A DNA stretch of 64,000 bases from Sugiyamaella lignohabitans (Eukaryota; Ascomycota; Dipodascomycetes; Dipodascales; Trichomonascaceae). Under the pieces are notes generated by a model, which was given only the letters and a program-made list of their open reading frames with translations, was not told the DNA's origin and did not search any database. Shown here in pieces: positions 1-64,000 of the stretch. A program made the position numbers and the translations under genes. How positions within the stretch are numbered: position 1 is the stretch's first letter; each line of letters opens with the position of its first letter. The stretch is from contig NC_031674.1 in assembly GCF_001640025.1 (NCBI RefSeq), positions 2,170,001 through 2,234,000 on the forward strand, written 5' to 3'.

Positions 1-405
1 AGTCCTTTTCCAGAGACATTCCTCACTTCCAATGCGGAGTTCTACGTTAACAATGCCCTTTCAGGCCAGCTCAAGTCGTCCAACAATTTCGTGCCGTCTC
101 ATGTGTCGCAATATATCAACGTCCTCGGCACTTATGAGGGTGCCCATGCTGCCTGTGAAGACTACCGAGCAGCTGCAACAATTGATCTCGAACACGATCG
201 CAAAGACGTTTCGGAGAACCGCAAAGTCACAGTGCCAATGACAATTCTCTGGGGAAAAGACGGAGTCATCGCCAAACAGTTCAATGGCCTAAAACTATGG
301 AGCGACGTGGCCGACTCGGTCGCGGGTCACCCTGTCTCCTCAGGCCACTACATCCCAGACGATGCTCCAGACGACGTTCTCCAGACGGTCGAGGCCTTCT
401 TCTAG
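1..405 (+). CDS. Haloacetate dehalogenase-like alpha/beta hydrolase, 3' part
   Basis: The reading frame is open from the first base of the window and ends at TAG 403-405, so this is the C-terminal 134 residues of a gene that starts outside the window. The fragment contains MCEDYRAA-type sequence (ACEDYRAAATIDLEHDR), a TILWGKDGV strand-turn and a GHYIPDDAPDDV end. This is the C-terminal half of the fluoroacetate/haloacetate dehalogenase branch of the alpha/beta hydrolase fold, in which the WG..G loop follows the cap domain and the GHY(I/L)PE histidine completes the catalytic triad. The nucleophile Asp and the N-terminal half are not in view, so the substrate cannot be judged. In fungi such proteins are usually annotated as epoxide hydrolase or haloacetate dehalogenase-like. 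It converges on SEC18, with one palindromic element filling the gap. Confidence 0.8.
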   Translation, partial: SPFPETFLTSNAEFYVNNALSGQLKSSNNFVPSHVSQYINVLGTYEGAHAACEDYRAAATIDLEHDRKDVSENRKVTVPMTILWGKDGVIAKQFNGLKLWSDVADSVAGHPVSSGHYIPDDAPDDVLQTVEAFF

Positions 406-416
406 CTATGGGGTGC

Positions 417-588
417 TGCCTACGGCGGCTGGGGCTCTGCCCCAGACCCCGTGGCTCCTCTCGCTGCGCTCGAGTCGTTTCGCGACGGGCCGGTCAGGAT
501 TGAGACACTACAGGGACCGTAGACGCCCGACTCGAGCGCAGCGAGAGGAGCCACGGGGTCTGGGGCAGAGCCCCAGCCGCCGGAGGCA
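417..588. repeat. GC-rich palindromic element, locus 1
   Basis: An inverted repeat starting TGCCTACGGCGGCTGGGGC and ending GCCGCCGGAGGCA. Both arms carry the CTCGAGTCG-type tail hairpin. It lies between two convergent genes, 12 bp after one stop codon and 37 bp from the other. Confidence 0.95.
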
Positions 589-624
589 ATGAATGGCACG
601 ATAATGACTTATTAAATATCTAAT

Positions 625-2964
625 TTAAAATTGCGGGACAGACACTCCGGGTCGGCTGTTGATGGCATCGACGGTTCGCTCCACAAAGTCGTCGATTTCT
701 TGACCCTTACCGGTGACTTTGGCGCCCCACAGGTTGAAAAGAACCTTCTTGATTCCCAGGCCAAGCACCGAGCTGTTGGTCTCGGTCTGGATGCGCTTAA
801 TGATTTGCTCGTGCGATGGTGAATCTAAGAAGTTGGTCTGCTCGAAAATGTGTCTAAGGTCCTCGAGCGATGAAATGTTCGGCACGTAGATCTGATCATC
901 GATCACGTTGGGGAAGTCCATTCTTTCCAGCACTGCATAGTTCGACGTCGTCAAGAACACGATGAGTCGTCTGCTGTTGGGTGGTCGGTCCGTCAAACAC
1001 ACTTTCAAAGTCTGCAACACACCGTTGGAAAATCGGGGTCCAATGTTCACCCAGTCCAACATCGCCTCAATGTTATCGATAACAAGAACATTGACTTCCG
1101 ATTTGTAACTCTCTTGGAACATTTCCTTAAGATACCTGATCTTCTCCGCTTCCGTCATGCCGCCCATGGCACTAGGACTAATCAAACGGATGGTCTTGAA
1201 TCCAGATTGAAGCGCCATGTGTGAAGCAAGTGCCGTCTTACCCGATCCAGGAGGGCCATGGACGAGAACAGATGTAACTGGCGATTTATTACCAGCTTCT
1301 CTGACTTGCTCAAGAAGCCTGCTACCTTTAGACAGAATTGTTTCAATGTATGGTGAAAACTTGATGATACCACCGAGAACATTTGCAGACAGTCCATCTT
1401 CACTTACACCTAATGCAGGAGTGATTTCATCAAGAGCCCTCATGAAATGAACCCGAGTCACCTTGATATCTGTATTGTCGACCTTGATTTTATCCGAATC
1501 GGTTTTAACATGCGAATCCAACGCAAAACTTACAGCACTTCTAATAAGACCCTGGATTTCTGCACCAGTGAAGTTTTTGGTCTTGGATGCAAGTTCCTCC
1601 AACGAAACATCGGGACCCAGCATTTTTTCCTTAGCCATTTTAGCAGTGTGAATCGTGAAGATTTGTTTACGACCGTGCTCATCAGGCAAGGGGATTTCCA
1701 ATTGAACTTCGAAACGACCAGGACGAAGCAATGCCGAGTCAATAAGATCTCGTCTGTTGGTCATACCAATAACCAAAATGTTATTAAGCTGTTCAACACC
1801 ATCCATTTTAGCTAACAACTGATTGACAACATTGTCACCAACACCAGTACCATCACCACGAGAACCTCTTTGCTTGAACACAGCATCCAACTCGTCGAAA
1901 ATAATAATGTGCAATTGCGATTCGTCTCCTTTCTCTTTATACTCGGCCTCAGCGTCCTTAAACAGGTTACGAATATTCTCTTCACTGCTACCTACGTACT
2001 TGCTGAGCATTTCGGGACCATTTACAATCTTGGGCTCAACAGAGTTCAACATCTTTCCTATTTGACGGGCAATCAATGTTTTACCTGTACCAGGAGGTCC
2101 GTATAATAATAGACCCTTTACGTGCTGGATATTCAACTTTTCAATATCAGCAGGAGGGAAGATTCTACTAGCAAAAGCACGTCTGAAAATAGTACTGAAC
2201 TGTTCGTCCAAACCACCGATACCGGTATCGGAAAATTTAAAGTTAGGCTGAAGAATCGCATTGACACGAGGTCTGCTGCCGGATGCTTTAATATTAATCA
2301 AACCACCCTGAGGTTTAGAGAATGTGATTTCGGTGTGGTCGACAAGAATACCCCTTTCATCGGCCTTCAAAATGGACGAATGATCAGAGTCGGTAGCATT
2401 GATAGCACCACGAGTTCCTAAATCAACCACCTGGGTCGACAGAACCTTAATTTTGAAATTGCTTTGACTGAATTCCATGGCCAATTTTTGACCAGGAGCA
2501 AAAATTTGGTTCTTGTACAGAGATAGGAACCGCTTGGCCAGCTGGTCCTGATCGAACTGTGTAGGAACTGCTCTAGCACGAGAATAGAAATCGATTTCTA
2601 AACTCAATTCTCCAAGATAGACACGGCCATTTCCAGAAGCAAAAATATCAAATCCCTTGACAGTCACGTCCTGACGAAGCGACCAATTGGCCCATTCTCT
2701 CTGAGCACCTCCGGCACCAATGACATTAGGAGGCAAATTCGGTGCTACCCGAGCCGTAAAAACATACGTGTCATCTACAATCACGTACTGTCCATCTTTA
2801 AAAGGAGCAGCAGGAACCGCTAGAACATTATCAATCACGAACGACTGAGCTGGCGCATTCTCAACCGACGCTCTCAAAGTGGCGTGCACCGGCGACTGTG
2901 GGGCCGGTGCGGGCCGACGGGATGAGATGCCCGGATGTGATCTTCCAAAACCGAATTTTTCCAT
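625..2964 (-). CDS. SEC18: NSF-type vesicle-fusion AAA ATPase Sec18
   Basis: A 779-residue hexameric ATPase that, with Sec17/alpha-SNAP, disassembles SNARE complexes after membrane fusion in the secretory and endocytic pathways. The N-domain (about residues 1-220) is followed by the D1 AAA domain with Walker A GPPGTGKT at about 289-296, Walker B IIFDELD near 360, and the second region of homology TNRRDLIDSALLRPGR at about 402-417. The D2 domain has GPPGSGKT at about 570-577. Length matches the family (about 750-780). I chose ATG 2964 because MEKFGFG aligns with the usual short Sec18 N-terminus. The longer open frame up to 3201 reads through a palindromic repeat and a probable 5' UTR intron and is not likely protein. 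Confidence 0.97.
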   Translation of the reverse strand: MEKFGFGRSHPGISSRRPAPAPQSPVHATLRASVENAPAQSFVIDNVLAVPAAPFKDGQYVIVDDTYVFTARVAPNLPPNVIGAGGAQREWANWSLRQDVTVKGFDIFASGNGRVYLGELSLEIDFYSRARAVPTQFDQDQLAKRFLSLYKNQIFAPGQKLAMEFSQSNFKIKVLSTQVVDLGTRGAINATDSDHSSILKADERGILVDHTEITFSKPQGGLINIKASGSRPRVNAILQPNFKFSDTGIGGLDEQFSTIFRRAFASRIFPPADIEKLNIQHVKGLLLYGPPGTGKTLIARQIGKMLNSVEPKIVNGPEMLSKYVGSSEENIRNLFKDAEAEYKEKGDESQLHIIIFDELDAVFKQRGSRGDGTGVGDNVVNQLLAKMDGVEQLNNILVIGMTNRRDLIDSALLRPGRFEVQLEIPLPDEHGRKQIFTIHTAKMAKEKMLGPDVSLEELASKTKNFTGAEIQGLIRSAVSFALDSHVKTDSDKIKVDNTDIKVTRVHFMRALDEITPALGVSEDGLSANVLGGIIKFSPYIETILSKGSRLLEQVREAGNKSPVTSVLVHGPPGSGKTALASHMALQSGFKTIRLISPSAMGGMTEAEKIRYLKEMFQESYKSEVNVLVIDNIEAMLDWVNIGPRFSNGVLQTLKVCLTDRPPNSRRLIVFLTTSNYAVLERMDFPNVIDDQIYVPNISSLEDLRHIFEQTNFLDSPSHEQIIKRIQTETNSSVLGLGIKKVLFNLWGAKVTGKGQEIDDFVERTVDAINSRPGVSVPQF

Positions 2965-2978
2965 TGCCGCTTTTCTTT

Positions 2979-3206
2979 CTCCATTAGTTAGTATCCCCTG
3001 GTTCCTGGATTGGTGGCACTGCCTCCGACGGCTGGGGCTCTGCCCCAGACCCCGTGGCTCCCTCTCGCTTCGCTCGAGTCGTTTTTCGCGATGGTCGCAA
3101 GCAATCTCCTGCGAAGCAGGAGCAACGGGGTCTGGGGCAGAGCCCCAGCCGCCGGAGGCAACAATATCAAACCCGTCGATCCCAGTCGACCGGAAATTCA
3201 ACTTAC
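2979..3206 (-). other. Probable 5' UTR intron of SEC18
   Basis: On the minus strand a GTAAGT donor lies at 3206-3201. TACTAAC at 2993-2987 is followed 8 nt later by AG (2980-2979), just 15 bases upstream of the SEC18 ATG. I see no ATG in the nearest upstream 130 bases, so the preceding exon is probably untranslated. The palindromic element 3020-3160 lies wholly inside. The acceptor could also be one of the next AGs before the ATG. Confidence 0.65.
3020..3160. repeat. GC-rich palindromic element, locus 2 (in SEC18 5' UTR intron)
   Basis: The left arm TGCCTCCGACGGCTGGGG has a CTCGAG-type tail. The right arm carries the CTCCTGCGAAGCAGGAG hairpin and ends GCCGCCGGAGGCA. Neighbouring bases show no clear target-site duplication. 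Confidence 0.95.
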
Positions 3207-5154
3207 CAAAGTTGATAGAGTGGCGGAGTGGCGATGATGTATTTGTTGACAGGATCGATACCCCTGTGTTCCTCGTCGTAGATGTATGTCTGGCAATCTC
3301 ACAGCCGTTTGATGCTACAACCGTCGGTTTTTGAAATCTCCCGAACTCAGGATGCAGGGTCTTGGTTGCAGATCTCGACAGATGTACTCAGGGGTAATTA
3401 TGTGGCTATTGTCTAAGTGGTCGTTGGTCGGTTGATCTATCTATATAGATAGCAGTTAGAGATCTGTTGGAGAAGCGTATATCTGACTTCTAGAGAGATT
3501 TGACCTTATTGATCACAGTCTACTGGGTCAAGTCGATCTGTGGTTCCAATAATGCGAATTCCTGAAGTGAAGAAGTGTCATACTAGTTAGGAGATAAAAG
3601 GGAAAATATTGATTACTCTGGGCTTCCGATTCAATACATTGAGTAATCTGCTCCATGGTAACATTAGATATGGGATATAGCGTCCAGAACCACAGTTCTG
3701 TTGTTTGTATTCTGCTTAGCAGCTATAAAGGGGTCAAAATGTCGTATGTGACTTTGTATTGATCTTTTAATATAATTTCGCCGACTGTTTCTTTCTATTT
3801 TTTATTTTTTTCGTTTCGGATGTGCTTATCCAAGCTTTTATTAAGTGCTCTATATCAGTAAACCAATTTCTTTCCACCCATGGCTCAGTGTTACCCGGCT
3901 TTTTCATATTTAGCTACGCAGCTTTATATCTAGTTTCCGGGCAACCAGTATGGCAGACTAGGGCTGCTCATGACTTGAGTTATTGGACTAATGCTCTATA
4001 ATGGAGTCATAGAGTCAGTAACAGTTCTCGTATTTGATTTCATAAATTCCCTGAGGTCAGTCTTATCCATGAGAACTCGTGATCATCATCAAATAGTGTG
4101 GGCCGATCTGAGGAGTTTGCAGGCGATAAGAAGCTACTTTTGATGAGAATACAGAAATGGCTCGATAGCATCACCGAATCCAAGCAAGATAAAACTTTAT
4201 TAATTACCTACGACTCTTCTGATAAATAAATAGAGTGTATGTTTAGGTCTTTTTTTATTTTAAGGTTTCTTTGCGTATATAGTATGTAAATCTTACACCT
4301 AATCTCACTGGATGTAGCTCTTGAGTAAAGAAGAGGACATATTAGCCACTAATTCAAAATTCCTATGGGTTCATTGCTTTGCCAGGATCATTTGGCTGTG
4401 ATGCTATGTGCAATATTCAAGTACATCCAGCATCTGACTATCTCGTGCTCTTTGCCCTGTGCGACATGTCGAAAGCAAATTGGCCATCTATCACCATAAC
4501 CAATAGATATCTACCTGCCTCATGTATTTACTGGATGTAAATCTTGTTTGTTCCACTGTATCGGATCCAATAGTCGTCTTTTACCTGGGATTTATTTGCT
4601 CACCTCAGGTCACTCAGTACGGAAATCCCAGGGGAAGCCTGTAAGGCTAGTATGCAAATCAATATGCACGATAAACATCATTGTGCATATGAGAACTTGA
4701 AGCTCGAGCTAGGGTTCTTCAGCTTCATAAAAGCTTTGAAAACATTCCAGAGTAATTGGTTAAACAAATTTTCTGTGTGACGTGGTAGCCAATTAGTGCA
4801 CATTAATAGTATACTGGAAATCAGAAAATATTAAACCAGCCCTGTGCTTGGGATAATGGGCTCAGGGGCGGCAGCCGATAGGACACATATCAACGGGGAA
4901 CTCTGATGCAATCTATTAACACAGGAATATCAGGAAGCCGAACGGTACTACAACTGGGTCCATCCGGCAGTACCTATCATTCAAAACAAAACGAAAAATA
5001 CGACTTGAACTAATGTCAGCTCCTAGCTGTGTCTGGATTATGCTTCTAAGCGACTGGCGATAGTCTGTCGATCACCCTTGTTATATTGCTGCCGTGATCC
5101 TCGAACTTGAACTTGCTCCACGTACCACTATCAAATAACAAAACACTAACTATA
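3207..5154. other. Intergenic region between SEC18 and AIM7
   Basis: About 1.9 kb of AT-rich DNA between divergently transcribed genes, expected to hold both promoters and the SEC18 5' leader. I see no long reading frame, tRNA-like B box or repeat element here. Confidence 0.6.
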
Positions 5155-5815
5155 ATGGTGAGTCTCTAGTCAATTGATTGGTGTTTGCCGGCCAACTACT
5201 AACAAGACCCAGTCTTCTGGTCAAAGTTCCCTATACTCGTTTTCCGACGATACGAAGCAGCGATTGCGCAAGTTCCGTCTGTCCAGCTCCCGAGCTGACG
5301 GTCCACAAGCGATAATTGGTAAGTGATAGAGTCCTGAATCAATCGAGAATTATAATTCCAGTTGATTTTGATACTGTATTTTATATGAATTGGTAAAAAG
5401 TTGAACGAGTAGTGCCATTTGGATTTGTGGCTAACGGTGAGCAGTCAAGATCAGCGAATCAGGTGAGATTCTCATTGAAGAAACAGACCCTTCACCCATT
5501 GAAGATATCAAAGAACTTGCCGAGATCGTGCCAGATAACACCCCCAGATTTATTCTCCTGTCTTATCCCGTAAAAACCGAGGACGGCAGAAAGGCTTCTC
5601 CCTACGTTCTCATCTACTACCGTCCCGAGACCGCTACTCAGAACAACCGCATGGTCTACGCCGGTGCGGTAGAGCTCCTCAGAAACGAGGCCGGAGTCTC
5701 CAAGTAAGTACATTCCTTCTACAGGTTTGATTGGCGTCATCTAACAAGGTACAGGGTTATCGATATTGAGGAGGCAGACGAGCTCGAAGACGTCTCTGGA
5801 CTCGTACTCAGCTAG
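5155..5815 (+). CDS. AIM7: GMF/ADF-homology protein Aim7, four exons
   Basis: Exons 5155-5157, 5213-5318, 5445-5703 and 5755-5815 join to a 142-residue protein. Sequence such as SDDTKQRLRKFRLSSSRADG and LAEIVPDNTPRFILLSYP identifies the glia maturation factor branch of the ADF-homology fold (yeast Aim7/Gmf1). GMF binds the Arp2/3 complex and promotes debranching of actin networks at cortical patches. Length agrees with the family (about 140-150). Exon 1 is the start codon alone, ATG followed directly by GTGAGT. The other donors are GTAAGT. Branch points CTACTAAC, GGCTAAC and ATCTAAC each lie 9 nt before the acceptor AG. All joins keep phase and rebuild conserved sequence (IIVKIS, VSKVIDIEEADELED). 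Confidence 0.93.
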
Positions 5816-5844
5816 CTAGCCAGTAATTTAATGCTGTCGCGACC

Positions 5845-5980
5845 TGCCTCCGGCGGCTGGGGCGCTGCCCCAGACCCCGTTGCTCCTGCTTCGCAGGAGT
5901 TGCTGGGACCGTCGACGCCCGACTCGAGCGCAGCGAGAGGAGCCGGGGGGTCTGGGGCGCAGCCCCAGCCCCCGGAGGCA
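5845..5980. repeat. GC-rich palindromic element, locus 3
   Basis: The left arm has the CTCCTGCTTCGCAGGAG tail, then the spacer TTGCTGGGACCGTCGACG. The right arm has the CTCGAG tail and ends CCCGGAGGCA. It lies between the convergent stops of AIM7 (30 bp away) and the zinc-cluster gene (57 bp away). Confidence 0.95.
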
Positions 5981-6037
5981 TGCCCCCCGTTAAATAGTCG
6001 GAGAGGATAAATAAATAAATAGAATAAATAATGCAGA

Positions 6038-9000
6038 CTAAAGAGTGCTTTCGGTGCACGAGGATTCGAAATTGAAGTAGTCGAGCCACTCGGGCTGGCA
6101 TGGCACTGGCAGTTCGGAGAAGGCGTCCAGTTCGTGCCAGAGCTGGTCGAGGTCCGAATGGCCAACCACTTGCGAGAGTGCTTTCACATTTCGGAGGGCC
6201 ATTAGCATGCTGATGTTCTCCTTCCAGGCACAGTAGGACGTGTCGACGAGCACTCGTGTTTCCTTGTATAGGGCAATGATAGTGGCCAGAGTGTGTTGTG
6301 ACACAGGGGTAGACGATTTTACGATCGAACTGGTAACCATCATCATGATTCTCATCCAGGCAGGGCGATTGAGTCGGAATATCTCGACAAGGAGATAGTA
6401 ATGTAGTGACGACAGTTTAGAAGCATTGCGAATCACGTCGCGCTGAATGGTCAATGCTTGAAGGGCACATTCGGTCATCTCGTCAGTATTGACACACCCC
6501 TGGACTCGCAGGAACGCCAGTCTGATTCGAAGGTACTTCAGGTACGAAACAGTCCGAATCACATAGCAGTGCTCCTCTCGGATGGTCAGGGAACTTTTTG
6601 ATTGAACTTTGATACGGGCTTCCTCATAAGCTAACATTCGAGCATGTTCAGCAGTCTTGAAAATGACATTGGTCTTTTCTAGATCAGGTGCAAGGAGTAG
6701 GTTGGCTGGAACGAGAAGGACTTGGTCAAGCAGATTACGACATGTTAGACACCATTCGAGATTGCTCCGCAAGAATGCTTTACCGAGAGATTCGTAATCA
6801 GCTAAAGTGCGGTCCTTTTCTCCGTCGGCAGGAAGGGCATCGTCATTCGTTGTACCCTCGTCATCGTCGTACAAACTGGTGTCAGAGTACTTGAGGTTGA
6901 TGAGGGGTGGGATACCGAGTTCTAGGGATTTGGCGGTATCAGCTATGACGGTCTGGCGCCAGAGGATTTTCCATAGTTGGTGAAACCGAACAGGGACTTC
7001 AGGGAAATTCGACGGGTCTCTGTGGAGTCCTATGGATAAAGTAGACTCGACAAGTTTGGAAATCAACGTTAATGGAGAAGCCGAGCTACCGGACATGTCG
7101 CTCGTGGTCAGGATCATATTAACAGCGCATAATAACAGTAGTTGGATGTACGTCAGGTTTCCTTCCAATTGGATATCGGTCATCGAAATAACTGATAACC
7201 CAAACAGCACGAGCTTCGGGCCAAGATATACCTGAGAGTCGTCGCGGATATTGTTGGTGACAGAGCTACAAGTCCAGTCACGAGGCAGAGAAATTCTTGC
7301 CAAGCGAAGACACAAAAGAATCAGACAGATTTTGTGGATCTCGATCTTGTCTAGATTATCGCCGACAGGACGGTGACGCTTCATTACCCATACATAGTTC
7401 ATGTCTTCTCGGAGAATCGAGGCAGTAGTCGAGTAGAACACAGTGTTCACAGAAGACAGGAATCGTTCAATGAGGAAATCACACACATCACGAGGAGGGA
7501 TAAAATCGAGCACTTTGTCCCATTCATTGATAGACGACTGTCCAGACGCCAATCGGTCAGCCAGAGCCTTGATTTGAAGCTCTTTTTCTAGCAAGTCGGG
7601 ACAATTAGGAGCTCCATATGCGCCATTTCCCGTCAATGGAAAAGCAGAAGTCTTCAGACTGTCCCAACTCTTTTTGTTTTCAGCGGCATTGAAGTTGAAA
7701 ATGGTGTACGCTTCAGGTGCTGAGTCGTCCAAACCACCACTAGTAGCCGCCGCAGCAGACGGTCCAAAGTAATTGATTCTGTTGAACTTGAACCGCAAAG
7801 TGGGTTTAAAAATATTTTCCACTAAAGATGGATTGCCAGAACCACCAGCATCCGATCTGTGCCCGCTTGAAAGGTTCGACGGAGAGGGTGTAGACCTAGG
7901 TCCTCCAAATACACCTGAACCAGCAGCAGAAAAGTCTCTATGAGCCCCATTGTCGGGGGGGAGCGAGTTGCCGAAACTTTGTTCTGGTTTAATCATGTCG
8001 GAGCTGGTGATTGGTCCATTTGAAGTAATAGCGCCAAGATCATTGAAAATAGTCGATGTAGCAGAGGCACCATCAGGCTTGGATTTGTCGTGGAGGTTCC
8101 ATTGAGGAGCAGCAACTCGGTAGAATCGTCTTGTCATGGGATTAAATATTTTAATGGTCTCGTTCTTTTTTACTGCTCCATTGGCAGCAACAGGACTGCT
8201 GGGTGTGGAATGACCGCCATTTCCAGTTCGCAGAGGGGAAAGTGTTTGATACACACAGCTTTTTTCGAGACGAAGTGCTTTACAGGTGCTACAAGGATGA
8301 CCCCTATCGCACTTTTGTTTCCTACTTCGACAAATCTGGCATGACAATGGTGTTCTTCGTCGCTTCCGAACAGTATTCATGGCTGATATAGTCTTGAAAG
8401 TAGCAATAGCGGCCGCTGCTAGTGCTGGATTGACATCAGAATTCGACCTTTCTCGCTCCTCACCGCCTTCGCCGACTTCACCGACTTCACCGACTTCTTC
8501 GCCTTCTCCACCCTCTCCACCTTCCCTGCCTTTTGTGCCTTCTCCCACTATTACTCCACTAACACCTGCCGGAATTGCACCATCTGCTGGTACAGTTGCA
8601 GCTGCTTGGTCTGTACCGCTCTCACTATCCGACTCCACAGGACAATCAACCCGACCACCAACTTGACCATCACCACGATCTTTCTCATTAACAGTAGAGC
8701 CCTGGTACGAAGGAGATATCGAGCTTGCCCCGGTAGTAGTCGAGCCATTTTCGGGTCTCGGAGATAATGCGGGAGACACTGACCCATCCGAAGACGGCGA
8801 ATGGGATACTGAACGACGGTCGGTAGGAAGAGGCAAGCTCGTGAAATTATGTTCAATCCCATTACCAACACCGGACCCCAGTCCTCCACTACTAATATTA
8901 CTTCCGGAGGCCGGACCTGTATTACTAATATCATTGCCATTAACATTGCCATGAGCACCAATATCGGAAAATCCATGATGACGACTACCCACTGAACCAT

Positions 9001-9262
9001 GACTATGATCAGGATTATGGCTATAATTATGATTTAATCCATTATTGTGGTGATTGTTGTTGTGTAATTGGTCTCCACCGACAGAAATGCGACTAACTGC
9101 CGAAGCACCTCCATTTCCACTGCTACTACCACTACTACTAGCACCACTACTAGCACTACTACTAGTATCAGCAGAATCGACCTGGATTTCAGGACTAGAA
9201 ACCAATCTTCCAACACTCATAGCATCTATTCCATTGCCAGACCTTAGAACCGGTTCTGTCAT
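6038..9262 (-). CDS. Zn2Cys6 fungal transcription factor
   Basis: A 1074-residue DNA-binding regulator. The zinc binuclear cluster has cysteines at 308, 311, 318, 324, 327 and 336 in SCQICRSRKQKCDRGHPCSTC, preceded by a basic KRRR. A fungal middle homology region follows (about 580-860, with IGLHRDPSNFPEVPVRFHQL). The PLSC.IC..RK..CD spacing resembles the Hap1/Oaf-type factors, but I cannot assign an orthologue. The first 290 residues are low complexity: serine/glycine and asparagine/histidine runs, then a repeated acidic GEVGEVGEGGEE stretch. A shorter protein could begin at Met294, just before the cluster. Target genes are unknown. Confidence 0.88.
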   Translation of the reverse strand: MTEPVLRSGNGIDAMSVGRLVSSPEIQVDSADTSSSASSGASSSGSSSGNGGASAVSRISVGGDQLHNNNHHNNGLNHNYSHNPDHSHGSVGSRHHGFSDIGAHGNVNGNDISNTGPASGSNISSGGLGSGVGNGIEHNFTSLPLPTDRRSVSHSPSSDGSVSPALSPRPENGSTTTGASSISPSYQGSTVNEKDRGDGQVGGRVDCPVESDSESGTDQAAATVPADGAIPAGVSGVIVGEGTKGREGGEGGEGEEVGEVGEVGEGGEERERSNSDVNPALAAAAIATFKTISAMNTVRKRRRTPLSCQICRSRKQKCDRGHPCSTCKALRLEKSCVYQTLSPLRTGNGGHSTPSSPVAANGAVKKNETIKIFNPMTRRFYRVAAPQWNLHDKSKPDGASATSTIFNDLGAITSNGPITSSDMIKPEQSFGNSLPPDNGAHRDFSAAGSGVFGGPRSTPSPSNLSSGHRSDAGGSGNPSLVENIFKPTLRFKFNRINYFGPSAAAATSGGLDDSAPEAYTIFNFNAAENKKSWDSLKTSAFPLTGNGAYGAPNCPDLLEKELQIKALADRLASGQSSINEWDKVLDFIPPRDVCDFLIERFLSSVNTVFYSTTASILREDMNYVWVMKRHRPVGDNLDKIEIHKICLILLCLRLARISLPRDWTCSSVTNNIRDDSQVYLGPKLVLFGLSVISMTDIQLEGNLTYIQLLLLCAVNMILTTSDMSGSSASPLTLISKLVESTLSIGLHRDPSNFPEVPVRFHQLWKILWRQTVIADTAKSLELGIPPLINLKYSDTSLYDDDEGTTNDDALPADGEKDRTLADYESLGKAFLRSNLEWCLTCRNLLDQVLLVPANLLLAPDLEKTNVIFKTAEHARMLAYEEARIKVQSKSSLTIREEHCYVIRTVSYLKYLRIRLAFLRVQGCVNTDEMTECALQALTIQRDVIRNASKLSSLHYYLLVEIFRLNRPAWMRIMMMVTSSIVKSSTPVSQHTLATIIALYKETRVLVDTSYCAWKENISMLMALRNVKALSQVVGHSDLDQLWHELDAFSELPVPCQPEWLDYFNFESSCTESTL

Positions 9263-9764
9263 GATTATTAATAAATATTACGAAGGTATACGACGTAACG
9301 CAGTCAATACCGACGAGCTTACCAGTGGTGAAATCAACAACAGTCGGGATTATTCAAATAAACTGAACCTGAAAACCAAAACAAATAATAATAAGAATAA
9401 TAATAATAATAAATGTGAAACCAGAAACAAACTAATCCAGCTTGACAGCCCAATATTCCCGACCCGGTTGACAACAAGTCAAAAATAAACAAAAATCAAT
9501 AATCCGTATATAAAAAAACGAGCCCTGCTCCTAAGCCCGGACTACACCCGTCTATTAATACTCGGTCTGCCGGTAACTGCGACGGACATAAACCCCGATG
9601 CGTATGCTTGCGGCTTCGGAGAACCCCAAAAAAAATCTCCTAAAGGGAGGCAATACGAACAGCACCTGTATCGCCGCCGCCGCTCGCTGCTCGGTGCTGC
9701 TGCTGCCAGCTGCCTGCTGTTTCCTGCTTATACCGTCGTATCTGCTCGATCTCGCACCTCCCTC
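9263..9764. other. Upstream region of the zinc-cluster gene with AAT microsatellite
   Basis: About 500 bp of AT-rich leader or promoter. It includes an (AAT)n-type run at about 9385-9412. No gene recognised. Confidence 0.6.
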
Positions 9765-9918
9765 TGCCTCCGGCGGCTGGGGCTCCGCCCCAGACCCTGG
9801 TTGCTCCTGCTTCGCAGGAGAATGGGGGCCTATAAGTGCGGGGGAAGGAGGGCAACCGACTCGAGCGCAGCGAGAGGAGCAGCCAGGGTCTGGGGCGGAG
9901 CCCCAGCCGCCGGAGGCA
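9765..9918. repeat. GC-rich palindromic element, locus 4
   Basis: A complete inverted repeat. The left arm ends in the GCTTCGC hairpin. The right arm has a CTCGAG tail and ends GCCGCCGGAGGCA. The spacer is divergent. Confidence 0.95.
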
Positions 9919-10223
9919 GAGGACACCACCACCCCCCTGGCCATTCCATTCGGAACATAGAAGGTCCCTGGTCCGGCAACCGCGGTGGCCCGCAGTCACA
10001 GTAATTCCTGTTAGCCATTAACTCCGAAACCCAATTAGTCGCCGATCGCCCGTCGTTTTGTCACCGGTGCCCGTAAACAGCAGGTGTCCATCACGGCGGA
10101 AGCATGCCACCGTTACCTCCGGCATGCCCGCCCCACCAACCCCAACTGGGAACCCCAGCCTCAGCAGGGCTCGGAAATAACAAACGCCAATTAACCCCCT
10201 GAGATTTTTCTATACGGACACGC

Positions 10224-10284
10224 TGCCTCCGGCGGCTGGGGCTCCGCCCCAGACCCCGCTGCTCCTCTCGCTTCGCTCGAGTCG
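10224..10284 (+). repeat. Solo left arm of palindromic element, locus 5
   Basis: A left arm, TGCCTCCGGCGGCTGGGGC to CTCGAGTCG, with no right arm within the next several hundred bases. Confidence 0.9.
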
Positions 10285-10680
10285 GTTCGTCCACGATCCC
10301 AGTCTGTTTTTGGTGGTCCACCAGCCGCTGAGTTTGAGGCGCTTTTCCTGTTTACATGGGTCAGTCAAATTGCATGCTCTTTCGCTTCGCTAGCCGAGAT
10401 TTTCACCGCAATACTGCTGTCACATCCACACCATTCACTGAACAATTGCTAGCCCGTGTTTGCTCTCTAACTCGGTCTGGAACGAACTTCCCCGTGTACT
10501 ACCCTAAAATACTGACCCCGCTTATCACCCCGGCAAATGAACCGGCACCTGCTCATGCCAAGACTCTATCCAACCCTTTCAGTCAGCGTTCGTCATCGCA
10601 TGCTCGGAACTAAAATCACCCAATTTTTCCGACCGCCGCTAACGGCCCATTGGACCCCGCTGATCGCTGCAGGGGGTCTG

Positions 10681-11176
10681 TGCCTCCGGCGGCTGGGGCT
10701 CCGCCCCAGACCCCGTGGCTCCTCTCGCTGCGCTCGAGTCGGGTGTCGGGAGTGGGCTGAGCTGAGCTGGGCTGGGTTTGTGGGGAGAATGCGTGGTTTG
10801 GCTGTGGCTGGAGTTATGAAGTGACTGGCTGTTATGTAAGCATAACCAGTTAATTGTCACAAATAACCTTATCATTCGATAATTGAACTTGAACGGACGA
10901 CCCAGAACTGTTATATCTGTACCCGGAGCTGTCGCGGTAGATGCTGGAAATACTGTTTCCGACACAGTTTTTCCGGATCATTCGACTTTTCATCCACCAC
11001 CCCTGCGTCTGCATTCCATGTCGGCACTTACCAACCCCGAGCCCCGACACCCCCTCCACTCCCACAAACCCATACATCCACCAACCCCAACACCCATCCA
11101 GGGACCCCCAAACAACGACTCGAGCGCAGCGAGAGGAGCCGGGGGGTCTGGGGCGCAGCCCCAGCCGCCGGAGGCA
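10681..11176. repeat. Widely spaced palindromic arm pair, locus 6
   Basis: A left arm at 10681-10741 and a right arm at 11116-11176, separated by about 375 bp of unrelated sequence instead of the usual 15-50 bp spacer. Outside the arms GCAGGG/GGGTGTG on the left pairs with CACACCCC/CCCTGC on the right, which supports one expanded element. Confidence 0.75.
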
Positions 11177-11534
11177 CACACCCCGCCCTGCGTTTGGACC
11201 CTGCATCAAGTATATGCTTGTACCCGGCACCGCCACCCGTTTAAGCGGGTTGGGGCCTGTCAGCCAATCATGGCGGGTGCAAAGAAATGGGTGGTGATGT
11301 GCAAGCCGTGCCGGTCTGAAAAATGGGAAATGCGATATCGCGAAGTGGTTTGGCAACGTTCGTAGAGTCGATAGATTGAGACTGGGAATCCAATAGGAGA
11401 ATCGTTTGCAGCATCAGCGATTGCAGAACAAGACAGGTATCCATTACTGCAAAACAAGAACCGTTGATTGAAGTTTCCACTTGAATTTAGTCGGCTACCA
11501 GCAGTGTTCATTACAATTCATCCACATAATAACT

Positions 11535-11960
11535 ATGCTCTCTAGACAGCTAAGACAGGTCTCGTCGAGGCTATCAGTGGTTGGCAGCAGTGCTGCTCGT
11601 GCCTACTCGACCTCAGTGGTGCCAGAAGCCGAGAAAGCTCTGCAACAACAGGCTCCTAACCGAGTTGACACATGGGCACCTTCGCAAAGGCCACGAGCTG
11701 AAGCTCAAGTGGGACCCCGATTCGAACAACACTCTTTGGAATTACAACCCCGTCCGTATGCTGCCATTGACCTGATTGCCAAAGAACCCATCAGATACGT
11801 CCACGACCACAGCGCGGTCTGTGACGGTGGAAAGGGCGCTCAAGGCCACCCCAAGATCTTCATCAACCTCGACAAACCCGGTCCTCACGCCTGTTTATAC
11901 TGCGGTCTCCGCTACGCCAACGAGCACCACAGAGCCGAGATCGAGGCCGCTTCCGCCTAA
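11535..11960 (+). CDS. NUMM: Complex I zinc-binding 13-kDa subunit (NDUFS6/NUMM)
   Basis: A 141-residue accessory subunit of mitochondrial NADH:ubiquinone oxidoreductase, in the matrix arm, where it binds zinc and is needed for late assembly. The N-terminus is a typical presequence (MLSRQLRQVSSRLS, arginine/serine rich). The C-terminal zf-CHCC domain shows Cys96, His105, Cys120 and Cys123 in VCDGGKGAQGHPKIFINL and ACLYCGLRY. Length and motif match fungal NUMM/NDUFS6. I start at ATG 11535 rather than the in-frame ATG 18 codons upstream, because it gives the presequence directly. Its presence shows the yeast keeps respiratory complex I. Confidence 0.94.
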   Translation: MLSRQLRQVSSRLSVVGSSAARAYSTSVVPEAEKALQQQAPNRVDTWAPSQRPRAEAQVGPRFEQHSLELQPRPYAAIDLIAKEPIRYVHDHSAVCDGGKGAQGHPKIFINLDKPGPHACLYCGLRYANEHHRAEIEAASA

Positions 11961-12011
11961 AACTCCCTATATATTTGAATGTTGCATACTCTAATCGAGA
12001 ACTGGGGGTGC

Positions 12012-12147
12012 TGCCTCCGGCGGCTGGGGCTCCGCCCCAGACCCCGCTGCTCCTCTCGCTGCGCTCGAGTCGGCCGTCGATGGTCCCAGCAACTCCTGCG
12101 AAGCAGGAGCTACGGGGTCTGGGGCAGAGCCCCAGCCGCCGGAGGCA
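12012..12147. repeat. GC-rich palindromic element, locus 7
   Basis: Complete: a left arm with CTCGAG tail, spacer CCGTCGATGGTCCCAGCAA, and a right arm with CTCCTGCGAAGCAGGAG tail. It starts 52 bp after the NDUFS6 stop. Confidence 0.95.
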
Positions 12148-12269
12148 GAACCACCCCCGGATAAGAGACCCGCACGGGGTGCGGCGCGGGTCCATAAAGT
12201 GGTGAGCTGGATTTATGCTGGAGGAGATGACGACGATCTGAATCATTTGAACCCGCTCGAACCACGACA

Positions 12270-13363
12270 ATGGACGCAGCAGCGCTACGAGAACGTCGCA
12301 AGGCGCGAATCCAGGCCGGCGGAGCCTCACGACTCAGTAAAATCACTAAAACGACCCGTCCAGAGGCCGAGGACTACAAAGGTGGGTGTTTTTAGGGGAC
12401 GGGGGGGTGCCTCCGGCGGCTGGGGCTCCGCCCCAGACCCCGTGGCTCCTGCTTCGCAGGAGTTGCTGGGACCGTCGACGAAACGACTCGAGCGCAGCGA
12501 GAGGAGCAGCGGGGTCTGGGGCGGAGCCCCAGCCGCCGGAGGCATCAGCCCCCTGTAGAACCCCGGCGACAGATGCTAACCAGTTGCCAGATCATATTGT
12601 GCCAGTGGCTAGAACCGAGTCCGAGAACTTGTCTCAGAATCAAGTGCAGTTGCCAGTGGCACGGGAATTGGGTGAAGGAGTGGATATGGACGCGGATCCT
12701 GATATTATGGTTCCGGAGGATATGGCCAGTGACCCGCTGTTTAAACTGTTGAGTGAGATGCGGGGTGCTGGTTCTGCTCCTAGAAATGGTGCTGGCGATG
12801 AAAATGGTGCTGCCGGGTCTGGAGATCTGCCAGCTGACCCACTGGCGGCGTTGTCTGCTATGTTTGGAGGTGCGGATGGAGCTGGTGGTGCGTTCCCATT
12901 TGGCGATGCTGGTGCTGGGGGTTTCCCTGGAATGGCTGGTAACGGTCCTACTGGTCAGAAATCGGCGACTCCGGTGAGAAAAAGCGATGTTTTATGGACT
13001 TTGGTGCATATCGTGACCAGTATCTCGCTCACTGTGTACTTCCTACTCTCCAGAAAGGCTGCTATTGCCACAAACTCAGTACCCAGCTCGGTGTCCTCTT
13101 CTTTGGTGGTGCTTTTCTGTACTGCTCAAGTAGCACTTCATTCGGCCCGGTTTGTGCTCGAAAAGGGCTCACCACCATCCAACTCCAAAATCGTATCTCT
13201 TGCATCGTTCCTGCCCAACCCGTTCCGGCAGTACGTAATTCTGCTGGCCCGCTATCTGCACATCGGCCGGGTCATTGTCGAAGACCTCTGCATCACTCTG
13301 TTCGTAATCGGCATATATTTCGGTCTGGCCAACGGCCGGTCCGAACTCCTGGACGTTAATTAA
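12270..13363 (+). CDS. GET2: GET complex membrane subunit Get2, two exons
   Basis: Get2 and Get1 form the ER receptor for Get3, which delivers tail-anchored membrane proteins. Exon 1 (12270-12381) encodes the cytosolic Get3-binding tip: MDAAALRERRKARI, then GGASRLSKIT, as in fungal Get2. Exon 2 (12591-13363) has a D/A/G-rich linker. It then has three hydrophobic segments near the C-terminus (around LWTLVHIVTSISLTVYFLL, SSLVVLFCTAQVALHSARF and DLCITLFVIGIYFGLA). The joined protein is 294 residues. The GTGGGT donor is at 12382. I place the acceptor at 12590, 10 nt after CTAAC and in phase. An earlier in-phase AG at 12572 would add six residues. The intron holds a whole palindromic element. Confidence 0.9.
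12382..12590 (+). other. GET2 intron carrying a palindromic element
   Basis: The intron starts GTGGGT and ends GCTAACCAGTTGCCAG, with the branch-point-like CTAAC 10 nt before the AG. About two thirds of its 209 nt is the palindromic element 12408-12544. Confidence 0.8.
12408..12544. repeat. GC-rich palindromic element, locus 8 (in GET2 intron)
   Basis: Complete: a left arm with GCTTCGC hairpin tail and a right arm with CTCGAG tail. It is flanked by a G run on the left and CCCCC on the right, which extend the palindrome. Confidence 0.95.
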
Positions 13364-13389
13364 TCTCTGTTCTTTTTTAGGATGCGTGC

Positions 13390-13525
13390 TGCCTCCGGCG
13401 GCTGGGGCGCTGCCCCAGACCCCGTGGCTCCTGCTTCGCAGGAGTTGCTGGGGCCGTCGACGCCCGACTCGAGCGTAGCGAGAGGAGCAGCGGGGTCTGG
13501 GGCGGAGCCCCAGCCGCCGGAGGCA
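13390..13525. repeat. GC-rich palindromic element, locus 9
   Basis: Complete and well conserved, starting 27 bp after the GET2 stop and lying between convergent genes. The left tail is GCTTCGC type and the right tail CTCGAG type. Confidence 0.95.
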
Positions 13526-13645
13526 GGGCCCATATGCAGGGTCCCGGTCGCCATGCACATGTTGCATATGAAAATAATGTATAAATAATAATTAGCTAAT
13601 AAATTATATAAAACCATGAAACAAGACCAGGATGAGCAGGGGCGG

Positions 13646-13987
13646 CTATAGAGTTGCCCGTCTAGAAGAGGAGGAATGCGAATGCGACACAATTCGGCTG
13701 GCGAAGATGTGGAGTGCTTCGGTTCGGTCGAGCCAACCGAGGTTTTTCCACTTTGTGAGGGTTTCGGAGGGGACTGGAGCCACGTCGAGTCGATGGGCCA
13801 GTTCGTAGAGCTCGCTTCTGCTGGACCGGCGTACGTGATAAGGACCGAGATATGCTTGGAAAAAGAATGCAAATGTGGTGGCCAGCTCATCTGCCGACAT
13901 GTGGTAAGACATGATTTTGAACTCGTCCAGCACCGCTCGGTAGTCGAAACTGGGGGATGAGCTCCGTCTAGGAAAGAGTGTAGACAT
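13646..13987 (-). CDS. Small protein of unknown function
   Basis: A 113-residue frame starting MSTLFPRRSSSPSFDY and ending SSSSRRATL. I do not recognise it. The middle (ADELATTFAFFFQAYLGPYHVRRSSRSELYELAHRLDV) looks like amphipathic helices and the composition is protein-like. There is no clear signal peptide, membrane span or metal site. It converges on GET2, with an element between them. The T/A-rich stretch just upstream (13988-14030) could be a leader. It may be a real small gene or chance. Confidence 0.5.
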   Translation of the reverse strand: MSTLFPRRSSSPSFDYRAVLDEFKIMSYHMSADELATTFAFFFQAYLGPYHVRRSSRSELYELAHRLDVAPVPSETLTKWKNLGWLDRTEALHIFASRIVSHSHSSSSRRATL

Positions 13988-16923
13988 TTTAGTTTTTAGT
14001 TTTTAAACTTTAGATTTTAGATTCTAGTGCCGAATCAAATGTATACCAGTGATTAGATTCAGGTTGATTGATGCTAACGAGTGAAGTGAGATAGTTCTGC
14101 TTTGTAGCGGAGTTGCTGTTGGTATGAGCTCAGTGCTAGGTGTTGCAGTTATTATAATTGAAGTGATCTAGGTATCCAGGTTATCAGGATTTTGGAGATA
14201 ACAGATAAGTAACAGCAAACTGAGTAGTTTCTGTCTATTAATACAATTACGTTATTTACATGGTATCGAAGGACGGATGAGTATGCTTGGGTGTGGCAGG
14301 ATGTTTATTGGTCGATGGGTTTGTAATTCGTCAACCATGTGGATGAGCAGATATGCTTGCCCTTATATAGCCACACACCCAGTCCCTAACTAGTAGTTCC
14401 TATGACCGATTATTTACGCAAATAATATTCCTGGCATGGCGATACCTTGGCGCAACCCCTGTGTTGAGATATTTGGCGATTGAGTCATCTGGTGAGATAG
14501 ATCGCACTAACTGCCGCCTCATCGTTGCATGCAGCATCATGCAGGGATCTCACCATGACTACAACTTTATTATTTCCAGATGAACTTTATTTACCATCAA
14601 TCTACAAACAAACTTTTTGCTGCACTTATTTTATTTTATTTATTCAACCACACAGTTCTGCTCTAGATCCTATAGTCATTCATACTTCGCGGCAGACTGC
14701 CGGGACCGTCGACGTGACGACTCGAGCGCAGCGAGAGGAGCTGCGGGGTCTGGGGCGGAATCCCAGCCGCCGGAGGCACTAGTGGCGTTAAAACTTAAAA
14801 TGAATCATTCAAGATATACAGTGACTCGTTCTGATTTATTTAACAATTAGAATATTGGTCAGCTATAGTGGGCTTGTCGGTGTGTAGGCCGGGTAACAAT
14901 TCCCCTGGCTAGCCAGTATGACTGAGAAACCTAGGTTACTGCTGATATAATTAGAATAAAATAATAAAAAGATAGCCGATGGATATCATGCACACCACAT
15001 GCTCATCGTCACGTATGCAGTAAAATAATTGCCCTGGGATTGCTGGGATTGCTGCTGGTTTACCAGATTAACAGATTAGCTGCATCCACCACCTTATCTG
15101 TACTTGTGCATATCATGATTACGCACATGTCATATAATGTGGAGTCGTCCGGGTAACCTGGTGATGCGTGGGGAGGTCACACAGCGACTCGGCATGTGAT
15201 TGCGAGCAGATAGGTATATGAGGAGGTGTGTGACCAGAGGCTTAATAGGTGAGCGGGAAATCCCGTGCTATAGCTAGATAATTCAACGGCAGTTTCCACA
15301 AAAATGGGTGCATTCATGAAAGAATCCATCAAGGTTTTTGACCACTTAGATTTCAAATTTTAACGCGTAGGTGGCACTGGTAGCTAGACCCACCGTCCCA
15401 CTGGGCTGTGGACTGACAGAAAATTGCTGGTTGTCTATAAATAAAGCACCAACAGCCCGGTTTTCCGACCCTACCGATATTATCGGTCATGATTTGTCAC
15501 ATAAAGTGGACTATGAAAAGACACCATTGAAGATAGTGAATCCATGATAATTCGGTCATGAGAGAGGTCGTGGTCGTACTACTATGATTAACTGAGTGGT
15601 GAATATGTCCACTAGTGATTCAGCAAAGCGTGAAAAAGAAATGTATGGGAAATTGATAAGGGCAAGGGAGGTAGGATTGAAAAGGGAATACCTTTACTGC
15701 ACAATTGTAATATCCACTGTTTAATGAGATTAGCCAGTGATAAATTGGAATAAAGGATAAACGAGATAAGAGTTGTCATTGGTTAGGATATTAAAGAAAA
15801 GTTTGGATTCGTTCACCACTTGAACCGCTATTCTGTCGGTAATAAGAAAGCTTACTCTTCCAACCGAAACGTGCAAGATAGTAGAAAACGTACGCACCCA
15901 AGATAGGGTGACGTTGGCTTGACTACTACTGACAAGATAGCCCGATGAAGGAGAATACCGAAGGTGCGGATTCGTTCACCACCTTTTGTGGCGCCAATCT
16001 TTAGTAAATGTATTTTACTTATAATAAATTATTTAATTAATACTATAGTAAACTTGGGCCAGGGCCAGTTGATAGAGAGGTGAATGCATGACGTCATGTA
16101 CTTGTTGCTCTCTACTAGGAAACCAATAGATAGTTTGAAGTAAAGCATCCCTGTGATATATCGAGTTTTATTAATAGTTGTATCCGATTTATATCAAGCT
16201 AACAATCCCTCTGTTAATACGTATGCCTGTTGAAGCTAATATTTAATCGGATAAAAATGTCGTCGATCGCAATTACCCGGATTTTAGAAATCATACAGAC
16301 TACAGGGCGTGCTTTCGCATGCCTGGATCAATGGTGCGTGAAGATTAGTGGTAGCGATATCTCTGATTTTATAAATTCTCTATTGTCTTAAATACCCCTA
16401 GGACTACATTGGGTGTTGAAAGGAAAGCTTAAATTGGAGAAGAAGAGGTTCAAAAAATATGAATAAATTTATTTACACACGTGCCAGTTGGAAAACCATC
16501 ATATCGCCTCAAACTCCAACATCAAAAGTAAGTAGCAGATTCTAGGGGCGGACCGGGGCTACAACCCTGGAAGGAGGATGTGAGAAGAGGTTGTTATTCG
16601 AAGTGCAAGATAGTGCCACCTCTTAAATAGACCAATATCGACGATTAGTACGTTCTAGGGGTGTATGATACGGATTTGCGGTTAACTAATAAAGAAGTTA
16701 ATGAAAGAGAGTATGCTACCTCTGTCTGAATTATTTCGCTCACTAGTTCGCTTAAAAGTTAGTATACAACTTTGATGCCTGTATAACTCCAACTACTTAC
16801 TCTCTCCGTTTTTGTTCTCTATTTTTTATAGATACCCACCCACCTTCCAGACCGAACCTAGAATTGTCTCTAAATGCTGCTACTTACCCTCATATTTATC
16901 TTTCCCTTCTCGCTAACTCCTAG
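13988..16923. other. Gene desert, left part
   Basis: No gene recognised. Mostly AT-rich, with one degenerate palindromic arm at 14685-14778. The phrase GGATTCGTTCACCAC occurs twice (about 15808 and 15967), the second followed by TGTGGCGCCAATC. This might be a decayed repeat, but I cannot define its ends. Confidence 0.55.
14685..14778 (-). repeat. Solo right arm with partial spacer, locus 10
   Basis: The remnant runs from a degraded CTTCGC hairpin through GGGACCGTCGACG and a CTCGAG-tail arm to GCCGCCGGAGGCA. The left arm is missing. Confidence 0.85.
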
Positions 16924-17820
16924 TTCGTCGCCGAGTTGGTATATATAACCCTGTTTTATACCGGTCAACCTATTTTGGCCCCTAGTATAAACCCGACACC
17001 TTCTGCCAAGTACTGGCTTCCAGTGCACTCCCGCCCGACCAGGGTTCTTATACCTCCCTCGGTTTTATTAGTATTCTACAGCTTCGGTGACTTACCCTCT
17101 TTGTCCTTGATTATATCCTTGACTTCTTTATTTTCCAACTGAATTGATTATATATTTTTGGTTCGCCCCCGAGCTGGTGTATACAACCCTGTTTTATACC
17201 GGCCAGCCATTATTGACCCCTAGTATAAACCCGACACCTTCTGCCATATATTGGCGTCCAGTGCACTCCCGCCCACCAGAGCTGTTTCACCCCTCGGTTT
17301 TATTAGTATAACTCTAGCTCGGTGACTTACCCTCTTTGCCCTTGACTATACCCTTGACTTCTTTATTTTCCAGTTTTGCCTTGGATTGATTATTTTTTTG
17401 GTTCGCCCCGAGCTGGTGTATACAACCCTGTTTTATACCGGCCAGCCTATATCGACCCCTAGTATAAACCCGACACCTTCTGCCATATATTGGCGTCCAG
17501 TGCACTCCCGCCCACCAGAGCTGTTTCACCCCTCGGTTTTATTAATATAACTCCAGCTTCGGTGACTTACCCTCCTTGTTCTGGTTTCCCCTCTGGATTT
17601 ATTTTCCAATTATTCGTTTTGACCATCTATTCTGTCTCCGCTATATTGATCTCTGGACCGCCCCCGAGCTGGTATATACAACCCTGTCTTATACCGGCCA
17701 GCCTATATCGACCCCTAGTATAAACCCGACACCATCTGCCATATATTGGCTTCAGATGCACTCCCACCCACCAGAGCTGTTTCACCCCTCGGTATCATTT
17801 GTACTTGTCCCGCTTTGGTG
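16924..17820. repeat. Tandem repeat of about 240 bp, four copies
   Basis: Units begin near 16924 (TTCGTCGCCGAGTTGG), 17162 (TTCGCCCCCGAGCTGG), 17402 and about 17657. The last is partial. Each unit contains AACCCTGTTTTATACCGG, CCCTAGTATAAACCCGACACC and TGCACTCCCGCCCACCAG in the same order. Units differ by scattered substitutions and small indels. There is no consistent reading frame across units. Confidence 0.9.
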
Positions 17821-20058
17821 CTAATCCAGAGATCTATAATATAGCTTCTTTTTATTAGTTTACCCTTTTCCCCATCTTGTATGTTCCTAACCCCTTTAAT
17901 TAACTGCCCCCAGACCCCCAGGAGAGAATATCAATGGTAGATGCACCATTTCTTTCCCCCTTATATATTATATTCGGAATGCGCTGGAATTGTCACTTCA
18001 CGAATGAGACACTGCTCATAGTTTTAAGTGCTCGTTTGGTTTCTTGTTCGTTTAACATGCAGTTTATTTATATTCTTATCTCGCAGAAAATATGCAGTCG
18101 AGCTGCATGTAAACAATGCAGGGACCCATGTTTACTAAGACATTATTTCTTTAATGAAGTGCATTTGGGACATTAAAATGGGACATAAAGGATCATATAA
18201 AATTGATAAATGATATTGGGGCTCTGCAGATGTGGGATATTAAAGAGGAAAAAGTTTTTATATTTTTTTTTATTATTATTGTTATTATTTTTTTTTTTTT
18301 TGGAGAGATCAGGAACTGGAACTTGGACATTATTGAGGTAGAAATTAAATATAAGCAACTGCGTAAAGTTGGTTTACAGAATTCTCTTTCTTTGTGTAAT
18401 TCCATTTTGAGTTTACTGAATATTAGCAATCCTTGCTGCAGATATTCGGGCTATATTAATAGCCTGTTGCCCTTGCCTTGATACAAGGGTTCGTTGATGT
18501 ATACACTAATTTAGAAAATTAGTACTGTATTATTTATTGATATTATTAATCAAAACTAATGATTGTAAGGGTTAGAGGTTGAAGCTCCCTGTTCTGCACC
18601 AACCTTGGAAGATGCAGCTCAGAACAATAGCGTTTGCAGATAACTATTATTCTATATTGATTACCAGTATTATCGGAAGGTACTTTATTATTTACTAATC
18701 ACATGGGTTATCGTGAAGAATGTTTCCCTTATATCTAGCGAAATTCAGTCAAATATAAAAATGCTGGTTAGGTTGTCAAGTTTAGAAACACGACTCCTTG
18801 GAATTGCAAAAGAAATTTGCCAGTCTTAAATATAAAACTTTGAGCTTGCATGACGATACTAGTATAGTTTTTGGCCGCCGTTGATGAAATTTCCTTGCGT
18901 GTTCATTTGATAAGATTATCCGTCAATAGCTTGATGAAAAACAATATATTATAATTGGAGCACTACAAGAGATTCACAACTCCTTTCTGCAAAACTGGGT
19001 TCCTGATTTTTAATAATGCTCATTCTTGTTGCTATTCTCGTTCGGGTCGTTTTCAGCAGCTATTTTATATCTTTATTAATTTTTCATTGAACCATTTATG
19101 AGCACCAGTGAGACAAAACTTCTACATAAAACAATAATAATGATAATAATTGTTCAAAATTCATTTCCCTTTTTTTTCAGGATTGAAATCTAGAACAAAA
19201 CCGTAAATATGGTTGTACGGTTTTATTGAGTTACTATGCTATTTTTTAGCAGAAGTGCAATCCCTGACAGTCCCTGACAGACAGATTGACCGTTTATCCC
19301 TGCTGCATGTATAAAATAAATCTCGTTGATCGCATTTAGGGTACTGGCTTATATAGGGCCGACCGGGTAATGATTCTTTTTTGTTTTTAAATGTAAGGGC
19401 ATATTTCCAATGGATGGGGTATTTAAATCTTATATACATGCTTCAATGCGGATTGTTGCAGATCTCCTGCCATCCCTTGCGTAGTAAAGTAAACCCAGGC
19501 TAAAATTGGGGATAATACTAGATTTTTTTTGGCCCTATAGTCTAATACCCATAAATTTACCCGAAAACGAATTAATACTTCAGTATAATGGCAATGAATC
19601 AAATGAGTTCCTGTTTAAATGGAATATTTGGTTTTGCTTGTGATTATAACAACTTCAATTATAGTTAGAAATTAATCAAATAGACCCAAGCAAATCCCAT
19701 GGGGTTTGAAATAATTAGTTTATAATTTCTGTTTAGCATTTATACGAAATAGGCTAAGAAGCGGACTATAATATATTTTTCGGACAAGGATTGATCACTT
19801 CCGGAAGTGAATTATATCCTGAGGGTTGTCTCTTAGAATAAATAGTTCTGATATTATGAGTGTCGAAATGATGACAACCTTCACAGGGTGCATCCGCCTT
19901 TTCTTGATCTGATTTAGCTGATTTGAATAACCCATGCTTGACTCCTATTCTTCACATAGGCTCCAAGGCTGGACGGTCACATCAGTAATAATATATATAA
20001 AAAATCATTAATTTCGTATAATCATGAACTTCGTTACAGATAACAGTTAATACAGCAA
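17821..20058. other. Gene desert, right part
   Basis: AT-rich sequence with a T-rich run at about 18258-18301. No gene, tRNA or palindromic arm seen. The last bases include the MED13 3' flank. Confidence 0.55.
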
Positions 20059-23000
20059 TTACTCTATGTGGTTTAGGAACTGAAGCATTTTTGTGCAAGC
20101 ATCAACATGCCAAGGAACCACCGTCGAGTTACAGCTGACACCCGTAGCTTCGCCCAGCGTCGCCAAACGACGATATTGCACGAGAAGTGATTTCATCATC
20201 ATTGGTGCCGAGGTTGGGCTATGGACCATCGACACTTGAAGTCGAAGCAATTGACGAGTGCCATGTGTGGGTGGTTTGAGAAGTAGACCCACAATTGCAG
20301 GCTTGCTGACAGCAGTTTCACCCTGATCAACACTGCCCTGAACGAGTTGGAGTGCCGAATCATGAAGCAGAACACCGTAAGCATCATCTTTGACATCGAC
20401 CATTACAATGTCATCAGTTGTGTCATGCTGCTGTTTATCCGCCTCAACCGGATTATGACCCCCACTGGATGGTGTTGCGATGTTAATTCCATACATATCA
20501 GGAGACTCCATCTCGCCCATCCCCCGTTGAGGAGTAACAGGAGTCTTTTCAAGGTTAGACGCTGCCGGACGATTGGAAACCTCAAAAAACTTCTCGTATG
20601 GAAATACTGAATTACCCTGGATAACCAATGGGGCATTATAATAGACAGACACAACATACAGGAAGCTGATATTGCTATTCCTAGAGCTAGAGTTGCTGAC
20701 AGCAGCTGAGGGAGAACCATGAGAGCTATGAGGAATGTTAGCCCCAGTGCCGCTACCACTGTTGTTGCTGTTATTATTACCGTTACCATTACCATTATTA
20801 TTATTACTTCCGCTCGTTGATTCAGAAAGTCTTAGCCACATGTTGAGTTCCTTGCCATCCATTTTTGTTCCCACCTTGGCAAGAATTACACGCCAATGGA
20901 TTGATCGACTGTTAGCGATGGAGATTGTCTTATCCCAGATCTCAGCACAAACTTCTTCTAAACCTCTCAACCTTGATCCAGGTCGTTTTAAACAAATAGC
21001 ATCGACCATTGATATTACGCCCCATTGGTCGGACCACGCAACGGAAACCCATCTTCCGTCTTGAGACAGGGCATAACTTACGTGCAACAGGGAATCTTCA
21101 TCCATCAAATTGCTGGGTGGATCTGTGGTGAGCTTGAAACTGATTTTTGGCGGAGGCATCCTTGATAATGTAAAAGAAGGTGCTGTTCTGCATAAAAATC
21201 GACTGCTGCCAATGGAATAGTCTAAACACTTGTCATATATAACCAGTGCCAGTTTTACAGTACTAGATTGAGAGGGTACAACAATCGTGTCTTCTTGAGC
21301 TATCTTTTCCAGGTCTATTGCCTGCCAAACCACCCCGTTCCTTTGTCTCAGGTTGAAAATAGCATTGTTAACCGAGATGATCATGGCTGTGTCATTTGTT
21401 CTACACGCGGTAAGTATAACCACGGTTTTGTCAGTCACGGATTCAGCAAGACTGTCTATTTCTGATATAGCAGAGTAAAACGTGGCATCATCTCCCGAGT
21501 TTAGCACTGGTATAATTCCGTCGCGATAATTAGAAAACTCGCCGAGTTCTACATTTCCTAGGCCACATCCTTCGTAGGTGTTCCGAAAGAAGTCGTTGTA
21601 TGCCTGACAGGCGTGAATTATGCCGTTACCAGCTGGACAAAGCATTAGCAAAATAATATCTTTTGCTCCATGCTTGGGATTGAGACCGAATATTTTCCAA
21701 AACCTCAAGATTGGAGCTCGAGCTTTCATAGGTTGATTGAGTCGACGTATCGAAAATAAAGGTGGAGATATAGGGAATGCTTCATTTGGAATCAACTTAC
21801 TAAGCGCTTCCGCACGAGCATGATGATTGCTGTTACTATTAGTAGCACCGGAAACAGGTCCCATTTTACTCGCTCCAATCATGTCTTGTCGTTTCTGATC
21901 GTTCCGCAAACTTTGGTCCTGAGGATGTGGAGATTTGACATCATTGCCCATTGCCACACCTCCTCCATTACCACCTTTTAAATCAGCAGTGGTGCTGTTT
22001 GGACTGCTGAGAGTATTAGACATGTGCATCAGATCAGCTAATGTAATGTTACTGAGACTGGGAAACAGTGCCAGGGTTTTCCGCACAACGGTTGTATCTG
22101 GAACCTCTAAAGTAGGAGGAGGGTTTACCAATTCACTAAACATTCCACTATCCCATACAATTTGCTCCAGTAGCGTAGGCAGCTTCGTATCATCACCCAG
22201 GCGGGCTAATTTTACACCATATCCAGTTCTTTGGCTGATGTTGTTAACCACTAGTGACTGAGCCATCAGGTGTAACCAGCTCGATGTATAGTCCAGCAGA
22301 TGGTCGCCATTGGCCAGATTTCCACTAATACTAGTCATTTGTCTAGATTCTGGCGTTGCGATCTTGCCATCTAAACTACCAGTATTCTCAGGATTGTCGG
22401 CGGGCCCACCATTACTGATATCTGAATCAGAATCAGAAGACATATCATCATCGTTGCTGGCATCAGGATCCGGTACGTAAAACCGCCCTCCAGCATGATA
22501 CTTAGCATCCAAGCCACTAGATATGAGAGTATTGAAGTTTAAAGCCGCAAATACACTTTTACGACGCTTGGAAGGAGGGCCCTCGACGGAAGGAAAATCT
22601 AACTTCACCTCTTTGTGAAAATCCCTTTCGTTTATTATGGAATTCTTCGTGAGTCTCGGTTCCTCTATTTTTACCCGCGGTTCTCTTTTAGCTGGGGCCG
22701 ATTCCTGTGAGCTGTCCGATTCTATCTTTACTTGAGGGACTACGCTTTTTGATTGATCGTCATTATATTTCTCACGAATATTTGGCTCCAGAGTCATTTC
22801 GACATCAGCTTCGGGTGGTTTTTGGGACATAGCATTGTCATTTGCCAGCTCCGACTTTAAGGGAGTAACAGAAATATTACCATCATCAACCTGCATGGCG
22901 CTGCTTACCATTTCATGCTCTTCAGGTTGGTCGAAAAAGTTGAAATCAGCCTCAGTAATCTCTTGATCATCGCCGAATAACTCCTCGTCGAGATCTCCCC

Positions 23001-24610
23001 ATGTCTCGTTCGGCACAGTAGCTCCAGGAGTTACCCAATTTGTTTCGTTATTGGCATTGGAATCGGATGTTGATGCAAAATTAGTGTTGGGTCTTTCGAG
23101 CCTTCCCTGCGGATCAGGCGGTGTTGGATATACGTTTGACATGCTACCCTTCAACTCGCCCTCAGAAGACAAGGCCAGATTAGTCCTATGCATTAACGAG
23201 TTGGACTGTTGACGGTTATTATTCTGACCCGGTTGAGACCCAGTGCTGCTGATTTGCGGATTAGCTGAATTATTGGACAAGTGAGGCTTTGCTAGAGCAG
23301 ATTTCGACGTCTCGATCTGAGTTTCAGCTTCGTCGAAAATAAACTCATTCCGTGTCCAGTCCATATCACTTTGTTCTAAGCCGTTATTTTTTGTGATAAT
23401 TGTGAAGCACAGGTCAGCCGGCCAGATCACATCCTTGTTCGAGCTAGCCAGGCGTATTTTGACCCATTCTTTAAATGGATACTTTTCAGAAGATGCAAAG
23501 TCGGCATTAGTGGCCAATTCAAGCAGTGAAAGAAATTGACTAATATTGGCACTGGTTGGAGCTTTCAATGACTTTTCAATCACAAGTCCAGAAAGTGCCG
23601 ATGGAGCTAAGTACACATGAAGAGGAGAAGACATCAAGGTATTGTTATCTGCTTGAATGTATCCCTTGAACTCCTTCAGTGGAATCAAGGGGACCTGCTC
23701 GCAGTACTCTTTTATTATTAGTTCACCCATGGGAGTCAAAATTGGGTCGATATGTAGCAATTTTTGGCCATTAACTGACAGCAGCGACTGACCGAATGGC
23801 AAAAATAGAGTGGGCGATGATAAGTTGGCACATACCAAAGATCTAATGGCAGATATAAAGGGTAGATAAGCACCAGGTGTTGTTGCAGTATTGGATATGC
23901 TTGATAATGTTGACACAGGTACTGGCATAGGAGACATGGAGATGCCATTCGCAGAGTTTGGGCTCTGACCTATTGCATTACCCATAGCATTACTAATAGC
24001 ACTACCAATACCACCAGCAATTCCAACTCCATTATTCACGTCCACACCATCACCAACTACCCCGACCCCTACTACACCCACACCGACCCCAGGAGATGCT
24101 CCCATACTGACACCAACATTGCCAACCGAACTGGCAGCACGAGATCCCACACCAGTAGAAGCACTACTATCAAGCCCCGATCCAGCAGAAGTTACTAAAG
24201 TCGATGCCAAAAACAGACCTGTAGATGTCTCTGTTAAATTGTACGCCTTAGATGGACTAGGTAGACTAGCTGGTTGATCGAAAGAAAACGTCCACAGTTC
24301 ATTGTTCATCACCTGGACAAGAGCCTTTGGATTGGCCTGTCGAATAGACCATTCCGCTTTGATCAATGAACTGATATCCCCATTCAAACAAACGAACACA
24401 CGATATGGGATCTTAGCGAATTGCTTACTCTACAAACATTGTTAGCATCAAGAATGCATCTTCATCATCTCCACTGGATTCACCTCAACTTACCGCTCTA
24501 AACAAATTAGAATGCGCATTTTGAAGTTGTATTCCAGAAGGTGCTGGCTGTTGTATCCCTGCTGTGTTGACACCATTGCCCCTTCCATCGCCTCCCGGCC
24601 GAGGAGACAT
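20059..24610 (-). CDS. MED13: Mediator kinase-module subunit Med13 (Ssn2/Srb9), two exons
   Basis: Med13 links the Cdk8 kinase module to core Mediator and mostly represses RNA polymerase II transcription. Exon 1 (24494-24610) encodes MSPRPGGDGRGNGVNT to NLFRA. Exon 2 (20059-24429) begins SKQFAKIPYRVFVCLNG and runs to the stop. Together they give 1495 residues, close to yeast Med13 (about 1400). The N-terminal domain has KAEWSIRQANP and ELWTFSF. The C-terminal domain has DGRWVSVAWSDQWG, IHWRVILAKVG, LLVQYRRLATLG and PWHVDACTKML, which are hallmarks of the family. A long low-complexity, phosphosite-rich linker lies between. The GTAAGT donor is at 24493, and CTAAC lies 11 nt before the acceptor at 24430. 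Confidence 0.95.
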
Positions 24611-25544
24611 TATACCATATACAACCCCGGTCCTACAGATAGCCTCCTAGCTAGAGATACGCAGGCTCGGTGATGTTTCAGGTTGCTAACGCGCGATTCT
24701 TCGCAAACACAAATAAATACCACAGCTGAAAATCACCTCTAACACAAATCAATCAATACCAATATATCGTGACAAAATAGTACTTTCCCATAGTTTTGCC
24801 AATGCTAGCTTCTCACACTTCAAGGGTCGCCTAACAGCTGAAATCTGCGGAGAACGCTCTATTGACAGAGCGAGTTGTCGCCGATCACAGCACATCCGCT
24901 GCCGCGCAACACACTAGCCGCACCTCTCTAGGGCCCACCGTGGACCCTGAATTTCCCTCCTACTCACCTGTCAAGAAAAGGATGGAACTGGGGTTAGTTT
25001 GGATGGGGAAATGCCTCCGGCGGCTGGGGCTCCGCCCCAGACCCCATGGCTCCTGCTTCGCAGGAGTTGCCTGGTCGCCCCACGCCCGACTCGAGCGAAG
25101 CGAGAGGAGCAGCGGGGTCTGGGGCGGAGCCCCAGCTGCCGGAGGCATTGTCGGCCTAATTTATTTTCCAGAATCCACAAAAATCGTGGAAAAGGAGTGA
25201 AACGGAAGTCCGACGGGTTTAGCTGTTTCTTGTTTGGGGAGCGACGGGATCGGCGCGGGACTAGTTGGAAAAGGCAAATACAGGGGTTACTCCGACGGTG
25301 CATTTGGTCATGCTAGCGGGTTATCTCAGTACCGCGGCTGCTTTTATCTCGCCGCATCGGAACGTCACTGTGCCGGACCTGGCATGGTGAGCGACGGAGA
25401 GAAACGAGGCCTGCTAAGTCTATAAAATAACGTTGAAATAAGTAGATCGATTAAATTTAAAAAAAAATTTAGTCAGTTGTTTTAGACTAGAATTTGGGTT
25501 AGTATTTTATTTGGGTTGGCGCTTGGCCCAAAACATGTGTAAAA
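24611..25544. other. Divergent intergenic region MED13 / RCH1
   Basis: About 930 bp holding both promoters and one complete palindromic element. No other feature recognised. Confidence 0.6.
25012..25147. repeat. GC-rich palindromic element, locus 11
   Basis: Complete: a GCTTCGC left tail and CTCGAG right tail, ending GCTGCCGGAGGCA (one substitution in the right arm). It is one of few loci in a divergent promoter region. Confidence 0.95.
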
Positions 25545-26789
25545 ATGGAAGTCAAAAAGACATTATTAGCTGCTGTTAAGCTTGCTATTGACCAGTGGTT
25601 TATCCTTGGTATGGGCATTGTAGTCCTCCTAGCATATTTGTTTCCCAATGTCGGTAGAGATGGTGGCATTATAAAGTCACAGTATACAGTCAGTTATGGA
25701 GCGGTTGCTCTAATATTTTTTTTATCCGGGCTCTCAATCTCCACTAAGGTCTTAATTCGCATGGCATCCAGATGGAGAGCCCATTTGGTGACCCAGATCA
25801 TCTCATTTATTATCACTCCCAGTATCATGTTCGGCTTTGCTGAGGCCATTCGAGTATCGGGAAATTCCAAGATCGATAGATATCTGATTATCGGTCTGAT
25901 CATGACGGGAATTACCCCAACTACCGTGTCTTCCAATGTCGTAATGACTAAACAGGCACATGGCAACGATTCGTTATCGATTATCGAGGTTACAATTGGA
26001 AATCTTTTAGGAGCATTTATTTCACCAGCATTGGCTCAACTGTATTTGTCTAGTGCCACGGGATTTGCATATGGTAATCCTGCTTCAGATGGAAGTTTGA
26101 CTCAGTTGTATGCCAGAGTCATGAAACAGCTGGGACTGGGTCTTTTTGTTCCACTTTTTGTGGGCCAAATAGTACAGAACATCTTTCCAGAGCAAGTGAA
26201 GTATGCAATGACCACATTCAAGTTAGCAAAGCTAGGATCTCTTTGCATGCTGTCTCTGATATGGAGTACATTCTCTACAGCATTTTATGAACATGCATTT
26301 GAGATTGTATCCAAAGAATCAATTATCATGGTAGTGTTTCTTAATGTCGGATGCTACCTTCTTTTCACAGTTTTGTGTTTTGGAATGGCCCGTATGCCGC
26401 TACATAAATGGATATCACCACCTACAGAAACAGCATCAATTGCTTATAAACTATGGCACCGATGCTTGGTTGGTTTCCACTTTGATCGACGAGATACCGT
26501 GGCTATTATGCTCTGTGGGGCTGCTAAGACAGTCGCTCTGGGTATTCCTTTAATACAAGCACAGTACGGAACAGGATCCACTTTAGTAGGACGAGTTTCA
26601 ATCCCGCTTGTACTGTATCAGGGTGAGCAGATTCTCACTGCCCAGCTACTAATTCCACTAATGAAAAGATGGGTAGACGCTGATCCAGAATTAAAGAAGT
26701 CGGACGATATTATTTCCCCTAACATTGAGCCACCACAGCCCGAGTCCTTCGAGGTAAAGGACAACGAGACCACGACCCAAACTATTTAA
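25545..26789 (+). CDS. RCH1: SLC10A7-like membrane transporter Rch1
   Basis: A 414-residue multi-pass membrane protein of the bile acid:sodium symporter-like family (SLC10A7/Rch1). In yeasts Rch1 sits at the plasma membrane and restrains cytosolic calcium influx. Segments such as QWFILGMGIVVLLAYLFP, YGAVALIFFLSGLSIST and YLIIGLIMTGITPTTVSSNVVMT fit the ten-helix fold, with the conserved TGITPTT(V/T)SSN motif at about 122-133 that corresponds to the ion-binding crossover. The C-terminus is a short hydrophilic tail rich in E/D/P. There is no intron. Length is normal for the family (about 340-440). Confidence 0.92.
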   Translation: MEVKKTLLAAVKLAIDQWFILGMGIVVLLAYLFPNVGRDGGIIKSQYTVSYGAVALIFFLSGLSISTKVLIRMASRWRAHLVTQIISFIITPSIMFGFAEAIRVSGNSKIDRYLIIGLIMTGITPTTVSSNVVMTKQAHGNDSLSIIEVTIGNLLGAFISPALAQLYLSSATGFAYGNPASDGSLTQLYARVMKQLGLGLFVPLFVGQIVQNIFPEQVKYAMTTFKLAKLGSLCMLSLIWSTFSTAFYEHAFEIVSKESIIMVVFLNVGCYLLFTVLCFGMARMPLHKWISPPTETASIAYKLWHRCLVGFHFDRRDTVAIMLCGAAKTVALGIPLIQAQYGTGSTLVGRVSIPLVLYQGEQILTAQLLIPLMKRWVDADPELKKSDDIISPNIEPPQPESFEVKDNETTTQTI

Positions 26790-26997
26790 TTAATTTATTG
26801 TGAAATTTAGACGTGAAGTATAATGTAATTCCCCTTTGCCTTTGGCTACCAAGGCTAAACCCACGATCCCACTATCCTACTGTACACCTCTCAAAGAACC
26901 AGATAACTATCAGCAGCTCACGTTCTTAGCGGAAATACCCAATTCACGCACAACTCAAAATTTGCACCTTCTTAGATACGACCCGAACGTCGACACC

Positions 26998-27060
26998 CGA
27001 CTCGAGCGTAGCGAGAGGAGCTGCGGTGTCTGGGGCGAAGTCCCCAGACCGCTGGAAGCA
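26998..27060 (-). repeat. Degenerate solo right arm, locus 12
   Basis: CGACTCGAGCGTAGCGAGAG followed by TGTCTGGGGCGAAGTCCCCAG and CGCTGGAAGCA. Several substitutions and one insertion relative to the family. Confidence 0.85.
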
Positions 27061-27887
27061 TACCCCCCCTGAATTCCCCTGAATACGCAGGGTCCGTTGG
27101 TGCGGCGTTCTGAGCCGCGTGCGCCGCTTGTTTGGGTGGGAGTTGGGAGATTAAGTGGTGCCATTTTTGTGGTGCTAAGGAAAAGAGGCTCGCTCTGATT
27201 GGACCGCCGGGGTGCAGGTTCACGAGTGAAATTTCGAGCATTTGAACAGACATAGACATATAAAGTATATCGTACCACCTTGCTCGCGTTGGCGTCTTTT
27301 ATTAGTACAAAAGCAAAGTGCAACTAAGAATCAAGTAAGTAGGATGTGAAGGGGAGTTGTTATGAAGCTGGCGACTGTGTGGTTTATAGTATGGAATGGT
27401 TGATGAAGACTGGGGCAGTTCGAGAAAGTGCTCGGGGTCGGGTCTCAGGTGATGTCGGTATTCAACAGTTGTGTCGGGGTTATGGAACGGTCATCAATTA
27501 TTATTCAGTCATATTATTCAGTCATGTTTCAGATATGTTAAATTCACGTAGAATCTCGCTAGCGTCTAAAACGACATCGACTCATCACACGACACAGAAA
27601 CTAAGGATAATGGGATTTTTGTTCAACAGAAGCTGTATTTCGATGAATTGGGGCAGTAGGATCGAATCTTAAGAGTTCATGAGAGCTCAATTCAGTGCAG
27701 TCACTACCAAAATATCACTCACAAATTCGCCGACCAGGCATATTTGGTACCAGTGAACCGTCGATCCAAACCTATCTCACCAGTCCATATTCTGCAATTT
27801 GTACACATTTTCAAACCCACAATGTTTATGAAGTAGTCGCTAAGAGTCCTAATCGCTACCACTGCTACTAGAACAAGAACCCCATCC

Positions 27888-27931
27888 GTGGTATCTCTAT
27901 CTCGATTGCGTACCGTGTCTAACCTGTCTAG
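27888..27931 (+). promoter_or_regulatory. Probable 5' UTR intron acceptor of COX4
   Basis: CTAAC at 27919-27923 followed by AG at 27930-27931, one base before the chosen ATG, matches the branch-to-acceptor spacing of the coding introns here. The donor is not determined; GTATCT near 27890 is one candidate. Confidence 0.4.
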
Positions 27932-27932
27932 A

Positions 27933-28433
27933 ATGCTTGCTTCTACCCTCCGAAGATCCATGATGGCTGCTGCCAGACCCATGGCCAGACCCACTGGTGT
28001 CCGTGCCTTTTCCAGATCCTCTATGGCCCTTTCTGCCAAGGTCACCACTCAAGAAAAGCAAACCGTTTCAAAGTCTTTGGATGATGTTGACGGTGAAGCC
28101 TCTCTTTTCGGTGAGGGTGGTAAGCCCAATACCATTCCTACCGATTTCGAGCAAGCCACTGGTTTAGAACGTCTTGAGTACCTCGGTAAGCTCAAGGGTA
28201 TTGAGATCTTCGACGACCAACCCCTTGATGCTTCCAGAAGAGGAACCATTGAAGACCCTATCATCATTGACAGTTATGACCATGAAAGATACGTTGGCTG
28301 CACCGGTTCTCCTGCCGGTTCCCACGAGGTCCAATGGCTCCGTCCTTCTACCCACAAGGTCGGCCGTTGTTGGGAATGTGGTAGCGTTTACAAGTTGAAC
28401 TACATTGGTACTGAGAGCGAGCACCACCACTAA
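27933..28433 (+). CDS. COX4: Cytochrome c oxidase subunit IV (Cox4, mammalian COX5B type)
   Basis: A 166-residue nuclear-encoded subunit of respiratory complex IV in the inner mitochondrial membrane, matrix side. The N-terminus is a strong presequence (MLASTLRRSMMAAARPMARP). The C-terminal COX5B domain has IIDSYDHERYVGC, GSHEVQWLRP and GRCWECGSVYKL, with zinc ligands Cys123, His131, Cys146 and Cys149. Length fits yeast Cox4 (155). I start at ATG 27933, because the further upstream in-frame codon lies in a probable 5' UTR intron. Confidence 0.95.
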   Translation: MLASTLRRSMMAAARPMARPTGVRAFSRSSMALSAKVTTQEKQTVSKSLDDVDGEASLFGEGGKPNTIPTDFEQATGLERLEYLGKLKGIEIFDDQPLDASRRGTIEDPIIIDSYDHERYVGCTGSPAGSHEVQWLRPSTHKVGRCWECGSVYKLNYIGTESEHHH

Positions 28434-28648
28434 AGTGTTTGTGTTTTCACCAGCACCTTTAGTAACGGCCGTGTCAGGTAACACTTGAATAGTGGTCTGA
28501 CACCGTCACTAATGCACGTTTAGCACGACAAAAACCCTGCTACTTTTTATTATTTTATATTCAACTGCGAATTGACTCTCCCCATATATTGTCGTATAAC
28601 TACACCCAATATATATGTTATGCATTTAGAATTGAAGGGGTCCGGTCG

Positions 28649-28708
28649 GCCTCCGGCGGCTGGGGCTTCGCCCCAGACCCCACTGCTCCTCTCGCTTCGC
28701 TCGAGTCG
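28649..28708 (+). repeat. Solo left arm, locus 13
   Basis: GCCTCCGGCGGCTGGGGCTTCGCCCCAGACCCC with a CTCGAGTCG tail, lacking the right arm. It starts about 215 bp after the COX4 stop. Confidence 0.9.
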
Positions 28709-29020
28709 GGCTTCGACCGGTGGGGCTACGGTTCGATGTCCAGTTCATCTTGGGTTTTGCTGTGATAGGTTGGCTTAACCGACGTATCTCAGTGTTTCAA
28801 ACCTCAAGCTTCCTTCGTGTTACTCGTGCTAGCTGTCTTCTCAATATACTCTTTTCAATTATATAACTAGAAAATTCTGGAAACTGTTATTGAATGGCTC
28901 GATAGCTTGAGCTCGTAGACCATTCTATGTATAGCTCAAATATGAAGATACGATCACGTGTCGTTCACACAAGATCCACCAACGAACCCATCCAGCTTTC
29001 AAGTACCGCTTGGCCTCACT

Positions 29021-29077
29021 CCTCCTCGAGCGAAGCAAGAGAAATAGGCTGGAGCTCTGCCCCAGCCGCCAGAGCCA
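29021..29077 (-). repeat. Strongly decayed right arm, locus 14
   Basis: CTCGAGCGAAGCAAGAG, then GGCTGGAGCTCTGCCCCAGCCGCCAGAGCCA. The arm is recognisable but the ACGGGGTCT middle is lost. Confidence 0.65.
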
Positions 29078-29898
29078 GGGGTACGACCGACAGGGTCCTT
29101 CCTATTCTTGCCAATATGTGCATATTCTATTAAACGCCGTTTAAAACCCCGTACCGCGACGAGGGCTTCTTGTACATGCGCCCTAATAACTTCCAAAAGA
29201 GGAAATTTTCAGAAGATATTTGACAGTCATAGGCACTCACTCGACTCACGCTTGGACAGACTCGGGCTGCCAAACTGCATCAGCACGTACTCCATACGAA
29301 TAGTAGCAGAAGTACATTTCGACATCGACTATCGACATCGTATTTCGACATTCGACCAGGAAATAAAATAAAGTACGTTTAAATGCGGAGCTAGAAGCGA
29401 TATTAGTTGACTGTTGGATTCAATGTGAATGAGAAATATCTGTGAGATGAGCTGTTTGATAAAAGAGATGGTTGTTCAATCGAGTTGTATTCAACAAGCT
29501 TTAATTGAGACATGGCGATAAGATCCAACTGAAATTTTCGGCAATATAGCAACAAAATGACGATAAGAACAAATAAAAACAGGATGAGGTTATTGTATGT
29601 CTGCTGTATTTTATTTCAACAAGTTTCGACTAGAAACAAGCAACCAAACGGGTCTTCTCTCAGGTACTTTACTGCCACCAATCCGTAATACCAACTCAAC
29701 ACACCACTATTATACCTTGCAAGGGACAATTGTAGTTTCTACGATCCGATTAATTATGATTCGTCATATGCTTATCTTTTACTTTATTATTTCTTCATTT
29801 CTTCATCTACTCTCACTATCGCCTATGCTCTTCACTTAACCAACAGTCACACAAACAGTCTAATTAAAGCACAATTACTAACTAGAACTTTAGTCAAT

Positions 29899-30261
29899 AT
29901 GCCTAAGAAGAGAGCTTCCAACGGACGTAACAAGAAGGGTAGAGGCCACGTCACCTCTGTTAGATGTTCTAACTGTTCCCGTATGGTCCCCAAGGATAAG
30001 GCTATCAAGAGATTCACCATCAGAAACATGGTCGAGTCTGCTGCCATCCGTGATATCTCTGATGCCTCTGTCTACCAAGAATACGCTTTGCCCAAGCTTT
30101 ACATCAAGATCCACTACTGCGTCTCTTGTGCCATCCACGGTAAGATTGTCCGTGTCCGTTCCAGAGAGGGCCGTCGTATCAGAACTCCTCCTCCTCGTGT
30201 TCGTTACAACCGTGACGGTAAGAAGATCAACCCTCAAGCCGCTGCTAAGGCTGCTTACTAA
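29899..30261 (+). CDS. RPS26: 40S ribosomal protein eS26
   Basis: A 120-residue small-subunit ribosomal protein at the mRNA exit channel, contacting mRNA upstream of the start codon. The sequence [18 protein letters not shown], the zinc-ribbon cysteines in [18 protein letters not shown] and [17 protein letters not shown], and the RTPPPRVRY tail are diagnostic. Codon choice is strongly biased (AAG, GTC/GTT, CGT/AGA), as expected for a highly expressed gene. A TACTAAC...AG pair just upstream suggests a leader intron. Confidence 0.98.
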
Positions 30262-31786
30262 ATCACAGCGCCTTAACTGTGTATGATGATCAAAAATTTT
30301 ATTTGTCATGTACTCCTTTTGTAATTACGAGACTATCAAAATAAAAAACGCCAGCAACGCCGTTGAAAAATAATTATTATCCGTGGCTTTGATAGATCAG
30401 CCTGTATAGTTGAGCTCTGCTCCATACTGGTGAACTTTCGCTTCGCTTTCTATTAACTAGTCAGATTTCGCTAGAGCATCTTGCAGCTAGTCAAGCCCTT
30501 ATCCGAACATAATAGTAGCATTGGCTTCGTCCATGAATATGGTTAAGATTGTTCCAGGAGACAATCTGTCCAACGCATCTTGATACCTTCATCATATTCA
30601 GTCTAAGGGTCATTATCCATGACTACCTTGTGATTGGTTTCCAACATTGCAGCTGTACGAAATTGTCTTTCGAAGTGTGAAGGGTTTGGTCTGAATTGGA
30701 GTTATTATCAATTCCTGTTTAGTGGGACTTGATTCCAGGAATTGGGGCCCCGATATATCATCGGATAGATCCTGGAAGGGTGCCAGTTTCTTCCATCATA
30801 TAATTATCGGTATTAAAGAAAATCGTCTGGCGATGTCTTCTAATTTCATTGAAATTGGCTAAAGAGATTTTTCCATCTGATTGTCTGTCAGCGTATGCAA
30901 AAAGGCCGTTATAAAAGGCGTTCTGTTTATGAATTTTTCTCAGTATCGTCAAAATATTTGCAAGAAGAAAGGTGGATAGAGCTATCATGAGCAAAGATAT
31001 CCTGCAGGTGGAGATGTTGACATAACCCATATATAGTATATATAGCCGGTTCAAGGTCAATTCTATCCTTCCTTCATATCACTGCTTTTATCGTCCATAT
31101 CATCATTGTTAACACAATACTTCGTTTAAAAAAGCCATAACTACCAAACGTTTTTAACATATTTTGTTATCACACAACACACTGGCAACTGAAACTACCT
31201 AGATACTTAGAGACAACTCCTCTACAACAGAGCTTTTATCTCAATTCCAACTATTATCTACCATTCGATTTTTTGGTCAATTAACAAAGAGAAATGCCTT
31301 AGACCAGTCCTTATATTCACGTTTTTGGCAAAGTGGATCTCGTTCTAATGCAGTTCCTGATCTATCAATATTCAATAACTTACCTTATCAGCATCCCCCT
31401 GAATGCATGCAGCTCTCACCTTGACTACCTAGCCCTGTAATTATATTGGATCTTAGAGAGCCCACTTAACAGCTCATTTCAACAGTATATATGAAATTCG
31501 AATAACAACAATCATAGGGGATTAATAAATTACTTAAGCAACGAGTATCTAAGGATTCTGTTAGGAGTATGGCACAATTCTACTTTCGCCTCTGCCTGCC
31601 TCATTGCATGATATATGTAAGATAGTGTCAAGGCGTTCCCTATCTCCTAAGATCTCCCTCAGCGCTGATCCAAGCGACTGTGAGGATAAATGAACAAAGC
31701 CTGTAATATTAAATAAAAAATAGAAGGAATCAATTATACGCTATAGATAGCAGCCCCAGGGGGAATAGGGGTGTAGTCATGTGCGC
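30262..31786. other. Intergenic region between RPS26 and the X/Y copy A
   Basis: About 1.5 kb, AT-rich. A 100-codon frame on the minus strand (30758-31060) has no recognisable motif. No palindromic arm seen. Confidence 0.5.
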
Positions 31787-32081
31787 CAACCTTTCTGAGA
31801 TTATTGCGCTTGTGTTTGTGATTGTCACTACGTATTATTACTGTCTTTATTTTTTTTGTTGTTATTCTTGTGTGAATTGAGTAATAATGATTCAGATTAT
31901 TTCTGGTCTTTTCACTTTTGAGACTGTTATTTGTGTTGCCTTCAGTATTATCTGGGTTATTTCTGCTTACAAGGTGATTGAAGATGCAAGAAGTTTTATA
32001 TTCGGTAATTTGGGGATCGAGGTTCCTGAACTTTGTATTCTGCTCTTATCTCTCCTGCCTCAAAGGTTTTTACTTTATTAA
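31787..32081 (+). pseudogene. Truncated copy of unknown gene Y (copy A)
   Basis: From CCAACCTTTCTGAG onward the DNA matches the start of copy B at about 53175. The frame from ATG 31887 reads MIQIISGLFTFETVICVAF to FIFGNLGI, one hydrophobic helix and a short tail. It then leaves the homology after about 45 codons and runs into the inverted 3' flank of gene X, stopping at 32081. It is therefore a 5' fragment. Function unknown. Confidence 0.7.
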
Positions 32082-32381
32082 TATTATCTCTTCTTTTGTA
32101 TACTAAATGTGCACGAGCCTCCGGCTCTTCTAGTTTCTCGTAGGTCTGTGAAAATATTATAATTAAATTTATTGATGCTATTACAAAGAATAAAGTACAA
32201 AAGAGTTAAAGTCATAATTAGTCCCGGTGTCCGTCTATTAATAAATAATTGTGATTGTTTTACTGATTCTGTCCGACTGATCGTTAGCGCCTCCATTTCA
32301 TTGGTCTCTACTACTGGGCGACTTCTGTTACTTCCTAGATCAAAGTAATTCCGATTCTCTTTCCGATTGGGGTTCCATCAC

Positions 32382-32457
32382 TGAATCGCAGCCAAGGAGG
32401 CGCATAAACAGTGTTCTTCCAATGTCGTTGATTGATGAATCGCAGCCAAGGAGGCGC
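32382..32457 (-). repeat. 22-bp direct repeat downstream of gene X, copy A
   Basis: TGAATCGCAGCCAAGGAGGC plus GC occurs at 32382-32403 and again at 32436-32457. The same pair is kept in copy B. Confidence 0.9.
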
Positions 32458-32580
32458 GAAACACCATTTGTCGTTTCAGGAATCGAAAATTACAAGTGTT
32501 GGATCAAACTAGAAATGAAGTGCCTTGATGTAGAGATGTGGACCAGAATTAATGGGACGCTAGATCAGTCTGACATTCAA

Positions 32581-33630
32581 TCAGTAGTTTAACTGGGTAC
32601 CATCCAAGCTCCCGGAAGAGGAGCCAGGTGGTGAGGATGAAGGTGGAGGAGGTGGTGGAGTTTGACTGATAGGGGCCCAAAATGCCCGCTTGATACAATC
32701 GATCTTAGTACTGAACCGATAATGATAATACAGTGATGATGATTGAAAGTCTTTGATACCTAATACTTCATCTGGGCCCCGGGGTCTGAGTGCCCCATAT
32801 AGACGTTCACCAAATTTTTGTTGTGGGATAACGATGGGGGCCATTGAAAACTTGAGCTTGACTGGTTCTTCTTCTTTCACCATGGATTGACTTTCAACTA
32901 ATGTTTCACACAACTCAATACCATAGCCACTCTCGGCGTCAGGTTCAAAGTAGTCCGGATAAGGTTCCACTGGGATGGTTGCCAGTTCTTCTTCTTCTTC
33001 TTCTTGGTTGGGCTCAGTCTCTGTGTGGTTGTATTCCTGGCCTCTCAATTGTTCGCGTTCATCATCCCCTGATTGGGCTCTAACTCCCCAACTGCTGACT
33101 TGTTTCTTCAACTTGTGAATATGTTCTGAAATACAATTCCATCTCTCAATAATCGGGGTCACTTCTTGGTGTGACACATAATACCATGCATCAATAATCG
33201 GGGTCACTTCTTCCTGGATCGCCCTACAAACAACAACTTTCACAGTAGACCAGTAATGCCAACCAAATTGGTGTATCTCTTTCCGATATACCGTTGAAAA
33301 TATAATCAGCCCAAATAATAAACTGATAATTAAACGAATACAACTGGGAATGAAATAACCATTCGAATTCGCAATAACAACCGGCATTGGTGAAAACTCT
33401 CTAGTAATCACCACCAAGTCTTTACAAGTGGGAACAACAGCAACCAAGTCTTGACAACTAGGAATAACAACAACCAAATCCTTAACACTCACAATAACGT
33501 CTTTAATAACCTTCTCAATCACTGCCAACTCCGAACAAGGTTCAACAAACACAACAAGTTCCTTAGACATAGTCTCCCTCGGCTTAAACAGCCCAAACAG
33601 CCAATTGACACACTGAATGTACCCAATCAT
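32581..33630 (-). CDS. Unknown membrane protein X, copy A
   Basis: A 349-residue protein from the first ATG (33630) with no family I recognise. Near the N-terminus is MSKELVVFVEP. Next come three consecutive 10-residue units of DLVVVIPSCQ type (about 51-80). A clear transmembrane helix follows (CIRLIISLLFGLIIF). Then there is a twofold motif (EEVTPIIDAWYYVS / QEVTPIIERWNCIS), an acidic stretch with EEEEEE, and a proline/serine-rich C-terminus. The paralogue at 49376-50452 differs by scattered substitutions, yet both frames are intact. Codons are AT-rich (GTT, ATT), unlike the highly expressed neighbours. It is a candidate lineage-specific gene family. Confidence 0.65.
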   Translation of the reverse strand: MIGYIQCVNWLFGLFKPRETMSKELVVFVEPCSELAVIEKVIKDVIVSVKDLVVVIPSCQDLVAVVPTCKDLVVITREFSPMPVVIANSNGYFIPSCIRLIISLLFGLIIFSTVYRKEIHQFGWHYWSTVKVVVCRAIQEEVTPIIDAWYYVSHQEVTPIIERWNCISEHIHKLKKQVSSWGVRAQSGDDEREQLRGQEYNHTETEPNQEEEEEELATIPVEPYPDYFEPDAESGYGIELCETLVESQSMVKEEEPVKLKFSMAPIVIPQQKFGERLYGALRPRGPDEVLGIKDFQSSSLYYHYRFSTKIDCIKRAFWAPISQTPPPPPPSSSPPGSSSGSLDGTQLNY

Positions 33631-34140
33631 TGCAAACAACAAACTAATAGTAATGTTCACAAACAGTTGATAAATAGTGATTCAACCGAAAAATCAGGTA
33701 AAAATAATCCTAAAAACAGTCCTTAACGAGTCTTGCAGTCCTTTCACACACTTTCCTACTGGAGAGGAAAAAAGAGAAAAGAGAGAAGAAAGAAGCAGAA
33801 AGTGGGAATTCATGCATCGTTTAAAATAATCAGCGAGCACAGAGCACATGATCCCCTTACCCGCAGCGCACATCCGTCTATCCAGGGTCCTCAGGGTCCA
33901 CCTATGAACCACCCGTCAATACGCCCATAATAGAAGTCAATTAAGAGCCAACGAACAGCTGTGTCCAAGCACAAACATCTTCCGTCACCAGTTTGTGGTT
34001 GGCTCCGTTATTTTCTATCCTGAACCCACACACTCGGGCTCGGACCAGCTATCTCAGGGGTATGCATGTAAACAAATGCACAGCCTTGCGTTATCAGGCG
34101 CAGGGTCTGCATGATCCCTGCATACGCCGAGTGCTGGACA

Positions 34141-34275
34141 TGCCTCCGGCGGCTGGGGCTCCGCCTCATACCCTGGTTGTGCTTCACGCGAAGCGGCAGG
34201 GACCGTGGATGCACCGACTCGAGCGGAGCGAGAGGAGCAGTGGGGTCTGGGGCGCAGCCCCAGCCGCCGGAGGCA
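34141..34275. repeat. GC-rich palindromic element, locus 15
   Basis: The left arm is decayed after GGGGCTCCGCC. The right arm is intact with a CTCGAG tail. It ends 26 bp from the RSC-gene stop and adjoins the end of the duplicated X segment. Confidence 0.9.
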
Positions 34276-34300
34276 GACCAGAATTAGTTTATTAAATAAG

Positions 34301-36655
34301 TTACTTTTGCTCCTGTTTGAGACGCCAGGCCAGGTACTTCGCCGAGTGGCCGACTGTGGAGCGAGAGCTGGGAACGCGCTGTTCAGAATCGTCGCCGACA
34401 TCGTAGCCTGCACCTTGCAATTGGAAGTTGTAGCCGAGTTCTTTGCGGATGTGATGGGTCACATGTCGGTCGGGGATCCATAGGGGAGTGGATGCAAACC
34501 ACAGCATTTGGTTTGTTCTCGACTGCTTGGCCACTCCATGAAGTTGTTTTACAGGTAGCAGGTTTTGAACAGTTGGTGGCAATGTGAATGTGGTGGGAGT
34601 GATTGGTGGTACACCTCCTTGGAATTGTAAATGAGGTGGTAATGCTCCAGGAACGGCACCGATTTGTCGGTTCACATATGGCGAACCACGTCCTGCGAGA
34701 GTGGCTCCTGGAGTCATGGATCCTGGTCCCATAGGAGCAGCGAATCGCGTGTTGCCGGCAGAAGGAGGCACAACAAGCGATACGTTCGCACTTTGAGCAC
34801 CGGGTCGTGGTCGTGAAGTACGAAGGGCATTTCCAATAGGACCAAAAGGACCCACGACATCACCTTGACCCTCGGGAGTAGGCAGCTCGAGTGGCTCTTT
34901 GGCATCAGGAGGCCGCTTATATACCCCACCAACAATAGGAGGAGCGTTGTCAGCACCCATTTTAGGCTCGGGAAGTGGGTCGTCGTCTGTAGCGTTCTCT
35001 GGTAACAGGTTCTTAATTGGCGAGGGCAGTTTCCTGAGTGACAAGGGTCTCTCGTAGTAATCTATCTCATACTCGATATGACGAACCTCGTCAGGAAGAC
35101 ATGCTTTCCATGTTCTAATACGGTTAAACGTCTTATCAACCTCGTTATATCTGTTGTCACAGCAGTAAACCATGGTTCGAGGCGTCACACTAGAAGGACG
35201 ACCTCTGATATATCGTGACACAAACATTACAAAACACTTTTCAAGAATCTCGCTCACTAAATGGTCTCTATATTGACCGGATTTGAAAACCTCATTCTCG
35301 TAAAATACCCGGTCGTATCTGTGTACAGTCTGCTCGGGTCGGAAATACCAGCATACATTGACCCATTTTTGGCCATCAGAAACCTGCCAGATACGGAAGA
35401 TTTGGCCAATAATTGGCTTGGCCGGGTCATTAGGATTACTCAAATGAACCCAGTCACCAACTGTATACTTTTCACCTCGATGATCGAACTCGTCAAGCGG
35501 CAAACGTGCAGTTCTGGCATGACTCGATTCGAGGTCTTGGTACGCCGAGTCGGGTTTCTTTTTCTCTTCGTCAGCAGTAAATTCCATAACTTTTGATAAA
35601 GTTTCTGCGTCTTGATAAATCTGCGAACCTTTAGTGTTAAACTGTTTGGCATTCTCAAACATCAGATTCATATCAGCAAGAAACATCTCCACAGACTGGT
35701 ACTTTCTTCCCTTGATATTCTTTTTTATCTGATCCAATGAGATTGGATGTTGGATTACTGTGTAATAATCTGGATACATCTTGCCATCAGGCAGTCGTTC
35801 AAAAGGAGCCGACAGGACTCGTCCCGTAGACTCGATTCTTTCTCTACGAATGGCACGAAGAATGTTCTTGATTCTGTGTTCATGAGGCTTGTCTACAATT
35901 GGAGGTCTTCCTCGTCGTTTGCTTTTACGTTCATTATCTAGAGACGCAGCTGCTTGACGAGCATCTTCTTCTTCCTCCTCGCGCTTTCTCCGCTGTCCAA
36001 GCAACACTGACCGACGAGGTCTAGAACTTCTTCGTTTGGCACCAGGTCCATATCCATCGTCGTCGTAGTCATCCTCGTCATCGTCATTATCATCGTCATC
36101 TCCATCATCATCATAATCATTCTGACCAGACGTCACACTGGGCTCTTCATAATACGGTTCATCGTCGTTATCAGACCCATCAGGCAGTGGTCCGATCTCG
36201 GGATATTTCAGCTGTTCTTCAGTGTATCTACCAGTCTTTCGCAACGTCTCAATAACTACGTCACGTAAATAATTGTCTACAACCACCGCATCTGCGTAAA
36301 TGGTGCTGCTTTTGCGGTTGAACACCCGTGCATTGTACGTAATCTGGGCAAAGTCCCGGATATACTCTGCCACATCGGTGTACTTTTTCTGAGCAATATT
36401 CTGCTTTATCCGGTACAGCGAGAATGGCCGTTTAATAATCTTATAATACGCAGTCAGCCTTCTCTCAGGCAGAGCGTGAAACACATTGGCTGCCTTGTGG
36501 TCACCGGCATCCAGCTCATAAACGCCATCCAGCAATTGCTTCATCAGCTGCTGTTCGCTCACTTCTCCTCCACCAGTCTCGCCACCACCAATCTCGCTCC
36601 CACTGGCCACATCACTGCCAGTCACAACATCTTTGTGCTCCTCGTTCTCCGACAT
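34301..36655 (-). CDS. RSC1: RSC chromatin-remodelling subunit Rsc1/Rsc2
   Basis: A 784-residue nuclear protein of the RSC remodeller. Bromodomain 1 spans about 36-140 (PFSLYRIKQNIAQKKYTD, acetyl-lysine Asn in TYNARVFN). An acidic run of D follows at 163-200, then an AT-hook-like KRRGRPP at about 246-252. Bromodomain 2 is at 258-360 (PISLDQIKKNIKGRKYQS, FENAKQFN), and the BAH domain at about 391-520 (YTVGDWVHLSNPNDPAKPII to RHIEYEIDYYERP). The C-terminus has the family's LWFASTPLWIPDRHV. Order and spacing of domains match yeast Rsc1/Rsc2, which are a later duplicate pair, so this is likely the single pre-duplication gene. Confidence 0.95.
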   Translation of the reverse strand: MSENEEHKDVVTGSDVASGSEIGGGETGGGEVSEQQLMKQLLDGVYELDAGDHKAANVFHALPERRLTAYYKIIKRPFSLYRIKQNIAQKKYTDVAEYIRDFAQITYNARVFNRKSSTIYADAVVVDNYLRDVVIETLRKTGRYTEEQLKYPEIGPLPDGSDNDDEPYYEEPSVTSGQNDYDDDGDDDDNDDDEDDYDDDGYGPGAKRRSSRPRRSVLLGQRRKREEEEEDARQAAASLDNERKSKRRGRPPIVDKPHEHRIKNILRAIRRERIESTGRVLSAPFERLPDGKMYPDYYTVIQHPISLDQIKKNIKGRKYQSVEMFLADMNLMFENAKQFNTKGSQIYQDAETLSKVMEFTADEEKKKPDSAYQDLESSHARTARLPLDEFDHRGEKYTVGDWVHLSNPNDPAKPIIGQIFRIWQVSDGQKWVNVCWYFRPEQTVHRYDRVFYENEVFKSGQYRDHLVSEILEKCFVMFVSRYIRGRPSSVTPRTMVYCCDNRYNEVDKTFNRIRTWKACLPDEVRHIEYEIDYYERPLSLRKLPSPIKNLLPENATDDDPLPEPKMGADNAPPIVGGVYKRPPDAKEPLELPTPEGQGDVVGPFGPIGNALRTSRPRPGAQSANVSLVVPPSAGNTRFAAPMGPGSMTPGATLAGRGSPYVNRQIGAVPGALPPHLQFQGGVPPITPTTFTLPPTVQNLLPVKQLHGVAKQSRTNQMLWFASTPLWIPDRHVTHHIRKELGYNFQLQGAGYDVGDDSEQRVPSSRSTVGHSAKYLAWRLKQEQK

Positions 36656-37221
36656 CCTTCACTCTCTCCTCAGATCGTGACGCGTCTAACCCACATGCCA
36701 ATCCACAATTTTCCTACTTCACCACCTGCGCCGCACACGCCGCACACGCCGCTTGTGACAGGGTCCGGACCGGGCGCTGCCTCCGGCGGCTGGGGCTCCG
36801 CCCCAGACCCTGCTGCTCCTCTCGCTTCGCTCGAGTCGGGCGTCGGGGGTCCAACGACCGAGGAGAGAGCGAGAACAGTGGTATGCTTAAAACGGGGTTT
36901 GTGCAGTTTCAGAGGAGCTTAGCTCCGTGTGAGAGGGGCCAATTGAGTGCCTGGAAAGACCTGTCTATTAATATTACCCCTGCCTGTTTCCTGGGATTGT
37001 TTCCTAAGCCGTAGCAGCCTGGGAATGCCGTTTTAACTGGGGTAAATGAAAAGATCGACGCCGCTAAACCGGGGTCAGGGACCCCTACGCCCGACTCGAG
37101 CGAAGCGAGAGGAGCCGCGGGGTCTGGGGCGCAGCCCCAGCCGCCGGAGGCACGCACCAAAGTAAATATAAAGTGTATTCTTTACAAAAAAGTACTAGAA
37201 AACAGGGAGAAAAGTAAAGGC
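36656..37221. other. Intergenic region between RSC gene and GH17 gene
   Basis: About 570 bp between two minus-strand genes: the RSC promoter and GH17 3' flank. It contains one widely spaced palindromic arm pair and nothing else recognised. Confidence 0.6.
36778..37152. repeat. Widely spaced palindromic arm pair, locus 16
   Basis: A left arm at 36778-36838 and a right arm at 37092-37152. GGGCGTCGGGGGTCC after the left arm pairs with GGGACCCCTACGCCC before the right arm, so the inverted repeat continues inward, then holds about 220 bp of other DNA. Confidence 0.8.
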
Positions 37222-38403
37222 TTAGTTGCCGTTGCCGTAGATTCCCCAGTATTGCTCGACGTTGAGGTAGCCGGGAGCCTTCCAGAGGTCGTTGAAGGCG
37301 TTGAAGACAATACAGTCGTTGCCGACAGAGCTCTTGAGAGCAGAGACAGCGGTTTGGAGGTTTTCGGACGAAGGAACGGCGACTCCGTTGGAGTCACCTT
37401 GGCTGGGCCAGCCGGACTCGGAGATGAGGACAGACTTGGCACCGTTACAGGCAGAGTAGACACGTTGGATTTGGAGAAGAGCCCATTGACCGGCTTGAGA
37501 AGCAGTAACACCACCGTCAAAGAAGGCGTGAGCATTGACAGCCATGTAGTCAGAGTATTGACAGAGCTCAGGGTTGTTGATGACAGCAATGAAAGTGTCA
37601 ACAGCAACAACAGGACCAGTGTATCCGTAAGATTGGAGAATACCACGGGCTTGGCCGACAAGAGAACCGACTTGGGCAGGGGTGGCTTGACCACCGTTAA
37701 CAAGCTCGTTACCAATGGAGATGGTGTGGATGACACTCCAATCGTTGTTGATACCGTCCTTGATGGTACCAAGGTCACCAGCAACGTTACCAATGTCGTA
37801 GACACCGGCAAACAACTTTTGTCCAGGAGCAAGAGCAGCATAGACATTAGCGACTTGGTTACAGTCAACACCGTAGATACGGATGACGTTGTAACCAGTG
37901 AGCTCAGCAAGGTCGGCAGCGACTTGAGAAGCAGACTTACAACCACCGCTGTTGGTGTAAGGAGAGTAAGAGATACCAAGGGCACCGGCACTACCAGCAG
38001 AACCGCTAGGAGAAGAAGAACCCGAGCCGGAAGAAGGAGCAGCAGCAGCGGCAGAAGAACTGCTGGACTCAGCAGGAGCAGGAGCAGGAGCGGCAGGAGA
38101 AGAAGCAGCAGCAACAGTAGCAAAAGAAGTGGCAGCTGGAGGAGGGGCCTGAGGAGCAGGAGCAGAGTATGCGCTGTTGGCAGCAGCAGCAACAACTGGG
38201 TTGACAACAGCAGTAGCCAAGTCATTGGCAGCAGAAACAACAGCAGTGGCAGCAGCAGCATTGGCAGTCACATAGTGGGTAACTTGAACAGTTTCATACT
38301 CAACAACAGGTTCACGCTTGTGTTGGTGATGACCGTGTTGGATAGGTTGGGCAAGAGCACCAGAAATGGCAGTAGCCAAAGAAAGAATAGCAGAGTACTT
38401 CAT
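37222..38403 (-). CDS. Secreted GH17 cell-wall glucanase/transglycosylase (Scw4/Scw10-like)
   Basis: A 393-residue secreted protein acting on beta-1,3-glucan in the wall. It has a signal peptide (MKYSAILSLATAISGALA) and a Kex2-type KR at 29-30. An Ala/Ser/Pro-rich linker spans about 45-140. The GH17 barrel starts at GISYSPYTNSGGCKS. Catalytic residues are Glu233 in SIGNELV (acid/base) and Glu329 in ISESGWPS (nucleophile). There is no GPI signal at the C-terminus (ends QYWGIYGNGN), as in soluble or covalently linked Scw4/Scw10. Strong codon bias produces long empty frames on the other strand that should be ignored. The start at 38403 places the signal peptide first. Confidence 0.94.
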   Translation of the reverse strand: MKYSAILSLATAISGALAQPIQHGHHQHKREPVVEYETVQVTHYVTANAAAATAVVSAANDLATAVVNPVVAAAANSAYSAPAPQAPPPAATSFATVAAASSPAAPAPAPAESSSSSAAAAAPSSGSGSSSPSGSAGSAGALGISYSPYTNSGGCKSASQVAADLAELTGYNVIRIYGVDCNQVANVYAALAPGQKLFAGVYDIGNVAGDLGTIKDGINNDWSVIHTISIGNELVNGGQATPAQVGSLVGQARGILQSYGYTGPVVAVDTFIAVINNPELCQYSDYMAVNAHAFFDGGVTASQAGQWALLQIQRVYSACNGAKSVLISESGWPSQGDSNGVAVPSSENLQTAVSALKSSVGNDCIVFNAFNDLWKAPGYLNVEQYWGIYGNGN

Positions 38404-39190
38404 AATGAAAGGCGATAAGTGATCAGTTTGAAATAGGGGGGTAACGTATAATAAGTTCAAACAAACGAGGTTTAAATCCAAATGTCGTCAATAAGAATAC
38501 TGATAATCAAAAAGTCGAAATATGGGCCGAAAACGTTAATATCAAATTACGAGTCGAGGCAACCAAAAAATAAAAGGTAATAAGGTAATCAAAATCAATA
38601 AAGTGAAATAAGTCGAGAAACAAACAGTAGCAAAAGACCAGCTTTAGTCACGAGTTTCTGAGATTCAAGTTAATGACGATAAAAAAATATAACAAAACGA
38701 GAAATATAAAGGAATGTGGGCTTAAAAACACGGGGGATTTCGCGAAAAGACGAGAGCTCGAGTTTAAAAGAACGACGTTGGAGTTTTTTTTGGGGGTTGG
38801 CTTTTTTTTTTCAAAAAGTTTGTTGACTGATCGAACGTGACGAAGAAGAAAAAGAAGAAGAGAAAAAAAAAAAGGAGAACCTGTCGCAACTGGCGACCCG
38901 GTTAGTTTTATGTGACCAGTAGCGAGCTGCCAGGCCCCGTTGCCGATAGAAACAGGGCTAGGAATGTAAATAAGAACCACTAACGCACATTACCTGTTTA
39001 GGCTCTGATATACATTGTGCATTGTGCATACTTAACCGGGTCCTCAGAAGGTAACGGTGAGCTGCAGGTAGAAAAAAAAAATAAACCATCCCCCATAAAA
39101 AGCAATTCTCTTCCCTCACGAGCACCGCTGGGCCTTTCTTCCTACCGGGGGGCACTTGGGGGGCCTAGGGGAGCTTTCGGGGGTGGGTGC

Positions 39191-39506
39191 TGCCTCCGGC
39201 GGCTGGGGCTTCGCCCCAGACCCCGTGGCTCCTCTCGCTTCGCTCGAGTCGGGCGTCGGGGATGGGCAGCGTCGTGGGAGGAAGTGTTAGGGTGGTTAGG
39301 GGCGAATTGGGCCGGTGCGAGGTGGGTCTGATCACGGTTGTTGTTGCCGTTGCTGCTGACCTTTTTCCAGGCTGGACTCCCCCGGGTTCAGCTCAAACCT
39401 ACCCGGCCCGAGGCAAGTGCCCCCTCGCAGTCTCAGTGCCATGCCCCAAACCGCTCGCGAAGCGAGCACAACGGGGTCTGGGGCAGCGCCCCAGCCGCCG
39501 GAGGCA
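39191..39506. repeat. Widely spaced arm pair with mixed tails, locus 17
   Basis: A left arm at 39191-39251 with CTCGAG tail. A right arm at 39453-39506 has the third tail type, GCTCGCGAAGCGAGC. About 200 bp lie between them. Confidence 0.75.
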
Positions 39507-40018
39507 GACTCCCCTCCCCCCTTCGCAATGGAACAGGGGGCTACAGGAAAAGCAATCAACGGTTGCATGGCCAGGCAGGAGCTCCCAGCGACAGCGGGGC
39601 CTGCGATGGCATGGCTGGCTGGAGGCCGTGCAGGGCCTGTTTTTAAGGGGTACTTAACCCCCTGAACAGGGGGCCGTGCAGCGCATGGTTAGAGATGGGC
39701 TGCTGGTAGCGGCCTTGCGAGCAATTGCTGGGCACGGTTAGCGTGGCCGGCCCGTCGAGGCTGCTAGACTGTGAAACCCCCCTATCTCTTGGCTAGATCT
39801 TGGCTGGCTAGCAGCCGACCAGCAGCTGGAACTGGCTAGTAACTTGGCTGCTGGGTTTTTAGCCGAAGTATCACTGGCTGGCTAGCCTCTGTTGGCAGTT
39901 GACTGCCGGTTGTGTCAGTCGGTTAGACTGGCTCGGGTCCGGCTTGGCCTCAACAAATAACGGCGCCAGCGTCAGGGGGAGCTTAAAGTGGTTGAGTGAG
40001 AGCCGTCGTTCAATTGAC

Positions 40019-40040
40019 CGGCTGCTGCTGCTGCTGCTGC
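40019..40040. repeat. CTG microsatellite
   Basis: Seven consecutive CTG-type triplets in non-coding DNA. Confidence 0.9.
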
Positions 40041-40884
40041 CAACTGGTTTTGGGCTGGTCAGGCTTGAATATCATGCCCGCTGTTAGACTGCTACTTCTA
40101 GACCCCGCCAAGTCGCTAGCTAATCTTGCGATGTGTTGCTCGTTGTTGTTGTTGTTATTTTTTTGATTGACAGATAGACAGATTGACTGTCGCGGGATAA
40201 CGGACGACTCAGCCAGACTCAGCAGACTGCCCGAGCCTGCTGAGCTGCTACTAGCTTCCGGTGCTCCCTGTCTATCGCGCCAATCTTTTTTTTTTGCTAA
40301 TAGACTATATCTCGACGCCCAATTGTATACCAACTGTATACAAGTCGTTGCTTTTTTAATTCTTTATTTACGCTGATTGTTTCTTTTTTATGTTTTTAAT
40401 TATTTTTCAGTCCTAATTGAATCCCAGCATCGCTCCCCTGTTGGCCAGTTTATCAGCAGTCCAGGCTATCTGTCGAGTCTATCGATGGACAGCCAACTCT
40501 AACTTTGGCACAACCCTGCCGCCTCAATCCGGCCGGTGTGGCTATAACTGCTCCCTCACCCTCTGCCAGTTCTGCTGCTAATGCTACTGCTGCCACAGGC
40601 AAAATGCCACCACCCCAGGGCCAAGACCCCTCTGTCCCTCTTTTCCCCTACTGGCGGCAAATGCCGCGGCCTGGAGCTGCAGCAGTCCAATCTCTGATCG
40701 CGAGAATGGCATTTTAGGCGTGAAAACAAACAATCCGCATTGGAATGAGCACCTGTCCGATCTAGGTAACTGACGCACAGCACGCGAGTCTAAATGATCG
40801 CGCTAGTCAACATCCTCATCTCTCTCACTACAATCAGCCCGTCAGCCAAGACTTGTCTGTTTCGGTGTTCTTGGGGGGAGGGGT

Positions 40885-40939
40885 CTGCCTCCGGCGGCTG
40901 GGGCGCTGCCCCAGACCCCGTTGTGCTCGCTTCGCGAGC
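40885..40939 (+). repeat. Solo left arm, third tail type, locus 18
   Basis: TGCCTCCGGCGGCTGGGGCG ending with the hairpin GCTCGCTTCGCGAGC. It is preceded by a G run. It may pair with the right arm at 41471, about 530 bp away. Confidence 0.9.
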
Positions 40940-41470
40940 AGCGCCCGGCCGGTGCTGCTCCTGCTGCTGCTGGCTCGGTTCCTGTGGGAAGGTGGGGAGG
41001 CCGCCAGGGTTTTCCAACCATTTTCTGTATGCTGGCTGCTGGTCTCAGTTGTCTGTGACTGCCTCAGTCGCCAACAGACAATCTGCCTAATTACCTGACG
41101 CGTGTCTATGTGTCACTTTATTAATTGAGGCAGGCTGCTGCCGGCTGACTGACTCCAATAAACCGATATTAATTATATTGGCTGTACCTCATATCCAATA
41201 TACAGGTGCATGTTACCTGCTGCTACCGCTGCTGCTGCTGCTATTGATTCTGCTATTACTGCTGGTTCTGCTGCCTCCTGGTGCCATCCATGCGTATGCA
41301 CTTACAGCTATATAATACTACACCACTGATAAATAATAATAAAAATAATCGGGAGTGGCTGCTCGGCTGCTGGATCCTCACTCCCCCCTGCTGCTGCTTA
41401 TGCCCGTCGCTCCTCGGCCCCACCCCCCTAAACTCCAAACTCCAAAGCCTCTCCGGCCCCTCCCCACGTC

Positions 41471-41523
41471 GCTCGCGAAGCGAGCACAACGGGGTCTGGG
41501 GCAGCGCCCCAGCCGCCGGAGCA
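41471..41523 (-). repeat. Solo right arm, third tail type, locus 19
   Basis: The hairpin GCTCGCGAAGCGAGC followed by ACGGGGTCTGGGGCAGCGCC and GCCGCCGGAGCA. One G is missing near the outer end, followed by a C-rich run. Confidence 0.9.
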
Positions 41524-41683
41524 GGCCCCCCTCCCCCTCACGCACCCGGGACCACCCATGCCGTCATAGCGCCTGCCGGACAGAGACGGCGGCATAAAGT
41601 GGCCCCACCGGCATGGCCCGTTTCAGGTCGGTTTCAAGCCTGTTTCATCCAGCGGGCTGCAGCGCAAGCCGGGCTGGGGGGTG

Positions 41684-41826
41684 TGCCTCCGGCGGCTGGG
41701 GCTCCGCCCCAGACCCTGGTTGCTCTTGCTTCGCAAGAGAGGCTTGGCGGGGCCGTCGACGCAGACGACTCGAGCGCAGCGAGAGGAGCAGCGGGGTCTG
41801 GGGCGCAGCCCCAGCCGCCGGAGGCA
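41684..41826. repeat. GC-rich palindromic element, locus 20
   Basis: Complete. The left tail CTCTTGCTTCGCAAGAG has compensatory changes on both sides of the hairpin relative to CTCCTGCTTCGCAGGAG. The right tail is CTCGAG type. Confidence 0.95.
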
Positions 41827-43152
41827 CACTGGCTCCACCAGCGTCTTATTACATGGGACATATAATATTATAGGGGAGTATGTCCGATAAATTGCTTGGT
41901 GCAGGGGTGGCAGCTGGACGTGTGCGTGATTGGGCTTGGCTATTGGTTAGATAGGACTGACGTTTGGCGGTCAGGGGTAGTGGACGGCACTGGCTGGTGG
42001 GCCAGACGGCTCGTGGTACGGTTGTTGGTCGAGTGCCGTTTGGGAGCTCGGGGCGGTAGGTGGTAGCTGGGGTGCAGCAGGGCCACCAGACAAAGAGAGC
42101 CGCCTGGATTGGTTATCAGCAGCAGCCTGTCGAATTAAGGCCCACCCAGTGCTATTAGCGTTTGGGCTTGTTTGTTTGTCTGCCCTTGACCGCTTGGTAA
42201 CCTTAACGTGAAAGTTAGGGTTTACTGTCACATACGGGGTTGAGGTGAAAAAAAAAACCGTTGGTCATTGCATGCTATACTTGCCTAATTGGGACAGTAT
42301 TTTATCCTAATTCGTAGGGTGACATATCGAAACGAAGCCGCTTCTGGACGCTGTAGAAAGAGTAGCAGCATCGTTCTACTGGGATTAGCTTTTAATCATG
42401 CCTAATCAATCAAACAAATCATGTATCTCTTAATTAGCTGGTGTATGGAACCGCTGAAAACGAAGTCCAGCAGCTAACTTAATAACTAACAAAGAACACA
42501 ACAACTTCCTCAACAAGTTTTCTACCGAAATAGCTCCAGTGCCCAGGAATAACTAGACCAGACCTGGAGGTTAAACCTACCAGACCAAGTCCAGGACACA
42601 GACGACTGTCTGCTGCTCTTCTCGAGCAGCTCTACTGGTTAAATAGGATATACAGTATACAATGCACAGTTAGTTAGGTAGCTTCTTAAAGAGTCTGTAA
42701 CCTAGCCTGCTGGCTAGTAAGACAAACAGATAGACAGATTGTCATATAGCATCATATACTATAAGCACAATCAGGTAAAGAGTAGAGCCCTGAGTCAGTT
42801 ATTGCCAGCAGTCTGAACTTGGAGAGACCCGACAATCATCCCGGTGAGGAAGCAACACAAGAGAATTGCTGGTTCATCCATGCATTAGTCGGGCCGAATG
42901 ATATGTAAAAAATTTTACAACCGCCGGAAACAGTCGCAATCAACCCTGCTAGTGTCTTGCAATATCGTCACTTCACCGGACTCGATCTGCTGCTGCTGGA
43001 TTCGAAACCTCGCGATCGACACTAACTTACCCAGTCGAGCAGTCTGAACAGATCGACAGTGAAAAATACTAGCGACGCCGATCTTCAAAAGGGTCCGGTT
43101 CAGATCGAGGAAGCTGCTGCTGCTGCTGCTCGTGGAACTCGACTGGTCGGAC

Positions 43153-43210
43153 TGCCTCCGGCGGCTGGGGCTCTGCCCCAGACCCCGTGGCTCGCTTCGC
43201 TCGTTACGAG
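43153..43210 (+). repeat. Solo left arm, locus 21
   Basis: TGCCTCCGGCGGCTGGGGCTCTGCCCCAGACCCCGTGG followed by a shortened, altered tail (CTCGCTTCGCTCGTTACGAG). Confidence 0.85.
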
Positions 43211-43394
43211 GCGGTGTCACTGGGTTCAGGAGTCACACCGGTATCAGCGATGGATTCTGGCTACGAGTTGGACTGTTTATTCTGTCCAGAATGGGTACTG
43301 TTTTTTTTTTCGAGAACGGAGATCGTTTCCATAGCGATCGCCCGACCAGACACGCAAGTATCGGAACGAGCTTCTACGACATCGGAGATGCCTG

Positions 43395-43535
43395 TGCCTC
43401 CGGCGGCTGGGGCTCTGCCCCAGACCCCGTGGCTCCTCTCGCTTCGCTCGAGTCGGTATCGTCCACGGTCCGAGCAAAATCTCCTGCGAAGCAGGAGCCA
43501 CGGGGTCTGGGGCAGAGCCCCAGCCGCCGGAGGCA
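43395..43535. repeat. GC-rich palindromic element, locus 22
   Basis: Complete: left arm with CTCGAG tail, a spacer with GGTCCGAGCAAA, and right arm with CTCCTGCGAAGCAGGAG tail. Confidence 0.95.
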
Positions 43536-43916
43536 AATGCCCACCCACCACTACCCGTCAACGGTGGGTTCGTGAGATTTCAGAAGCTGCATGCGCGAGA
43601 TGACCCTGCAGGTCCCACTGGAAAAAAACTCTTTCCAAGAACCCGGGATTGAAAGCTTTTGACCTGGTCGACGTGAAAAATTTTCATGTCACGCTCGGCG
43701 TCCGAATGAAACATACGGTCAGAGAGGGACTGTAACGGCATTTCCAGCTGCTCGAGCAGGCTGTTCGAGCAGCTGTTGCTCCTCTCTCGGCCAACTGCCA
43801 ACTGAAGACTCCATTCACTCACTCAAACCCACTCTCGACAGAACAGCCAATATCCTGCTAACCGACCTAAAACCACACCTCACCGACCATGCACCTGCCA
43901 GGACCCTGACGACAAC

Positions 43917-43970
43917 GCTCGCGAAGCGAGCACCACGGGGTCTGGGGCGGAGCCCCAGCCGCCGGAGGCA
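43917..43970 (-). repeat. Solo right arm, third tail type, locus 23
   Basis: GCTCGCGAAGCGAGC followed by ACGGGGTCTGGGGCGGAGCC and GCCGCCGGAGGCA. No left arm nearby. Confidence 0.9.
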
Positions 43971-44209
43971 GAGCCGCCGACCCAGAAACAAACCCCGGAA
44001 AACACCCTTGATCGAAATACTAATTATAGACCGGAGCAAAGAGACACTAGTCGCGTGAGATCTGAGGCTCTAACATACATAAGCATTGCAGCATGAATCC
44101 AGGGGTGCATAAACCCATGCAGGGGGTAATAAATTAAATTAAGCTATGCAATATAGGAATGTGAAAACTGTCCAGGGTCGTCTGCCGGGTCCCTGCAGTG
44201 GATGGGACG

Positions 44210-44373
44210 TGCCTCCGGCGGCTGGGGCTCCGCCCCAGACCCCGCTGCTCCTCTCGCTTCGCTCGAGTCGGTGCGCCGGGATCCCAGGATCGGGATATTG
44301 AACTCCCATACCCCACGCCGCTCGCGAAGCGAGCACAACGGGGTCTGGGGCAGCGCCCCAGCCGCCGGAGGCA
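44210..44373. repeat. GC-rich palindromic element with mixed tails, locus 24
   Basis: A left arm with CTCGAG tail and a right arm with GCTCGCGAAGCGAGC tail. The spacer is longer (about 50 bp). It ends 24 bp from the BOS1 stop. Confidence 0.9.
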
Positions 44374-44396
44374 CATCCCCACCCCGCCACGGCCAC

Positions 44397-45437
44397 TTAG
44401 AACCACTTCAGAATGTAGTAGAAACACACCAGCATGAAGATGATTCCTCCGTAGAAGATCCACTTGTCTTGGAAAGCCCGGCGTTCGACGAGCCGGATGG
44501 TCTCGTTCGACACACCCAGGGTGCTGGCGACCGAGTATATCTTGCGTTGCGTCGATTTCAGCAGCTCTCGTTGCTCGCCAAGATCGCCTAACACCATACG
44601 CCCTTTTTCCAGGAACTCGTCTATCTGGTGGCCGGCCCTGCTTAGCACATCTTTTTCTCTCATGAGCCCGTTTTCGCGCGAAATCCCACTGGGTCCGCTG
44701 TTCATTAGCCCGCTATACGGATTTTCAGGGGTAGCTGCGTCTCCTGCGGCTGATGAGCCTGCTGCGGCGGTGGCTCCATGTCGTCGGCCAAACAGCTCTT
44801 GTCTATTAGCATTATGAATCATTTCTTCTCGTTGTAATTTCAGTTGCCTCAGTTGTTCTCGTGCTTCTGATAGTTCGGTCTGAAACCGCTGTAATCGCTC
44901 TTTGCCTTGTTCTTTACGTTCTTTAATGATTTCGTTTGATACTGCATTGGAGTAGTCGTCAATAGTGCGACTGAACGACGTTAATGTCGCCGATATTTGA
45001 CCTAGAATCTGTTAGTTCAGTTCAATTGGTTCGTTCGCAACAGACAGTTATACTACCAGGTCAGATCACACTGATCATGTGGGTTGTATTGTTTATAAGG
45101 GCCGTATTGAACATACCTTGTAGTGAGAGAGGACTGGTCTCTGGCGACGCAGCAAACGTCTCCAGGTCTCTTCGCAATGCCTGTGACTGTTTCACAGCAT
45201 GATTATACACGGTATTCTTCCTGTGTTAGTTTGACAGCTCTGATATTTTCACGAAAAGCGTCTGATTGACTAGATAGACGTGAATCGACTGGTGAATTTA
45301 TAGCGTATCAAGCTTATCCAGTGCCTCTAGACCAGATCATCATTATCTCGCGGTCTGGTTCCAATTCCCATTATACAGAAAAAAAGGCCATGAACTTTCT
45401 CGCATTTCTTGTAGTGCACAGAAAATCTACTCACCAT
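44397..45437 (-). CDS. BOS1: ER-Golgi SNARE Bos1, three exons
   Basis: Exons 45435-45437 (the ATG alone), 45117-45216 and 44397-45001 join to a 235-residue Qb-SNARE that acts with Sed5, Bet1 and Sec22 in ER-Golgi fusion. The start NTVYNHAVKQSQALRRDLE matches yeast Bos1. The SNARE segment lies around REKDVLSRAGHQIDEFLEKG to TLGVSNETIRLVERR. It ends in one membrane anchor, WIFYGGIIFMLVCFYYILKWF, with no luminal domain. Intron 1 starts GTGAGT right after the ATG and intron 2 starts GTATGT. ACTAAC lies 8-9 nt before each acceptor. All joins are in phase and restore SLQGQISATL, conserved in Bos1. Confidence 0.93.
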
Positions 45438-45775
45438 TGTAGTCACGTAAGGACGTTTCAGTTGAAACCTTGTCAGAGAGCTGGTGTCGTTCAAAAACAA
45501 TTGCCTTCTACAGCATAAACAGCGTGTTGCCATGCATGGGTCTCATCTGTTCTAAATCTCTTATAAGAATAACATACCTCTACAAGCGACTATGCGCCTT
45601 TGCCAGCCGGAAGTGAGACAATATCGGCATATCCGTGCCAATATGGTGGTTAGACCGAATTTTTCACTTCAGCCGCTCCGCGATCTTATTTTGGCTGACT
45701 CTTATATAGACTTAAATCTTTACTGTGAAGTCAAACAATTTGTCTATCTGTAACTAAGATTTTGATTTAGATACA

Positions 45776-47448
45776 ATGGTTCAGTAAGTTTTTCTCGGTT
45801 GATGATGTTGCTGCACTCAAAGTGTACCCATCAGAGTCCAGAATCTAACAATGGTGCAGAAAGGTCCTTCTTCTCGGCTCCGGCTTTGTTGCCAAGCCCA
45901 CCGCTGACATTCTCTCTGCTGACAAGAACATTGAATTGACTGTTGGTAAGTATTTCTAGGACCTGATTTCTCTTCTGCGATAGCATTATCTACTGTTTTT
46001 CGATTGGTAACTTTACAAATGGCTGCTGGGATAATCCAGTAACCCAGACCAGACCAGACCCATCGATTCGATTGCCTGATATCCCCCAGTAACCTCCTCT
46101 CGCTTGCGAGAGGAGCAATGGGGTCTGGGGCAACGCCCCAGCCGCCGGAGGCAGACCCTCCACCCACAATAACTCCCCAGAACCAAAAACTAACCCAAGT
46201 CTAGGATCCAGAACCCTCGAAAAGGCCAAGAAATTGGCAGGTGCTCATGCCAAGGCCATTTCTGTGGATGTCACCAACACCGCTTCTTTGGACGAGGCCA
46301 TTTCTAAGGTTGATCTTGTCATCTCGTTGATTCCTTATACTTACCACGCCGATGTCATCAAGTCGGCCATCAAGAGCAAGACCCACGTTGTCACCACCTC
46401 TTACACTTCTCCTGCCATGCTTGAGTTGCAGGAAGAGGCCGTGAAGGCAGGAATCGTTGTTTTCAACGAGATCGGTCTTGATCCCGGTATTGACCACTTG
46501 TACGCTGTCAAGACCATTGACGAGGTTCACAAGCAAGGTGGTAAGATCATTTCTTTCTTGTCTTACTGCGGTGGTTTGCCTGCTCCCGAGGACTCGGATA
46601 ACCCATTGGGTTACAAGTTTTCTTGGTCTTCTCGTGGTGTTCTTTTGGCTTTGAGAAATGCTGCCAAGTACTGGAAGGACGGCAAGATTGTCGAGATCAC
46701 TGGTGAAGAGCTCATGGCCCACGCCGTTCCATACTACATCTACCCTGGTTACGCATTTGTTGCCTATCCTAACCGTGACTCTACTCCTTATAAGGAGAGA
46801 TACAACATCCCTGAGGCCCAAGATATTGTCCGTGGTACTTTGAGATACCAGGGATTCCCCGAGTTCGTCAAGGTTCTTGTTGATATTGGATTCCTTTCCG
46901 ACGACAAGGTCGACTACCTTTCCAAGCCCATTGCCTGGAAGGACGCTCTTGCCCAACTTTTGGGCTCTTCTTCTACCGACGAGAAGGATCTCATCTGGGC
47001 CATCTCTTCCAAGACCAAGTTCAAGAGCACTGCTGAGAAGGATAGAATCATTGCCGGTCTTAAGTGGCTTGGTGTCTTCTCTGACGCCCACATCACTCCC
47101 CGTAACAACCCTCTTGACACTTTGTGTGCCACTTTGGAGGAAAAGATGCAATTCGAGGAGGGCGAGAAGGATCTTGTCATGCTCCAACACAAGTTTGTCA
47201 TCGAATGGGCTGACGGCAAGAAGGAGACCCGTACCTCGACCTTGGTTGAGAACGGTAACCCTGCCGGCTACTCTGCCATGGCCAAGCTCGTTGGTGTTCC
47301 TTGTGCTGTTGCCGTTCTCCAGGTCCTTAACGGCACTATCAAGACCCCCGGTGTCCATGCCCCTGTCACCCCTGAGTTTGCTTATCCTTTGATGAAGCAA
47401 CTCAAGGAGGACTACGGCATCGAGCTCAAGGAGAAGACTGTTTCTTAA
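45776..47448 (+). CDS. LYS9: Saccharopine dehydrogenase (NADP+, L-glutamate forming) Lys9, three exons
   Basis: Lys9 catalyses the penultimate step of lysine synthesis by the alpha-aminoadipate pathway, making saccharopine from aminoadipate semialdehyde and glutamate. Exons 45776-45783, 45860-45945 and 46205-47448 give 445 residues (yeast 446). The N-terminal Rossmann motif VLLLGSGFVAKP is split by intron 1. Conserved blocks include VISLIPYTYHADVIKSAI, NEIGLDPGIDHLYAVKTIDEVH, LSYCGGLPAPEDSDNPLGYKFSWS and YPNRDS, and the protein ends LKEKTVS. Both donors are GTAAGT, with CTAAC 10 nt before each acceptor. Intron 2 holds a palindromic arm. The long empty frame on the other strand reflects codon bias. 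Confidence 0.96.
45946..46204 (+). other. LYS9 intron 2 carrying a palindromic arm
   Basis: The 259-nt intron starts GTAAGT and ends ACTAACCCAAGTCTAG. It contains the right-arm remnant 46093-46153, so it is about 180 nt longer than intron 1 (76 nt). Confidence 0.85.
46093..46153 (-). repeat. Solo right arm, locus 25 (in LYS9 intron 2)
   Basis: The hairpin CTCCTCTCGCTTGCGAGAGG followed by GGGGTCTGGGGCAACGCCCC and GCCGCCGGAGGCA. Confidence 0.9.
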
Positions 47449-47504
47449 ATATATACATGTTAATAAATAATACACGAGGTGCCAAGTTTTGGTGGATGGG
47501 ACCC

Positions 47505-47565
47505 TGCCTCCGGCGGCTGGGGCTTCGCCCCAGACCCCGCTGCTCCTCTCGCTGCGCTCGAGTCG
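47505..47565 (+). repeat. Solo left arm, locus 26
   Basis: TGCCTCCGGCGGCTGGGGCTTC with CTCGAGTCG tail, starting 57 bp after the LYS9 stop, between convergent LYS9 and PRP38. No right arm found. Confidence 0.9.
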
Positions 47566-47746
47566 GGTGCCTACGGGACAGCAGCGTTTATAATACAACC
47601 TCAAATAGCCACATATGACAGCAGAAAGGTGTCAAGACAAAGCTGGTAAGGTTAGAGGGTGGTCTACCGACAGCACCTCAATTCGAAAGCTCAGCATGCT
47701 CAAAATGGTCAACCCATTCAACCATCTAAATAAAGGCAGGTTGAGA

Positions 47747-48358
47747 TCATTCTCCACCGGATTCTGAGTCGGAATCTGAGTCTGAGTCTGATTCGAGTGG
47801 CGATTTGTATGGCTCCAATTTGCCCATATCTTCGAGGGCGATTCTCTTGGGCAGTCGCGGCAGCGTGGTATCACACACTCGAGTTCCAGTCAGTAATGAG
47901 TCAACAAATTCATCCATATACGTCAGCTTGACAGACGAGGTCGTTCGTAATCTCAGTTTACGGTAGTCCTGGAGAAGCGGCTCAAGCAATGAGTAGACAT
48001 GCTCTGCAGGAAAAAACAGTCGAACATAGAACGCGGCAATGGCTCGAAGATACTTGAAATCAAGCTGATTCAAGTACTCTAGAATGATCTCCTCTTCAGG
48101 CTGAAGCTGAATCAGTTTGAAGGTAAGACATAAAAATGGGCTCACTCGCTGGTTGGCGTAATGGCCACCAATGAACTGTAGGTCAACTGCTTTGTCACAC
48201 AGCGTGGCAGCATCCAGCCCGAAACACTGCTCTTTCCAATATAGCGATTCATAAATCCGTTCTCTGACGATTTTCTCTATTAGTGTGGCAGGATTAATGT
48301 CATGAATCGACTTGGCCCCATGGACAATGCCTCTGTCCACAATATACCTATCGGACAT
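47747..48358 (-). CDS. PRP38: Pre-mRNA splicing factor Prp38
   Basis: A 203-residue component of the U4/U6.U5 tri-snRNP, needed for spliceosome activation. The family core is clear: GAKSIHDINPATLIEKIVRERIYES, YWKEQCFGLDA, FIGGHYANQRVSPFLCL, FKYLRAIAAFYVRL and YRKLRLR, then MDEFVDSLL. It ends in an acidic serine repeat (SDSDSDSDSESGGE). I start at ATG 48358 because MSDRYIVDRG fits the family; the upstream codons of the frame do not. Length is slightly shorter than yeast Prp38 (242). Confidence 0.95.
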   Translation of the reverse strand: MSDRYIVDRGIVHGAKSIHDINPATLIEKIVRERIYESLYWKEQCFGLDAATLCDKAVDLQFIGGHYANQRVSPFLCLTFKLIQLQPEEEIILEYLNQLDFKYLRAIAAFYVRLFFPAEHVYSLLEPLLQDYRKLRLRTTSSVKLTYMDEFVDSLLTGTRVCDTTLPRLPKRIALEDMGKLEPYKSPLESDSDSDSDSESGGE

Positions 48359-48879
48359 TGTTAGATGAGAGTCGCTAACTTTCTGTGATCTGGTGAAGCG
48401 GCTGAAAGTTTCACATCTACACAGGAACACCGTCATGCCTATCGCTCTAGATCTCATAAACTTTTCGCTGTCCTGACTCTATTAGATTACCTTTATACTA
48501 CGTCACTTTAAATTTAATGATCAAAATGACTAGGATGACGTCAGGCAGGCTTTTTCGCTAGAGTAATACCAGCACCGCAAGCTGTCCAGGGATCCGGGGA
48601 TATAATTTTCAACAAGCTATGAGGTTTCTTTCATTAAACAAGCCTGAAAGTGTCCAAATATGTCGTGTAACATGCTAGTGGAAACCACGACCAACGACTC
48701 GAGTGTAGCGAGAGGAGCCACGGGGTCTGGGGCGGAGCCCCGGCCGGAGGCGTGAAGCCGGCAAAAAGGCACTCATTAGATTGCAAAACGACGGCGATAT
48801 CGGTATTAATGAACCGTAAAACTGGGAAGGATGATGGGTAGGTGTCATCTGGTGAATTTTCGCACAGGGATTTACATTG
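48359..48879. other. Region between PRP38 and the duplicated X segment
   Basis: About 520 bp with the PRP38 promoter and one decayed palindromic arm. No gene recognised. Confidence 0.6.
48695..48752 (-). repeat. Solo right arm, locus 27
   Basis: CGACTCGAGTGTAGCGAGAG, then ACGGGGTCTGGGGCGGAGCC and a shortened CGGCCGGAGGC end lacking several bases. It lies about 130 bp outside the duplicated X segment. Confidence 0.85.
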
Positions 48880-49375
48880 ATGCAGGGATCATGCAGGCCC
48901 TGCGTCTGATAACGCAAGGCTGTGCATTATTTGTTTACATGCGTACCCCTGAGATAGCTGGTCCGAACCCGAGTGTGTGGGTTCAGGATAGAAAATAACG
49001 GATCCAACCACACACTGGTGACGGAAGATGTTTGGCAATGAACACAGCTGTTCGTTGACTGTCAATTGACTCCAATTATGGGCGTTTTGACGGGTGGTTC
49101 ATAGGTGGACCCTGAGGACCCTGGATGCACGGATGCGCCGCTGCGGGTAAGGGGATCATGTGCTCTGTGCTCGCTGATTATTTGAATGATGCATGAATTC
49201 CCACTTTCTGCTTCTTTCTTCTCTCTTTTCTCTTTTTTCTTCTCCAGTAGGAAAGTGTGTGAAAGGACTGCAAGACTCGTTAAGGACTGTTTTTAGGATT
49301 ATTTTTACCTGATTTTTCGGTTGAATCACTATTTATCAACTGTTTGTGAACATTACTATTAGTTTGTTGTTTGCA

Positions 49376-50452
49376 ATGATTGGGTACACTCAGTGTGTCA
49401 ATTGGCTGTTTGGGCTGTTTAAGCCGAGGGAGACTATGTCTAAGGAACTTGTTGTGTTTGTTGAGCCTTACAAGGAGTTGGCAGTGATTGAGAAGGTTAT
49501 TAAAGATGTTATTGTGAGTGTTAAGGATTTGGTTGTTGTTATTCCTAGTTGCCAAGACTTGGTTGTTGTTGTTCCTACTTGTCAAGACTTGGTTGATGTT
49601 GTTCCCACTTGTAAAGACTTGGTGGTTGTTACTAGGGAGTTTTCACCAATGCCAGTTGTTATTGCGAATTTGAATAGATATTTCATTCCCAGTTGTATTC
49701 GTTTGATTATCAGTTTATTATTTGGGCTGATTATATTTTCAATGGTATATCGGAAAGAGATACACCAATTTGGTTGGCATTACTGGTCTACTGTGAAAGT
49801 TGTTGTTTGTAGGGCGGTCCAGGAAGAAGTGGCCCCGATTATTGACGCATGGTATTATATCTCACACCAAGAAATGTCCCCGATTATTGAGAGATGGAAT
49901 TATATTTCAGAACAGATTCACAAGTTGAAGAAACAAGTCAGCAGTTGGGGAGTTAGAGCCCAATCAGGGGATGATGAACACGAACAATTGAGAGACCAGG
50001 AAGAAAACCACGCAGAGACTGAGCCCAGCCAAGAAGAAGAAGAAGAACCGGCAACCAGCACAGTGGAACCTTATCCGGACTACTTTGAACCTGACGCCGA
50101 GAGTGGCTACAGTATTGAGTTGTGTGAAACATTAGTTGAAAGTCAATTCACGGTGAAAGAAGAAGAACCAGTCAAGTTCAAATTTTCAATGGCCCCCATC
50201 GTTATCCCACAACAAACATTTGGTGAACGTCTATATGGGGCACTCAGACCCCGGGGCGCAGATGAAGTATTAGGTATCAAAGACTTTCAATCATCATCAC
50301 TGTATTATCATTATCGGTTCAGTACTAAGATCGATGGTATCAAGCGGGCATTTTGGGCCCCTATCAGTCAACCTCCACCACCTCTTCCACTTTCATCCTC
50401 ACCACCTGGCTCCTCTTCCGGGAGCTTGGATGGTACCCAGTTAAACTACTGA
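49376..50452 (+). CDS. Unknown membrane protein X, copy B
   Basis: A 358-residue paralogue of the protein at 32581-33630. From the first ATG the order is MIGYTQCVNWLFGLF, then four 10-residue units (DLVVVIPSCQ, DLVVVVPTCQ, DLVDVVPTCK, DLVVVTREFS; about 51-90). A transmembrane helix follows at about 107-125, then the twofold EEVAPIIDAWYYIS / QEMSPIIERWNYIS motif. Next are a heptad-like stretch (ISEQIHKLKKQV), an acidic segment and a Pro/Ser-rich tail ending LDGTQLNY. It has one 10-residue unit more than copy A. No catalytic motif or known domain is visible. Intact frames in both copies argue for a functional or recently functional gene. Confidence 0.65.
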   Translation: MIGYTQCVNWLFGLFKPRETMSKELVVFVEPYKELAVIEKVIKDVIVSVKDLVVVIPSCQDLVVVVPTCQDLVDVVPTCKDLVVVTREFSPMPVVIANLNRYFIPSCIRLIISLLFGLIIFSMVYRKEIHQFGWHYWSTVKVVVCRAVQEEVAPIIDAWYYISHQEMSPIIERWNYISEQIHKLKKQVSSWGVRAQSGDDEHEQLRDQEENHAETEPSQEEEEEPATSTVEPYPDYFEPDAESGYSIELCETLVESQFTVKEEEPVKFKFSMAPIVIPQQTFGERLYGALRPRGADEVLGIKDFQSSSLYYHYRFSTKIDGIKRAFWAPISQPPPPLPLSSSPPGSSSGSLDGTQLNY

Positions 50453-50575
50453 TTGAATGTCAGACTGATCTAGCGTCCCATTAATTCTGGTCCACATCTC
50501 TACATCAAGGCACTTCGGTTCTATTTTGTTCCAACACTTGTAATTTCCGGTTCCTGAAACGACAAATGGTGTTTC

Positions 50576-50651
50576 GCGCCTCCTTGGCTGCGATTCATCG
50601 ATCAACGACATTGGAAGAACACTGTTTATGCGCCTCCTTGGCTGCGATTCA
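50576..50651 (+). repeat. 22-bp direct repeat downstream of gene X, copy B
   Basis: GCGCCTCCTTGGCTGCGATT plus CA at 50576-50597 and 50630-50651, separated by 32 bp. The same arrangement occurs in copy A. Confidence 0.9.
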
Positions 50652-51049
50652 GTGATGGAACCCCAATCGGAAAGAGAATCGGAATTACTTTGATCTAGGA
50701 AGTAACAGAAGTCGCCCAGTAGTAGAGACCAATGAAATGGAGGCGCTAACGATCAGTCGGACAGAATCAGTAAAACAATCACAATTATTTATTAATAGAC
50801 GGACACCAGGACTAATTATGACTTTAACTCTTTTGTACTTTATTCTTTGTAATAGCATCAATAAAATTTTAATTATAATATTTTTCACAGAGCTACCAGC
50901 AACTAGAAGAGCCGGAGGCTCATGCACATTTAGTTTACAAAAGAAGAGATAATATTAATCAAGTAAGAACCTTTAAGGCAAGAGAGATGAGACCAGAATA
51001 CAAGGCCAGATCAGTAGTTAATGGCCAAGTTGATCAAGACTGATCAATG

Positions 51050-51240
51050 CTAGTGCATGGGATGACACGGAGTAATCTGTATTCTGTTCAGTAGTGATAG
51101 TAATTCCATGCGGAATGAAATAAATAGGAGGAGCTCGGATGACACGATGCAAGTTGCGTTGGCCTGGCAGTACTCCTTAATAATAATAATAATGAGTGGT
51201 GACACGATACAACTGATGCTCTGAGCACTAGTGTTCCTCA
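51050..51240 (-). repeat. Cluster of GATGACACGATGCAAGTTG-like motifs
   Basis: Three diverged copies at about 51060 (GATGACACGGAGTAATCTG), 51138 (GATGACACGATGCAAGTTG) and 51199 (GTGACACGATACAACTGATG), spaced 60-80 bp. The reverse complement matches the cluster at 54330-54600. Confidence 0.6.
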
Positions 51241-51559
51241 CTTGGATAATAAATAGATGTGGTTTGGAGGCAATCTTACTCCTTTAGTTCAAAACTCTGA
51301 GCGTGTAATATGTTCTGAATGGTGCAAAAGACCAGTCGTCCAGCAACATTGATGTGAATGCGGTTTACCTCCATTGCTATCTCGTTCCCTTGAAAATCTT
51401 TATCGCAGCCGGAAAAAGATCGTTCATCTTCCTTATGAGGTGATGGGTAAAAATCAACCACCTTTTGTTGCGAAATATCGCAGTACTCTTGTTTCTTTCA
51501 CCCTAACGTCTATCTTATCTTATCTTATCGTACGGTACCCCTGAATACATACACCTTAC

Positions 51560-52390
51560 ATGACCATTGACAGTTCTGCGCCAGTCGTAGGGCCATTTCT
51601 TAACCCTATCTATCTATATGTATATATATATATATACCATTGGCCACTATGTAACTTGGGACTTGATTTGATGAACAAAATCGCTCTAGAAGTTACATCA
51701 ACTATGACGACTCAAACGGACTCAGCAGTGGAACTTCCGCTGAACGCTTCGAGCGAGGTGCGAAGTTATATTACTTATTTGAAAGAAATTCTCACAGCCG
51801 CTAGGGCCTCAGCGTCGCCTTCGTAAAGTGACCTGTCCAACTACTTTAATGAAAGAGCTAACGCCCGTCCGGGGGAGTTGTATTTCAAACACCGCTTCAA
51901 CTCAACTTCTCCGTTTATGGATATTCGCATGTGGTTTGTTACAGTGAGAGAAATCCTCAAACAATATCCTTATGCCGACAATCTAGAATGTTTCATTCTA
52001 GTTGTCATTCCGCGATTACCGCTAATATGAGCATGAGTGCGCGACTTCACGTTGACGAAATTAGCGAAAATTCATGGGGTACTTTTCAAGACGCCGTTAT
52101 AGATCTGTTTAGCGCTTACTTGACAGCTGAAGACTACCATTATGCCATTTAAAAGAGCCTGGACAAGTTTCGGGTCACACCATGAGCGCATATGACCGCA
52201 TTGGGGTCCTTTTACTCCATCTGCCACGGAGTACACCTGCCAGGAGGCCCAGCTTAGCCCTACATCCCGGGAAACTCAGACTACATCTTTCTTTAAAAAC
52301 TTGGCGACAATGCCACAGTCCCGGACATCGAGAAAGCACTGTTGGAGTTCCTACAGAATAATAGTCCTCCATTTAAAGCAACCAACTAAA
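51560..52390 (+). pseudogene. Decayed gag-like coding remnant
   Basis: Protein-like sequence in two frames, interrupted by stops. The first part (51560-52028) has one internal TAA at 51824-51826, then reads on through ELYFKHRFNSTSPFMDIRMW and EILKQYPYADNLECF. From about 52005 another frame continues (ENSWGTFQDAVIDLFSAYL, KLGDNATVPDIEKALLEFL) with five stop codons. The W.TF.DAV.DLFS arrangement resembles the capsid region of LTR-retrotransposon Gag. No zinc knuckle, protease, reverse transcriptase or LTR is visible. The assignment is tentative. Confidence 0.4.
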
Positions 52391-53174
52391 AAGAAGGCTC
52401 CCCGAAACTCTCGGTTAGGGAACGATAAGGTGTTCGATCCCACAACAATTCGCAGTGTTGTTTGAAGATTCCAAAATACCGTGGTACCACCTAAGTTCAA
52501 TGTATAATAACCACCAGCCTTATAAAGAGGTCAGGGCTACGTCTGATAGATAAGACTAGTCTGGACGAAACGCTAATATGACTCCTCTAAGTTACTGAGA
52601 CGGAGAGTTGATAAATAAGTAGGGGTAGGAATGAAGTAAACACTTAAAAATTAGATTCTAGGATCTGAGTGGACTAGAGAAGATTGGCGGTACTGCATGA
52701 TACATATGCAAGATAGAGACGCGAGAAACCCAGACCTCCTAGCTCATCGCCGATCAACTAAGCGTGATCGATGAAGACAAAGAAATAAAATGGACTCCAA
52801 TTTTTGTATATAAACATAAACATAAAATTCTAAATAATGGTCATTTGATTGAGTGGAACTCCATGACAACTTGACGATATGAGTCGCGTGCAGCGTGTTC
52901 AGCCCTTCTGTATTTCAGTGATCGAGAGTATCTTATGTCAGAGATCAAGCATACCATGTCTGGGCTCTTGCATACCTTTTGAAAATGGGGACATAAATGG
53001 GGCCTGTGGCCCGTGCATCCATTTATTAACTTATTTATTTATTTGAACGTGCTAATGAGCCAGCGGCTCTAGCGGCTTCAACTCCACCCACATCTGCTCT
53101 TTTCACCTTTCTTTCTCCTTTTTATCATTGATAGGTCGTTTGAATCGCAGATAAAGTTTGATATCGTCGATTTC
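52391..53174. other. Region between gag-like relic and gene Y
   Basis: About 780 bp without a recognisable gene. GTGCTAATGAGCCAGCGGCT near 53047 weakly resembles the inverted 3' flank of gene X. Confidence 0.45.
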
Positions 53175-53269
53175 CAACCTTTCTGAGATTATTGCGCTTG
53201 TGTTTGTGATTGTCACTACTACTATTGTTCTATTATTTTCGTTGTTATTCTTGTGTAAATTGAGTAATA

Positions 53270-53852
53270 ATGATTGAGATTATTTCTGGTCTTTCCACTT
53301 TTGAGACTTTTATTTGTGTTGCCTTCACTATTATCTGGGATATTTCTGCTTACAAGGTGATTGAAGATGCAAGAAGTTTTATATTTGGTAATCTGGGAAT
53401 CGTGCTTTCTGAAGTCAAGACAATTCAGAAAGTACAGGGGATAAGGAAGAAGAATTGGGAGAGAGAATGGAGAAAAAAAGAGGAAGTCAATGAAACTCAA
53501 GAAAGAAAGCAACGTGGCCCAGGCAGTCCAGGAGTACCAGGAGCCCGAGGAAGATTCCCCAATCGTGGTAATCCAGGAATCCAACTTGTCTGTATTTGCA
53601 AAAGTTGCCAACAAACTTGTCCGGGGTATTTGTGTGGCATCCATACTCACACCACCTTCAAGAGTTGTACGAGCCAAGATAAGAAGGGCTTTAAAACATG
53701 TTAAACCAGAGCTTCCAGATCCCGTACGACCATGGCGCGTACAACAGGAGTCTATTCCAGGAGTTCCCAAAAAGAAGTGGACCAAGGGCCAGAAATTATT
53801 TTGGAAAAAGAAAATCGTTGTCAAGGAGAACAACCCTCACGCTACTAAATAA
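53270..53852 (+). pseudogene. Unknown gene Y, copy B, with frameshift
   Basis: The first frame, from ATG 53270, encodes MIEIISGLSTFETFICVAF, a hydrophobic helix, ISAYKVIEDARSFIFGNLGI and a charged segment. Protein-like coding then continues in the frame one base later (about 53475-53852), with VAQAVQEYQEPEEDSP, NKLVRGICVASILTPPSRVV and a lysine-rich end (KKKWTKGQKLFWKKK). The two frames overlap around a run of seven A at 53473-53479. One extra base there, or +1 frameshifting, would join them into a protein of about 193 residues. No known family is recognised. Copy A (31887) keeps only the first 45 codons. Confidence 0.5.
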
Positions 53853-55860
53853 GGGAATAGTGGGTGCAAGTGGTTCCACAGAAACACAGAACACAATTGT
53901 CATCATTCACTGGTACGAAGAGTTTTGAGCAATTATCATGTATGGACCTGTGGCTCGAATAACGGTGTGTCTCAAAGTCATTCACTAATTCCAACTGGCC
54001 CAAGCTAGTTCTGGTATTTCATAAAGAACATTGGCACTATCTTACGCTGGTTTCAGAATTAGAATAGTCGGAAGCTGCACCTTACGCTTGATGCCCTTAA
54101 GTTGAGCCAGTAGTATTCATCCCGAGTGGTACTGAGATAGCTAGTCAAGCAGAGTCTCAATCTTACAACTTCAACACCAGTGGTCACTACATCCACAGAT
54201 GTTGAACACGCACCTGGATCACCATTACAAATCAGCTCAACTTTTCGTATCCCCATTCATTGGAATCATTGTGGCGGATAGAATATGTCATCCAAGCCTA
54301 GCATCATTTATTTCTTGGCATTCTGTGGAATCTTGGGGACAGAGCACAACTTGCATCCTGCCTCCCACCCATTATTTACTTTTTGTTATTGACCGGAACA
54401 CTAGGACATTAGGACAGAGCACAACCTGCATCGTCACTCCTCGTTTATTAGTTGCCCAGAGCCATCTTCAGGACAGCGCACAGCTTGCATTGCGTCTCCT
54501 ACTTATTTAGCATCATTCCACGTGGACCCACTTTGGAACAGGGCACCACTTGCATCGTGACATCCATTATGTGGATCTTCGTTTTATTTATTATCATTAC
54601 ATGATGGAATCCATTGAGTCGGAGAGAACACTATTTCATATTCACAGTCTCAAATAAATGCTCATCAATTTTGATCACCCCCCCTTGACCATATTCTACT
54701 ACTTTGGTCGCTATAGTCGTTCTCTCTCTAACCGCAATGGTTTATAACTTGTATTAATATTAATTTCTTTGTTTTTTAGTACAAATGCAGCAGCGTCCAG
54801 TATATCTCTATAGCTATCTTCTATCTTGAGAGGGCAAGGTAATTAGAAAAACCTGGGGCTATTTAGTAACCACATTTACCCAGGTCCTTGACAAGTCAGA
54901 CCATTGAACCTAGTTCTAATAAGTGGTATTCTAGTATTCTAGTATTCTATACTATGAGTAATTTAGACGGGGGAAGCAGGCTCCAACGGTTGCCCCGCCC
55001 TGTGCTTCTATACTGCATGATGCACGTCGGTCAATTCAACGTCAGCGGGCGGGGTGGTGAGAAGACGACAAAAAGATAGTGAACAGCTAATATTTCAACA
55101 ATTCGTAAAATTCAAATTTGATAGGTAACTTCAAACTAGATCGAAAATAGCCAGTCCCAACTTGGACATATGTAGATAACGCAGTTAATCTTGTCGTTTA
55201 TCGCACAAACCTCGATTTGGTACGACTCTGGCGATTGGGGGTATCAAGAGTCCAGGCAGCTGTTTGGACCTTGCTAACAGCGAAATATCGTGAGTATCTT
55301 GTTGGGTATTGCTTGGCATGGGATATTGACATGTTGGCATACCCGATAAGTGCAGCAACGGTTATGCCGTGGATCAAGCAGGTATCAAGTAGCTTCGATC
55401 GAGTCAGTTCATCTCAAACAACTTAAACATTATTACTCGGTAATAATAAAACTATATCAAACGAGCAAACAAATAAGTTTATAGTTGCGGATATGTGTGC
55501 CTTATAAACTTTAATATATAGAGGTGATATCATATAATGTCTCTTAAACACTTGTATATTCCCCACTTAACAACAAGCTGGGGCAATATGTAGCATGCCT
55601 TGCAGGGACGGAATATAATTACCAAGCACAGCAAAAATCACTACATTAGTAGGTAAGTTCGGATCTCGGATTTCGGTACTTTTTAATCGGAGAACAAAAA
55701 AGTAGCATCTTATTACCACACCAATCAGTGCGCCCTGGTAAAGCTCTTGTCTAAACTTCACTACACATTTTCGATATTAAAACTGATTAGTATTACATTG
55801 TTTCAGTAAATAAAGCAATTGTCGCTCACTGTCAAATAATTTCCTGTCAAGAATACAAAA
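53853..55860. other. Region downstream of gene Y up to the MDR gene
   Basis: About 2 kb with the second motif cluster and short TATTCTAG repeats near 54930. No gene recognised. The last 100-200 bp is expected to be the promoter of the oxidoreductase gene. Confidence 0.5.
54330..54600 (+). repeat. Cluster of GGACAGAGCACAACTTGCATC-like motifs
   Basis: Four diverged copies start near 54337, 54412, 54471 and 54535, spaced 59-75 bp. Each contains CA(C/A)CTTGCAT(C/T)GTG-like sequence followed by a T/A-rich TTATTTA stretch. It is the inverse of the cluster at 51050-51240. Confidence 0.65.
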
Positions 55861-56976
55861 ATGTCATCAATCCCTACTACACAAAGTGCATATGTTATTA
55901 ATGGAGCTAAGGGCGAGGTCAAGTCAGTGGCCGTTCCTAAGCTTGCTTCAGGTCAAGTTCTCATCAAGAACGAGGCAGTAGCTATCAATCCAACTGATTG
56001 GAAACATGTGGACTTTCAATTGGGTGTTGATGGAGCCATTGTCGGTTGCGACGTTGCTGGCACTGTCGTAGCTGTTGGTGAGGATGTTAAAGGAGTCAAA
56101 GTTGGCGACCAATTGTTTGGTCTTGTTTCGGGAGCTTCTGCCATTACTCCTGAAAACGGCGGTTTTGCCGAGTACTCTGCTATTTACGCTGATAGATCTT
56201 TAAAGGTTGGTAACAAATTGGAACATGCCAAGGGTGATTCACTTCCTGCTGGTCCTGTTACCACCTGGGAGGGAGCTGCTTCGTTGCCAGTTGGTTTGAT
56301 TACCAGTTTGATTGGTTTTGTACACTGGGCTAAGCTACCTATCCACCACGAGTCCAAGTTCAACGACCAGTACTTCCTTGTTTGGGGAGGAGCCTCTTCA
56401 TTGGGTCAATTGGTTATCCAATTTGCGAAGAAGGTTGGTTTCAAGGTGATTGCTACTGCTTCTTCTCACAACTTCGACCTTCTCAAGGAGCTCGGTGCTG
56501 AAGCAGTGTTTGATTACCATGACAAGGATGTGTTGGAGCAGATCTCCAAGCACGCTGGTGACGACATCACCTATGCTTACGACACTATCACTACACCTCC
56601 TACCACCTTAAATGTATACTCAGTTCTGTCCAAGACCCGTGAGAGTGTTTTGCTCACCTCGCTGAACTTCGATGAGAAGACTATCAAGGAGGTCAACCCC
56701 AAGGTCAAGGCCATTGACTTCCCCCTGGCATACCTTGCAATTGACAAGAAGAAGAAGTTCGGCGCTACTGGATTCGAGATCTCCAGCCCCGCCGGTTTGT
56801 TTGAGGATACAGTTAAAGGAGTCAGCGAGGTCAACGAGGGCTATGCCAAAGATCCTGCCTACCTCCGTCACATCCCTGTCAAGATTGTCCGCGGCGGCCT
56901 CTCTGCTCTCGACGAGGCTCTCGACATTGTTCGCCAGGGCAAGAACTCCGGTGTCAAGATTGTAGTCCCTCTCTAA
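55861..56976 (+). CDS. MDR-family NADPH-dependent oxidoreductase (enoyl reductase / quinone reductase-like)
   Basis: A 371-residue zinc-independent medium-chain dehydrogenase/reductase. The N-terminal GroES-like domain includes GQVLIKNEAVAINPTDWKHVD and VGCDVAGTVVAVGEDVKG. The Rossmann cofactor domain has LVWGGASSLGQLVIQFAKKVG at about 173-193, with GGASSLG typical of the NADPH type. No structural zinc cysteines are present. It resembles the yeast YNL134C/YCR102C/YLR460C group, whose members reduce aldehydes or enones and are often stress induced. The C-terminus (LDIVRQGKNSGVKIVVPL) is complete. Substrate unknown. Confidence 0.9.
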   Translation: MSSIPTTQSAYVINGAKGEVKSVAVPKLASGQVLIKNEAVAINPTDWKHVDFQLGVDGAIVGCDVAGTVVAVGEDVKGVKVGDQLFGLVSGASAITPENGGFAEYSAIYADRSLKVGNKLEHAKGDSLPAGPVTTWEGAASLPVGLITSLIGFVHWAKLPIHHESKFNDQYFLVWGGASSLGQLVIQFAKKVGFKVIATASSHNFDLLKELGAEAVFDYHDKDVLEQISKHAGDDITYAYDTITTPPTTLNVYSVLSKTRESVLLTSLNFDEKTIKEVNPKVKAIDFPLAYLAIDKKKKFGATGFEISSPAGLFEDTVKGVSEVNEGYAKDPAYLRHIPVKIVRGGLSALDEALDIVRQGKNSGVKIVVPL

Positions 56977-57260
56977 CCGCTCTACATTAACTTATATCTT
57001 TAAAATACACGATTTATGCCCGTCAAGCCCACCCACATCACTAGACCCCCCTCACAAGAAACCCCCCACAGAACACATGCGTCCAGACCCCCTCCCCCCC
57101 AAACTAGCTAAATATAAACCGTTAACGCTCGACAGGGCACTTTCCCAGACCACGCCATACTATCTTTAGGACCGACACACGCTGCTAAAATTAACAGCCA
57201 AACCTCAATCAGGCTAAACCAGGGGCACCTGCCCCGTGCTCTACGAGCGGGTTGCGGGCC

Positions 57261-57398
57261 TGCCTCCGGCGGCTGGGGCTTAGCCCCAGACCCCACTGCT
57301 CCTCTCGCTGCGCTCGAGTCGGTTCCGTCGACGGTCCCAGCAGTCTCCTGCGAAGCAGGAGCCACGGGGTCTGGGGCGGAGCCCCAGCCGCTGGAAGC
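57261..57398. repeat. GC-rich palindromic element, locus 28
   Basis: A left arm with CTCGAG tail, spacer TCCGTCGACGGTCCCAGCAG, and right arm with CTCCTGCGAAGCAGGAG. The outer right end is altered to GCCGCTGGAAGC. Confidence 0.95.
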
Positions 57399-58421
57399 CG
57401 CACCCTACACCCGCGAGACAGGAACTGGCCCTGATCTCAGTGTGAATTGCCTGATTCCAGCTGCCACAGAAAGCCAAGATAATTTTAGTTGTGCGGTGAG
57501 GGGCCGTTGGGGTGACGTATAACCTAGCCCAAGACGTGGTGTGTCGATGACGCTAGGACGAAACGAGGGTGCGGCAGGCAGATTGGAAATTGGCTAATTT
57601 TAGAGTTTGGCAAAAATGCGGAAATATGTAAACAAACAGCGGGCAACGTGAAAAATTTAACGGCTGGGCCGACCGATTTTATACGTGGTGAACGGGATAT
57701 TATCACGGGAGCAAGTTAGTAGTGGGAGCAACCAAGCTCGTCGTCGACACGCATCGATTTCAGGTATCGAGAATGAGAAGAAAAGCCCGAGTTTGTGAGT
57801 GAAGTTTCTCCTGTAAAAGGGGTGCAAAGAACCAGTGAGCCGGTTTACAGATTGTGACGTGCGAGTGACAATGACGAGTCCTCTGAGCCGCGAACAGGAG
57901 CCTGCCTGCCCAGGTGGGCCAGCAGGAGCCAAAAGAGTAAGATCGGAAGTGTCAGCTGCTGTCCGATAAAGCGAGTCTGCCAGGGAACCTGAAACGCAGC
58001 TGCAAGTGCACCTGGAGTCCAAACCTCGTATTTCGCGCTGGCTGCGATGCTGATCCAGCGCGATCTGTTGTTTGGGAGATCCTGTCAGAAATCAGGGCAG
58101 GGGCGAACCCTTGATCGCAGGATCGGCTCTCCGGGGGCACGAAGCAGTTGAGCGTCTGTTCAGGAGGTGGTCATTTATCCACACTTTTTGTCCTTTTTTT
58201 TACGTAAATGCACACAAATCTTATAACTACCTTCCAACCGGAACAACCTAGTCCCTCGAGTTACAAACTCCGTTCCCGGAAGCCTACTGGCAATAGAGTT
58301 GCAGTGGTTGGCGAAGCGTGAATGCCCCCTCAAGCGGGACGTGCGGGCCATCCGTCCCTCCATCTCAGCACTTCCGGCATGTAGCAGCAGCGTAAACTCC
58401 CCCCCGGCATCAGCCCACCAG

Positions 58422-58559
58422 TGCCTCCGGCGGCTGGGGCTCCGCCCCAGACCCCGTAGCTCCTGCTTCGCAGGAGAATGGTGGCACCGTCGACGGCCCG
58501 ACTCGAGCGAAGCGAGAGGAGCAGCGGGGTCTGGGGCGGAGCCCCAGCCGCCGGAGGCA
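58422..58559. repeat. GC-rich palindromic element, locus 29
   Basis: Complete: GCTTCGC left tail, spacer with CCGTCGACGG, CTCGAG right tail. Intact outer ends. Confidence 0.95.
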
Positions 58560-59483
58560 CGACCCCTCTGACCCGATGTTGCTATTTTTACACATGGACC
58601 CTTTTTCCTGACATATATGCAAGGCGGCCATTTTTATATATAGGATTAAAATGACTCGTAGGCCCTTCCCAACCCCGGTCAGGGTCGGTCCCACTTGCCA
58701 GCATGCACACTACCCCTGTACCCCTCTGTTTAGGCAGAGGGTTTGAAACCTTAGTGGGGAGCGCCCCCCCCAAAATAGCACCCCACCTGTGGATGGTCCG
58801 CACTTTTGTGCATAAACGGCTTTTCAACATGAAAGATTACTGCCCAATTGGGACGAGGCCAATCTCGCTAGCGGCAGGCCTGCTGCATCTAAATATACCC
58901 ACTAGCCAGAAAAAAAAAACAAACCCCTCCGAGTCGTCCTCGTCCGCTGAGTTACATATAAACAGACGCTGCATATGTTGGCCTGTATAAATAAACACAG
59001 CTGGCACTTGGTGACTGCATCTGGTGTTTTTTCTTCTTTCTTGTTCTACTTTTTGTCGGGTTGTCGGACTTCATACAGTTTGTTAGAATTAGTGAGACCG
59101 GTGTTTTATTTACACTAAACCTTCATTAAACACAGACCAGTCGTTCTGTTTTGATTGAAAATTCTAATTCGTTCGTTCGAAATTTGACCAATTTTTTTTC
59201 TTGGTCGATATTTCTTGCTATTTGTAATCGTTGGTTTGATATATTATTCAACGGTTATTTTTGTTGGTTTGACTTATTAAACTGATCTTTGGTTGGTTTT
59301 TGGAATTCATCCTAACTTTTTCGTTTCATTCGTGATTAGATCAATCCGATTGATCCATCCAAAGTCGTCGTTTGAACGAGAAATTTTTTTTCTCCTTAAT
59401 TTATTTGGATTTGGTCAGTAGCTTTTCACAGCTCTTTGCTTTTATCCGGTTCTTTTATTTCAAACTCACACACATTTATCAAA

Positions 59484-60920
59484 ATGAAGTTTAGCACTGT
59501 TATTGCTGCAGTGGCTTCGGTGGGATTTGCTGCTGCTGCTTCGGCCCCCAGCTGTGGTGCTGGTAGCAAATGTCCTAAGGAGTCTCCTTGTTGTGATGCC
59601 TATGGCCAATGTGGTTCAGGAGTCAGTTGTTTGGGTGGATGTGACGCTCGTTACTCGTTTGCTGCTGATTCGTGTGCTCCTCAACCCGTTTGTTCCAACG
59701 GTGCTGGTACTCATACATTCACCGATGTCAGCGACATCGTATACTACACTCAATACAACGGAGACATTTCCAAGAACCTGTGGTCGTACACCGGTGAGGT
59801 TCTTGAGCAAAACAGCTCGGCCGTGCTTACTATGCGCAAGAACACTGTTGGTACTGTTCTGTTCTCCAACTTTTTCATCTGGTATGGAAAGGTTACTGCT
59901 GTTATTAAGACTTCTCACTTGGACGGTGTTGTTTCCGACTTTATTCTCATGTCGAACGTCAAGGACGAGATCGATTACGAGTTTGTTGGTAACGACGTCA
60001 CTGCTGCTCAAACCAACTACTACTTCGAGGGTCTTTTGAACTACGACAACGAATTTACTGCTACTGTTGATAACAGCACCTACGCTAGCTACCACGAGTA
60101 TACTATTGACTGGCAGGAGGATTCCATCACCTGGTACGTTGATGGCAACGCTGTGCGTACTCTTAACAAGGCCGATACCGTCAACTCTACCACCGGTGTT
60201 GCTGAATTCCCTCAAACCCCTGCTCGTATCCAACTGTCTGTGTGGCCCGGTGGTGACTCTTCTGAGCCTCAAGGAACCGTTCAATGGGCTGGTGGTCCAA
60301 TTGATTGGAACGCTCCTGATCTTTCTGACCCTGGTTACTACTTTGTCGAGGTCGAGTCTGTCACTGTCGACTGTTACGACCCTCCTTCCAGTGCCAACAC
60401 CACTGGTTCCAAGTCTTATGTTTACACCAATCAAGAGGGTCTTGAGGCCGATGTTTCCATCACTGATGACGACACTACCATCAGTTTGAGCTCTGGATCT
60501 TCTTCTGGTTCAACCAGCTCTGGCTTGCCTCTTCAAATCCTGTCTCAAGCTCCTCAGTCCCAAAGCAGCTTGCAGTCCTTGGAGGAGCTTTCTCAAGTGT
60601 CCACGGCCCAAACCAAGACCAAGTCTAAGTCCCAGTCTAAGACCCAAGCGATTCCCGTTGTCAGTGCAATTGCCACTTCCACCACTGCTGCTTCGTCCTC
60701 TGCTGCTGCCTCGACCTCCGACGACTCGTCTGCCTCTGCCACCGATTCCGCCGACGCTTCTGACTCCACCGGATCTGCCGATGCCACCGACTCTGCTGCC
60801 GCCGACAACTCGGCCTCGGCCACCGACTCGGCTGCTAGCACTGCTGCCACTGGCGCTGCTGGCCACCTGGCCGCTCCCCTCTCGGGCCTCGCTGCCGCCC
60901 TCCTTGGTCTCGTTCTCTAA
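59484..60920 (+). CDS. UTR2: Chitin-glucan transglycosylase Utr2/Crh family, GPI-anchored
   Basis: A 478-residue cell-wall enzyme that links chitin to beta-glucan. It has a signal peptide (MKFSTVIAAVASVGFAAAA). A CBM18-like chitin-binding module at about 24-70 is cysteine rich (SKCPKESPCCDAYGQCGSG). The GH16 domain has catalytic DEIDYE at 161-166, the Crh signature. A long Ser/Thr/Ala linker ends in a hydrophobic tail (HLAAPLSGLAAALLGLVL) typical of a GPI signal. A CBM18 plus GH16 arrangement points to Utr2/Crh2 rather than Crh1. The start at ATG 59484 puts the signal peptide first, following AAAATG. Confidence 0.94.
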   Translation: MKFSTVIAAVASVGFAAAASAPSCGAGSKCPKESPCCDAYGQCGSGVSCLGGCDARYSFAADSCAPQPVCSNGAGTHTFTDVSDIVYYTQYNGDISKNLWSYTGEVLEQNSSAVLTMRKNTVGTVLFSNFFIWYGKVTAVIKTSHLDGVVSDFILMSNVKDEIDYEFVGNDVTAAQTNYYFEGLLNYDNEFTATVDNSTYASYHEYTIDWQEDSITWYVDGNAVRTLNKADTVNSTTGVAEFPQTPARIQLSVWPGGDSSEPQGTVQWAGGPIDWNAPDLSDPGYYFVEVESVTVDCYDPPSSANTTGSKSYVYTNQEGLEADVSITDDDTTISLSSGSSSGSTSSGLPLQILSQAPQSQSSLQSLEELSQVSTAQTKTKSKSQSKTQAIPVVSAIATSTTAASSSAAASTSDDSSASATDSADASDSTGSADATDSAAADNSASATDSAASTAATGAAGHLAAPLSGLAAALLGLVL

Positions 60921-61012
60921 ACGAGCTTCGCATTATAAAATTGTTGTTCATATTCTGTGTTTCTACTTTCTCTTATAACTAATACACTATTAATCTGTAC
61001 TGGACGGGGTCC

Positions 61013-61150
61013 TGCCTCCGGCGGCTGGGGCTCCGCCCCAGACCCCGCTGCTCCTCTCGCTGCGCTCGAGTCGGTTGCGTCGACGGTCCCAGCCATCTCC
61101 TGCGGAGCAGGAGCTACGGGGTCTGGGGCAGCGCCCCAGCCGCCGGAGTC
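61013..61150. repeat. GC-rich palindromic element, locus 30
   Basis: A left arm with CTCGAG tail, spacer TGCGTCGACGGTCCCAGCC, right arm with CTCCTGCGGAGCAGGAG. The outer right end is eroded (GCCGCCGGAGTC). It starts 93 bp after the UTR2 stop. Confidence 0.95.
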
Positions 61151-61506
61151 TCTCTCACCCCCTGAATGACCCCTGAAAAACGATCGGCGGTCACCGTGCA
61201 GGTGGAGAAGGGGGCCAACGGCGGCGGTTGGAGGGGCTGGATGAAATCTGTCGAAACAGGCAGGAGGGGTACCGAGTACGGTACGAATTGGAGTCGGCTT
61301 TAGAGGAGGTGTCTTGCCGCTGTATGTATATTGTCGTCAGCTTTGTGTGGCCTTTATAGTAAAATTTATTAGCGGAGAGATTTTATTGCGGGACCCGCCT
61401 GTCAGCTTGAGGTGAGATAACCGATTATTGCCGGTCATGGTTTCTGGGTAATAGCCACTACAAACACAGTTAAACTGAAATCAGCTGAGAGATGGATTGT
61501 GGTTGG

Positions 61507-61538
61507 CGGCGGTGGTGGTGGTGGTGGTGGTGGTGGTT
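61507..61538. repeat. GGT microsatellite
   Basis: About ten consecutive GGT-type triplets in non-coding DNA. Confidence 0.9.
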
Positions 61539-61778
61539 CGGCGCTCTGACCGAGACAGGAGCCAAGCCAGGGTTCGGTCGACAAGCATGCCCACCCCTAT
61601 CTCGCACGGCGGGGCTCTGCCCCTCGCATGGCAGATCGGACAATCGCCAGATCTCAGATCAATTTGTTCTAAACTATGCTAAACGCGAGATCTGGCAGAT
61701 CGCTTCCGGCCCTGGATTGGGTCTGCATAGCCAGATGCAAGCGGTCATAAACCACAACAACCGGCTGACGGGCTGGTG

Positions 61779-61917
61779 TGCCCCCGGCGGCTGGGGCTCT
61801 GCCCCAGATCCCGTAGCTCCTGCTTCGCAGGAGATGGTTGGGACCGTCGACGGAACCGACTCGAGCGAAGCGAGAGGAGCAGCGGGGTCTGGGGCGGAGC
61901 CCCAGCCGCCGGAGGCA
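61779..61917. repeat. GC-rich palindromic element, locus 31
   Basis: Left arm TGTGCCCCCGGCGGCTGGGG (outer end altered) with GCTTCGC tail, spacer GGGACCGTCGACGG, intact right arm with CTCGAG tail. Confidence 0.95.
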
Positions 61918-62299
61918 GACAGGTTGGCATGCCAATCGATCGGAATCGGCTCGTTCGGTTGGATCTTTGGAGTTCACCGGCCAGAATGTGAGCAGCAGCA
62001 ACGTCATGTGTGTTTCAGGGGGTGTGGATGTGAGGTAGGGGGCCAGACTCCCAGAAGGGGTGGCAATAAAGAGGTTATGTTTTTTTTTGACAGGAATTCA
62101 ACCTATCAGAGTGGGTTAGTCGGTGAAAGGTGAAGGCGATATTTTGGAACAGAATAATATCGAGATAATAATATTCGTGCTACTAGCACCAGGTCAGCTA
62201 GTGCATTTTGCGCGTGACACGATAGGCACCAAGGCACCGATTGACCGGCGGCCTGGTCAGACCCACAGAGTTGGTTTGTTATGACAACAGGGGGTATGA

Positions 62300-62590
62300 C
62301 TGGCTGGCTGGCTGGCTGGGTATAGCATAGTTTTGGCAGGCAGGCAGTCTGCCTTGGCAGGAGCAATAGCCTGTAATTGTATTATTAGGGAATAGTAGCA
62401 GCAGTGGTAGCAGCAGTGTTAGTGACAGTGGTATTGGCCGTGGTAGTAGAATTATTAGTTGCAGCAGTAATAGAAGTAGCAGCAATAGCAGCAGTGGCAG
62501 TAGTGGTAGTGCTCTTGGTGGTAGTGATAGTGATGTTGGTGCTGATAATACTGTCAGTGGTGGTAGTAAATGGTAGTATTAGTGGCAGTG
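62300..62590. repeat. Simple-sequence region, GGCT and GTAGCA types
   Basis: (GGCT)n at 62300-62320 and an imperfect GTAGCA/GTGGTA run at about 62396-62590. The latter gives a valine/alanine-rich frame that is not a credible gene. Confidence 0.8.
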
Positions 62591-64000
62591 GTGCTGCTGT
62601 AGTGGCGCCATGAGCTATGGCTGTCTGTGATCAATAATAGCGAGAATGCAGCCTAGACAGTTTGTGGTCTTATTCTCTAGTAGTACAGGGACAGACACCC
62701 CTGCTGGTGGTTGGTTTTGTGTGGTCGCCTGGAGCTAGCAGCGACGTGTGACCGTTAGGGGTCTGACTTCTCCAGGTGCCAGTAGTGCTATTGCCATGCA
62801 TGGTGCAGCCAACCATGGTTTGACTTCTTTGTAAGTTTATAGTTACAGTTACAGTTATAGTTTATTTATTTATTTATTTATTTTAGTACTAGTTCTGGAG
62901 TGCTGATAGGGGGTTTCCGTACTCAGTAGGGGGGCGGCATGCTCTGGCACGGAGATAACGCCGATTTAGTTTTGCTACTGAATTTTGTGTTGCAGAGCTT
63001 TTGTGGTCGTAAACCTTGAAACTGTTAGGAAAATCAAACAATACGCGACAGCTACTAAATCTGGGGTATTTTTTCAACTGCAAAATACAAGTATACAGGT
63101 AGTGGAAACCAATTTCTGGCTCGTAGAAATGTCGTTAATAAATCAGTTGATATGCAGCCCTTTTGCATGTGCAGAACGTACCTGTACAGACTAGGCCACG
63201 ATATGCAGAATAATAAATGCAAGATGCGAGTCTTAGCTAGATCAGACGTTATATCCCTTTCCGTTTCCCCTGTATGCTTGCACATTACCCCCTCCCTCTC
63301 TGCCCCCTCCCCTTTCTGCCCCACTGTCTGCAGGAGAATAGCACCGGTATTACTATGAATGATTTGCATTGGATTGTATGTATACATGAGTGTGTTGTGT
63401 TAGGTCTGTTACCACTCTGATTTCTACTGTATCCATACGGAGTCCCCAAGTCAGGCTTGACTTTTTCCAGTTGATTCAGTTGTCCTTCTTATTCACACTT
63501 TTCTGTGATATAGAAACTGACTTCTGTCTTAAGATTCAGTTTGGGCTAGCAGTTGTTATTATAATAACTCTTTCTAGTTAATACAGTTCGGTACACGACA
63601 AGTGCTCAGGGAAAGCGACCCAATCGAGACCTTTACGAACAAGATCTTTTGGTTTGAAATTTCATTCACATTCACAAGGGTAAGTTTTAACAATTCTTCC
63701 AATAGGAAGATAAATGGCAGCAAGTGGTTGAACTGGTGGATTTGGATTTGGATTCGGAGCGTGATACGGGTCACAAGTGGTATTGCAAGACATTTACCAA
63801 ATGATTAAGGTTGAAGGTGAAGGTTGATTGACGCGAAGATACTCATGACCCAGACCGTTACCAGAAGTCTGCTCCTTCAGATCGCTCGACTGAGCTCAGT
63901 TAAGCTCAACAGCCAGCACATTTCGGCAAGTATCTCCAACAATGGGTAACTCGTCAACTGGCTAGTCTGTACGCCAACCAGCCAGTCTACAACAAACTGG

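Follow-up and report, generated by a model that had tools for sequence, protein, structure and literature searches.

The nuclear DNA of the yeast Sugiyamaella lignohabitans harbours a short non-coding palindrome whose arm is letter for letter the same as one found in a few unrelated bacteria. This identity suggests the passage of a mobile hairpin of DNA between bacterial genomes and the nucleus of a eukaryote. To our knowledge, there is no known case of non-coding mobile DNA that is identical letter for letter between the two. The reading that we regard as probable is a non-coding, REPIN-like mobile palindrome, the arm of which would have moved between bacteria and the yeast nucleus and been amplified to thousands of copies; here we infer both common descent and mobility. 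A bolder formulation is put forward tentatively, as somewhat less probable than its negation: one family of mobile, tagged palindromes would inhabit both bacteria and a eukaryotic nucleus, be transmitted horizontally in the form of naked hairpin DNA and, in the yeast, mark roughly every second gene at its 3' end, representing the first eukaryotic REPIN-like element, with an enzyme unrelated to Y1 transposases.

Architecture of the element

The window, that is the whole stretch of 64 kb that was analysed, contains 48 arms matching TGCCTCCGGCGGCTGGGGC with at most 3 mismatches, against 0.02 expected by chance (100 dinucleotide shuffles, maximum 1). Of these arms, 32 make up 16 complete inverted pairs of 135–172 bp, and the other 16 either stand alone or form pairs with a wide spacing, giving 32 loci where a first-pass annotation of this DNA had claimed 31; one further degenerate copy lies near 27018. 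Each arm opens with the constant 12-nt tag GCCTCCGGCGGC, continues into a hairpin with a TGGGGC stem and closes with GACCCC, and the consensus start and end are the same in yeast and bacteria. Yeast arms carry a second hairpin, the tail, after the GACCCC end. The internal hairpin described earlier was recovered as GGGGC-NNN-GCCCC, together with its ACCCC end. Across 304 kb of yeast DNA, 87 inverted doublets of up to 210 bp were collected, with 83 bacterial counterparts; the yeast element is about 139 bp long and many copies include GTCGAC inside the spacer, as had been reported. The contig that hosts the window measures 4.96 Mb and bears nuclear-type genes, which places these copies in the nucleus and outside mtDNA, and the description of it as non-coding, nuclear and abundant holds. 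Rfam returned no match above gathering score in the window, and 11 matches in 8 bacterial loci that all fall below that score.

Most complete copies were said to join two different tails and hence to have a direction. This asymmetry is upheld: in 264 kb of yeast DNA, 53 of the 74 elements shorter than 200 bp pair a CTCGAG-type tail (A) with a CTCCTGC-TTC-GCAGGAG tail (B). Tail A is an imperfect hairpin, and perfect stems (at least 5 bp, 3-nt loop) are present in 110 of 263 tails versus 6 of 263 shuffled ones. The three tail types named by the first-pass annotation are real, but the repertoire is wider and includes, for example, GCTCCGC-TTC-GCGGAGC and GCTCGCTTCGCTCG. Different tail combinations do occur, and recombination, which had been proposed as their cause, is a putative origin.

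Within the window, complete elements running from A to B occupy 3020..3160, 12012..12147, 43395..43535, 57261..57399 and 61013..61151 on the plus strand and 5845..5980, 9765..9918, 12408..12544, 13390..13525, 25012..25147, 58422..58559 and 61779..61917 on the minus strand. The copy at 5845..5980 follows the stop codon of ORF 6038-9262(-) at a distance of 58 nt, and the copies at 12012..12147 and 61013..61151 fold, as DNA, into one hairpin (z −10.2, end to end, and −7.5, respectively). The remaining complete elements depart from this pattern. Two A tails are found at 417..588, for which no strand is assigned and from which ORF 625-3201(-) ends 37 nt away; an A tail is combined with a diverged tail at 34141..34275 (minus), with the stop codon of ORF 34301-36655(-) 26 nt before it; a B variant with changes in both halves of its stem, CTCTTGC-TTC-GCAAGAG, accompanies tail A at 41684..41826 (minus); and tail A is joined to tail C at 44210..44373 (plus). 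Single arms with an A tail lie at 10224..10300, 10681..10760, 28648..28725, 36778..36855, 39191..39268 and 47505..47582 on the plus strand, and at 11100..11176, 14700..14778 and 37075..37152 on the minus strand, the last of them 30 nt downstream of the ORF 37182-38261(-) stop codon. Tail C terminates the single arms at 40886..40960 (plus) and at 39430..39506, 41450..41524 and 43895..43970 (minus). The short GCTCGCTTCGCTCG tail is carried by the arm at 43153..43230 (plus), a variant tail by that at 46075..46153 (minus), 48 nt downstream of the ORF 46201-47604(-) stop codon, and a single degenerate arm occupies 29000..29077 (minus).

Copy number in the yeast genome

The genome-wide search that the first-pass annotation had called for revealed thousands of arms. 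The pattern of GCCTCCGGCGGC, hairpin and GACCC occurs 5,852 times in the 15.93 Mb of the yeast genome assembly, none of whose contigs is of mtDNA size, the exact full arm (30 fixed bases) 3,480 times and the exact 19-mer 2675+2667 times, with the reversed pattern at zero in each case. The consensus first hairpin is exact in 243 of 271 yeast arms. Near-identity of this kind is what a mobile element that spread recently should show, and suggests that the copies are young.

Bacterial counterparts

In five alphaproteobacterial genomes, among them the isolate Polymorphobacter multimanifer, the full arm (28 fixed bases) is repeated 42, 268, 214, 180 and 47 times, and the reversed control again gives 0. 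The distribution is patchy: none of 288 other genomes drawn from the class contains the arm, and hardly any of the carriers' bacterial relatives in the samples has it. The class, order and family names used for these samples are presumably those of the named centre genomes. Bacterial arms are also paired inversely, 79 of 93 spanning 95–129 bp. One set of bacterial loci was fetched by the 19-mer, so that tag and stem were selected there; this choice has no bearing on the GACCCC end, the pairing, the copy number or the results of the looser searches. Searches of the bacterial loci for the yeast tails and spacer produced 0, 0, 1 and 0 matches. Because the bacterial loops differ and the yeast tails are missing there, neither set is contamination by the other. 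Among other replicons, five Streptomyces plasmid records show short GC-rich matches (E 8e-3) and a phage search for the arm found no match. The 19-mer occurs in three viral-contig records, two with bacterial-type full arms and one without; the yeast-tail pattern has one match in viral contigs, which lacks the tag.

In Acetobacteraceae variants the tag and the GACCCC end are constant and the stem is changed on both sides (T..A, C..G, CA..TG, AA..TT). Desulfovibrionaceae variants display the same tag and end with wholly different stems that still pair, and three species with 75–78% DNA identity retain one tag in an identical position; this looks like an old resident feature and weighs against the mobile reading. 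Convergence of the bacterial and yeast arms, by chance or through structural stability, might be invoked, as pairing partly dictates one half of the hairpin, and small-looped GC-rich hairpins are stable. Nevertheless, the tag (12), the choice of stem (6) and the GACCCC end (6) amount to 24 positions that pairing does not dictate, and reversed controls were 0 in all genomes of the arm-pattern searches; we give convergence the least credence of all the explanations considered.

Position relative to genes and folding

Arms gather just past stop codons. In the yeast DNA sampled, 44 of 79 genes have an arm 0–100 nt past the stop, against a mean of 12.1 in 300 rotated controls, which never exceeded 26, and 5 of 79 have one before the start, compared with a rotated mean of 12.2. 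In the window and the stretch C4, chosen without regard to arm density, 16 of 23 genes have such a downstream arm. A version of this analysis with ORFs of at least 100 aa was abandoned because 33 of 87 yeast elements then fell inside called ORFs, as against 4 of 87 at 200 aa. In bacteria an arm lies within 20 nt past the stop of 58 of 501 genes (rotated mean 10.9, maximum 21) and before the start of 11 of 501 (rotated mean 10.3). Under a fair window, yeast single arms face the gene by 14 to 2. A similar polarity entertained for bacteria, at first 11 to 2, became 12 to 10 under this window, in counts that include some chance 19-mer matches, and was rejected.

This siting raises the question of whether the 3'-end hairpin came first. 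The arm would then be a module for termination or for the mRNA 3' end, under selection in both domains and spread by gene conversion, with mobility as a secondary matter. The strong preference for the region just past stop codons in bacteria and yeast, the orientation of the yeast single arms and the orthologous Desulfovibrionaceae place, where the tag is kept and the stem replaced yet paired, all speak for such a module. The stems themselves tell another story. Mismatches in yeast reveal no G.U excess on the arm strand, either in hairpin 1 (13 G.T versus 20 A.C) or in tail B (3 G.T versus 7 A.C), and consequently there is no sign of selection on a transcribed structure in yeast. Moreover, 35 of the 79 yeast genes have no arm within 100 nt past the stop, and the near-total absence from sampled relatives of the bacterial carriers is at odds with a selected module. 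We consider this explanation unlikely, although it is the strongest of the rivals. Folded alone, a tail-A arm matches its shuffled versions in stability (z −0.9), and the tail-B arm reaches z −3.7.

Search for insertion traces and mobilising genes

A target-site duplication of 2–20 bp was sought around the elements. No excess over shuffled pairing was detected for the 87 yeast elements (z peaked at 1.94, for 17 bp, over the 19 lengths), a smaller set of 74 yeast elements gave the same outcome and 79 bacterial elements showed none (largest z 0.95). The left and right yeast flanks are complementary to each other in exact register (z 3.8–3.9; 1 in 2000 shuffles as high), with two other registers of 13 above z 2 (−6, z 2.8; +5, z 2.1). 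The corresponding value is z 0.5 in bacteria, where two other registers score 2.4 and 2.2, and only z 1.4 for long yeast pairs (n=21). The yeast complementarity may reflect an outer stem or a palindromic target. Two multi-kb duplications provided no usable empty site; as neither a clean pair of empty and filled sites nor a polymorphism was found, mobility is deduced rather than observed.

In the search for a mobilising gene, the intervals enclosed by inverted arms were compared across 304 kb of yeast DNA and 866 kb of bacterial and viral-collection loci, and no gene recurred in them. Among the ORFs located there (16 bacterial, 3 yeast), one has 1 match elsewhere and one has 4; the latter, a 102-aa yeast ORF, was rejected as a mobilising gene, given that it itself reads through an arm. 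The two multi-kb duplications had seemed possible autonomous copies and were not retained; the duplicated genes in each are orphan-looking, and that of one has 2 copies in the genome. The Y1 transposase domain of RAYT proteins, PF01797, was detected in none of six genomes, yeast included, in a sample drawn outside the Desulfovibrionaceae; the control was positive in 5 of 14 named genomes.

These observations weigh on the two labels that the first-pass annotation had suggested. As an ordinary MITE, the family would derive by internal deletion from a DNA transposon bounded by long terminal inverted repeats, and the transposase would be encoded elsewhere in the yeast genome; inverted termini, high copy number and a lack of coding capacity fit that description. 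The missing target-site duplication, the failure to find a coding partner or recurrent gene in the DNA read and the mere 2 genome copies of the gene in one multi-kb repeat argue against it and make it improbable, bearing in mind that the DNA read amounts to about 2% of the yeast genome and a single autonomous copy could thus be missed. The other label, a GC cluster of mitochondrial type transferred from yeast mtDNA to the nucleus, draws on the short GC-rich palindromes patchily spread in yeast mtDNA (PMC5499181) and on the organelle-to-nucleus spread reported for Volvox palindromes, as cited in PMC4524435. Known yeast clusters have direct repeats, AG or ACT, on either side (PMC4478555). No excess of 2- or 3-bp direct repeats is seen here, and the identity of the arm points to present-day bacterial families, so that a mitochondrial origin appears very improbable.

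Proposed mechanism and significance

In the preferred reading, a REPIN-like mobile palindrome, the yeast arm would be homologous to a palindrome family patchily distributed in Alphaproteobacteria and Desulfovibrionaceae. The element or its arm would have passed between bacteria and the yeast nucleus, in either direction, and then multiplied to thousands of near-identical copies. The inverted pair is predicted to fold back as a single-stranded hairpin, the tag and hairpin of which a putative enzyme would recognise; the same enzyme would insert the unit without target-site duplication, preferentially just past stop codons. Copies in that position may be tolerated, or may be useful as 3'-end hairpins.

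If common descent holds, something moves the hairpin in both worlds, and a comparison of carriers with non-carrier relatives could reveal the enzyme. The family would also allow two processes to be tested: how a mobile hairpin turns into something that many genes have at their 3' ends, and how entire hairpin stems are exchanged next to an unchanged tag.

Comparison with known systems

No description of this palindrome family was found in the literature by title or abstract start. The longer arm letters occurred in no paper in a literature search that left subscription journals mostly outside, and short arm pieces of 10–11 bases, two of four together, appeared in nine papers, unrelated by title.

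MITEs resemble the present element in their inverted termini, lack of coding capacity and high copy number; the latter differs in showing neither target-site duplications nor a related autonomous element in the DNA read. Yeast mitochondrial GC clusters (GC42 and others) are likewise short GC-rich palindromes with near-identical copies and proposed mobility (PMC4478555), whereas the present element is nuclear, about 139 bp long, built of two inverted arms and devoid of AG/ACT direct repeats. Closer parallels exist among bacterial REPs, many of which sit downstream of coding regions (PMC3733652). Those tagged with CGTC are palindromic, bear their tag at one end, as the present arm does, and occur mainly in Alphaproteobacteria; no dedicated transposase is known for them, according to the same source. 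The present arm has another tag, is longer, ends in a conserved GACCCC, is paired and extends to yeast. REPINs consist of inverted, tagged short palindromes around a spacer and are extragenic, predicted to form a single hairpin, abundant and non-autonomous (PMC3116915). The yeast and bacterial elements share all of these features with them, the inverted doublet and its short spacer included. They differ in the tag, GCCTCCGGCGGC rather than the GTAG or CGTC of REPs, in the lack of a detected Y1/RAYT gene in the six genomes searched, and in inhabiting a eukaryotic nucleus as well, where the arm carries a second hairpin as its tail.

The palindromic arm in the window and the yeast genome

The first-pass annotation had described a dense palindromic family in the window, and the counts bear this out. 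The 19-nt start of the arm, TGCCTCCGGCGGCTGGGGC, occurs there 48 times with up to three mismatches, against a mean of 0.02 in shuffled windows. Thirty-two of these arms form 16 inverted pairs of 135–172 bp, and the remaining 16 are single or lie in widely spaced pairs. The yeast assembly (15.93 Mb, four contigs), in which the window spans 2170001–2234000 on contig C2, holds 5,342 exact 19-mers, 3,480 exact full arms and 5,852 arms matching GCCTCCGGCGGC followed by 5–35 bases and GACCC; backward-read versions of all three patterns have no match in the whole yeast genome.

The order within the arm is (T)GCCTCCGGCGGC, which carries the constant tag, a first hairpin TGGGGC-NNN-GCCCCA, the end GACCCC or GACCCT and, in yeast, a tail. 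Among 240 yeast arms picked from 304 kb for having the tag with at most one mismatch and a fully paired 6-bp stem, the stem is TGGGGC in 239, the loop measures 3 nt in every one, and the end is GACCCC in 152 and GACCCT in 74. The A tail, CTCTCGCTNCGCTCGAG, forms a hairpin with imperfect pairing. In B (CTCCTGC-TTC-GCAGGAG), C and several further minor types a perfect stem of 5–8 bp closes the loop TTC or a similar 3-nt loop. Such perfect-stem tails number 110 of 263 in yeast, versus 6 when shuffled. The observed stems pair CTCCTGC with GCAGGAG, GCTCGC with GCGAGC, GCTCCGC with GCGGAGC, GCTCTGC with GCAGAGC and CTCTTGC with GCAAGAG: the three interchangeable tails proposed earlier are therefore real types, but they belong to a bigger set whose stems vary jointly on both sides.

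In 264 kb of yeast DNA, A is joined to B in 53 of 74 elements (two inverted arms around a spacer) shorter than 200 bp, 27 in one chromosomal direction and 26 in the other. With DNA parameters a complete element folds as one end-to-end hairpin; two copies from the window reach z −7.5 and −10.2. Folded alone, an arm with tail B reaches z −3.7, and an arm with tail A is indistinguishable from shuffles (z −0.9).

Position relative to genes

The arms lie preferentially just beyond stop codons. The yeast gene set comprised 79 ORFs of at least 200 aa, 8 of 87 with an internal arm having been left out, and the control rotated the arms 300 times through non-coding space. An arm lies 0–100 nt past the stop codon in 44 of the 79 genes (rotated mean 12.1, maximum 26), with a peak at 40–60 nt (17 versus 2.2), and ahead of the start codon in only 5 (rotated 12.2). 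Among ORFs of at least 400 aa the proportion past the stop is 29/44. Eighteen of the 20 stretches from contig C1 had been picked for high arm density; in the window and a C4 stretch, which were not so picked, the counts are 7/13 and 9/10 genes, and at the arm-free end of C1 they are 0/6. Single yeast arms direct the tag to the gene by 14 to 2.

In the bacterial loci, 501 ORFs of at least 150 aa were retained (85 of 586 dropped). An arm lies within 20 nt of the stop in 58 (rotated mean 10.9, maximum 21) and before the start in 11 (rotated 10.3); single arms there have no preferred orientation (12 to 10).

Bacterial copies of the arm

Exact matches to the 19-mer occur in at least 120 stretches of prokaryote contigs. 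Some of these matches lack the rest of the arm, as in Streptomyces; the majority of those listed extend to full arms, many as inverted pairs. Full arms (28 fixed bases, loop 2–8) were counted in ten bacterial genomes: 268 in an Acetobacteraceae MAG, 214 in Alphaproteobacterium PA4, 180 in Sphingomonadales MAG D8, 47 in Sphingomonadales MAG bin40, 42 in Polymorphobacter multimanifer, 2 in a Burkholderiales MAG, 1 each in a Deltaproteobacteria MAG and Solidesulfovibrio, and none in Azospirillum and Streptomyces; the reversed control gives 0 in each. The bacterial loci were retrieved by the 19-mer, which guarantees that they agree over its length. Free of that selection are the GACCCC end, the arrangement as inverted pairs, copy numbers whose controls are zero, and the relatives recovered by looser patterns.

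The bacterial loop is 5 nt in 176 of 202 arms, with 3, 4, 6, 7 and 9 nt also found. Yeast tails are absent from the bacterial loci: four tail and spacer motifs with 82, 137, 22 and 27 matches in the yeast sample give 0, 0, 1 and 0. The two arms of a bacterial element agree in their loops in 18 of 74 cases, above the shuffled values (mean 6.4, maximum 16); the yeast surplus could arise by chance (41/76; shuffled mean 33.3, maximum 47). Two IMG/VR viral contigs (L026 and L027) carry bacterial-type full arms and are a possible vehicle for the arm between bacteria.

The exact arm is very patchy in bacteria, being absent from all 288 further genomes sampled in the class of Polymorphobacter and all 296 further ones in the phylum of Solidesulfovibrio. 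A looser search in the order of Polymorphobacter gives a single match in each of two other genomes of 157, and its reversed control hits two further ones. Looser patterns also reveal relatives that keep the tag and end and differ in the stem. Among 120 genomes from the family of the Acetobacteraceae MAG, 21 match (reversed control 14); repeated hairpin-forming copies occur only in the MAG itself (329 matches) and in two further genomes, G862 (21, mostly with stem CAGGGG..CCCCTG) and G937 (5, stem AAGGGG..CCCCTT). In the family of Solidesulfovibrio, GCCTCCGGCGGCNRGGGG is matched in 36 of 79 genomes, with up to 189 copies and a control of 0; ten fetched loci have tag, hairpin and GACCC in seven, not in two, and one is cut off. 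At one locus aligned between three genomes of this family (75–78% identity), the tag and a GGACC end are in place in all three, and the stem has been replaced between genomes yet its pairing preserved. Two of these genomes share a second tag nearby, and the remaining one does not offer a clean empty site. Together, these relatives and the alignment indicate that the hairpin is exchangeable between a constant tag and end. Retention of a tag at one place across Desulfovibrionaceae species is explained by an old functional feature no less well than by a mobile one. A c-di-GMP-I-GGC riboswitch match was also seen in Solidesulfovibrio (L051:5537–5621; 58.9 bits, gathering score 59).

Flanks, duplications and age

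No target-site duplication is detectable: flanking direct repeats of 2–20 bp are not in excess over shuffled pairings, whether in the 87 elements from yeast (largest z 1.94, at 17 bp) or in the 79 from bacteria (largest z 0.95). A G-rich tract spans roughly −13 to −3 ahead of the yeast arms. In 304 kb, 34 of 55 G4-N(1–2)-G4 motifs fall within the 25-nt outer flanks of the arms, which make up 2.2% of bases. Within a yeast element, the left and right flanks complement each other in exact register (z 3.9, a value reached by 1 of 2000 shuffles), although z 2 is also passed in two of the twelve remaining registers. The G tract may thus be a rapidly changing outer stem belonging to the element, or else a palindromic target. 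Bacterial arms follow a purine-rich A/G tract, and their flanks do not pair in exact register (z 0.5).

Window positions 32033–34123 and 48880–51003 form an inverted duplication (94% identical) found in only these two copies in the yeast genome. Outside one copy, at a distance of 17 nt, lies an arm; the other has a degenerate arm about 130 nt away. Each holds an ORF of about 360 aa that has no Pfam match, and a search of the protein collection with one of the two gave no homologue at E 1e-3. An inverted 2.7-kb duplication on C1 (321903–324594 and 376088–378774; 91%), whose ORF is about 400 aa long, loses similarity inside palindromic elements, as if these were breakpoints of segmental duplication. 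Window 16923–17820 contains local direct repeats that are several hundred bases long and 79–83% identical.

The yeast copies appear young. The first hairpin is exact in 243 of the 271 arms where it is readable, and stem mismatches on the arm strand have no G.U bias (13 versus 20 in the hairpin, 3 versus 7 in tail B); this fits recent spread with early decay and does not point to selection acting on a transcribed structure.

Mechanism and comparison with REPINs

The DNA read holds no convincing recurrent gene between inverted arms and no clean empty site, and mobility was not observed. The most likely course would be hairpin-mediated insertion by a putative enzyme that leaves no target duplication, the region beyond stop codons being either strongly preferred as a site or the place where copies survive. 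What is observed is the architecture, the copy number, the identity between domains, the lack of a detectable target-site duplication and the position relative to genes; movement, its enzyme, common descent and the direction of transfer are inferred. The longer arm sequence was not found in the papers searched, nine that contain two of four shorter pieces are unrelated by title, and topic searches, judged by title or abstract start, gave no description of this palindrome family. The Y1 transposase family was detected in 0 of 6 genomes searched, the yeast among them, and in 5 of 14 control genomes. REPINs are pairs of tagged palindromes in inverted orientation that fold into a single hairpin (PMC3116915, PMC3733652), and in these respects the yeast and bacterial elements resemble them; the defining tag, however, is not the same. 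The element works like a REPIN, but is not classed as one because its tag differs and the Y1 transposase was not detected.
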